A model generated the notes under the pieces. That model had not been told where the DNA came from and did no database searches. It saw only the letters and a list, made by a program, of their open reading frames with translations. This document shows positions 1 to 36,072 of a stretch of DNA of 36,072 bases, one piece after another. The stretch covers positions 1 through 36,072 of the forward strand of contig OMZY01000025.1 of assembly GCA_900315675.1 (NCBI GenBank), written 5' to 3'. Within the stretch, counting starts at the first letter, position 1. Each line of letters opens with the position of its first letter. Position numbers and translations under genes: made by a program. The DNA comes from an uncultured Eubacteriales bacterium (GTDB lineage: Bacteria; Bacillota; Clostridia; Christensenellales; Aristaeellaceae).

Positions 1-115
1 CGACATGGAAATCACCCTGATCACCCCCATCGCTATGGAGCAGGGACTGCGCTTCGCTATCCGTGAAGGCGGCCGTACCGTTGGTTCCGGCGTTGTGGCC
101 AAGGTCATTGAGTAA
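1..115 (+). CDS. tuf: Elongation factor Tu, C-terminal end (partial)
   Basis: Only the last 37 codons and the TAA stop are in the window; reading starts at base 2. The visible peptide contains the EF-Tu domain III signature [17 protein letters not shown] and ends VVAKVIE. EF-Tu delivers aminoacyl-tRNA to the ribosome as a GTP complex in the cytoplasm; the GTPase domain lies outside the window. A strong intrinsic terminator follows 15 bases after the stop. The C-terminal signature is highly conserved, so the assignment is near certain. Confidence 0.96.
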
Positions 116-130
116 TTTCAACGCTTACAC

Positions 131-165
131 GGAACGCTCCCGAAGCGGGAGCGTTCCTTTCTTCT
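131..165 (+). terminator. Intrinsic terminator after tuf
   Basis: A perfect 12-bp stem (131-142 with 146-157), three-base loop AAG, followed by TTTCTTCT. It separates tuf from the small downstream gene. Confidence 0.93.
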
Positions 166-189
166 GTCTGCGAAAAAGGAGTGTGCACA

Positions 190-429
190 ATGTTCAATTA
201 CAAATGCCACGGAACCTGTTCCACCTCCATTGACCTGGAGATTCAGGACGGCATCATCACCTTCTGTCGGATCAACAACGGCTGCAAGGGCAACACCCAG
301 GGTGTGGCCAAGCTGGCTGTCGGCCGGCCTGCCGATGAAATTGCCGCTATGCTCGAAGGCATTCAGTGCCGGGGCGGTACTTCCTGTCCCGATCAGCTTG
401 CCAAAGCCATCCGGGCTTATCAGGATTAA
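190..429 (+). CDS. Small TSCPD-domain protein (TIGR03905-like), 79 aa
   Basis: A cytoplasmic protein of unknown function. It has conserved cysteines early (CHGTCS), in the middle (NGCKGNTQG) and near the end (IQCRGGTSCPDQLAKAI); the last contains the TSCPD motif that names the family. Members are often ~80 residues and occur widely in anaerobic Bacillota; the same fold occurs fused to some class II ribonucleotide reductases. The ATG at 190 is chosen over the GTG at 181 because AAGGAG (176-181) then sits 8 bases upstream. Cysteine spacing suggests metal or thiol chemistry, but that is inference. Confidence 0.85.
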   Translation: MFNYKCHGTCSTSIDLEIQDGIITFCRINNGCKGNTQGVAKLAVGRPADEIAAMLEGIQCRGGTSCPDQLAKAIRAYQD

Positions 430-460
430 TCAGCTGATCACTCTGACTCTGAATTAAACC

Positions 461-498
461 ATTAATTGTGAATTGTGAATTATGAATTCTGAATTATC
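461..498. repeat. AT-rich tandem array 1
   Basis: Tandem variants of AATTGTGAATTATGAATT between the TSCPD gene and the helicase. The array contains the proposed helicase start codon at 482. A small palindrome, ATCAGCTGAT, lies about 30 bases upstream. Confidence 0.85.
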
Positions 499-1651
499 TT
501 TTGAATCCATGGATCTCTCTTCCGAGATCCTCCGTGCCGTTCAGGCCATGGGGTTTCAGGAACCCTCCACCGTCCAGGCGAAAACCATTCCCCTGATGAT
601 GGAAGGTCATGATATCAACGCCATTGCCCCTACCGGTACCGGTAAAACCTGCGCCTTCGGCATTCCCATGCTGGAATATGTCCAGCTCAAGGACAGCCGT
701 GTGCAGGAAATCGTCCTGGCGCCCACCCGGGAACTGGCGCTGCAGATTGGCGAGGAGCTGACCAAGCTCGCCAAGTTCATTGACGGCGTACGGATCGCCG
801 TCATCTATGGCGGACAGTCCATTTCACGCCAGATCACCGCGCTCAAACGCCGGCCCCAGATCGTCATTGCGACGCCCGGGCGCCTTCTGGACCATATGCA
901 GCGGGGCAACATCCGCCTGGACGCGGTCCACACCATGGTGCTGGATGAAGCGGATGAAATGCTGAACATGGGTTTTGTCAAAGACGTGACAAAAATCATC
1001 GAAGCAACGCCTTCCGACCGTCAGCTGGTGCTTTTCTCCGCCACTACCAATCAGGACGTGCTGACCATCGCCTGGAAATACCAGCACGATCCGGTGGAGA
1101 TTACCGTTGAGGCCACCAAGGCGGACCGCCCGCAGATCACCCAGTACGTCATCGCGACCGAACAGGATCACAAAACGGATAATCTGCTCTATCTTCTGGA
1201 TGCCAATGTGTATCAGCGCGTCATGATCTTCTGCAATACCAAGTTCATGACCGATAAGCTGACCAGCCGCCTGATCAAGGAAGGCTACAACGCCCAGTGC
1301 CTCCACGGAGACATTCCCCAGTCCAAGCGGAACACCGTCATGAATGATTTCAAGCGGGGTAAGTTCCCGATCCTTGTTTCCACCGATGTTGCCGCCCGCG
1401 GCATTGACGTGGATGATGTGGAAGCCGTCATCAATTACGACCTGCCGAATGAGAACGAGTATTATCTCCACCGCATCGGCCGTACCGGCCGCGCCCATAA
1501 GCACGGCGTTAGCTTTTCCCTGGTTACCTTCCGGGAAAGCGTCCGGATGGATGAAATCCTGAAGTATATGCTCACCGCGCCGACGCCCCTGAAGTTTGAG
1601 GACGATGTTCTGCGCAGGGAAGACGGTACTCCCTTCTTCGAAAACATCTGA
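482..1651 (+). CDS. DEAD-box ATP-dependent RNA helicase (CshA/DeaD type), 389 aa
   Basis: Unwinds RNA duplexes with ATP; bacterial homologues act in ribosome assembly, mRNA decay and cold adaptation. Motifs in order: Q-motif region (GFQEPSTVQAKTIP, ~25-38), Walker A PTGTGKT (50-56), PTRELA (81-86), TPGR (131-134), DEAD (155-158), SAT (186-188), STDVAARGID, and HRIGRTGR near the C-terminus. It lacks the long basic tail of many DeaD proteins, so it is a minimal helicase core. The start at 482 lies inside an AT-rich repeat and has no visible Shine-Dalgarno sequence; ATG 509 is the alternative and would lose nine residues without touching a motif. A hairpin at 1695-1726 probably ends transcription. 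Confidence 0.95.
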   Translation: MNSELSFESMDLSSEILRAVQAMGFQEPSTVQAKTIPLMMEGHDINAIAPTGTGKTCAFGIPMLEYVQLKDSRVQEIVLAPTRELALQIGEELTKLAKFIDGVRIAVIYGGQSISRQITALKRRPQIVIATPGRLLDHMQRGNIRLDAVHTMVLDEADEMLNMGFVKDVTKIIEATPSDRQLVLFSATTNQDVLTIAWKYQHDPVEITVEATKADRPQITQYVIATEQDHKTDNLLYLLDANVYQRVMIFCNTKFMTDKLTSRLIKEGYNAQCLHGDIPQSKRNTVMNDFKRGKFPILVSTDVAARGIDVDDVEAVINYDLPNENEYYLHRIGRTGRAHKHGVSFSLVTFRESVRMDEILKYMLTAPTPLKFEDDVLRREDGTPFFENI

Positions 1652-1694
1652 CAGCTTACCGCTGTTGGATCTGCGTCTTTCCGAATTGATTGCA

Positions 1695-1726
1695 AAATGC
1701 CTTTTCAGAAAACTGAAAAGGCATTT
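1695..1726. terminator. Hairpin after the helicase gene
   Basis: A perfect 14-bp stem (1695-1708 with 1713-1726) with loop AAAA. The ends are A/T rich, but no long T run follows. AT-rich array 2 starts 18 bases later. Confidence 0.7.
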
Positions 1727-1743
1727 ACTGTATGGACATTCCG

Positions 1744-1778
1744 CAATTCTTCATTTTTCATTCTTCATTCTTCATTCA
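1744..1778. repeat. AT-rich tandem array 2 (TTCATTCTTCATT type)
   Basis: Five or six copies of TTCATT/TTCTTCATT lie between two hairpins, in the space between convergent genes. This subtype also occurs at 22283. Confidence 0.75.
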
Positions 1779-1780
1779 AA

Positions 1781-1813
1781 AAAGATCCCCGAGGCGATTC
1801 CTCGGGGATCTTT
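1781..1813. terminator. Terminator of the zinc-ribbon gene
   Basis: A perfect 14-bp stem (1781-1794 with 1800-1813) with a five-base loop. Read on the minus strand it is followed by a run of T, so it ends the zinc-ribbon transcript; it may also work on the plus strand. Confidence 0.88.
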
Positions 1814-1827
1814 CCTTGTGTCTGCGA

Positions 1828-2106
1828 TTATCCGCGGCGAGCGGCAAAGCACTCGCTGCAGTATACGGGACGGTCCTCTTTGGGCTCGAAGGGAACCTGA
1901 GTGGGCTTTCCGCATTCTGCGCAAACAGCGTCGTACATCTGACGCGGAGCGCCGGCAGCACGGCTTGCCTTACGGGCCTGACGGCAGGCCTTGCAGCGGG
2001 TGGGCTCGTTCTGGAATCCCTTTTCGGCATAGAATTCCTGTTCACCGGCAGTGAAAACGAACTCAGCGCCACAGTCTTTGCATACCAGCGTTTTGTCTTC
2101 GTACAT
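1828..2106 (-). CDS. Zinc-ribbon protein with paired CxxC motifs, 92 aa
   Basis: Small cytoplasmic protein of unknown function. Two zinc-ribbon modules are visible: CKDC (9-12) with CKAC (38-41), and CAEC (62-65) with CSEC (83-86). The layout fits the 'probable zinc-ribbon' / CxxC_CXXC_SSSS-type families. The sequence between the pairs is basic (RQARKASR), so RNA or DNA binding is possible but unproven. The ATG at 2106 is preceded by GGGGGTT. Upstream in-frame codons run through the proposed structured RNA and are unlikely to be translated. The promoter is at 2358-2386 and the terminator at 1781-1813, so the gene and its leader form one transcript unit. Confidence 0.82.
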   Translation of the reverse strand: MYEDKTLVCKDCGAEFVFTAGEQEFYAEKGFQNEPTRCKACRQARKASRAAGAPRQMYDAVCAECGKPTQVPFEPKEDRPVYCSECFAARRG

Positions 2107-2127
2107 GATCTGGTAACCCCCATAAAG

Positions 2128-2352
2128 ATTTGATAGGCGACTCCTTCGGCTGACCTGGTCTTTGACCCCACACACGCCGTCTGGAAGTCTGCTCTGTGCT
2201 TTACGCACCCTCACTCGCTTCTCTCGGGATTGCTCCCGGACGGACTTACATCTAGACCGCACCATGCTCCCCGCCGCTTTGGACGGATTACGTGGACCGC
2301 TTTGCCTGCGACTGGCATCGGCTTGCAACCACAGACCCGAAGGACCCAACCG
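2128..2352 (-). ncRNA. Candidate structured RNA (leader or standalone; possibly raiA-motif-like)
   Basis: About 220 GC-rich bases lie between a strong promoter and the zinc-ribbon gene, with no plausible protein. Readable helices on the minus strand include CGGGA-GCAA-TCCCG (a GNRA-type tetraloop), GTGC-GTAAA-GCAC, GGTC-AAA-GACC, TGCC-(7)-GGCA, and an AAGTC/GACTT pair enclosing the first two, as in a multibranch junction. CGCCG near the 5' end can pair with CGGCG in the 3' half. It does not match what I know of tmRNA, RNase P RNA, SRP RNA or 6S RNA. Its size, clostridial setting and first ~60 bases recall the raiA motif, but I cannot verify this from memory. No intrinsic terminator separates it from the gene. 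Confidence 0.55.
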
Positions 2353-2357
2353 GCGAC

Positions 2358-2386
2358 ATTATATTACCACCATGTACAAAACGCAA
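2358..2386 (-). promoter_or_regulatory. Sigma-70 promoter of the structured RNA / zinc-ribbon unit
   Basis: On the minus strand: -35 TTGCGT (2386-2381), 17-base spacer, -10 TATAAT (2363-2358) preceded by TGGTAA. Transcription would start near 2351, exactly where the structured segment begins. Confidence 0.8.
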
Positions 2387-2454
2387 GATTTTTTTCCATT
2401 TTTGACAAATAAAGACAATCGAAATGCATTCTTTGAGAAGGATTCCCTCATTTT

Positions 2455-3159
2455 TCACTTTTTCTGGCCGTAATAAGCGTTCGGACCATGCTTGCGCATG
2501 AAGTGTTTTTCCTTCACATACTCCGGCAAATTCATCCGGGGCTGCGTCTCCGGCAGGGCCTCGGTATGCCATGCCATCATGGCAACTTCCTCCAGCACCA
2601 CCGCGTTATGCACCGCTTCCATGGCGTCCTTGCCCCAGGCAAACGGTCCGTGGTGCCGTGCCAGCACGCAGGGTACATAATTCGGATTCAGGCCGTTCTG
2701 TTCAAAATGAGATGCGATCACCCGGCCGGTTTCCAGCTCGTAGGCGCTTTCCACTTCCTCTTTGGTCAGGTCCCGGCAGCAGGGAATATTGCCGTAGATA
2801 TAATCCGCGTGGGTTGTGCCGTAGGCGGGGATATCCCTTCCGCTCTGGGCCCAGATCGTTGCCCAGCGGGAATGAGTATGCACCACGCCGCCGATGTCCT
2901 TGAAGCGGCGGTACAGCTCCGCGTGGGTCGGCGTATCGGAAGACGGATTCAGGCTGCCCTCCACCTTTTTGCCCTCCAGGTCAATCACGACCATGTCTTC
3001 CGGCTTCAGTTCCTCATAGGGAACACCGCTGGGCTTGATGACGAACAGTCCCTTTTCCCGGTCAATTCCGCTTACATTGCCCCAGGTAAAGGTTACCAGA
3101 TGATAGGCGGGCAGCAGCATGTTGGCCTCATATACCTGTTTTTTCAGTTCCTCCAGCAT
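2455..3159 (-). CDS. araD: L-ribulose-5-phosphate 4-epimerase, 234 aa
   Basis: Class II aldolase-fold, zinc-dependent enzyme that interconverts L-ribulose 5-phosphate and D-xylulose 5-phosphate, linking arabinose (or ascorbate) breakdown to the pentose phosphate pathway. Visible: WGNVSG (26-31), substrate loop KPSG (42-45), metal ligands H94 and H96 in [13 protein letters not shown] (116-119), and H169/H170 in [10 protein letters not shown]. Length matches the ~231-residue E. coli enzyme. ATG 3159 has AGGAGG seven bases upstream; a longer reading begins in an AT-rich repeat. No araA, araB or transporter is nearby, so it is a stand-alone gene and could serve a related sugar phosphate (UlaF/SgbE are close paralogues). 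Confidence 0.92.
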
Positions 3160-3177
3160 AATCGTTCCTCCTAAGAT

Positions 3178-3210
3178 TAATTCATAATTCACAATTCATA
3201 ATTCATAATG
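3178..3210. repeat. AT-rich tandem array 3
   Basis: TTCATAATTCACAATTC-type units start 18 bases upstream of the araD start codon. They are followed by GATATACACTGTA, similar to the ACACTATAT box beside other arrays. Confidence 0.88.
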
Positions 3211-3256
3211 ATATACACTGTAGCAATCCAGTTGAAGTATAAAAAGTAAGGACTAT

Positions 3257-3300
3257 TACCTCCTACTTCCTACCTCCTACTTCCTATCTCCTGCCTCGTA
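3257..3300. repeat. TACCTCCTACTTCC short tandem repeat
   Basis: About three degenerate copies of a 14-base pyrimidine-rich unit lie between arrays 3 and 4. On the minus strand it reads GGAGGTAGGAAGTAGG and so contains Shine-Dalgarno-like strings with no gene behind them. Confidence 0.8.
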
Positions 3301-3301
3301 C

Positions 3302-3338
3302 ATTAATTCTGAATTCTGAATTCTTAATTCTTAATTTT
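3302..3338. repeat. AT-rich tandem array 4, overlapping the tdk 3' end
   Basis: AATTCTGAATTCTTAATT-type units. On the minus strand the array encodes the last tdk codons (KIKN) and the TAA stop at 3324-3326. Confidence 0.88.
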
Positions 3339-3893
3339 CAATGTTCCTAGGTCCCCGTTGCGCCAGTGCTTCCTGCACAGGGACACATAGCTTTCATCCC
3401 CGCCCAGTACAATCTGCTCGCCTTCCCGGGCCACTTTGCCGTCAATCACACGGGCGTTGCATGTGGCTTTCTTGCCGCACCAGCAAATGGTCTTCACTTC
3501 TTCAATCGTATCAGCCCAGGCCATCAGCCACTGGCTTCCCTCAAAGAAATTGCCCTTGAAGTCTGCCCGCAGGCCGTAGGCAATGACCGGAATTCCCATA
3601 TCGTCCACAATATGCACCAGGTATTCCACCTGGGCCTTTGTGAGGAACTGGGCTTCATCCACAATCACGCAGTCATAGCCTGTCAGGTCCATTTGCTCCA
3701 GTTCTTCCGCAAACACGCACTCTGTTTCCAGACCGCTGCGGGAGCGGATGATCCGGGCACCGTCACGGTTCTCCAGCTGCGGCTTGACCATCAGCACTTT
3801 CTGGTTCCGTTCTCCGTAGTTATACTGGACCATAATCGCGTTCGCCGTTTTGCTTGACCCCATGGCGCCATAGCGAAAATACAGTTTAGCCAA
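3324..3893 (-). CDS. tdk: Thymidine kinase (type II), 189 aa
   Basis: Phosphorylates thymidine with ATP in pyrimidine salvage. P-loop GAMGSSKT (9-16), Walker B VIVDEAQFLT (77-85; E80 is the likely catalytic base), GLRADFKGNFFEGS lasso region, and a zinc site from CWC (137-139), C145 and C173. The start is taken as TTG 3893, giving [15 protein letters not shown], because GGAGG lies nine bases upstream and the usual family N-terminus follows. Upstream codons only reread the end of clpC. It overlaps clpC by eight bases, which suggests translational coupling. The last residues LKIKN and the stop come from AT-rich array 4, so the gene end has been rebuilt by the repeat. Confidence 0.93.
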   Translation of the reverse strand: MAKLYFRYGAMGSSKTANAIMVQYNYGERNQKVLMVKPQLENRDGARIIRSRSGLETECVFAEELEQMDLTGYDCVIVDEAQFLTKAQVEYLVHIVDDMGIPVIAYGLRADFKGNFFEGSQWLMAWADTIEEVKTICWCGKKATCNARVIDGKVAREGEQIVLGGDESYVSLCRKHWRNGDLGTLKIKN

Positions 3894-6639
3894 CCGGATC
3901 TTCCTCCTTCTCCGGCGCAGCCGCGGCTGTTTCCGGATCCGTGTTCTTCTTTTCAGGCGTTGTACCGACCGGTACGATTGTATCATTCACCACTGTCAGC
4001 CGGATTTCCTGTCCAAGCTGTACGTGACCTTCCAGAAGTTCCTCGCTCAGCGTGTCTTCCACCGTGCGCTGAATCAGCCTGCGCAGCGGCCGCGCGCCGA
4101 ACTTGGGATCATATCCGTCCTTCGCCAGTTTTTCCGTCACTCCGGCGTCCCAGGTCAGCAGGATTTCCTGTTCCTTCAGTCTGTCCGCCACCTGTTTGAG
4201 CATCAGCTCGGTAATCCGGCGGATCTCATCTTCGTTCAGGCTGTGGAATACGATCAGCTCGTCCACCCGGTTGATAAACTCGGGCCGGAAGATCTCCTTG
4301 ACTTCCTTCATCACGGATTCCTTCATGGCCTCATAATCCCGGGCTTCTCCCTTCTGGTCCGCGCCGAAGCCCATGGTCCTGCCGTTGCCGATCACGTGGG
4401 CGCCGGCGTTGGAGGTCATCACCAGAATTGTGTTCTTGAAGGAAACCACCCGTCCTGTATTATCGGTCAGCCGTCCGTCCTCCAGGATCTGCAGCAGCAT
4501 GTTGAATACGTCCGGATGCGCTTTTTCCACTTCGTCCAGCAGCACCACGCTGTAAGGTTTCCGGCGGACTGCTTCCGTCAGCTGGCCGCCTTCCTCATAT
4601 CCCACATATCCGGGAGGAGAACCTACCAGCCGGGAAACCGTATGCTTTTCCATATACTCGGACATATCCAGGCGGATCACCGAGTCTTCGTCTCCGAACA
4701 TTGCCTCGCCCAGTGCGCGGCACAGCTCGGTTTTGCCCACGCCCGTCGGTCCGAGGAAGATAAAGCTGCCGATGGGGCGTTTCGGATCTTTGAGGCCTGC
4801 CCGTGCGCGGCGGATTGCCCGCGCCACGGCGCTGACTGCCTCTTCCTGGCCGATCAGCCGCTGATGCAGCGTTTCCTCCAGGCGTACAAGCCGCTGAGCT
4901 TCCTGTTCCGTCATCCGGGAAACCGGAATGCCGGTCCACTGGCTGACCACCTGGGCAATATCGTCTTCCGTCACGGTATCCCGTGCGGTGCTCTGCGCCC
5001 GGTTCCACTCCGCCCGTTTTTCCTCTATTTCGCGGTTCAGATTCCGTTCCTGATCTCTGAGCGCGGCTGCCTTCTCAAAGTCCTGGTGCGAAATGGCTTC
5101 CTTCTTTTCGATCACCACTGCCTCCAGGCGCTTTTCCTGTTCCCGCACATCCGGCGGTGCCGTGCAGGCAGCTATCCGCACCCGGCTGGCAGCCTCGTCC
5201 ATCAGGTCAATGGCCTTGTCCGGCAGGAACCGATCCGGGATGTACCGGTCGGAAAGCTTCACCGCCGCGGCCAGCGCCTCGTCCGTGATCCGGACCTTAT
5301 GATGCGCTTCATACCGGTCGCGCAGGCCGTAAAGGATGGACAGGGTTTCCTCTGCCGTCGGCTCGCCCACCATGACCGGCTGGAACCGGCGTTCCAGCGC
5401 CGCGTCCTTCTCGATATGCTTGCGGTATTCATCCAGCGTCGTCGCGCCGATGCACTGGATTTCGCCGCGGCTCAGGGCCGGCTTCAGGATATTGGCCGCG
5501 TCCAGGCTGCCCTCGGTCGCTCCGGCGCCGATAATGGTATGAATTTCGTCAATGAACAGCAGAACGTTGCCGGCTTTGTGCAGCTCGTCCATCACATTCT
5601 TCAGCCGTTCCTCAAACTCGCCCCTGTACTTCGTTCCGGCTACCATGCTGCCGATATCCAGGCTCATCACCCGTTTCCCCACCAGCAGTTCCGGCACGTT
5701 GCCCTGTACGATGCGCTGCGCCAGGCCTTCCGCCACGGCGCTTTTGCCCACGCCGGGCTCGCCGATCAGGACAGGGTTGTTCTTTGTCCGGCGGATCAGG
5801 ATCTGGATAATCCGCTGAATCTCCGTCTCCCGGCCGATTACCGGATCCAGCTCGTTCTTTTCGGCTGCCGCCGTCAGATCGCGGCTGTATTTCTCCAGTT
5901 CGCTCTTGTTGTTCTCATTTCCGTTTCTGCCCCTGGCAGTCGCAAACGGCGGGAATCCGGGCATCCTGCGCGGCGCTTCCTCATTGCCCGCGTTCTCCCG
6001 CATCTGTCTGAGCAGCTGTTCCCGTGCGGCTGACAGGTCCACGCCCGCTTTCCGGAACAGTCCGCCGGCCACGCCATCGTCATTGCCCAGCAATGCCAGC
6101 CAGATATGCTCCACCGTCACATAGTTCTGTCCCAGCTTGTGGGACTCCAGCACGCTGTTTTCCAGCGTTTTCTTTGCCCGGGGACTCAGTTCGATCCGGG
6201 TGCCTCTGGCTTCCTCCGGATCGCCGACTTCCTTCAGATGTTCACGCAGTTCTCCCACTACGGATTCATAGCTCATCCGGGCGGAAACCGCTTCAGGCAC
6301 GGATGCGCCCGTCTTCAGCAGGGCAAGCAGGAAATGCTCTGTGCCGACATACGGCTGCTGAAGTTCCGCGGCGATCCGCTGGGCCAGCATCAGCGTCTGC
6401 TGGGCTCTCTGGGTAAAACGACCGAAAATAGGCATGGAAAATTCCTTTCTGTTATCATCTTCTGTTGTCCTGATGGCATTGAGCACCGTGCTCAGCAGGT
6501 TCCTGACGTTTCCTTTCATCAGGTCCGCGTTCATCCGGCTCATACAGTCGGCGCACAGGTGTCTGACCGTAGTTTCTTCACCGGCCACTACGGAAACCGT
6601 AAAATTTGCTTCATTCACATGGCATTCTTCGCACAGCAT
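3886..6639 (-). CDS. clpC: ClpC AAA+ unfoldase with an in-frame McsA-like zinc domain, 917 aa
   Basis: Hexameric ATPase that unfolds substrates for ClpP. Residues 1-68 are not ClpC: they carry CEEC (3-6) and CADC (29-32), like the N-terminal zinc module of McsA. From M69 ([11 protein letters not shown]) the order is standard: two Clp-N repeats, AAA1 ([18 protein letters not shown]), a middle region with a UVR-like stretch ([12 protein letters not shown]), AAA2 ([21 protein letters not shown]) and ClpB D2-small domain. There is no stop between the two parts, but AAAGGA seven bases before ATG 6435 could start a separate 849-residue ClpC, so both a fusion and a standard ClpC may be made. No mcsB lies beside it. 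The reading frame ends eight bases inside tdk. Confidence 0.93.
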
Positions 6640-6666
6640 TTCTCTCGCCTCTTTTCTTCTCCACAC

Positions 6667-6991
6667 TGCGGACTTTTTTCAGCATCTTTCTCGCATTGTT
6701 AACTGTTTATCTTGATGTTTCGGCCATAGTACACCAATAATTGTTGAGCAACTGTCCAAATCTTTGATTTGGGCGAAGCTCTTTCGACTGCCATGATGAA
6801 CTGTCCAAATCTCTGATTTGGGTAACAGTTCACATACAGAGGAGTGGCAGAAATCTCGAAAGAGCTGAGGTCAATCGAAAGGAAGTAATCTCCACTGTGT
6901 GGAGTTACGACCTTTGAGATTGCGGAATACAGTTGCCATGCTACAGCTGTCAAAGTTTTCAAAGAAAACTTTGGTAACAGCGATCGCAGAA
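6667..6991. other. 325-base ctsR-clpC intergenic region with long nested inverted repeats
   Basis: AT-rich compared with both genes. It contains a 23-base direct repeat with one mismatch (6751-6773 and 6800-6822), each copy a CCAAATC-N3-GATTTGG hairpin. Around the second copy are TGAACTGT/ACAGTTCA (6797-6804/6825-6832), CTGCCA/TGGCAG (6788-6793/6845-6850) and AGCTCTTTCGA/TCGAAAGAGCT (6777-6787/6856-6866): one cruciform-like structure of ~90 bases. A separate hairpin (6951-6960/6964-6973) follows ctsR. On the minus strand TTGACA (6953-6948), 18 bases, TATTCC (6929-6924) could be a weak clpC promoter. An 87-codon frame (6962-6699, TTG start) matches nothing I know and has no good ribosome site, so I do not call it. 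Confidence 0.6.
6951..6973 (-). terminator. Hairpin just after ctsR
   Basis: CAAAGTTTTC-AAA-GAAAACTTTG, a perfect 10-bp stem starting 19 bases after the ctsR stop. No T run follows, so it may be an attenuator or RNA-stability element rather than a full terminator. Confidence 0.5.
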
Positions 6992-7462
6992 TTATTGCCT
7001 GTTTCTCGCCGCAATGGTCATCAGCATGGACTTCATCATCTTTGCCCGCATTGCGTTTTTCAGGGAGTCCGGAACCGGAACGCTCAGCGCCCGTGTGCTG
7101 ATCGATGAAGCCATCAGGGCGGCTTCATCCGCTGTCACAATCCGCTGCTCCTTCAGCTGGCTGATCAGCCGGAGGCATTCCTCCTCTTCCAGACTGTCTC
7201 CGATTCTGTCGTTTACCAGGTACATCAGCCGCTGTGAGCCGGCCTGCACAACCCGTACAATCCGGATATATCCTCCGCCGCCCCGGCGGCTCTCTGTCAG
7301 GTAACCGTGGTCCGGGGAAAAGCGGGTTGCCAGCACATAATTGATCTGGCTCGGCGCGCAGCCGAAATACTCCGCCAGCTCATTCCGCTTCAGTTCCACT
7401 TCCGTGGACTCCTCATTCAGAAGCTCTTTAATAAACTGTTCTATCGAATCGCTCAGACGCAT
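6992..7462 (-). CDS. ctsR: Class III stress repressor CtsR, 156 aa
   Basis: Dimeric winged-helix repressor of clp and other heat-shock genes in Bacillota; it is inactivated by heat. The N-terminal HTH (MRLSDSIEQFIKELL...) is followed by the glycine-rich wing RGGGG (60-64) that reads DNA and senses temperature, then a helical C-terminal dimerisation domain. ATG 7462 is chosen because GGGGAGGG lies six bases upstream and the family N-terminus starts there. A two-heptad CtsR box overlaps its promoter, so it is autoregulated. The usual operon is ctsR-mcsA-mcsB-clpC; here a structured gap follows, then the McsA-like/ClpC gene, with no mcsB. Confidence 0.94.
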   Translation of the reverse strand: MRLSDSIEQFIKELLNEESTEVELKRNELAEYFGCAPSQINYVLATRFSPDHGYLTESRRGGGGYIRIVRVVQAGSQRLMYLVNDRIGDSLEEEECLRLISQLKEQRIVTADEAALMASSISTRALSVPVPDSLKNAMRAKMMKSMLMTIAARNRQ

Positions 7463-7491
7463 AATATACCCTCCCCTCGTCAAAGCGCATC

Positions 7492-7508
7492 TCTGACTTT
7501 CTTTGACC
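7492..7508 (-). promoter_or_regulatory. CtsR operator
   Basis: Minus-strand direct repeat GGTCAAA-GAA-AGTCAGA (7508-7492), close to the published two-heptad consensus RGTCAAA-N3-RGTCAAA with one mismatch in the second half. It lies five bases downstream of the -10 box, over the expected transcription start, the right place for repression. Confidence 0.85.
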
Positions 7509-7513
7509 TATTG

Positions 7514-7542
7514 AGTATACCACACAAGTCCGACTTATTCAA
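7514..7542 (-). promoter_or_regulatory. ctsR promoter
   Basis: -35 TTGAAT (7542-7537), 17-base spacer, -10 TATACT (7519-7514) preceded by TGTGG. The CtsR box follows directly. Confidence 0.78.
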
Positions 7543-7575
7543 CAACTGCTTTTAAACCAAACAGTCTGTTAAGGT

Positions 7576-7605
7576 AAACACTATATGATTGTTCATTGTT
7601 CATTG
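7576..7605. repeat. AT-rich array 5 with ACACTATAT box, overlapping a gene end
   Basis: AAACACTATATGATTG followed by TTCATTGTTCATTG. On the minus strand it encodes the last residues (NEQ) and TGA stop of the serine hydrolase. Nearly the same sequence, including the ACACTATAT box, occurs at 24090. Confidence 0.85.
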
Positions 7606-8783
7606 AAAGCAATTTCCGGAAGCTGCAAAGCTTCCGCAATTGCTTTATGCAGGTGCTCATCCTTCTGGTGAACATACTTCACGGAGGAGGGAATCCGTTT
7701 CCCGTCATCCCAGATCACATATCCGCTGCCATCCTCATTCAGGCCGTAATCCGCGAAGGTCTTTCCCTCTTCCGGAATCAGCATGGTCAGCCTGCCCTGC
7801 ACCCGGTTCCCCAGGAAAAAGACAAAGGAGCCGTGTTCCGGATCCACCGACAGGTGGTTCCCCGTGAATCCGGCATTGCCGAAAGCCCGCATGCCCATAT
7901 ACTGCGGAATCTCGGAGTAATACTGATTGGGATGCCTGACATAGCACTGGTACCCCAGGTACTGACTGTGGGTTCCGTCCGGTCTCCGGTATCCGGTCCG
8001 GTTCACTGCCATTTCCCGCAGGGAGGCGCCGCTGATAATCTTCTCTTCCAGCACCGCCCGGCAGAAGCGGGTCATATCCGCCGCCGTGGAGAAAAGTCCT
8101 GCGTGGCCGCACAGGTCTTCTGTGCCGCACTGGATCACCGCCGCTTTCGGATCATGGGGCACGCCGGGCTGCAGTCCTTCCCGCAGGATGTGTTTCCCGT
8201 TCATGATCCGGTACTCCGGATCGTACCGCTGACAGTCCGCGATCCGCTCTTCCGGCACCCTGGCCCAGGTTTCCGTCATACCGGCCTTTGTCAGCACCGT
8301 TTCCCGGACAAAGTCCATATACGGCATTCCTGCTGCCGCTTCTATCACATATTTCAGCACCATGGAGGGAATATCAGAATAGGCGCGGCCTTTCGGCGCG
8401 CCGGTTGACACCGTACCGAACAGGCATCGGAGAGCTTCCTCCCGGTCCCGGCACTCATCCACCCGTCCCGGCGTCTTCAGCTCCGCGGTAAAGCTCATCA
8501 GCTGTTCCACCGTTACGTCCTTCAGTTCTGTAAAGCGCGGATCATATGAAAAAACAGGCCTGCCGATATCCAGCAGGCCGTCTTCCTTCAGCCGGAGGGC
8601 GCAAAGACCGGTAAACAGCTTCGTCAGGCTCGCCAGATCGAATACGCTGTTTTCCTTTACTTCCCCGTCCAGTGCGGTTTCTGTCCGTCCGTCGGCTTCG
8701 CACACCAGCAGCAATCCGGACATGATTTCCTTTTCGCGGGTAAAGTATTGCAGTGCCCTGAGGAGTTCAGGATTGTTTTTCAT
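7593..8783 (-). CDS. Beta-lactamase-related serine hydrolase, 396 aa
   Basis: Penicillin-binding-protein-like fold (class C beta-lactamase / EstB / DD-peptidase superfamily). Catalytic SxxK is SLTK (52-55) in VFDLASLTKLFTG; the second motif is Tyr-Ser-Asp (YSDIPSMVL) in place of YxN; a Gly-rich GNAGFTGN near the C-terminus stands where HxG/KTG usually is. No signal peptide or membrane segment is visible, so it is probably cytoplasmic and more likely an esterase or peptidase than an antibiotic-resistance enzyme. ATG 8783 shares ATGA with the stop of the upstream kinase. The last residues FNEQ lie in AT-rich array 5, and the codons before them form a hairpin (7609-7643). Confidence 0.85.
   Translation of the reverse strand: MKNNPELLRALQYFTREKEIMSGLLLVCEADGRTETALDGEVKENSVFDLASLTKLFTGLCALRLKEDGLLDIGRPVFSYDPRFTELKDVTVEQLMSFTAELKTPGRVDECRDREEALRCLFGTVSTGAPKGRAYSDIPSMVLKYVIEAAAGMPYMDFVRETVLTKAGMTETWARVPEERIADCQRYDPEYRIMNGKHILREGLQPGVPHDPKAAVIQCGTEDLCGHAGLFSTAADMTRFCRAVLEEKIISGASLREMAVNRTGYRRPDGTHSQYLGYQCYVRHPNQYYSEIPQYMGMRAFGNAGFTGNHLSVDPEHGSFVFFLGNRVQGRLTMLIPEEGKTFADYGLNEDGSGYVIWDDGKRIPSSVKYVHQKDEHLHKAIAEALQLPEIAFNEQ
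7609..7643. repeat. Inverted repeat in the last codons of the serine hydrolase
   Basis: GGAAGCT-GCAA-AGCTTCC (7618-7635) inside GCAATT/AATTGC (7609-7614/7638-7643), with a small internal loop. It lies fully in coding sequence and directly abuts AT-rich array 5. Confidence 0.85.
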
Positions 8784-9607
8784 GCATCCACACCGATCCG
8801 GGTACACGGTACCCGGCCTTCTTTCAGGTCGCTCAGCCGGTGGCGGGCATGACCGATGATCACCGTGGTGCCTCCCTTCACGCAGCTCAACGCGTATTCC
8901 AGCTTGGCCCGGGCGCCGTTTGCCCCGGCGCGGCTGGCGCCGATGCAGGCATTCTGCAGTTCCCGCACCTTTTTCTCCACTTCTTCATAGGTCTTGCCGA
9001 TTACATCCCGCACCAGCGTGCCGGGATCCCGGCGGTCCTGGTAAATACCCTCTGTGGAGGTCATCAGCACCAGGGTCTTCGCTTTCACCAGTCCGGCGAT
9101 AACCGCCGCCGTTTCATCGTTGTCCACGCACTCGTGAACCTCTTCGCCCTTCTCACGCCGGGCTGCCAGCTCCATCTTCCGGTTTTCCTCGTCGGATACC
9201 GGGTCGTTGTAATTCACAATCGGGATGGTTTTCTGCCGTGCGGCGCGGACCAGCAGCGCACGGATATGTTCGCTCTTTTCCGGATCGTTGAAATGGGTAT
9301 GCTCCACAAGGATCTGCCGGATGCCGTACTCCGGTGAAACAAACTGACGGTAATTCTGCATCAGGATGGTCTGTCCCTGGGCGGCATAGTCCGCCTTGTC
9401 CTGATCCGGATCCCCGCTCAGCTCGCAGCCCGTCCGCTTGATATAGTCCAGCCGGCCGATTTCCGTCGCGCCGCTGGTCACCCAGATCATCCCGGGCTTC
9501 AGCTCCGCTCCGATTCTGGAAAAAATGTTATAGTCAATATCCCGGTCTTCCTTCCGGATCAGTGCCATGCTGCCGATCTTTCCAACCAGTTCAAACTGAT
9601 AATCCAT
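8780..9607 (-). CDS. Amino-acid-kinase family protein (glutamate 5-kinase-like, no PUA domain), 275 aa
   Basis: Amino acid kinase fold, as in ProB, aspartokinase and UMP kinase. Visible: N-terminal phosphate loop ELVGKIGSMAL, WVTSGATEIG (compare the VSSGA motif of ProB), IPIVNYNDPVS, CVDNDETAAVIAGLVKAKTLVLMTSTEGIY (compare FGDNDxLSA..V of ProB) and an IGASRAGANGARAKLEYA segment resembling the ProB GTGGMxTK region. It ends with the kinase domain and lacks the PUA domain of full ProB. No proA is nearby, so the substrate is unknown and proline synthesis should not be assumed. ATG 9607 has an AGGAACGGAG ribosome site. It lies 22 bases after aroK and overlaps the serine hydrolase by four bases. 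Confidence 0.78.
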   Translation of the reverse strand: MDYQFELVGKIGSMALIRKEDRDIDYNIFSRIGAELKPGMIWVTSGATEIGRLDYIKRTGCELSGDPDQDKADYAAQGQTILMQNYRQFVSPEYGIRQILVEHTHFNDPEKSEHIRALLVRAARQKTIPIVNYNDPVSDEENRKMELAARREKGEEVHECVDNDETAAVIAGLVKAKTLVLMTSTEGIYQDRRDPGTLVRDVIGKTYEEVEKKVRELQNACIGASRAGANGARAKLEYALSCVKGGTTVIIGHARHRLSDLKEGRVPCTRIGVDA

Positions 9608-9629
9608 GCTCCGTTCCTGCTTTCCGCGG

Positions 9630-10142
9630 TCAGAGTCTTTCCCGGACCAGCCGGGTCAGAATATACACCGCCATATGATATCCCTGATCATTTCTCAGGG
9701 TGATGTCGGCCAAGTCGCGGTATATCGGGAGCCGTTCATGGTAAACACGTTCCACCTCAGCCAGGCCCCCGTCCCGCAGGGTAGGTCGCCGGTCCAGCTT
9801 GATGTCGCTCAGGATATCCTCCAGCGGCCGGTCAATCAGCACAATCGTGCCCCAGGACCGCATGATATGGCGGTTCACCGGGTTCAGCACCGTGCCTCCG
9901 CCCGTGGAAATAATCATCGGCCGGGCATAGGTCAGCGCAGCCAGTGCGTTGGTCTCCGCCCGCCGGAAGGTCTCTTCCCCGTATTTTTCAAAGAACTCGT
10001 TCACCGTACCGCCGGCGCTCTGGGCCACCATGACATCCGTATCCGCGAACGGAACGCCGGTCTCTTTCGCCGTACGCTTGCCCAGACTGCTCTTGCCGCA
10101 GCCCTGCATGCCGATCAGAAACAGATGCTTATCCACTGCCAT
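9630..10142 (-). CDS. aroK: Shikimate kinase, 170 aa
   Basis: Phosphorylates shikimate to shikimate 3-phosphate with ATP on the way to chorismate. P-loop GMQGCGKSS (11-19), substrate-binding D34/D36 in FADTDVMV, R60/R61 in EETFRRAE, GGGT (81-84), and lid RRPTL (118-122). Length is normal. AAGGAGG lies three bases before ATG 10142. It is the first gene of a three-gene operon with the amino-acid kinase and serine hydrolase; no other aro gene is nearby. Confidence 0.93.
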   Translation of the reverse strand: MAVDKHLFLIGMQGCGKSSLGKRTAKETGVPFADTDVMVAQSAGGTVNEFFEKYGEETFRRAETNALAALTYARPMIISTGGGTVLNPVNRHIMRSWGTIVLIDRPLEDILSDIKLDRRPTLRDGGLAEVERVYHERLPIYRDLADITLRNDQGYHMAVYILTRLVRERL

Positions 10143-10186
10143 GGTCCTCCTTCCCGCCGGTATCGTTCCCGTTGTTCTTCTTCAAG

Positions 10187-10214
10187 ATGATACAACTTTT
10201 TCCTTTTTCGTCAA
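10187..10214 (-). promoter_or_regulatory. aroK operon promoter
   Basis: -35 TTGACG (10214-10209), 16-base spacer, -10 TATCAT (10192-10187), 45 bases before the aroK start codon. Confidence 0.7.
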
Positions 10215-10250
10215 GTACCGGAAGCCTTTGGAACCGTTCTTCCATGGTAC
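10215..10250. terminator. Hairpin between the histidine kinase and aroK
   Basis: GTACCGGAAG (10215-10224) pairs with CTTCC-AT-GGTAC (10239-10250) with a two-base bulge. It abuts the aroK -35 box and may end the kinase transcript, but has no T run. The rest of 10143-10301 shows nothing else. Confidence 0.45.
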
Positions 10251-10301
10251 TTTCCCGGCGTCATCCGAATAGATAACGAAGGACCCGTCCGTCAGCTTCC
10301 C

Positions 10302-11741
10302 TCACTTCTCAGCTGTTTTCAAAGTAAACCGGAAAGCCGCGCCTTCCTCTGTATCCAGCAGACGGATGCTCTGCCCGTGCATATCCATGATCCGCTTGCA
10401 GATGCTCAGTCCCAGGCCGGTTCCTTTCCCCGCAGTATGGGCCCGGTCTGCCGTAAAGAACCGGTCAAAGATCTTCTCCCGGTCTTCCGGCGGCACGCCG
10501 CTGCCGCTGTCCCGGACGGTGATTTCCGCCGTATCGTTCTTCACTTCCGTTTCCAGGGTGATCCGCCCGCCTTCAGGGGTAAACTTGATCGCGTTATCCA
10601 GCAGGTTAATCACCACCTGCTCAATCCGGTCGCTGTCCGCGTGTACAGGACAGGGATCCGTCTCAAACTCGCAGCTGATGTCGATCTTTTTTTCTTCCAG
10701 GTCATTCATCCGGCAGATCACCGCCCGCCGGAGCATTTCGTTGATATCGAAATCCGTATAGTCCGGTTTCGCGTCTTCCCGTTCCAGGCGGCTCAGCGCC
10801 AGCAGGTCGTCAATCAGTCCGCTCAGGCGCTTGCTCTCATCCGCCACCAGCCGCAGGTATTTCGGCTGTTCCTCCGCGGGAATCACACCGTCCGCCATGC
10901 CCTCCGCAAAACCTTTGATGCTCGTGATCGGGCTGCGCAGCTCGTGGCTTACATTCGCCACAAACTCCCTGCGGCCTGCCTCCACCCCCTGCAGTTTCCG
11001 GGTCATGGTATTGAACGCCCCGCTCAGCTCCCGAAGCTCCGGGTCTCCCTTTTTCTCATCCACCTGCACGGAGAAATCTCCCTCCGCGATGGTTGCGGCG
11101 GCCGTTTCCAGCTGTTTGAGCGGCTTCAGCCGCCGGCGTACAAACAGGAAAACCACCACGCCGGTCAGGGCCGTCACCGCTGCCGCGAGCGCCACAACCC
11201 GCCACAGGATTTCTCCCAGTCCGGACTCGATTTTCTGCGCCCTCGTCCTAATCAATACAGCCCCGCTCACCCTGCCGCCTTTTTCAACGGGCTCTCCAAC
11301 CGTGAACATAGGCGCGTTTCCGCTTTCTGATCTCATCCGGAGTTTTTCACCGTCCAGGATCTTCTGCAGTGCTTTGTTGACCTCGTCCTGACTCATGCTT
11401 TTCACAAAAGCGGGATCTTCGTTGCTGATCGCCTCATTATAAACCAAAGCCTGGTGATTCCGGTCTATGATCATGATAAAGGCATTGTATTCCTTACTCA
11501 CATCTCCCGCGATCTGGTTCAAATAGGCCAGCGTCTCACTGTCCCTGTTCCACATTGGATCCATCAGGCCGCTGCCGGACAGGTTTCCCGCAAGGTAGGC
11601 GATCTCTTCCGCCTCTCCGCTCAGATGATCCAGTCTCACGTTAATCTGCTGATTCCGCAGCGTCAGCCACCAGACCGCAGAAAGGCACACCGTGGTCAGC
11701 AGAATTGCCGCCATGACCACCGCCATGATCCGCGTAAACAT
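10302..11741 (-). CDS. Sensor histidine kinase (PhoR/ResE type), 479 aa
   Basis: Membrane sensor that phosphorylates the response regulator encoded just upstream. TM1 ~5-28, extracytoplasmic sensor region ~30-175, TM2 ~179-201, HAMP (RRRLKPLKQLE...), HisKA with H266 in NVSHELRSPITSIKG, and HATPase_c with N-box (VVINLLDNAIKFTPEGG), DSGSGVPPEDREKIFDRFF and GKGTGLGLSIC. Complete. ATG 11741 is preceded by GGGGTG. It is separated from its regulator by 185 bases holding two AT-rich arrays in opposite orientation, unusual because such pairs normally overlap or nearly touch. The signal sensed is not evident. Confidence 0.93.
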   Translation of the reverse strand: MFTRIMAVVMAAILLTTVCLSAVWWLTLRNQQINVRLDHLSGEAEEIAYLAGNLSGSGLMDPMWNRDSETLAYLNQIAGDVSKEYNAFIMIIDRNHQALVYNEAISNEDPAFVKSMSQDEVNKALQKILDGEKLRMRSESGNAPMFTVGEPVEKGGRVSGAVLIRTRAQKIESGLGEILWRVVALAAAVTALTGVVVFLFVRRRLKPLKQLETAAATIAEGDFSVQVDEKKGDPELRELSGAFNTMTRKLQGVEAGRREFVANVSHELRSPITSIKGFAEGMADGVIPAEEQPKYLRLVADESKRLSGLIDDLLALSRLEREDAKPDYTDFDINEMLRRAVICRMNDLEEKKIDISCEFETDPCPVHADSDRIEQVVINLLDNAIKFTPEGGRITLETEVKNDTAEITVRDSGSGVPPEDREKIFDRFFTADRAHTAGKGTGLGLSICKRIMDMHGQSIRLLDTEEGAAFRFTLKTAEK

Positions 11742-11757
11742 TCAATCACCCCAATAC

Positions 11758-11803
11758 TAATTCAGAATGCAGAATTATGAATGCAGAAATATATAGTGTT
11801 TCT
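11758..11803. repeat. AT-rich array 6 with ACACTATAT box (reverse)
   Basis: ATTCAGAATGCAGAATTATG-type units, then ATATATAGTGTTT, the reverse complement of the AAACACTATAT box seen at 7576 and 24090. It sits upstream of the histidine kinase. Confidence 0.85.
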
Positions 11804-11880
11804 TCTTCCGCATTTCCACACTTACATCAACCTGATAAATCCTGGTCGTTTCAACTCTGGCAGATAAGCTGTAAACCATT

Positions 11881-11913
11881 TCATTCTGCATTCTGCATTC
11901 TTAATTCTGCATT
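11881..11913. repeat. AT-rich array 7
   Basis: TTCTGCATTCTGCATTC-type units in the opposite sense to array 6, directly abutting the palindrome at the end of the response regulator gene. The ~77 bases between arrays 6 and 7 have no gene. Confidence 0.85.
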
Positions 11914-11951
11914 GGTATAAATTTTCTACCGATCGGTAGAAAATTTATACC
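11914..11951. repeat. 38-bp perfect palindrome across the response regulator stop codon
   Basis: Two perfect 19-base arms centred between 11932 and 11933 (GATC centre). One arm is the last coding sequence of the regulator; the TAG stop (11926-11928) lies in the other arm. No T run follows on the minus strand, where array 7 begins at once. Confidence 0.95.
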
Positions 11952-12621
11952 CTACTCCCCTCACCGTGTACAGGCTCCAGCCGTATTTCTCGCTGTCCGC
12001 CAGTTTTTCCCGCAGCCGTTTGATATGCACGTCCACGGTCCGGCTGTCGCCGAAAAAGTCAAAGCCCCAGATCTGGCTCAGCAGCTGTTCCCGCGTAAAC
12101 ACCTGGTTCGGGTGGGAGGCAAGGAAATACAGCACTTCCAGTTCTTTCGGCGGCATCTCCAGGCGCTTGCCCTCATAGTGCGCGTCATATTCCTTCAGGC
12201 TCACCGTCAGTCCCGGGAAAGTCAGGTCTCCCGCCTGTTCCTCTTCGCTGCCGTGTGCCCGCCGGAGCACCGCTTTCACCCGGGCGATCATTTCCTTCCC
12301 GTCAAAAGGCTTCACAATGTAGTCGTCCGCCCCCAGCTCCAGGCACAGCACCTTGTCAAAGGTTTCCCCTTTTGCCGTGACCATGATCACCGGGATGCTG
12401 CCGCTCTTCCGGATCGCCTTCAGCACTTCATATCCGTCTGTTCCGGGCAGCATCACGTCCAGCAGTACCAGATCCGGAGGCAGTTTCCGGAAGCTTTCGA
12501 TGGCCTCATTGCCGTCCGCTGCCACCTTGACTTCGTATCCTTCCTTTTCCAGGTACAGCTGTTCCAGCCTGCTGATGTTCAGATCATCATCCACCACCAG
12601 GATGTAAGGCTTATCCTTCAT
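11926..12621 (-). CDS. OmpR/PhoB-family response regulator, 231 aa
   Basis: DNA-binding partner of the downstream histidine kinase. Receiver domain with acidic pocket D11-D13, phospho-acceptor D55 (LLDVMLPG), VTAKGE and K in IVKPFDG; C-terminal winged helix with EVLYFLASHPNQVFTREQLLSQIWG and DSRTVDVHIKRLREKL, ending VRGVGYKFSTDR. Length is typical. ATG 12621 has GGGGG seven bases upstream. The last codons form half of a perfect palindrome (11914-11951). The target genes are unknown; by family these regulators often bind upstream of cell-envelope or phosphate genes. Confidence 0.94.
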   Translation of the reverse strand: MKDKPYILVVDDDLNISRLEQLYLEKEGYEVKVAADGNEAIESFRKLPPDLVLLDVMLPGTDGYEVLKAIRKSGSIPVIMVTAKGETFDKVLCLELGADDYIVKPFDGKEMIARVKAVLRRAHGSEEEQAGDLTFPGLTVSLKEYDAHYEGKRLEMPPKELEVLYFLASHPNQVFTREQLLSQIWGFDFFGDSRTVDVHIKRLREKLADSEKYGWSLYTVRGVGYKFSTDR

Positions 12622-12640
12622 GTTAACGCCCCCGTCTTTA

Positions 12641-12681
12641 TTAATTCACAATTCACAATTCACAATTCATAATTCATAATG
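12641..12681. repeat. AT-rich array 8
   Basis: TTAATTCACAATTCACAATT-type units immediately upstream of the response regulator. It faces array 9 in opposite sense across ~90 bases that contain TCTTTCATCTGATAAAGC, a motif partly shared with 18711-18730. Confidence 0.88.
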
Positions 12682-12770
12682 ATGATTACTGTCTTTCATC
12701 TGATAAAGCATATCAACAGGCACCGGTTTCATAATTCATATGTTCTGTCTTATGTGATTCACAAACTCTG

Positions 12771-12803
12771 ATTATGAATTGTGAATTATGAATTATGAAT
12801 TTC
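12771..12803. repeat. AT-rich array 9
   Basis: ATTATGAATTGTGAATTATG-type units abutting the long hairpin at the end of mutS2. Confidence 0.88.
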
Positions 12804-12805
12804 TG

Positions 12806-12847
12806 CACGGTAGTGACGCTGAAGGTTACTTCAGCGTCACTACCGTG
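12806..12847. repeat. Long inverted repeat with the mutS2 stop codon in its loop
   Basis: Perfect 19-bp arms (12806-12824 and 12829-12847) with a four-base loop. The coding arm is the end of mutS2 (TVVTLK); the loop holds the stop codon (12826-12828). It may act as a terminator, although no T run follows on the minus strand. Confidence 0.95.
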
Positions 12848-15183
12848 ACTCCGTCTTCTCCTTCGCCGTACATACCCCGGCGGAAGCTCTTCACGTGCTT
12901 GTTTTTCCTCAGGTCCTGCTGGATTCCGGCCCGAAGGATACCGGTTCCCTTCCCGTGAATGACGTAAACCTCGTTCAGTCCGGCCAGCACGGCTTCGTCC
13001 AGGTACAGGCTCACCGCGTCCAGTGCTTCCTCCAGGTTCATGCCCCGCACGTCGCATTCGCTCTTCACCGTCCGGGTCATCATGCCGGTTTTTGCCTTCA
13101 CCGTTGTCTTTTCCTTCGCTGGAGCCTGGCGGATCAGCCGGAGCTGGGAAAGTTCCGCCGTAAACTTCATCATGCCGGCCTGCAGGCGCACCTCGCCTTT
13201 TTCATCCGGCGGCGCCAGGACCGTTCCTTCCACGCCGAGCGTCAGGATCTTCACCTGGTCTCCGGCCTTTACAGTCTTCGGTGCTTCCCCGCCGTCCGGT
13301 TCACCCCGTCCCAGGCCTTCCGCCAGCGCGTCGCTTTCCTTGTCCAGCCGCCGGCGCAGGTCATTCACGGACGCGTCGCCCGACGCGGCGTTCTTCTTCA
13401 TTTTCTTCAGCTCTGCAATCACGCTCTCGCTTTCACGCCTGGCCTGGTCCACGATGTGTTTCGCGTCCTCACGGGCTTTGCGCAGCGCCTGCTCCCGCTT
13501 CTGCTCCATCTCTTTGCGCAGCTGTTCCGCTTCATTGCGCAGACGGATGGTTTCCCGGTTCGCTTCCTCCGCCAGCTGACGTTCTTTCTCCGCTACCTGC
13601 CGGTGGTATTCCGCATTGGCGATCACGTCCTCAAACCGGATTGCGTTTCCGCTCAGCAGCTTCCGGGCGGCGTCAATCAGGTTCTCCGGCAGGCCCAGCC
13701 GCCGGCTGATCTCAAAGGCATTGCTCTTTCCGGGAACGCCGATGGACAGGCGGTAGGTCGGCCGCAGGGTTTCCACGTCAAATTCAACCGAGGCGTTTTC
13801 CACCCCTTGCGTGGTCAGCGCAAATGCCTTCAGTTCGCTGTAGTGGGTGGTAGCCAGCGTCCGCACCTTAATGTGCAGCAGCCGCGTCAGGATACTCTGG
13901 GCCAGCGCGGCACCCTCGGTAGGATCCGTACCGGCACCCAGCTCGTCAAACAGCACCAGGTCCCTGGGCGTCACCTCGTGCATGATCTCCACAATGTTGG
14001 TCATGTGGCCGGAGAATGTGGACAGGCTCTGCTCAATGCTCTGCTCATCGCCGATATCCGCAAAAACCTGCTCAAACACCGCCAGTTCCGTTCCCGGATC
14101 CGCCGGTACCTGCAGACCTGCCTGCGCCATCAGGGTAAACAGACCCACTGTCTTCAGCGTGACGGTCTTACCGCCGGTATTCGGACCGGTAATGATCAGA
14201 GAGGTAAACTCCTCCCCCAGCCAGATCGTGGAAGGCACCACTTTCTCCGGATCAATCAGCGGATGCCGTCCGCGGATGATCTTCAGCCGGCCTTCATTGT
14301 TCATCTTCGGGCTCACGCAGAAAAACCGGCGGCTCAGCAGGCCCTTGGCAAAGATGAAATCCAGCTCCGCCAGCTGCTCCTGCGTCTCCGCAATGGCGGC
14401 GGCATAGGGCGCCACTTCCGCGGACAGCGCTGCCAGAATCCGGGCAATCTCCTGCTGTTCTTTCAGTTCCCACTGTTTCAGTTCATTGCCCATTTCCACA
14501 GCGGCCATGGGCTCAATAAACAGCGTTGCGCCGGAGGAACTCTGGTCATGCACCAGGCCCTGTACCATGGAGCGGTATTCCGCCTTGACCGGCAGCACAT
14601 ACCGGTTGTTTCTCACCGTAATGATCGGATCCTGCAGCGCCTTCTGCAGCGTGGCGGAGTGAATCATCTGGTTCAGCTTGTCCCGGATCCGGTCCTGTGC
14701 GCCTCGCAGATGCCGCCGGATATTCATCAGTTCGCTGCTTGCCCGGTCGGCAATTTCATCCTCGGAAATAATGGCGTCCGTAATGTCCTTTTCTATGCTT
14801 CTGGAAACAAAAAGCCCTTCCGCTTTCACACGCAGGAGAGGGGTGTTCTCCCGCTCCGTCACCAGCGCGTCCTGGGCGGCGCGGCTTGCCCGCAGCAGCT
14901 CTGCCACATTCAGCAGCATGCCGGCGCTCAGGCTTCCGCCTTTCTCGCAGATCACCAGTGCAGGCTTCACATCCGGGAACGCGATCATCGGATGGCCTCC
15001 CGCGTACTGCAGGATCACCGTTGCTTCTTCTGTTTCCGCCTGCAGGGCCTGCACGGCGGTCAGTTCGTCCGCCGGCTCCAGCTGCCGGCATTTTTCCGCT
15101 CCGGCCGGCGTCAGGGCGCCTTCCGCCAGGAGCTCGCGGATCCTGGTAAATTCCAGCACCCGCAATGTTCGTTCCTTCATCAT
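12826..15183 (-). CDS. mutS2: MutS2 (Smr-domain ATPase), 785 aa
   Basis: MutS-family ATPase linked to recombination control and, in Bacillus, to rescue of collided ribosomes. Core/clamp region, then ATPase with Walker A TGPNTGGKTVTLKT, Walker B LVLFDELGAGTDPTEGAALA and ATTHYSELK; a long charged coiled coil (EKERQLAEEANRETIRLRNEAEQLRKEM...); a KOW-like stretch (VKAGDQVKILTLGVEGTV); and the C-terminal Smr nuclease domain (CDVRGMNLEEALDAV, VIHGKGTGILR). Length is normal. Start ATG 15183 (or the next ATG, 15180) has AAGGAA upstream. It sits between the U32 gene and the two-component pair, the usual Bacillota order after zapA-U32. The last six codons form one arm of a hairpin. Confidence 0.95.
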   Translation of the reverse strand: MMKERTLRVLEFTRIRELLAEGALTPAGAEKCRQLEPADELTAVQALQAETEEATVILQYAGGHPMIAFPDVKPALVICEKGGSLSAGMLLNVAELLRASRAAQDALVTERENTPLLRVKAEGLFVSRSIEKDITDAIISEDEIADRASSELMNIRRHLRGAQDRIRDKLNQMIHSATLQKALQDPIITVRNNRYVLPVKAEYRSMVQGLVHDQSSSGATLFIEPMAAVEMGNELKQWELKEQQEIARILAALSAEVAPYAAAIAETQEQLAELDFIFAKGLLSRRFFCVSPKMNNEGRLKIIRGRHPLIDPEKVVPSTIWLGEEFTSLIITGPNTGGKTVTLKTVGLFTLMAQAGLQVPADPGTELAVFEQVFADIGDEQSIEQSLSTFSGHMTNIVEIMHEVTPRDLVLFDELGAGTDPTEGAALAQSILTRLLHIKVRTLATTHYSELKAFALTTQGVENASVEFDVETLRPTYRLSIGVPGKSNAFEISRRLGLPENLIDAARKLLSGNAIRFEDVIANAEYHRQVAEKERQLAEEANRETIRLRNEAEQLRKEMEQKREQALRKAREDAKHIVDQARRESESVIAELKKMKKNAASGDASVNDLRRRLDKESDALAEGLGRGEPDGGEAPKTVKAGDQVKILTLGVEGTVLAPPDEKGEVRLQAGMMKFTAELSQLRLIRQAPAKEKTTVKAKTGMMTRTVKSECDVRGMNLEEALDAVSLYLDEAVLAGLNEVYVIHGKGTGILRAGIQQDLRKNKHVKSFRRGMYGEGEDGVTVVTLK

Positions 15184-15230
15184 CTTTATAATTCCTTATC
15201 CTTATGTCTGTAATATGAATACAATGTCAA

Positions 15231-17570
15231 TTATTCCACAGCCCGTTTCCAGTGCCCGGAAGTTGTTTCTCCGTCCGTCTTCCGGCCTTCCTTAAAAGCC
15301 TCCAAAACCATTCTTGTTTCTTCCGCATCCTCCGTAGTCAGAACAACGGCCTTTAATTGTGCATTATGCATTGTACATTGTGCATTGTATATGTTGTCCG
15401 TCGGCAGTGCATTCATCAGCTGCACCAGACAGCCTTCCGGCAGCCGCTGCCGCAGCAGCGGAAAACGGTATCCCTTCCGGTCCTCCAGTACCTGCCCCCG
15501 GAGTGCGTCAGGATGCCCCTCATCGCACATCCTGCACCCGGCATGCCCTTTCTTCAGGCCCAATGCGGTCCTGGCCGGGCAGTGGTGAAGCAGCATCAGC
15601 CGCGTCCGCCCGTAAACTGCCGTCACAATCGGCACGCCGCCGGCCAGGAGCGTTTTCAGTTCCTGCCCGGTCAGTTCAGGAGACGCCGTCACAAACACGC
15701 ATCCTTCCTCCAGAAGCAGCGAAGCCGCCTGCCGGTTCATCACCGGAATACCGGGACCTGCCGCAAAAGCAACCGGCCAGTCCGCGCCCAGCTGACCCAC
15801 GGAGCCCAGCACAATGCCGCCCAGCAGATCTTTGTTCTCTTCTGCATAGCGGCGCAGCGTCTGCAGGGTTTCTTCCTCGCATACGTCCGGCAGTGCCAGC
15901 CAGTCTCCCGGCTGCATGGCGGTTTTCAGCTCCTGCAGGGCCTCCGTCCGGTAATCCTCCGGGCACCAGATGACCCGCAATCCGGCTTTCCGCGCCGCAT
16001 CCGCCTGCTCCTTTTTCCGAACATAAGCAAGATTCGGCACTTCCATACTGGGGAGGTATTCTGGCACAGCCATTAATTCTGAATTCTGAATTCTGAATTC
16101 TGAACTAACTTGCTCAAACGCGTCAATACGCGCTTGAGCAAGTTGTTCCAGCGCTTCCCGTCGGATGGCATTCACCTGGCTCACCGGTACAAACGCGCCG
16201 GCTGTCTTGGCCCTGATTTCCCTGGGCACAAACACGGTTTCTCCGGTTTTGCCGAGATTCCGTGCCAGTTCTTCTTCCGTTACTGCCCGGGTTTTGGCAG
16301 CCTCCACTGTTTCTCCGGTGACTGTTACGGTACTTTCACCATCCGTGGCCGTCAGCCGCAGCGCCTCGCCCGGCATTGCCTTCAGGAAAAGATCCGCCGG
16401 CACTGTCCGGCCCTTCATCTTTTCGGCTTCCTCCAGCTGTTCCGCAGAGGTCAGGCGGTATGCAGTATCTCCCGTCTTTGCCGTTGTTCCCGGCCGAAGT
16501 CGCAGAATGGCCGTCTCCCCTGCTTTCAGATCCGGTCCGGCATAAACCAGCCCGGTTTCCTCATGTGCGCCCCGCAGCGTCAGGCCGTCTCCGTTCCGCA
16601 GATCCTTTTCCAGCTGAACTTTCGCCAGTTTTCCGTCCGCCGCGGTCACCCGGCCCATCCGGACGCCCTGGTGATTCACTGTATCGGGATAGATCACGCC
16701 CGCGTCTTCGCAGCCCAGGGCATAGCCCTTCATGAAGCCGCCCCGGTTAAAAATCTGGAGCAGATCTTCCTTTTCCGCTTCATCCGCTTTTTCAAACCTG
16801 CCCTGTTCCAGGCTGTCCAGTCCTTTCCGGTAGCTGGCTGCCACAGTGGCCACGTATTCCGGCCGTTTCAGCCTTCCCTCAATCTTGCAGGATGCAACAC
16901 CCGCTTCCTGTAGCTTCAGCAGTTCGTCCCGCAGGCACACGTCCCGGGGACTCAGCCATGCGCCCCGACGGCCGCGGTAATCATATTCCATCCGACAGGG
17001 CTGGGCGCATCGGCCCCGGTTCCCGCTCCGTTCTCCCACCATGCTGGAAAACAGGCAAAGTCCGCTCACTGCCACGCACTGCGCGCCATGGACAAACACT
17101 TCAATCTCAACGCCCGTATCCGCACACTTCCGGATTTCCTCCAGGGAGCATTCCCGTGCCAGCACAGCCCTGCTGATTCCCTGCCTGCCGCACCAGATTA
17201 CCCCGGTCCGGTTGTGTATGGCCATCTGGGTGCTTGCGTGTACCGTCAGTCCCGGGAAAAGCCGCCGGGCGATCCGCAGCACGCCCAGGTCCTGGATCAG
17301 CACCGCGTCTGCCTTCAGGTCATTCAACAGCCGCAGCACCTCTGTCACCCGGCCCAGTTCTCCGTCCTTCACCAGCGTGTTCACCGTCACATGAACCCGC
17401 ATATGGCGCAGATGGGCAAAACGGATAGCGTCCTCCAGCTCCTGCCGGTCAAAGTTTCCCGCACCGGCACGCGCACTGAAAGCGGCATACCCAAGGTATA
17501 CCGCGTCCGCACCTGCCGCATCCGCCCGTTCCAGGGCCGCGCGGTTTCCCGCAGGAGCCAGGTTCTCCAT
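15231..17570 (-). CDS. U32 family protein with DUF3656 (RlhA-like), 779 aa
   Basis: Peptidase-U32-like enzyme; E. coli RlhA, the closest studied relative, hydroxylates 23S rRNA C2501, and I infer an RNA-modification role rather than proteolysis. The N-terminal TIM-barrel region starts MENLAPAGN. The U32 signature follows: VEIEVFVHGAQCVAVSGLCLFSS with four cysteines in GAQC, GLC, GRC and QPC, likely Fe-S ligands. A DUF3656-type middle and a C-terminal barrel-like part (from MAVPEYLPS) come next. Two AT-rich arrays are read in frame: residues around SSEFRIQNSEL (16073-16104), directly after a 16-bp hairpin, and IYNAQCTMHNAQL near the C-terminus (15357-15391). Start ATG 17570 with GGGGGG. It lies between zapA and mutS2. 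Confidence 0.9.
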   Translation of the reverse strand: MENLAPAGNRAALERADAAGADAVYLGYAAFSARAGAGNFDRQELEDAIRFAHLRHMRVHVTVNTLVKDGELGRVTEVLRLLNDLKADAVLIQDLGVLRIARRLFPGLTVHASTQMAIHNRTGVIWCGRQGISRAVLARECSLEEIRKCADTGVEIEVFVHGAQCVAVSGLCLFSSMVGERSGNRGRCAQPCRMEYDYRGRRGAWLSPRDVCLRDELLKLQEAGVASCKIEGRLKRPEYVATVAASYRKGLDSLEQGRFEKADEAEKEDLLQIFNRGGFMKGYALGCEDAGVIYPDTVNHQGVRMGRVTAADGKLAKVQLEKDLRNGDGLTLRGAHEETGLVYAGPDLKAGETAILRLRPGTTAKTGDTAYRLTSAEQLEEAEKMKGRTVPADLFLKAMPGEALRLTATDGESTVTVTGETVEAAKTRAVTEEELARNLGKTGETVFVPREIRAKTAGAFVPVSQVNAIRREALEQLAQARIDAFEQVSSEFRIQNSELMAVPEYLPSMEVPNLAYVRKKEQADAARKAGLRVIWCPEDYRTEALQELKTAMQPGDWLALPDVCEEETLQTLRRYAEENKDLLGGIVLGSVGQLGADWPVAFAAGPGIPVMNRQAASLLLEEGCVFVTASPELTGQELKTLLAGGVPIVTAVYGRTRLMLLHHCPARTALGLKKGHAGCRMCDEGHPDALRGQVLEDRKGYRFPLLRQRLPEGCLVQLMNALPTDNIYNAQCTMHNAQLKAVVLTTEDAEETRMVLEAFKEGRKTDGETTSGHWKRAVE
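15357..15391. repeat. AT-rich array 10, coding, inside the U32 gene
   Basis: TTGTGCATTATGCATTGTAC-type units translated on the minus strand as YNAQCTMHNAQL. The frame stays open. I see no hairpin beside this copy. Confidence 0.8.
16073..16105. repeat. AT-rich array 11, coding, inside the U32 gene
   Basis: AATTCTGAATTCTGAATTC-type units translated on the minus strand as SEFRIQNSEL, followed by a methionine codon. It abuts the hairpin at 16107-16144. Confidence 0.9.
16107..16144. repeat. 16-bp inverted repeat inside the U32 gene
   Basis: Arms 16107-16122 and 16129-16144 with one G.U-compatible mismatch and a six-base loop, fully coding (QLAQARIDAFEQV) and directly beside AT-rich array 11. This is the same arrangement as at the gene ends. 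Confidence 0.9.
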
Positions 17571-17586
17571 CGTCGTTACGCCCCCT

Positions 17587-17626
17587 GAATTAATTCATAA
17601 TTAAGAATTCATAATTCATAATTATA
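17587..17626. repeat. AT-rich array 12
   Basis: AATTCATAATTAAGAATTC-type units upstream of the U32 start, followed by ATTATATATGG. It faces array 13 in opposite sense across ~75 gene-free bases. Confidence 0.88.
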
Positions 17627-17700
17627 TATGGTTATTCCGGATCTTTCATATCTTCACAAATCTATTAACAGCACCATTGCTGATAGTGTCAGTATCCAAT

Positions 17701-17733
17701 CATTGTGAATTATGAATTATGAATTCTGAATTG
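17701..17733. repeat. AT-rich array 13, overlapping the zapA 3' end
   Basis: TTGTGAATTATGAATTATG-type units. On the minus strand it encodes the last zapA residues (IQNS) and the TAA stop. Confidence 0.9.
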
Positions 17734-17989
17734 CTTTGGCGCTCCGCGCCAATTGCTCATTCTGCCTTCTCAGCATCATGTTCTCATCCTGCGCCTTCAG
17801 CAGATCCTCAGCCAGATTGAAACAGGTCAGCACTGCCGCCTGTCCGGAGGGCAGGTTCGTGACCGCCGTCGTTTCGTTCAGTTTCCGGTCCACAAAGGCC
17901 GCCACCCGTTTCACAAATTCCGGCGGATCTCCGGATACCAGCGTATAGTTTTTCCCTGCCACCGTTACAGTGATTTTCTGCTTTTCCAT
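17717..17989 (-). CDS. zapA: Cell division protein ZapA, 90 aa
   Basis: Binds FtsZ and bundles protofilaments at the Z-ring. The N-terminal beta region (KITVTVAGKNYTLVSGDPPEFVKRVAAFVDRKL) is the ZapA signature; a C-terminal helix follows (LTCFNLAEDLLKAQDENMMLRRQNEQLARSA), the coiled-coil part. AGGAGG lies eight bases before ATG 17989. Length is normal for the short Bacillota form. The final residues KAIQNS and the stop come from AT-rich array 13, preceded by a hairpin in the coding sequence (17736-17752). It is followed by the U32 and mutS2 genes. Confidence 0.9.
   Translation of the reverse strand: MEKQKITVTVAGKNYTLVSGDPPEFVKRVAAFVDRKLNETTAVTNLPSGQAAVLTCFNLAEDLLKAQDENMMLRRQNEQLARSAKAIQNS
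17736..17752. repeat. Hairpin in the last codons of zapA
   Basis: TTGGCGC-TCC-GCGCCAA, a perfect 7-bp stem in the coding sequence, two bases from AT-rich array 13. Confidence 0.8.
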
Positions 17990-18050
17990 TTATCCTGCCT
18001 CCTTGTCCCCGTACGCAGCCTTGTCAGGTGCTTCCGTTTCCGTACATAAG

Positions 18051-18088
18051 TGAAAAGCGCAGAAAGGGATTAAACCCTTTCCGCGCTT
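18051..18088 (-). terminator. Terminator of the cyclophilin gene
   Basis: A 14-bp stem (18055-18068 with 18075-18088, one G.U pair) 13 bases after the stop, followed on the minus strand by TTTT. It separates the cyclophilin transcript from zapA. Confidence 0.85.
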
Positions 18089-18100
18089 CAATGCATTTGC

Positions 18101-18619
18101 TCAGATCTGGTCGAAGGGATAGCACTGTCCGAATGTATCCACACGGATAGACGCCATGACCTGCGGTACGAGCGGCTTGTCGGAACCGTCCCGCTTCGTC
18201 TTCACAATATCCTCCGCCACTTCCATGCCCTCCAGCACCTTGCCGAAGGCAGCATACTGTCCGTCCAGATGCGGACTGTCGCTGGTCATGATGAAGAACT
18301 GGCTTCCGGCGGAATCAGGCATCATGCTGCGGGCCATGCTCAGCACGCCGTAGGTATGCTTCAGCGGATTGTTGACGCCGTTTGCGGCAAATTCGCCCTT
18401 GATACAGTATCCGGGGCCGCCGATGCCAATACCCTTGGGGTCTCCGCCCTGGATCATGAAACCCGGAATGACGCGGTGAAAGGTCAGCCCGTCATAGAAA
18501 CCGCTGTTGGCAAGCGCGGTAAAGTTGCCAACGGACTGCGGTGCGATTTCGGGATACAGTTCGCCCTTCATTTCACGTCCGTCGCTCATTGTGATTGTAA
18601 ACACAGGATTCTGTGCCAT
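18101..18619 (-). CDS. Cyclophilin-type peptidyl-prolyl isomerase, 172 aa
   Basis: Catalyses cis-trans isomerisation of prolyl bonds. Motifs FHRVIPGFMIQGGDP (R49, F54, Q57), GxLSMAR and GSQFFIM (105-111), then LDGQYAAFGKVLEGMEVAEDI. No signal peptide, so cytoplasmic. The start is ATG 18619 (MAQNPVFTITM) because AAGGAGG lies 11 bases upstream; the longer frame would translate through that site. The eukaryote-type tryptophan is replaced by histidine (SPHLDGQYAAFG), as in many bacterial forms. Confidence 0.93.
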   Translation of the reverse strand: MAQNPVFTITMSDGREMKGELYPEIAPQSVGNFTALANSGFYDGLTFHRVIPGFMIQGGDPKGIGIGGPGYCIKGEFAANGVNNPLKHTYGVLSMARSMMPDSAGSQFFIMTSDSPHLDGQYAAFGKVLEGMEVAEDIVKTKRDGSDKPLVPQVMASIRVDTFGQCYPFDQI

Positions 18620-18734
18620 ATTTTCTGTTTCCTCCTTGGGAGCCACGCTCCGCTGTTACATATATTTTTATCAGATAACAGTAGAGGTCTGTTCTTTCAT
18701 TATCTCAGCCCCGTTCATCTGATAAAGCTCGCGT

Positions 18735-18767
18735 CATTCTGAATTCTGAATTCTTAATTCTGAATTT
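18735..18767. repeat. AT-rich array 14
   Basis: TTCTGAATTCTGAATTC-type units in the space upstream of the cyclophilin gene. Confidence 0.88.
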
Positions 18768-18886
18768 CTGCTGAGCTTCCCTATTATAACGATTTTTCCC
18801 TTTCATGGCAAGCAGTGCCGCAGCACTGGCCTTCTTTGCCGCAGCAATGCATTCTGAACTTCTGCTTTCCGGACAGGATATAAGGC

Positions 18887-18967
18887 TCACCTCCTTCCCT
18901 TGGGCGGATATTTCACACAGGGACGCACAGCGGCGCTGTATTGCACATCGCGAAGGCTATATTTCAT
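18887..18967 (-). CDS. Possible 26-residue basic peptide
   Basis: ATG 18967 to TGA 18887, reading MKYSLRDVQYSAAVRPCVKY and ending PPKGRR. The upstream site CAGGGC is weak. The stop is formed by the perfect ribosome-binding string AAGGAGGTGA, as if coupled to a following reading frame. No family recognised. It may be a leader peptide or chance. Confidence 0.25.
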   Translation of the reverse strand: MKYSLRDVQYSAAVRPCVKYPPKGRR

Positions 18968-18995
18968 ATTTGCCCTGCAGGCAGATATATCATTC

Positions 18996-19029
18996 AAAAA
19001 AGGCGCGGAGCACACTCTGCGCCTTTTTT
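18996..19029. terminator. Bidirectional terminator upstream of the GNAT gene
   Basis: 15-bp arms (18996-19010 and 19015-19029, one wobble) with loop CACA, flanked by A6 and T6, so it can work on both strands. Its T run overlaps the -35 box of the next promoter. Confidence 0.9.
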
Positions 19030-19056
19030 GACAACCTCCTTCCATCTTTGTATAAT
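19028..19056 (+). promoter_or_regulatory. Consensus sigma-70 promoter of the GNAT gene
   Basis: Perfect TTGACA (19028-19033), 17-base spacer, perfect TATAAT (19051-19056), 28 bases before the start codon. The first two bases of the -35 box belong to the preceding terminator T run. Confidence 0.92.
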
Positions 19057-19084
19057 AAGTAGATTCCCGAAAGGAGTACACGCT

Positions 19085-19888
19085 ATGACGATCGTACATC
19101 CCCAGCAGCCTGTAAACGGGCTGAACCCGGAAGATGTGTTCTACGCGGTGGATGACCTCGGAACACAAACCGGTTATGGCTTTATCCTTTATCAGCTCCA
19201 GCCCGGTCTTTATCCGGACTGTCCTGTCAATCTGTATTTTTCACTGGCCGGAGATCCCGCTTCACGGTATCTCCTGTTCGGCGCGCTGATTGCCCGCGCG
19301 CGTATCCTGCAGAACGTAAATCCGCAGATGCGCTGCCGCCTGTATACCAGCATTGCCCCCAACGATATCCAGATGAAGGATTTCTATCTGCATAACGGCT
19401 TCGACTGCAACGAAACGGACGAGGTGCTCCAGCTGACCATTCCCTTTGGGGACGGCCGTATCCCCATGAGCTGTACCGTTGCCCCCACGCCCCTGAACAC
19501 CTGGGACGAGCAGAACAGCCTCATCTACCGGCTCCAGATGAATGAGATCTCCTTTGTGGATATGAATTATCTCAAGAATCTCCAGCGTATGCCCCATTTC
19601 ATGACCCTGGGCCTGTACCGCAACGCGGTGCTTATCGGCGAAGCCATTATGGCCGGCCAGGGCACAGACTGTGAACTGGTGGCAATCTATATTGAACCCG
19701 GCAGCCGGAACCAGGGCATGGGCAAGGCGCTCCTGCACCGGCTGATGGCCATCATGGCCGCGGAGGGTGTCACCCGGGTCACCACCCGGATCATGAGCCG
19801 CAGTGTGCCCCAGCAGCGTCTGGCGGCGGACTTCGGAGGTACGGTTCTGGGCGTGAATATGCTCTTCCCGGGGATGTATCTGAACTGA
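19085..19888 (+). CDS. GNAT-family N-acetyltransferase, 267 aa
   Basis: Transfers an acyl group from acyl-CoA to an amine; substrate unknown. The C-terminal domain carries motif A in AIYIEPGSRNQGMGKALLHRLMAIMAAEGVTRVTT (NQGMGKA is the CoA pyrophosphate loop). The N-terminal half (DPASRYLLFGALIARARIL...MKDFYLHNGFDCNETDEVLQL) looks like a second, degenerate GNAT domain with a YLHNGF motif, so this is probably a tandem-GNAT protein. ATG 19085 has AAAGGAG eight bases upstream; a longer reading would cross the promoter and terminator. It is monocistronic, with its own near-perfect promoter, so it is likely strongly expressed. Confidence 0.85.
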   Translation: MTIVHPQQPVNGLNPEDVFYAVDDLGTQTGYGFILYQLQPGLYPDCPVNLYFSLAGDPASRYLLFGALIARARILQNVNPQMRCRLYTSIAPNDIQMKDFYLHNGFDCNETDEVLQLTIPFGDGRIPMSCTVAPTPLNTWDEQNSLIYRLQMNEISFVDMNYLKNLQRMPHFMTLGLYRNAVLIGEAIMAGQGTDCELVAIYIEPGSRNQGMGKALLHRLMAIMAAEGVTRVTTRIMSRSVPQQRLAADFGGTVLGVNMLFPGMYLN

Positions 19889-19930
19889 GTTCTTTTCCGG
19901 TTCTTTCCCTTGATTTACCTTGAATTGCGC

Positions 19931-19959
19931 TTGACGGAAAATCGTCAGGCGTTTATAAT
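19931..19959 (+). promoter_or_regulatory. secDF promoter
   Basis: TTGACG (19931-19936), 17-base spacer, TATAAT (19954-19959), 37 bases before the secD start. Confidence 0.88.
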
Positions 19960-19996
19960 ATCTTCAACTGTGTTTTCGAAGGAGGAAACGATCAAT

Positions 19997-21322
19997 ATGA
20001 AATCCGGCAATAAGCGCGTTGGCGGCAAAACCGGAGCCATCATCGCGCTGTGTGTGCTGCTCGTCGTCACCATCGCACTTGGCGTGATTGGTGTCACCGG
20101 GGTGAGCCTGCCTCCGCGGGGTCTGCACAAGGTACTGTCCTGGCTGCCCACCACCAACTCCGACAATTGGCCTGAATCCCTGCCTCTGGGTCTTGACCTG
20201 CGGGGCGGTATGTATGTGGAATACTCCGGCAAAGCTCCGGAAGGCTCCACCGCGGACTTTGACAGCCTGCGTGAAGGCACGATGTCCATCATCCGCTCCC
20301 GTCTGAGCGACAAGGGCTTTAATGAAGCCAATGTTCAGCGGCTGGGCTCCGATGGAATCCGTGTTGAAATTCCGAACGTGCAGGATGACACCGTACTCGA
20401 CCTGATCGGCGCCGCCGCCAAGATGGAGTTCAAGGACCCCAGCGGCAACGTGTTCATGACCGGTGATATGGTGAAAACCGCTGCCTACTCCTACGGTGAA
20501 AAGGGTCATCAGATCGCCTTTGAGCTCACTCCCGAAGGTGCCAAAATCTTCGGTGATATGACTGCTGCCAACGTCGGCCGGAACCTCGTCATTGAACTGG
20601 ACGGTGAAACGCTGATCGACGCTACGGTACAGCAGGCCATCCTGGACGGCCACGGTGTCATCACCGGCAATTACACCCAGGATGAAGCCACCAGCGTTGC
20701 CGCCAAGATCCAGTCCGGTGCTCTGCCGCTGGAGCTGACCCAGCAGAAGGTTGACAAAGTGTCCGCCACCCTCGGTCAGGACGCTGTGTCCTCCTCCGTA
20801 CGCGCTGCTCTGATCGGCATCCTGCTGATCATGCTCCTGATGATCGTCCGTTACCGCCTGAACGGCCTCATCGCCTCCTGGGCGCTGACCATTTACACAA
20901 TCCTGCTGTTCATGCTGATCGCCCTCTTCGGTATCCAGCTGACCCTGCCCGGTCTGGCCGGTGTGGTTCTGGGTATTGGTATGGCGGTTGACGCGAACGT
21001 TATCATCTTTGAACGCTTTAACGAAGAAGTCCGCAAGGGCCGCAGTGCGAAAGCCGCTGTCCGCGCCGGTTTCAAAAACGCTATTTCCGCTATCCTGGAC
21101 GCCAACGTAACCACCCTGATCGCGGCCATCGTGCTGCTGTTCTACGGCACCGGTTCCATCCAGGGCTTCGCCAAGACCCTGCTGCTGGGCGTGGTTGTTT
21201 CCATGTTCACCGCAGTCATCGTCACCCGCTTCCTGATGAACCGCTTCGTGAACGCGGGAGCCACCAATACCTCCCTTTATACCAAAGTGAACGCTGAAGC
21301 TGAAAAGGAGGTTGAGGCATAA
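19997..21322 (+). CDS. secD: Protein translocase subunit SecD, 441 aa
   Basis: With SecF it forms the proton-driven auxiliary complex that pulls proteins through SecYEG. TM1 ~13-35, then the P1 domain opening with the SecD motif LGLDLRGGMYVEY; TM2-TM6 in the C-terminal part from SSVRAALIGILLIML, with GVVLGIGMAVDANVIIFERFNEEVRKG as the conserved TM4-loop motif (D of DAN is the likely proton-pathway residue). ATG 19997 has AAGGAGG upstream. The P1 domain is shorter than in E. coli (615 aa), as usual in Bacillota with separate secD and secF. The stop overlaps the secF start (TAATG). Confidence 0.95.
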   Translation: MKSGNKRVGGKTGAIIALCVLLVVTIALGVIGVTGVSLPPRGLHKVLSWLPTTNSDNWPESLPLGLDLRGGMYVEYSGKAPEGSTADFDSLREGTMSIIRSRLSDKGFNEANVQRLGSDGIRVEIPNVQDDTVLDLIGAAAKMEFKDPSGNVFMTGDMVKTAAYSYGEKGHQIAFELTPEGAKIFGDMTAANVGRNLVIELDGETLIDATVQQAILDGHGVITGNYTQDEATSVAAKIQSGALPLELTQQKVDKVSATLGQDAVSSSVRAALIGILLIMLLMIVRYRLNGLIASWALTIYTILLFMLIALFGIQLTLPGLAGVVLGIGMAVDANVIIFERFNEEVRKGRSAKAAVRAGFKNAISAILDANVTTLIAAIVLLFYGTGSIQGFAKTLLLGVVVSMFTAVIVTRFLMNRFVNAGATNTSLYTKVNAEAEKEVEA

Positions 21323-22215
21323 TGGTTATCAAGAATCGTTCCAGAATTTGCCTGATCATCTCCGCTGTTATCATTGTCGCTGCCCTGCTCCTGCACCTCT
21401 TCGGTATGGGCATCAACCTGGGTATCGATTTCTCCGGCGGCCTCTCCATGCAGTATGACATGAAGACCGCGGTTAACGCTTCTGACGTGACTGCCGTGCT
21501 GGACAAGATGGGTGTTGTGGACAACACCGTCCAGATCCAGGGTGCCAACAGCAACGAAGTAAACGTCCGGATCAAGAATCTTGACAAAGATGATGTCCAG
21601 AAGGTTCAGGCCGATTTCGAAGCCGGCGTGAAGGAAATCTATCCGGAAGCCGAATCCGTCGGTGATGTGAACTACGTCGGCCCTGTGGCCGGTGAAACCC
21701 TGGTCCGCAACGCGGTGATCTCCGTGCTGCTCGCCGCCGCCCTGATGCTGATCTACATCGCCATCCGGTTCGACCTGAACTCCGGTATTGCTGCCGTGTT
21801 CGGCCTGCTGCACGACGTGCTGATCATGCTCTCCTTCATGGTCATCTTCCGCTCCGTGATCCAGATGAACTCTTCGTTCATCGCCGCGGCACTGACCATC
21901 GTCGGCTACTCCATCAATAACACCATCGTGATCTTCGACCGTATTCGTGAGAATGCCAAGAAGATGCCCACGATTGCCCGTGAGGAAGTCACGAACATCT
22001 CCATTCGTGAAAGCCTGGGCCGCACCATCTGCACAACCGTCACCACCCTGATCACCATCGTGGCCCTGTGCATCCTGGGTGTTGCCTCCATCCGTGAGTT
22101 TGCCCTGCCGATCATCGTCGGTATCATCTCCGGTGTTTACAGTGCCAACATGATCAACGGTTATGTCTGGGCCTTCCTGGAAGAAAAACGCCGCAGCCGC
22201 AAAGCTAAAGCCTGA
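21322..22215 (+). CDS. secF: Protein translocase subunit SecF, 297 aa
   Basis: Partner of SecD in the cytoplasmic membrane. TM1 ~8-28, the SecF signature LGIDFSGGLSMQYD, a short extracytoplasmic domain, then VGPVAGETLVRNAVISVLLAAALMLIYIAIRF and GYSINNTIVIFDRIRENAKK, the conserved TM4-loop motif. Its start overlaps the secD stop by one base, so the two are translationally coupled. It is followed by a strong hairpin that ends the operon. Confidence 0.95.
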   Translation: MVIKNRSRICLIISAVIIVAALLLHLFGMGINLGIDFSGGLSMQYDMKTAVNASDVTAVLDKMGVVDNTVQIQGANSNEVNVRIKNLDKDDVQKVQADFEAGVKEIYPEAESVGDVNYVGPVAGETLVRNAVISVLLAAALMLIYIAIRFDLNSGIAAVFGLLHDVLIMLSFMVIFRSVIQMNSSFIAAALTIVGYSINNTIVIFDRIRENAKKMPTIAREEVTNISIRESLGRTICTTVTTLITIVALCILGVASIREFALPIIVGIISGVYSANMINGYVWAFLEEKRRSRKAKA

Positions 22216-22227
22216 TTGTTCATAAAG

Positions 22228-22257
22228 TGGAGGGACTGCGCTTGCGCAGTCCCTCCA
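22228..22257 (+). terminator. Terminator after secF
   Basis: TGGAGGGACTGCG stem (22228-22240 with 22245-22257), four-base loop CTTG, 13 perfect pairs. Little T follows; an AT-rich array starts 26 bases on. Confidence 0.78.
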
Positions 22258-22282
22258 TTCATTTCCCTGGAATACTGAAAGC

Positions 22283-22313
22283 TTATCATTTTTCATTCTT
22301 CATTTTTCATTGT
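22283..22313. repeat. AT-rich array 15 (TTCATTCTTCATT type)
   Basis: Same subtype as array 2 at 1744, again placed just after a hairpin at a gene end and before the next gene (recJ). Confidence 0.75.
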
Positions 22314-22331
22314 TTACGAAAGGAGGCCGCC

Positions 22332-23999
22332 ATGACCCACACCCGTTTTATTCAGCGCTGCGCTGACAGCGGCAGCCCCTTTCCCTCCCTGCCTGGCTGG
22401 ATGTCTGCCCTGCTCCGTGCCCGCGGACTTCAGACGGAAGAAGAAGTCCAGCACTTTCTTTCCCCTTCCCTTTCGGATCTTCATGATCCGTTCCTGCTGC
22501 CTGGCATGGCGGAAACCGTGAAGTTTCTCCGGGAAGCCATTGCCCGCGGGGACACCATACTTGTATACGGCGATTATGACGCGGACGGTGTCTGCGCCGC
22601 TTCCATCCTGATGGAAACCCTGCATGAGGAAGGCGCGTCCCTGGCTTACCGTATTCCTTCCCGCCATACAGAAGGCTACGGACTCCATGCCGACGCCGTC
22701 CGCGAGATCGCAGAGAAGGCGAATCTGCTCATTACCGTGGACTGCGGCGTTTCCAATGTGGAAGAAGTCGCCCTGGCCAAGTCTCTCGGCCTCACCGTGA
22801 TCGTCACGGATCACCATCAGCCCCCGGAAATACTTCCGCAGGCTGATGTAGTCATGGATCCTCTTCTCGGCGATTATCCCAGCCCGTATCTGTGCGGTGC
22901 CGGCGTAGCCCTCAAAATCTGCCAGGCGCTGCAGGGCATGCCCGGTGTGGAAAAACGGCTCGATCTGGCCGCTCTCGCCACCGTAGCCGATATCGTCCCC
23001 CTGAAGGGTGAAAACCGGATCATTGTCCGGGAAGGCCTTCGCCGCATGGCGTCCACCTCACGGCCTGGTCTGAAGGCCCTGATGCAGAACGCCGGACTGC
23101 AGTCCGCGGTCACCGCCGACGACCTGGCGTTCCGCCTCGGCCCCCGGCTTAACGCCGCCGGCCGCCTGGGAGACGCAAAGCTCGGCGTGCATCTGCTGCT
23201 GTCGCCGGATCCCGCCAAGGCCGCTCATATTGCCGGTCTGCTGGAGGAAGCCAACCGTACCCGGCAAACCCTGGAACGGGAAATGACAGCCTCTGCCCTC
23301 ACCCAGCTGGATCTGGATGTTCTGGCAAAGTCTCATGTGATCATTGTCTCCGGGAAGGACTGGAATCCCGGGCTTATCGGGCTTACCGCGGGACGCCTGT
23401 GCGAGCGTTTCCATCTGCCCGCCATCGTCCTCAGCGTCCATGGGGATACCGCCATCGGCTCCTGCCGTTCCATTCCCGGCGTCAATATCTACCGGATGCT
23501 TACCGCCTGTTCGGATCTGCTGGAGCGTTTCGGCGGCCATGAACAGGCAGCGGGCCTGACCGTAAAGACAGAAAACATCCCCCTGCTTCAAAGCCGCCTG
23601 GAGGAAGCCATTTCCTCCGCCGCGCCGGAGGAATGTTTCCTGCCCGCCATGGAATATGATCTGATTGTTCCCTTCCGGACCTGGACCACGGATACCCTGG
23701 ACATGCTGGAGCGGCTGGAGCCTTTCGGCTGCGGAAATCCCGCGCCGCTCTTCCTCCTGCAGGCAGCGGAAGTCCAGTCCCTCCGCAGGGTTGGCAAAGA
23801 TGGCTCCCATCTGAAACTGACCGTCCTGGATGCGGATCTCACCGTTGTGGATGGCATCGCCTTCTCCAAAGGAGACATCGCAGACGAAAACCCTTCGGTG
23901 ATTGATTTGCTTTACCGGCCCATCCGTAATGACTTCCGGGGCCGCGTCAGCATTGAGGCACAGGTGGCATGTATCAATAATTCAGGAAACATGGTATAA
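22332..23999 (+). CDS. recJ: Single-stranded-DNA exonuclease RecJ, 555 aa
   Basis: 5'-3' exonuclease on single-stranded DNA for recombination and mismatch repair; needs Mn/Mg. DHH-phosphoesterase motifs: DYDADG (81-86), VDCGVSN, TDHH (159-162), DPLLGDYP; DHHA1 domain with SCRSIPGVNIYRML and FGGHEQAAGLTV; C-terminal OB-like domain (LEPFGCGNPAPLFLLQ...). Slightly shorter than E. coli RecJ (577). ATG 22332 has AGGAGG five bases upstream; the longer open frame crosses the secF terminator and array 15. It directly precedes rel, a common clostridial order. Confidence 0.95.
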   Translation: MTHTRFIQRCADSGSPFPSLPGWMSALLRARGLQTEEEVQHFLSPSLSDLHDPFLLPGMAETVKFLREAIARGDTILVYGDYDADGVCAASILMETLHEEGASLAYRIPSRHTEGYGLHADAVREIAEKANLLITVDCGVSNVEEVALAKSLGLTVIVTDHHQPPEILPQADVVMDPLLGDYPSPYLCGAGVALKICQALQGMPGVEKRLDLAALATVADIVPLKGENRIIVREGLRRMASTSRPGLKALMQNAGLQSAVTADDLAFRLGPRLNAAGRLGDAKLGVHLLLSPDPAKAAHIAGLLEEANRTRQTLEREMTASALTQLDLDVLAKSHVIIVSGKDWNPGLIGLTAGRLCERFHLPAIVLSVHGDTAIGSCRSIPGVNIYRMLTACSDLLERFGGHEQAAGLTVKTENIPLLQSRLEEAISSAAPEECFLPAMEYDLIVPFRTWTTDTLDMLERLEPFGCGNPAPLFLLQAAEVQSLRRVGKDGSHLKLTVLDADLTVVDGIAFSKGDIADENPSVIDLLYRPIRNDFRGRVSIEAQVACINNSGNMV

Positions 24000-24159
24000 T
24001 AATATGTTGTGAAACTGTCCTTTCGTTATTCCTGAACTGACAGTATTCATCAGCATCAATGATCCTGCATTCATTTTCCGGAATATTGTAACACTATATA
24101 ATTGTTCATTATTCATTGTTAATTGTTAATTATTTGGACTCCCGAAGGGAGGTGTAATC
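24000..24159 (+). promoter_or_regulatory. rel leader region with a hairpin over the ribosome-binding site
   Basis: 160 bases between recJ and rel. The ribosome site GGGAGG pairs with CTCCC just upstream (24139-24143 with 24047-24051 numbering relative to the leader corresponds to 24147-24151; loop GAA), which could mask it. Array 16 lies immediately upstream. No clear promoter is visible; TATAAT occurs at the recJ stop (23995-24000) without a good -35. Confidence 0.4.
24090..24133. repeat. AT-rich array 16 with ACACTATAT box
   Basis: AACACTATATAATTGTTC followed by ATTATTCATTGTTAATTG units. The first 30 bases nearly match array 5 at 7576. Confidence 0.88.
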
Positions 24160-26367
24160 GTGGCTTTCACATCTTATGAGGCAATGCCTCTGGATCAGAT
24201 GCTCAACCGGGTACAGAAGTACCATCCCGGCGACGGCTATAAACTCGTGGAAAAAGCCTGGAAGTTTGCCGAAAAGGCCCATGAAGGTCAGTTCCGCAAA
24301 TCCGGTGAGCCTTATTTCACCCATCCCAGTCTGGTTGCTTCGATCCTTACGGATCTGATGATTGATCCCCCTACCATTGCGGCAGGTCTCCTGCATGACA
24401 CAGTGGAGGACTGCGAAGGCATTACGCTGGATACCATCCGCGAACAGTTCGGCAATGAGGTCGCCGACCTGGTGGACGGCGTCACCAAACTGAACAAGCT
24501 CGATTTTGCCGACAGGGAGGAAGCCCAGGCTGAATCCCTCCGCAAGATGATCCTGGCTATGTCCCGGGATATCCGCGTCGTGCTCATCAAGCTGGCGGAC
24601 CGCCTGCACAACATGCGTACCCTGCGTTTCCAGTCTGAGGCCCGCCGTCAGGCGATTGCCCGTGAAACCCTGGATATCTATGCGCCCCTGGCGCACAGAC
24701 TGGGTGTTTATGCCATCAAGCAGGAGCTGGAGGATCTTTCCCTCAAGTACCTGGATCCGGAAGGCTACAACCGCATTGTCCATCTTGTGGGCATGAAGCG
24801 CCAGGAACGGGAGGAAAGCATCCGCCTGGTGATTGATGAGCTTTCAGAGCGGCTGGATCAGCAGCATATCCGCTACAATATCGACGGCCGCAGCAAGCAC
24901 TTTTATTCCATCTACCGCAAGATGGTCATCCAGCAGAAGGCCTTTGACCAGATCTACGACCTGATTGCCATCCGGGTTATCGTGGATACCATCCCGGACT
25001 GCTATACCGTGCTGGGCATTGTCCATACCCTGTGGAACCAGGTCCCCGGCCGGTTCAAGGACTATATCTCCGTCCCCAAGGCCAACATGTACCAGTCCCT
25101 GCACACCACCGTCGTCGGCGGCCGGAAGATTCCCTTCCCCTTCGAGGTGCAGATCCGCACCTGGGACATGCACCGCGTGGCGGAATTCGGTATCGCAGCC
25201 CACTGGCGCTATAAGGAAGGAGCCTCCCAGCAGGACAACCTGGACCATAAGCTTTACTGGGTCCGCCAGATGCTGGACTGGCAGACGGAAACCCGGGATT
25301 CCCGGGAATTCCTGGACACCCTGAAAACAGATCTTTTCTCCGAGGAAGTGTTCCTTTTCACTCCCAAGGGAGACGTCATTTCCATGCCCAAGGGAGCCAC
25401 TCCCCTGGACTTTGCCTACCGGATCCACTCCGCCGTCGGCAACCAGTGTGTCGGTGCGAAAATCAACGGCAAGATCGTTCCGCTGGATACGCCCCTGGGC
25501 ACCGGCGACCGGGTGGAAATCCTGACCTCCGCCTCTTCCAAGGGGCCGGGTACCGACTGGCTCCGGATCTGTAAAACTCCCCAGGCCAAGGCAAAAATCC
25601 GCCAGTTCCTGAAGAAATCCCTGAAGGAAGAGAACGTCGAACTCGGTCGCGGCATGATTGAAAAAGAATGTACGCGCCGCGGCGTCCGCATGTCCGACAT
25701 TGTCAAGCCGGAGTATTATGAACCGATCCTGAAGCGTACCGGTTTCACGGACTTCGATGATATCTGCAGCGCCGTCGGCTACGGCGGCATGGCGGCTGTC
25801 TATGTGGTCACCCGTCTCATCGAGGAATCGAAGGCCAAGGAGCAGACTGCCGTCCAGAACGTCCAGACCGTGGACGATATGGTCTCGGAGGAAAAGCGCC
25901 TCAGTCAGCACCGCGCGCATCACGGCATCGTGCTCACCGGCAGCGAGGATCTGGATATCCCGGTTCGCTTCGCAAAGTGCTGCAGTCCTGTTCCCGGTGA
26001 TGAGATCGTGGGTTATATCACCCGCGGCCGCGGCGTCACCATCCACAAGGCGGAATGCGTCAACGTTGCCTCCGGTGAGGAGGAGCGCCGTATCCCTGTG
26101 GAATGGGCAAGCGACGGACAGAACACCTTCTATGCCACCATTACCATCATTGCCTATGACCGGCTGAATATGCTCAGCGAGATTGCCACCATCATCGGTG
26201 AAAACGGCGTGTCCATCCGGGCTGCCTCCATCCAGAGCGATGAAAAGACCCGGATCTCCACCCTGCATCTGACCCTTGAGGTACGTTCCCGCGAGGAAAT
26301 GAACAAGGTCATCCAGGCTCTCCGCAACAAGTCTGATATATTGGATGTATACCGTGCCACAAAGTGA
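24160..26367 (+). CDS. rel: Bifunctional (p)ppGpp synthetase/hydrolase (Rel), 735 aa
   Basis: Makes and degrades the stringent-response alarmone. N-terminal HD hydrolase with H55 (THPSLVA) and H79-D80 (LLHDTVEDC); synthetase domain with GRSKHFYSIYRKM and RFKDYISVPKANMYQSLHTTVVG; TGS domain (EVFLFTPKGDVISMPKGATPLDFAYRIH); a conserved-cysteine region (VRFAKCCSPVPGDEIVGYITRGRGVTIHKAEC); and a C-terminal ACT domain. An intact HD motif and the RFKD synthetase motif support a bifunctional enzyme. The start is GTG 24160 with GGGAGGTG upstream. The last codons LDVYRATK are part of a long inverted repeat. It leads the rel-dtd-MBL-hemZ cluster. Confidence 0.95.
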   Translation: MAFTSYEAMPLDQMLNRVQKYHPGDGYKLVEKAWKFAEKAHEGQFRKSGEPYFTHPSLVASILTDLMIDPPTIAAGLLHDTVEDCEGITLDTIREQFGNEVADLVDGVTKLNKLDFADREEAQAESLRKMILAMSRDIRVVLIKLADRLHNMRTLRFQSEARRQAIARETLDIYAPLAHRLGVYAIKQELEDLSLKYLDPEGYNRIVHLVGMKRQEREESIRLVIDELSERLDQQHIRYNIDGRSKHFYSIYRKMVIQQKAFDQIYDLIAIRVIVDTIPDCYTVLGIVHTLWNQVPGRFKDYISVPKANMYQSLHTTVVGGRKIPFPFEVQIRTWDMHRVAEFGIAAHWRYKEGASQQDNLDHKLYWVRQMLDWQTETRDSREFLDTLKTDLFSEEVFLFTPKGDVISMPKGATPLDFAYRIHSAVGNQCVGAKINGKIVPLDTPLGTGDRVEILTSASSKGPGTDWLRICKTPQAKAKIRQFLKKSLKEENVELGRGMIEKECTRRGVRMSDIVKPEYYEPILKRTGFTDFDDICSAVGYGGMAAVYVVTRLIEESKAKEQTAVQNVQTVDDMVSEEKRLSQHRAHHGIVLTGSEDLDIPVRFAKCCSPVPGDEIVGYITRGRGVTIHKAECVNVASGEEERRIPVEWASDGQNTFYATITIIAYDRLNMLSEIATIIGENGVSIRAASIQSDEKTRISTLHLTLEVRSREEMNKVIQALRNKSDILDVYRATK

Positions 26368-26385
26368 CACGGTATACATCCAATA
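26339..26385. repeat. Long inverted repeat across the rel stop codon
   Basis: Perfect 18-bp arms (26339-26356 and 26368-26385); an inner CAC/GTG pair is also possible. The TGA stop (26365-26367) lies in the loop. No T run follows; a TTCACTTTTCACTCTTCAC stretch does. Confidence 0.95.
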
Positions 26386-26479
26386 ACTCTTCACTTTTCA
26401 CTCTTCACTCATAACTGGTCTCTCTTCACTTTCATCTCCTGTTTCAGCACTCATTATTCTGTCCCTGCAGCTACCCTAT
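26386..26479. other. rel-dtd spacer
   Basis: Pyrimidine-rich, with repeated TTCACT units (CTCTTCACTTTTCACTC, then CTCTTCACTTTCATC), possibly a diverged AT-rich array. I see no promoter or gene in it. Confidence 0.5.
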
Positions 26480-26514
26480 TTAATTCTGAATTCTGAATTC
26501 ATAATTCTGAATTA
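26480..26514. repeat. AT-rich array 17
   Basis: TTAATTCTGAATTCTGAATTC-like units (each under 20 bases) just before the dtd ribosome site. Confidence 0.88.
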
Positions 26515-26531
26515 GCCTGAAAGGATTCTTT

Positions 26532-26981
26532 ATGCGAGCAGTTGTCCAGCGCGTTACCAGCGCTTCCGTAACCGTTGAAGGTGAAACCGTCGGCGCCGTC
26601 GGTCCAGGCCTCATGGTCCTGATCGGCGTCTCCAGGGAAGACACCGACAAGGACCTGAAATACATCGTGGACAAGGTGCAGAACCTCCGCGTTTTCGATG
26701 ATGAAAACGGGGTTATGAACCGTTCCATTCTGGACGCGGGTGGCAGCATTCTGGCCGTCTCCCAGTTCACCCTTTACGGCGATGCCCGCGGCGGCCGCCG
26801 GCCCTCCTATTTCCGGGCTGCCGGTCCGGAAATGGCCAATGAGCTGTACGAGCGGGCTGTGGCTGCCTGGCGGGATCAGGGAATCCATGTGGAAACCGGC
26901 CGCTTCAGGACCGAGATGAAGGTCTCGCTCATCAACGACGGACCGGTTACCATCCTTCTGGACAGTGAAAAGGCTTTTTAA
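26532..26981 (+). CDS. dtd: D-aminoacyl-tRNA deacylase, 149 aa
   Basis: Hydrolyses D-aminoacyl-tRNA (and Gly-tRNA-Ala) so that D-amino acids do not enter protein. N-terminus MRAVVQRVTSASV is the family signature; the SQFTLYGD motif (77-84) and LINDGPVTI near the C-terminus form the chirality-proofreading pocket (the usual Gly-cisPro is Gly-Pro here). Full length. AAAGGA lies six bases before ATG 26532. It comes after rel and before the MBL hydrolase, the usual clostridial order. Confidence 0.95.
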   Translation: MRAVVQRVTSASVTVEGETVGAVGPGLMVLIGVSREDTDKDLKYIVDKVQNLRVFDDENGVMNRSILDAGGSILAVSQFTLYGDARGGRRPSYFRAAGPEMANELYERAVAAWRDQGIHVETGRFRTEMKVSLINDGPVTILLDSEKAF

Positions 26982-27001
26982 CCCACAGAGGAGTAACAGC
27001 C

Positions 27002-27577
27002 ATGATCATCGATGAACTCACAGTCGGTATGGTGCAGACCCGCTGCTATATCCTGAGCCCGGAGGGCGGACAGGAATGCATTGTCATTGATCCGGGTGAT
27101 GAGGCTTCGCGGATCCTGAAAGCCGCCGGAAACCGGAAAATCGCGGCCATCCTGCTGACCCACGGCCACTTTGACCACATCGGCGCGGTGGACGCGCTGT
27201 ACCGTCATTCATCCGCGGCTGACCGTCCCAGGATTGTAATCCATGAACTGGACGCACCGATGCTGACCAATCCCGTTCTGAATGCCGGTATGGGCCTGAT
27301 GGGGTGCGAAATCACCGCGCCGCAGGCAACCGACCTGGTCCGGGAAGGCGATGAACTGACTCTGGCCGGACTGAAAATTCAGGTACTGCACACTCCCGGT
27401 CACACTCCCGGAAGCGTATGCTATCTGATTGAAGGAGAACTGTTCACCGGGGATACGCTGTTTGATTACGGCTGGGGCCGCACAGACCTTCCCGGCGGAA
27501 ATGAAGAGCAGATGGAAGACTCCCTGAGACGGCTCATGCCCATGGTCCGGTCCATTCCCATGCATGCCGGTCACTGA
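27002..27577 (+). CDS. Metallo-beta-lactamase-fold hydrolase (glyoxalase II-like), 191 aa
   Basis: Binuclear metal hydrolase. Metal motif HGHFDHIG (H54, H56, D58, H59), second ligand in HTPGHTPGSVCY, DTLFDYGWGRTDLPGG and a terminal histidine in PMHAGH. It resembles YcbL/GloB-like thioester hydrolases; the substrate is not known. AGAGGAG lies eight bases before ATG 27002, 20 bases after dtd. The C-terminus stops just after the last ligand, slightly shorter than typical members (~205-210). A diverged partial copy of its first ~45 residues lies on the other strand at 29099-29245. Confidence 0.9.
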   Translation: MIIDELTVGMVQTRCYILSPEGGQECIVIDPGDEASRILKAAGNRKIAAILLTHGHFDHIGAVDALYRHSSAADRPRIVIHELDAPMLTNPVLNAGMGLMGCEITAPQATDLVREGDELTLAGLKIQVLHTPGHTPGSVCYLIEGELFTGDTLFDYGWGRTDLPGGNEEQMEDSLRRLMPMVRSIPMHAGH

Positions 27578-27588
27578 ACCAATCCGAA

Positions 27589-27620
27589 TGATGAATTACG
27601 CTTATGAATTGTGAATTGAA
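27589..27620. repeat. AT-rich array 18 at the hemZ start
   Basis: GATGAATTACGCTTATGAATT-like units (shortened here); the hemZ start codon ATG 27604 and the residues MNCELN lie in it. Confidence 0.75.
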
Positions 27621-29049
27621 TGCTTACCTTGAAACCATTGAGCCCGAGTTGAGAGTATTGACTCGGCTTTTTGGATTTCCGGAAAGCGTCTGGGACGAGC
27701 CGAAGAAATTCGTACCGATTACCGCTGAACGGGACGGGCTCTTCATCATCCGCTTTGAAGCGGACGGCCGCTGCGCTGAGCGGGCTGTGTCCGCGCCTGA
27801 GGATGCGGATGAGCGGGTTCGTACCCTTCATCGCAGACGCGCTGCCCGGCGCCTGTGCAAACAGACCCTGTATGTTCTTCTGCGGGAGATCACCGGCTTA
27901 CAGCCGCCCTGGGGCAGCCTGACCGGCGTCCGGCCTACGCACCTGATGCTGGAGGCGCTGGCGGAAGGGCTGACGCCGGAAGATGCAATCCGGCGTCTGG
28001 TTACGGATTTCGATGTTTCTCCTTCCCGGGCTGCCCTGCTGGCTGAGATCGCGGCAGAGCAGCAAAAGCTGCCCGCGCCGGGCGACAGCTGGATGGACGT
28101 TTATATCGGCATTCCCTTCTGCACCACACGCTGCGCCTACTGTTCTTTCTCCTCCGGGGAGATCGGGGACGGCAGCCTGGTCGGTCCCTATATGACAGCC
28201 CTGATCCGGGAAATGCGCGCCTGCGCGGAAATCCTGAAGGAAAGCGGGCGGACGCTGCGCGCTCTGTATGTAGGCGGCGGCACGCCCACTGCCCTGCCGC
28301 AGGACGCCTTTGAGCAGCTGCTCACTGAAACGCTTTCCTGTTTCCCCGGCGCCATGGAATACACGGTGGAAGCCGGAAGACCGGATACGCTCACACGGGC
28401 CAAGCTCCGGGCCATCCGGCAGGCCGGAATCAGCCGGATCTCCATTAATCCCCAGACCATGAATGACCGGACGCTGGAGGTCATCGGCCGGGCGCATACC
28501 GCGCAGCAGGTGCGGGATGCCTACGCCCTGGCCCGGGAGGAAGCAATCCCCCATATCAACATGGATGTCATCGCGGGTCTGCCGGGTGAGAACGAGGCGG
28601 ATTTCGCCCATACCCTGGAGGAGGCCCGGAAACTGCGTCCGGAAAGCTTCACCGTGCATACGCTGGCCATCAAGCGTTCCTCCCGTATGAGCCTGGAAAA
28701 TCATCCCCTGCCGGACGGGGAAATGACCGCCCGCATGGTGGACGCCGGCCGAGAAACCGCCCGGGCCATGGGCATGGTTCCCTATTACCTCTATAAGCAG
28801 AAACAGATGGCCGGAAACCTGGAAAACACCGGTTATGCGCTTCCCGGGCATGCCTGCCTGTATAACGTGGATATCATGGAGGAAACCAGTCATATCCTCG
28901 CCATGGGCGCAGGCGGCATCTCCAAGCGCATCTGGCCGGAGGAAGGCCATATCACCAGGGCGCCCAACGTCAGCAACATCCTGGAATATATCAGCCGGAC
29001 GGACGAAATGATTGGCCGTAAGCGGGAACTTTTTCCCCCGCTGAAATGA
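27604..29049 (+). CDS. hemZ: Coproporphyrinogen dehydrogenase HemZ (radical SAM), 481 aa
   Basis: HemN-like radical SAM enzyme; the Bacillus homologue was linked to anaerobic haem synthesis, but many clostridial copies lack a proven role. The [4Fe-4S] motif is CTTRCAYC (near residue 173-180) in YIGIPFCTTRCAYCSFSS, followed by LYVGGGTPTAL, YTVEAGRPDTL, RISINPQTM, NMDVIAGLPGE and the HemN-type YYLYKQKQMAGNLENTGY. The N-terminal 170 residues are the HemZ-specific extension. ATG 27604 lies in AT-rich array 18 without a good ribosome site, so the true start is uncertain. A strong terminator follows; hisS and aspS, often next, are absent. Confidence 0.9.
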   Translation: MNCELNAYLETIEPELRVLTRLFGFPESVWDEPKKFVPITAERDGLFIIRFEADGRCAERAVSAPEDADERVRTLHRRRAARRLCKQTLYVLLREITGLQPPWGSLTGVRPTHLMLEALAEGLTPEDAIRRLVTDFDVSPSRAALLAEIAAEQQKLPAPGDSWMDVYIGIPFCTTRCAYCSFSSGEIGDGSLVGPYMTALIREMRACAEILKESGRTLRALYVGGGTPTALPQDAFEQLLTETLSCFPGAMEYTVEAGRPDTLTRAKLRAIRQAGISRISINPQTMNDRTLEVIGRAHTAQQVRDAYALAREEAIPHINMDVIAGLPGENEADFAHTLEEARKLRPESFTVHTLAIKRSSRMSLENHPLPDGEMTARMVDAGRETARAMGMVPYYLYKQKQMAGNLENTGYALPGHACLYNVDIMEETSHILAMGAGGISKRIWPEEGHITRAPNVSNILEYISRTDEMIGRKRELFPPLK

Positions 29050-29055
29050 CAAAAT

Positions 29056-29089
29056 AAAAAGGAAAGCAGATAACTGCTTTCCTTTTTTG
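29056..29089 (+). terminator. Terminator after hemZ
   Basis: 14-bp stem (29056-29069 with 29074-29087), loop ATAA, ending in a T6 run. It closes the rel-dtd-MBL-hemZ cluster. Confidence 0.93.
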
Positions 29090-29098
29090 TATACTTCC

Positions 29099-29245
29099 CT
29101 ACTTGCCGAACTGCTCTTCCAGCTCGCTGCAGATCCGCTTAGCCTCATCGCCTGGGTCGATCACAATACATTCCTGCCCGTTCTCTTTGTTCAGGACATA
29201 GCATCTCGTCTGCACCGGTTCCACGGCAAGCTCATTAATCCGCAT
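29099..29245 (-). pseudogene. Truncated MBL-fold hydrolase paralogue (first ~45 residues)
   Basis: Encodes MRINELAVEPVQTRCYVLNK, then a segment with GQECIVIDPGDEAKRI, and stops after EEQFGK. This matches the start of the intact MBL hydrolase at 27002 (MIIDELTVGMVQTRCYIL..., GQECIVIDPGDEASRI) but ends before the metal site HGHFDHIG, so it cannot be active. It lies on the opposite strand ten bases after the hemZ terminator. The reading frame extends upstream to 29311, but the homology begins at 29245. Likely a remnant of a duplicated or reshuffled gene. 29255-29340 shows nothing further. Confidence 0.8.
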
Positions 29246-29340
29246 ATAACTCATCTCTCTCACTGAATCACTGCCATCATCATACTCAATTCGTTCCTTG
29301 AACGCAAACAACCTTATGCCTGTAGAGCGTCACATACAGT

Positions 29341-29371
29341 AAAAAGGGTAAGCATTTCTGCTTCCCCTTTG
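29341..29371 (-). terminator. Terminator of the Thr-Pro-rich protein gene
   Basis: On the minus strand, AAAGGGGAAGCA-GAAA-TGCTTACCCTTTTT: a stem with one mismatch and a T5 run, starting three bases after the stop. Confidence 0.88.
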
Positions 29372-29373
29372 AA

Positions 29374-31092
29374 TCATTTTACCTCGTGGTCATAATAGTC
29401 ATATTTGGTTGTCCTGATCAGTTTGCCGTTTTCATCATACTCATACCGGTGACATATTGATCCGTCTTCCAGCATAATAGCAGATGCGTCTGTGCCGTAG
29501 AATTTTTCATATACAACCCGATTATATGCATCATACTCCCGGTATACAATAGCATATCCCTTTGCACAGCATACAGGTTTCCCATCCGCATCGTAATATT
29601 TTTCCCGGTTGATATTTCCTACCTTGTCATAGGTATATTCAATCCGATAGTAAGTATCATCTCCAAAGGAAACGGGTATATCATTTTCGTCCAGCCAGCT
29701 CACAGAAACAGTCATTTTGCCATTCATCACCCGCAGCCGTGTCACAAAGCCTTCTTCACCCATCACCTTGTTTCCGGCATAGTCATAGTAGGATTCCCTG
29801 ATGACATTTTTCATGCCGGAATCTTCCTCACGTAGCTCCGGTTCTGGTACCGGTGTAGGTTCCGGAGTATCCGTCGGAGCTGCTGTCGGTGTTGGTGTTG
29901 GGGCAGGTGTCGGAGTTGGTGTAGGTGTAGGTGTGGGTGTAGGAGTCGGCGTAGGAGCAGGTGTTGCTGTTGGTGCAGGTGTCGGTGATGGAACAGGTGT
30001 CAGCGTCGGGGTAACCTCCGGAATCACTGTCTCTGTAGGCGTTGTTGTCGGTGTCGGGGTTGGAGTAGGTGTAGGAGTTGACGTTGGTGTGGTTGTGGGA
30101 GTTGGTGTAGGTGTAGGAGTTGGCGTCGGAGTGGGTGTAGGTGTGGGGGTAGGAGTTGGCGTTGGAGTTGGAGTCGGTGTGGGTGTGGGGGTAGGAGTTG
30201 GCGTTGGAGTTGGAGTCGGTGTAGGTGTGGGGGTAGGAGTTGGAGTCGGTGTGGGAGTAGGTGTAGGCGTGGGTGTAGGTGTAGGTGTCATCACCAGCCC
30301 AAGCATACCCAGCTTCTCTTCCTCCGATGTTGCCGTAGTTTTGGGGGTGGGATTCGGCGTCTGGACCGGAATCATCGTAGGTCCATAGTATTCAATTTCT
30401 GGCGTCTCACTTACAGGAGCCGGTATTTCCGGCACTTTTGTCGGTGCAGGGGTATCTGTCGGAACCGGTGTCGGAGCTGGTGTTTCCGTTGGAGCCGGCG
30501 AAGGGGTGGCCGTAGGTGTCGGAGTAGGAGCTGGTGTAGGTCTTATTCTCGGTCCCTGTTCAATTTCACCCTCCGGCAGCATTTCCACACTGGGTTTTCC
30601 TTCCGGCGTCAGCACTTTATACAGTAGCGTTTCTGCGTCTTCCTCCAGGATAACCCGTTTTCCCATGGTATTGCTGTATGACGCGCTTATAATCTCTTTT
30701 CCCTTGTTATATCTCAGCGTAATCCGGCAGTACTTTTCCTCACCAACGTTCACCAGTTTGGTATTCTCATCATAAAATGTGATTTTCGTCACCAGGCGGT
30801 TAGCACTGTAATCATATTTGATGGTAGAATACCCGTCCTGATTTCTTACCCGGTTGCCTTCCGCATCCAGATAGCGAATCTTCTCCGGCCACTTTCTCCT
30901 GCCGTTATATTCCAGTTCAAGCATTGCATACTCTCCGGAGATTTCCGCAAATTGTCCCGCATTCTCCGTAAAAATATACCGGATCGTATTCTTTTTTTGA
31001 TCCATTTCGCTTTGAAAGGCAGCACCCTCGACTGCAGCTGCGCTGCATATCAGGAGTACAAATGCCATAATCAATACTAAGATCCGTTTCAT
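29374..31092 (-). CDS. Exported YD-like repeat protein with a long Thr-Pro linker, 572 aa
   Basis: Unknown function. Signal peptide [24 protein letters not shown], then ~3 copies of a ~31-residue repeat (core [22 protein letters not shown]), a Pro/Thr-rich linker of ~240 residues including more than 30 consecutive TP dipeptides, and ~5 more repeats at the C-terminus ([23 protein letters not shown]). The repeat is the same as in the 1375-residue protein upstream. No LPXTG, SLH or membrane anchor is seen, so it is probably released or held by other means. Start ATG 31092 has GGAGG eight bases upstream; a TTG two codons earlier is less likely. The linker resembles those joining domains of clostridial cellulases and cell-surface proteins. 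Confidence 0.82.
29860..30540. repeat. Thr-Pro low-complexity tract (GTNGGN hexamer on the plus strand)
   Basis: Degenerate hexanucleotide repeat in the TP linker; densest at ~30060-30290, with a few non-TP breaks ([16 protein letters not shown], and MTPT at the border). Length changes by whole hexamers keep the frame. Confidence 0.95.
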
Positions 31093-31121
31093 CTGCAATG
31101 CCTCCGGCCTGTCTTGTTTAC

Positions 31122-31154
31122 CGAAAAAATCCCCGAATCTCTTCGATTCGGGGA
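31122..31154 (-). terminator. Terminator of the small exported protein gene
   Basis: Minus-strand stem TCCCCGAATC-GAAGA-GATTCGGGGA (31154-31130) followed by T6, 20 bases after the stop. The next gene has no visible promoter, so its expression may rely on read-through. Confidence 0.92.
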
Positions 31155-31173
31155 CTGAATTCCTGATTCAGAC

Positions 31174-31695
31174 TTATTTGCTGACGGGAATCACAACGAA
31201 GGGATTGTTGGAAATCTTCGTCAGTTCTGCTTCCGTAACCTTCGCTTCCACATCACCGTCTGCATTGCCTTCGCCTTCCAGCACAAGCCATTCAACGTCG
31301 GCATCAGCGGGAGCAATACCGAGCAGCAGGGTAACCTTCTGGCCTTTTTCATAGGGCGTTTCAAATTTGAAGATCAGGGTAAATTCCTTTTCTCCACTCA
31401 CATCACCGGTGAGCTTGTAGCAAACCATCTCGTTGATGGTCTTGTTTTCCTCAGGAATCTTGCCCTTGACATCTTCCGGCAGTCCGTTCAGCGCGTCTCC
31501 GGCTTTCTGGGCTTCAGTGATCTTGTCAATCGCTTCAGCCAGTTTTCCTTCGGGCGTAATCTTTTCCATGCCGATGTCTGCTTTGTCCGTCGTGCCCTGA
31601 TTGATATCCTGATTGCCCTTGGAATTCTCTGCCAGAGCGCAGGCGCAACCCAGGATCATCATCACAGCCAGTACCAGTGCGAGAGCCTTCTTCAT
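31174..31695 (-). CDS. Small exported protein of unknown function, 173 aa
   Basis: Signal peptide MKKALALVLAVMMILGCACALA with probable type I cleavage before ENSKG; LGC makes a lipoprotein just possible. The mature part is acidic and polar: a helix-like N-terminal half (GKLAEAIDKITEAQKAGDAL...) and a beta-rich C-terminal half (EFTLIFKFETPYEKGQKVTLLLGI..WLVLEGEGNADGDVEAKVTEAELTKI) of Ig-like character. I recognise no family. ATG 31695 has AAGGGGATGACAAA upstream. It has its own promoter (31783-31811) and terminator and lies between the two repeat proteins. Confidence 0.78.
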   Translation of the reverse strand: MKKALALVLAVMMILGCACALAENSKGNQDINQGTTDKADIGMEKITPEGKLAEAIDKITEAQKAGDALNGLPEDVKGKIPEENKTINEMVCYKLTGDVSGEKEFTLIFKFETPYEKGQKVTLLLGIAPADADVEWLVLEGEGNADGDVEAKVTEAELTKISNNPFVVIPVSK

Positions 31696-31782
31696 TTTGT
31701 CATCCCCCTTATGTTTATGTGGTAACAAATTTGGTTTTAAATCAAGTAAGCGGTAAACGTTCTCAATATGTTGATACACCAT

Positions 31783-31811
31783 ATATTAACAGATAGTGCA
31801 ATAATTGTAAA
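31783..31811 (-). promoter_or_regulatory. Promoter of the small exported protein gene
   Basis: -35 TTTACA (31811-31806), 17-base spacer, -10 TAATAT (31788-31783), giving a ~80-base leader in which no riboswitch is apparent. Confidence 0.72.
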
Positions 31812-31848
31812 GGCTTTTCCGTACATTTTGGTTACATATTTCTTGTTT

Positions 31849-34800
31849 TTATTTGCCCGTAACCTCATAGCTCTCAGAAGCTATTTTACCATCTTCTCCA
31901 TACGTTTGTACTATCTTAAAATACCCGTCCGCACAGTTCATCGGCAATCCATTCGCATCAAAATACTGTTTTTGTACAATCTTTCCCTTTTCGTTATAGT
32001 CGTAGGTAGTCTGGTATACGCCTATTTTGTTTTTCATCGGATTTCCGTCATGATCCATGTAGGATTCATAGATCACCTGTTTCAGGTCGTTATACCGTTT
32101 CCAGACCATCTCATATCCCGAAGCGCAGCAGGTCGCGTTTCCATCCCCGTCCAGGTATTTTTCCACACTGACGTTACCTACCTCGTCATATTCCCGGACA
32201 ACAGCACAATAAACGTCCTTGAGTGATGTTGGTTTTCCCTCTGTATCAAACCAGGCCTCCCGAATCACCTGCTTCTTTTCGTTGTATGTTCGCCGGACAC
32301 CGGCATACCCCTTGGCGCAATTCATTGGCTGCCATGAATCATCATAATACCATTCGGCACTGACATTTCCGGCGTCGTCATACTCGCTTTCCTTCGCCGC
32401 ATAACCATCTTTCAGATAAAACGGTTCATCATTCAAGAACCACGCAGTCCGGCCTGCTTTGTTTTGATCATTATAAACCCGTTTCACGGTATCATATCCG
32501 GCTTTGCAGGCAATCCGTGCTCCGTCCGGTCCGTAATACCGTTCTTCAATGGTATTGCCTCGCTCATCAAACTCCCGCTCAACCCTGACGTAGGTATTCC
32601 CCAGCGTCATAGGCTGCCCATCTGTGTCAAACCAGGCCTCACTCGTTGCGTGTCTGTCATCCTGCCAGATCCGGTCAATCCGGTGATACTTGTTTTTCTT
32701 ATGAATCACCGGCTCGCCACTCGTGCCAAAATAGGATTCCGTCGCAGTCCTGCCGTTCTCATCATATGTTCTTTCGATTTTCGCATATTCATTGGCAGTC
32801 AGCACCGGTTCGCCGTTCAGCAGATATTCCGTTCGGATTGCCAGATTGTTCTCATTGAAGGTTTTCCGGACCTCATCATATCCATCCACGCAAGCCGTTG
32901 GCTTTCCGGAAGCGTTCAGTGTAACCTCCCGGACGGTATTTCCTTTGTCATCGAATTCACGGGTGATTTTCACATAAGCGTCGCCTTTTGTCATGGGCTT
33001 TCCATCCGTGTCAAACCAGGCTTCGCTCAGCACATGTTTTGCGTCCAGATAGGTCTTCTCAATCCGGTGATACTTGTTCTTCTCGTGGGTCACCGGTTCC
33101 CCGCCTGTACCATAATAAGCTTCGGCTGTAATGTTTCCGGCTTCGTCATAAGCCCTTTCAAGCACTGCTACCCCGTTCACATCCGTCGCCGGTTGCCCAT
33201 TAATCAAATAAGTGGTTTTTACTGCTCGTCCTTTTTCGTCAAAGATTCTCCTGACCTCGTCATAGCCGTCCTTCCGGGATGTCCGGTTTCCATACCGGTC
33301 ATAGGTAATCTCATCTATGGTGTTGCCCTTTTCGTCAAACTTCTTCTTAATCTTTACATAAGTATCTCCGTGAGTCATGGGTTTCCCCCAGGGATCAAAC
33401 CATGCTTCACTGGTCACATGCTTCTCATCAAGGTATGTCTTTTCAACCCGGTGATAGTTGTTTTTCTGGTGGATTACGGTTATCCCATTCTGGGACAAAT
33501 ACCATTCAGCCGCTACATATCCTGCCGTGTCATATTCCCGCTGCACCACGGCAACACCGTATATGTTGTCTTTCAGTTTTCCGGCACTCAGGTATTCTGT
33601 CTGCACCGCCTGCCCCTGATCGTTATACATCGTGCGCACTTCGTCATACCCTTCTGCGCACTCCACCGGATTCTCTTTCGTGTCAAAGGTCTTCTGGTCC
33701 GTTACCCGTCCCCGGCTGTCAAAGGATCTCTCGATGATGGCATACGTATCGTCAATCGTCATGTATTTGCCATCTGTGCCGAACCATGCCTCACTCAGTA
33801 CATGCTTCGCATCCAGATAGGTCTTATCTACCCGGTGATATTTCACTTCACTATTGATTACCGGATTCCCTTCCGCGTCAAAGTAAGCTGTGCTTAACGC
33901 CAGCCCCCGCAGATCATTTTCCCTCGTCAGATAGTGATATCCTTCTGCCAGTGTCACTTTTCCGCCATCCGCGCTGTAATATGCCTCCCGGGACACTGCA
34001 TCCCACTGGTCATATTCCCGCGCAATCACAGCATAGCCGGCCTTCAAATTCACAGGCTGTCCTTCGTTGTCAAAGTAGCTTTCCCGGATAACCTTGCCCG
34101 CTTCATTTGTCAGCTTCTCCACACTGGCATAGCCGGCTTTTAAGTTCATCAGCTTTCCGTCTGTCCCAAAGTATTCAATTCTTGATCCCTGTGTCTCTGT
34201 ATCTACATTCTCTTCTTCACCATCTATTTCAGCCTTCAAAGTTGTATTATGCTCATCTTCATCTAATTCTTCCTCTTCATCCGCTTTTTCTTCGGATTCT
34301 TCCATGTCCTCCTTTTCTTCATCAATCATGTTCAGATCCTGCAGAAGAACCTTCCGTGCATAGGCATATTCTTTCCCCGGTGTCAGCATCAGTGCGCCTT
34401 CTGTATTATAATACCGTACACACACTACACCGCCCTTACTGTTGTATTCTGTTTCAGCTGCTGCCCAGCCGTCTGTCGATGCTGTCGGTCTGCCAACTGC
34501 ATTATAGAATGCTTCCCGGGTCACCTTTCCCTGTCCGTTATATTCTGTCCGAACCTCATGATATCCCATTGTACAGTTTGCCGGCACCCCATTTGCATTC
34601 CAGTAACTCTCTGTGATTTTATTGCCTCCGACCCATTCATTCCGGACTTCTTCCGCTCCGGGTTCTCCATTACACGGTTCCCCTTCTGCGTCATACCATT
34701 TTGTCCTTACAGGATGTCCTGAAGCGTCCCGCTCATAAGTCACCTTTGCGTATCCTGCTTTGATGTTTATAGGCGTCCTCTTGTCCGTACCGTAATAAGT

Positions 34801-35976
34801 CGTACTGACAAGCTTGCTGTCAGCATATTTGTTCTGAAGACAGGCATATCCGTCTGTATTCAGCACCGGTTTTCCCGCTGGATCGAAGTATTCAGATGTA
34901 GCTATATCCCGTTTGTTGACAATCGTATTCTTCAGCCGACTGTATCCCAGCTTTTCCACCGTCATCGGCTTGTCATTTTCGTCCAGGTACTGTTCTGATA
35001 CCAGCTTCTGATACTGTGTGTATTTTCGGATCACACCGCTGTATCCGTCCGTGCTCTTTCCTCTCTGATTCTCTCCGATAAAGTAATATTCTTCAGTTAC
35101 TTTTTTCAGCACAACACTACTGACTTGTTCTATTCCGCAGATCCCCTTTTTCGTGAAATAGGGGGTCCCGTCCGCATTGTAATACATCACACGCTTATGC
35201 TCATTGGGATAATAGCTGTACAGTGCGTAAGCATATCCGTCAGGTCCCGGAATCATTTCTCCGTTCACTCCGTAATAACGGATTGCGGTTTCCCGGGTTT
35301 TGTTGAATTCCCGTTCCATCCGGGCATATCCCGCCTTCGCGTAGAAAAATGGATTCCCTTCTGCGTCATAATATGCAACCTTGCTCTGGGTTTTTGATAC
35401 ATATTCCGCTTCCATGCGGGCATAACCGTTCGGCCCGGCTGTCAGATTGTCATTCACATCATACCAGCTGTCACTCTTGATTTTCTTTCCTTCATAGTAC
35501 AAGGTAATCTGATGGGTATTCACCGGCTTCCCGTCCGGACCATACTCCCACACCTTCCGGTATTTGCCGTATGCTTCAGTAACCTCCATACGTGCATACC
35601 CTTCCGGACCGGTTACTGGTTTACCATCAGCATCATAATAGCTTTGCTGACTTATCTTCTTTTCCCGGTATTTCCGTTCAATCCGGGCATAACCGTCATT
35701 TCCGTTGACAAGTTTTCCCTCTGTGTCCAAAAGCTCTGTCCGGATCACCAGATCATTCAGCCCATAAGTATACCGGATCGTCGCATATCCTTTGTCAGAC
35801 GCAATCACCGGATTTCCGTCCGCATCCACATAGGTTTCCGATGCTATTTTTTTGTTGCCCCGATTAATCTCCTTCCGAGTCTTGAGATTCGCGGAAAGCT
35901 CTGCCCCTGCCCGTCCGCAAAACACGAGTACCGCAAGCAGCAGATAAACCCCAATCCGTATCTTCATGTTCTGCAT
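31849..35976 (-). CDS. Large exported protein of ~38 YD-like repeats, 1375 aa
   Basis: Unknown function. Signal peptide MKIRIGVYLLLAVLVFCGRAGA (cleavage before ELSAN), then ~38 imperfect ~31-residue repeats with core Y/WFDxxGKPM..GYAxIxREYDExGNxxxE, reminiscent of RHS/YD and WG repeats but distinct from textbook RHS. A ~45-residue acidic insert (EEKEDMEESEEKADEEEELD...) breaks the array near residue 590. Four consecutive ~127-residue blocks of four repeats each (KYHRVEKTYLDAKHVLSEAW...) form a higher-order duplication in the C-terminal half. No RHS core, toxin tip or anchor. Start ATG 35976 with AAAGGCGG nine bases upstream; ATG 35967 is possible. Confidence 0.85.
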   Translation of the reverse strand: MQNMKIRIGVYLLLAVLVFCGRAGAELSANLKTRKEINRGNKKIASETYVDADGNPVIASDKGYATIRYTYGLNDLVIRTELLDTEGKLVNGNDGYARIERKYREKKISQQSYYDADGKPVTGPEGYARMEVTEAYGKYRKVWEYGPDGKPVNTHQITLYYEGKKIKSDSWYDVNDNLTAGPNGYARMEAEYVSKTQSKVAYYDAEGNPFFYAKAGYARMEREFNKTRETAIRYYGVNGEMIPGPDGYAYALYSYYPNEHKRVMYYNADGTPYFTKKGICGIEQVSSVVLKKVTEEYYFIGENQRGKSTDGYSGVIRKYTQYQKLVSEQYLDENDKPMTVEKLGYSRLKNTIVNKRDIATSEYFDPAGKPVLNTDGYACLQNKYADSKLVSTTYYGTDKRTPINIKAGYAKVTYERDASGHPVRTKWYDAEGEPCNGEPGAEEVRNEWVGGNKITESYWNANGVPANCTMGYHEVRTEYNGQGKVTREAFYNAVGRPTASTDGWAAAETEYNSKGGVVCVRYYNTEGALMLTPGKEYAYARKVLLQDLNMIDEEKEDMEESEEKADEEEELDEDEHNTTLKAEIDGEEENVDTETQGSRIEYFGTDGKLMNLKAGYASVEKLTNEAGKVIRESYFDNEGQPVNLKAGYAVIAREYDQWDAVSREAYYSADGGKVTLAEGYHYLTRENDLRGLALSTAYFDAEGNPVINSEVKYHRVDKTYLDAKHVLSEAWFGTDGKYMTIDDTYAIIERSFDSRGRVTDQKTFDTKENPVECAEGYDEVRTMYNDQGQAVQTEYLSAGKLKDNIYGVAVVQREYDTAGYVAAEWYLSQNGITVIHQKNNYHRVEKTYLDEKHVTSEAWFDPWGKPMTHGDTYVKIKKKFDEKGNTIDEITYDRYGNRTSRKDGYDEVRRIFDEKGRAVKTTYLINGQPATDVNGVAVLERAYDEAGNITAEAYYGTGGEPVTHEKNKYHRIEKTYLDAKHVLSEAWFDTDGKPMTKGDAYVKITREFDDKGNTVREVTLNASGKPTACVDGYDEVRKTFNENNLAIRTEYLLNGEPVLTANEYAKIERTYDENGRTATESYFGTSGEPVIHKKNKYHRIDRIWQDDRHATSEAWFDTDGQPMTLGNTYVRVEREFDERGNTIEERYYGPDGARIACKAGYDTVKRVYNDQNKAGRTAWFLNDEPFYLKDGYAAKESEYDDAGNVSAEWYYDDSWQPMNCAKGYAGVRRTYNEKKQVIREAWFDTEGKPTSLKDVYCAVVREYDEVGNVSVEKYLDGDGNATCCASGYEMVWKRYNDLKQVIYESYMDHDGNPMKNKIGVYQTTYDYNEKGKIVQKQYFDANGLPMNCADGYFKIVQTYGEDGKIASESYEVTGK
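32320..33850. repeat. Four tandem ~383-bp blocks inside the large repeat gene
   Basis: The sequence encoding KYHR..KTYLD..HVLSEAWFDTDGKPMT-like text recurs near 33845, 33463, 33080 and 32695, a spacing of ~383 bases. Each block holds four ~31-residue repeats. This indicates recent internal duplication. Confidence 0.85.
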
Positions 35977-36072
35977 ATTTATGTTCCGCCTTTCTGCGAA
36001 AGGCACCCATGAGGTTATGAAACCGGGGACCATTTCGCGGGAATAGTTTGATATACTTTTTCTGTAGGCCTC

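What the first reader, a model, noticed from the sequence alone, without database searches (positions are those of the whole stretch)
461..27620. A dispersed AT-rich tandem repeat family (18 arrays) throughout a housekeeping region
Arrays of ~30-45 bases built from AATTCATAATT, GAATTGTGAATT, AATTCTGAATT or TTCATTGTTCATT occur at 461, 1744, 3178, 3302, 7576, 11758, 11881, 12641, 12771, 15357, 16073, 17587, 17701, 18735, 22283, 24090, 26480 and 27589. They are absent from the 7-kb exported-protein region and from inside operons with tight gene junctions. The 11- to 14-base period and variant choice differ between arrays, yet the consensus is shared. I do not recognise the family as a named element.
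Basis: seen in the sequence. Interest (0 to 1): 0.72.

Follow-up and report, generated by a model that had tools for sequence, protein, structure and literature searches.

The report
Four-unit seven-base repeats at gene borders
Short blocks, typically 32 bases made of four and a half copies of an AT-rich seven-base word, are scattered at gene edges in this gut Clostridia genome and mostly point at the gene, resembling G-rich repeats described in Xanthomonas and so questioning the explanation given there.

Summary
The arrays are real, but the period is 7, not 11-14: units MATTNTK (AATTCTG, AATTATG, CATTCTT and others). TRF finds one at 17 of the 18 stated places. The typical array is 4 units plus MATT = 32 bp. 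The seed pattern matches 966 times in the genome, its reversed control 20 times. Arrays lie at gene borders, mostly with the 3' end of the pyrimidine-rich strand facing the gene, start or end; close neighbours form inverted pairs. At the two clearest junctions array-free relatives have 15-59 bp, array-bearing ones 143-208 bp. Counts climb along one clade (63 to 1049; 0-39 elsewhere in the genus). Another genus keeps length and polarity with other units. Published analogues: Xanthomonas/Nostoc GGGNATC, Geobacter four/five-unit heptamers (one MTYCTGA = AATTCTG rotated), Beggiatoaceae TAACTGA. These arrays lack G-tracts, so if they are one class the G-quadruplex explanation of the four-unit preference is not general. 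They do not look like transposon copies: two of two interiors searched genome-wide are single-copy. A covarying two-hairpin element without Rfam match sits inside arrays in 16 (strict) to 21 (loose) of 26 copies. How arrays arise is unresolved; DNA-level addition at gene borders is my preferred reading.

The parts
464..495 (+). heptamer array (RTG/CTG units); the DEAD-helicase ORF start (482) lies inside it
1745..1776 (+). heptamer array CATTYTT type, next to a terminator-like hairpin
3179..3210 (-). heptamer array facing the SD/start of the class II aldolase gene; left half of an inverted pair
3257..3301 (.). second heptamer family, TACYTCC
3305..3336 (+). heptamer array facing the end of the thymidine kinase gene; right half of the pair
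7588..7605 (+). short array (2.6 units) abutting a hairpin at the end of the PF00144-family gene; the stop codon of the ORF lies in it
11759..11792 (-). array facing the histidine-kinase start
11882..11913 (+). array facing the response-regulator end; inverted partner of 11759-11792
11914..11951 (.). palindrome (17-bp stem) abutting the array at 0 nt; one arm is the response-regulator CDS tail
12643..12681 (-). array facing the response-regulator start
12771..12801 (+). array facing the MutS2 end; inverted partner of 12643-12681
12805..12848 (.). palindrome (20-bp stem, 1 mismatch) containing the MutS2 CDS tail, stop codon in the loop
15355..15386 (+). array inside the U32 peptidase CDS (site 1)
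16075..16102 (+). array inside the U32 peptidase CDS (site 2); some relatives carry the two-hairpin element inside it
17592..17623 (-). array facing the U32 peptidase start
17701..17732 (+). array facing the end of the upstream gene; inverted partner of 17592-17623
18735..18766 (+). heptamer array
22287..22314 (+). CATTYTT array just before the recJ SD (AGGAGG)
24100..24134 (+). MATTRTT array before the relA/spoT SD
26386..26434 (+). third heptamer family, ACTCTTC/ACTTTTC
26482..26513 (+). AATTCTG array before the dtd SD

Best explanation
A lineage-amplified class of heptamer arrays, typically 32 bp (4 units plus 4 bases), added at the DNA level to gene borders. Shown: the length peak, the polarity toward the gene at both starts and ends, inverted pairs, extra DNA between paired arrays at junctions that are tight in array-poor relatives, whole-unit copy changes, and unit-type differences at unchanged length. 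Inferred: (1) arrays arise by reiterative synthesis or insertion at junctions, so that seen from the gene the 3'-ending strand always gains the same purine-rich heptamer (CAGAATT here; GGGAATC in Xanthomonas by the published description); (2) arrays then homogenise by exchange between dispersed copies, with breakpoints inside arrays; (3) the result separates adjacent genes and gives tight operon junctions spacers, sometimes with palindromes built on the CDS tail. Which enzyme does step 1 is unknown.
For: Length: 35 of 60 strict arrays are exactly 32 bp and 39 of 60 have 4 units, reversed control 1 array; TRF arrays of 31-33 bp: 39/68, 37/53, 30/45, 27/56 in G000, G175, G150, G060. Polarity: gene-facing side nearer in 47/58, 45/52, 36/43, 44/50 (each p<1e-5, treating arrays as independent, which orthologues in G175 and G150 are not). 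Pairs within 300 bp outward-facing '-+': 10/15, 11/11, 10/11, 20/20; no '+-' in these four. Junctions: median 169 bp in 51 species-junctions scored with an array, 62 bp in 53 scored without; HK|RR 28-59 bp in seven array-free relatives and 171-203 bp in five rows with arrays; RR|MutS2 15-55 bp in six array-free relatives and 143-208 bp in six with arrays. Turnover: G175 and G150 are 94.05% identical over 147,656 aligned bases, yet interiors between shared flanks look unrelated at several junctions, once with the breakpoint inside the array (by eye). U32 site 1: a 32-bp array in 6 of 13 rows and two more, G066 and G179, by eye, with differing units. Rise along the MutS2 tree (counts). Palindromes starting within 6 nt of end-facing arrays: 31/84, 21 of them at 0 nt, against 0/46 at start-facing arrays and 2/84 shuffled; far arm overlaps the called CDS in 23 of 31.
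Against: No enzyme identified: RVT_1 has no hit in eight of the nine clade genomes (four hits in G168); Y1_Tnp does not track array counts. No clean empty/filled site with only a 32-bp array as the difference was found; the insertion inference rests on whole-junction comparisons, and two rows scored array-free are long for other reasons (G165 RR|MutS2 217 bp; G168 HK|RR 269 bp, which holds degenerate arrays and the two-hairpin element). The back side of end-facing arrays also has such stems in 14 of 84 and far-from-gene arrays in 9 of 41, so palindromes are not exclusive to the gene side. Border position could come from selection alone. Copy number changes by whole units between G175 and G150, as slippage predicts. 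G337 gave one '+-' pair and 3 of 5 by distance.
Confidence: 0.35

Rival explanations
1. Selected binding sites: each array is a polar site for a nucleoid or regulator protein, and inverted pairs are bridged or bent, as proposed for the Geobacter paired sites.
For: Length peak at 32 bp (about three helical turns), unit degeneracy with a constant core, inverted pairs, gene-border position, arrays at the same junctions across several species; the Geobacter authors proposed IHF/HU-type binding for similar paired sites.
Against: Arrays also sit inside the U32 coding sequence at two sites; unit sequences differ between genera and between orthologous arrays; no binding protein known.
Confidence: 0.25
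2. Heptanucleotide microsatellites made by replication slippage (the polymerase-footprint idea of Mrazek as cited in the MacGregor introduction and the Rehm discussion).
For: Period 7 dominates tandem arrays: 55, plus 13 of period 14, among 122 TRF rows of period up to 30 in the own sample; whole-unit gains and losses between G175 and G150.
Against: Peak at 32 bp instead of a decaying distribution; polarity toward genes; a core shared over many loci; extra DNA between paired arrays.
Confidence: 0.15
3. RNA-level insulator: inverted arrays form a long duplex in the intergenic transcript (RNase III or terminator-like), separating cistrons.
For: All four inverted-pair junctions of the window fold better than 200 dinucleotide shuffles each: z -4.51, -5.91, -3.27, -3.26, no shuffle as good. 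This is expected of any inverted repeat pair. End-facing palindromes. Odds raised from 0.12 to 0.15 after the full junctions were folded.
Against: Many arrays have no close partner: 17 adjacent pairs within 300 bp among 74 relaxed arrays. Start-side and end-side arrays are different RNA sequences, so one RNA mechanism does not explain the common DNA polarity. In many palindromes listed no U-tract stands between hairpin and array (by eye).
Confidence: 0.15
4. MITE-like transposon whose terminal inverted repeats are the arrays.
For: Inverted pairs with unique interiors replacing tight junctions; [quoted passage not shown] L122:2516 with L122:295 (80 bp, 96%) and L122:14485 with L105:474 (98 bp, 87%).
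Against: Two of two interiors searched genome-wide are single-copy in G000 and match only next to the same genes in nine relatives (ten further interiors were not searched); no target duplication seen; Y1_Tnp uncorrelated; intragenic arrays have no partner.
Confidence: 0.1

Closest known systems
GGGNATC heptamer repeats of Xanthomonas and GGGGA(C/T)T of Nostoc (Rehm et al. 2015, PMC4692102; abstract and sections 10, 11, 13, 14, 16 read)
   Same: [quoted passage not shown] inverted pairs in Xanthomonas (70 cases in Xcc, 75 in Xac). GATTCCC shares the ATTC core and orientation with MATTNTK (my comparison).
   Different: The clostridial units of G000, G175 and G150 lack G-tracts (GGG/CCC in 1/68, 1/53, 0/45 arrays). 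Their lengths run from 2 to 26 units there, with few pairs in Nostoc; here the length is tighter. Junctions with repeats were reported as unusually stable in Xanthomonas; here their content turns over.
Geobacter metallireducens Gmet_H4 elements (four heptamers, 49 copies) and class 3 sites (five heptamers MTYCTGA) (PMC2700814; passages only)
   Same: Four or five tandem heptamers; class 3 sites described in pairs; MTYCTGA is AATTCTG rotated.
   Different: 16 class 3 sequences there; 60 strict arrays in 11% of the genome here. Orientation to genes not given in the passages seen; interpreted there as regulator binding sites.
TAACTGA direct repeats of Beggiatoaceae (MacGregor 2015, PMC4679880; abstract and introduction read)
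   Same: Heptamer arrays, intergenic, just upstream of start codons.
   Different: One fixed unit, two to six copies; a single indirect repeat reported.
STRR heptamers of cyanobacteria (search listing only; otherwise recalled)
   Same: Intergenic heptamer tandem repeats.
   Different: Not compared here.
Rickettsia palindromic elements (recalled, from no call)
   Same: In-frame insertions of repeat DNA inside protein genes, as at the U32 sites.
   Different: RPEs are longer palindromes with a conserved sequence; the arrays are not.

Membership tests
Four-unit heptamer gene-border repeats (Xanthomonas/Nostoc type) | tandem unit of 7 with a mode of four units | tested here: met
Four-unit heptamer gene-border repeats (Xanthomonas/Nostoc type) | strand and distance rule relative to ORF starts and stops | tested here: met
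   with own simple ORF calls
Four-unit heptamer gene-border repeats (Xanthomonas/Nostoc type) | G-tracts able to form a quadruplex | tested here: not met
   GGG/CCC in 2 of 166 arrays of G000, G175, G150; 26 of 56 in G060 hold one
Four-unit heptamer gene-border repeats (Xanthomonas/Nostoc type) | common descent with the Xanthomonas repeats | not testable with these tools
   32-bp degenerate repeats carry little signal; no Xanthomonas genome was examined
MITE | multi-copy conserved interior | tested here: not met
   two of two interiors searched genome-wide are single-copy; a few other back-sides match elsewhere
MITE | terminal inverted repeats | tested here: met
   inverted '-+' pairs
MITE | target site duplication | tested here: inconclusive
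   no clean single-insert empty site found
Slippage microsatellite | decaying copy-number distribution | tested here: not met
   peak at 32 bp
Slippage microsatellite | whole-unit length changes between close relatives | tested here: met
Geobacter class 3 MTYCTGA sites | paired tandem heptamers of MTYCTGA | tested here: inconclusive
   AATTCTG arrays in inverted pairs exist here, but with four and a half units instead of five, and compared only with the published consensus

The most novel reading that the evidence does not exclude
Bacteria of several phyla share a telomere-like DNA-end activity: at broken or stalled junctions between genes, a polymerase extends the 3'-ending strand outward from the gene with about 4.5 purine-rich heptamers (CAGAATT, AGGAATT, GGGAATC by lineage), sometimes after fold-back copying of the gene tail, before the two ends are rejoined through new DNA. 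Arrays would be healed-end scars, which explains why polarity depends on the gene side and not on transcription direction.
Probability: 0.1. Interest if true: 0.93.

Novelty: new variant of a known kind. Interest (0 to 1): 0.66.

Why it matters
Four-unit heptamer repeats at gene borders were linked in Xanthomonas and Nostoc to G-quadruplex formation, which needs four G-tracts. The same unit length, copy number and strand rule in AT-rich arrays without G-tracts suggests that this link is not the general cause, and points to a common DNA-level cause that can be tested in a clade where array counts rise from 63 to 1049 matches. It also shows intergenic DNA that is replaced between genomes whose aligned DNA is still 94% identical.

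Tried and rejected
Period 11-14: rejected, TRF gives 7. Shuffled-background explanation: rejected. G-quadruplex: rejected for G000, G175, G150; 26 of 56 arrays in G060 hold GGG/CCC, so it is not excluded there. Promoter -10 element directly before arrays: TANNNT within 14 nt in 10 of 29 start-facing and 10 of 49 end-facing arrays; not convincing. RT-templated addition by an RVT_1 enzyme: no hit in eight of nine clade genomes, four hits in G168. Y1 transposase as array maker: 0 hits in array-bearing G165, G168 and G181, 8 in G091. Canonical terminators: many abutting palindromes lack a U-tract before the array (by eye, not counted). Interiors moving as cassettes: two of the interiors were searched genome-wide, both single-copy; of the twelve prepared ten were not searched. 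Other class Clostridia families show pattern excess, but the samples of G366 and G337 held 5 arrays each. Gene calls are my own codon-usage ORF picks, not a gene finder; at least one is wrong (a plus-strand ORF over the thymidine kinase gene). Rows dropped: one search judged 69 of 74 arrays (the rest lay at stretch ends) and searches likewise dropped arrays without a called neighbour. In one search the array test is a loose core; the window's own short CtsR|bla array is scored 'without'. The gap lengths run between fixed anchors and include a few coding bases; 26 of 30 two-hairpin loci kept, 4 dropped (L235, L236, L239, L240), of which L240 looks like a true copy in an array and L235 a shortened one; L252 among the kept looks spurious. 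One search aligned 20 of the 26. The first folds cut off most of the right array of the 3178/3305 pair; refolded full junctions.
Full report
Observation. The window holds tandem arrays with period 7. TRF places one at 17 of the 18 stated positions; the ATT-core pattern matches 46 times, with none in 100 shuffles. In the own genome (3.62 Mb) the pattern matches 486+480 times against 11+9 for its reversed control. In 410,969 own bases (the window plus 20 stretches, 11% of the genome) a strict unit finder gives 60 arrays of MATTNTK, one in the reversed control; 39 have four units and 35 are exactly 32 bp, i.e. four units plus MATT. TRF agrees: 31-33 bp in 39 of 68 period-7/14 arrays.

Position and polarity. 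With simple ORF calls, 4 of 69 judged relaxed arrays lie inside a called gene. The 3' end of the MATTNTK strand faces the nearer gene in 47 of 58 cases in G000, 45 of 52 in G175, 36 of 43 in G150 (p at most 4.5e-6, arrays treated as independent). It faces gene ends (30) and starts (28) about equally in G000, so polarity follows the gene side and not the direction of transcription. Arrays facing ends lie within -26 to 40 bp of the stop in 31 of 36 cases, those facing starts within -14 to 32 bp in 17 of 29. Close pairs are mostly outward-facing inverted pairs: 10 of 15, 11 of 11, 10 of 11 in the three genomes. Against this: G000 has 3 '++' and 2 '--' pairs, and the one pair in G337 is '+-'.

Evolution. 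Relatives found with MutS2 are syntenic with the window over the stretches compared. At HK|RR seven array-free relatives have 28-59 bp, and five rows with arrays (window, G175, G150, G132, G066) have 171-203 bp; G168 fails the array test but holds degenerate arrays and the two-hairpin element in 269 bp. At RR|MutS2 six array-free relatives have 15-55 bp, six rows with arrays 143-208 bp, and G165 has 217 bp of other DNA. Over ten junctions 51 rows with arrays have a median of 169 bp and 53 without have 62 bp. Exceptions exist: the cyclophilin junction is long without arrays in several species. On a MutS2 tree of 26 of the 45 genus genomes the nine-species clade around the window (support 100/99) has pattern counts 63, 166, 269, 383, 720, 627, 966, 971 and 1049, its sister pair 39 and 25, and the other rows 0-3 (counts; fragmentary genomes undercount). 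In the whole genus the other genomes have 0-39; one of them, G155, has 33 with a control of 32. G175 and G150 are 94.05% identical over 147,656 aligned bases, yet at several junctions the DNA between shared flanks looks unrelated; at one the gene-proximal units are shared and the distal units and interior differ (by eye). U32 site 1 holds a 32-bp array in 6 of 13 rows by strict search and in two more by eye, with unit types that differ in concert (GTG/ATG against CTG) at unchanged length. This suggests exchange between arrays (inference); in a coding sequence the reading frame also keeps the length.

Palindromes. End-facing arrays in G000, G175 and G150 often abut a palindrome: 31 of 84 have a stem of at least 9 bp starting within 6 nt, 21 of them at 0 nt; start-facing arrays 0 of 46; shuffled end-facing sequence 2 of 84. 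In 23 of 31 the far arm overlaps the called CDS. Against exclusivity, the back side of end-facing arrays has such stems in 14 of 84, and arrays far from a called gene in 9 of 41. At MutS2, the window and G066 palindromes differ in sequence but each matches its own CDS tail, and G132/G168 have another centre; G175, G150, G165, G181, G179 and G112 have none. Templated correction of quasi-palindromes (recalled) plus selection could give the same picture, so this is not proof of fold-back insertion.

Two-hairpin element. An element of about 81-100 bp (..MATT|GTTGAG ... GCGATC|RCNG MATT..) turned up in the sample at hand in 9 copies, all 9 with array periodicity on the left and 8 on the right. Genome-wide, 14 of 45 genomes match its pattern; the nine clade genomes hold 3-20 matches each. 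Of 30 loci fetched, 26 passed a filter; 16 of these lie in arrays by a strict test (shuffled flanks mean 0.16, maximum 2) and 21 by a loose one (shuffled mean 2.5, maximum 8). Twenty aligned copies give 31 pairs, 16 with changes on both sides; 98.7% of cells pair against 85.5% shuffled and 31-45% when slid, and the covariation score is 0.444 against 0.182 shuffled; the count of further pair types does not exceed shuffles (455 of 500 reach it). No Rfam match to the element at E<=1 in five loci scanned. At one G175/G150 site and at U32 site 2 the same array is found with and without it, in register. I read it as a structured mobile element that targets arrays (inference).

Wider distribution. 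In the family sample 80 of 150 genomes have any pattern match, but high counts are patchy (G060 1078+1075). G060, of another genus, has units AATTCCT, CATTCTC and TACTCCC, with 27 of 56 arrays at 31-33 bp, 44 of 50 facing the nearer gene and 20 of 20 close pairs outward. In 291 class genomes several families show excess over control, but the follow-up samples of two of them held 5 arrays each.

RNA folding. All four inverted-pair junctions of the window, folded as RNA, are more stable than their 200 shuffles: z -3.26 (3178-3342), -4.51 (11759-11913), -5.91 (12643-12801), -3.27 (17591-17732). An earlier fold that cut one array short gave z -1.17. I raised the RNA rival from 0.12 to 0.15 and lowered the best explanation from 0.38 to 0.35 for this and for the back-side palindromes.

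Comparison with print. Rehm et al. 2015 (PMC4692102; abstract and five sections read) describe GGGNATC repeats with a preference for four units, the same strand rule at ORF starts and stops, and inverted pairs in Xanthomonas, and link four units to G-quadruplexes. The Geobacter metallireducens genome paper (PMC2700814; passages) lists four-heptamer elements and paired sites of five heptamers MTYCTGA. MacGregor 2015 (PMC4679880; abstract and introduction) describes TAACTGA. I saw no report for this lineage in the listings of searches. The clostridial arrays fit the architecture but not the quadruplex.

Mechanism. Two interiors are not transposon copies; RVT_1 is absent from eight of nine clade genomes and Y1_Tnp does not track arrays. 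The common polarity relative to the gene side points to a DNA-level process; the length peak at 32 bp points to a preformed or enzyme-limited addition or to a binding constraint. I put DNA-level addition first, binding sites second.

Noticed in passing
L237-L263, e.g. L259:1492-1599; G150 near L157:7280-7372: Two-hairpin structured element of about 87 bp with strong covariation (16 of 31 pairs), no Rfam match, mostly inside heptamer arrays, 3-20 pattern matches in the nine clade genomes.
   Followed up: partly
window 2141-2345, minus strand: raiA RNA (RF03072, 171.9 bits).
   Followed up: no
L157:17325-17415; homologous stretch near window 18930-19030: Gut-1 RNA-like match (46.6 bits, below the gathering score of 50): hairpins each followed by ATTTCA, after the cyclophilin gene. 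The window itself gave no match at the gathering score.
   Followed up: no
G150 intergenic MutS2|U32 and G165 RR|MutS2: Another repeated-looking intergenic element of about 180-200 bp (..CTTAACGAT..ACGAG..) at several junctions of relatives, seen by eye.
   Followed up: no
window 15231-17570: The U32 peptidase gene carries two array-encoded peptide stretches (NAQCTMHNAQL; SSEFRIQNSEL) in an open frame; several relatives lack them.
   Followed up: partly
window 464-495 and 27589-27620: ORF starts of the DEAD helicase (482) and hemZ (27604) lie in array or array-like sequence without a clear Shine-Dalgarno site (by eye).
   Followed up: no
window 29873-30288: Tandem repeat of 6/12/18/42 bp, probably coding, over the minus-strand ORF 29374-31098; strand and frame not resolved.
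   Followed up: no
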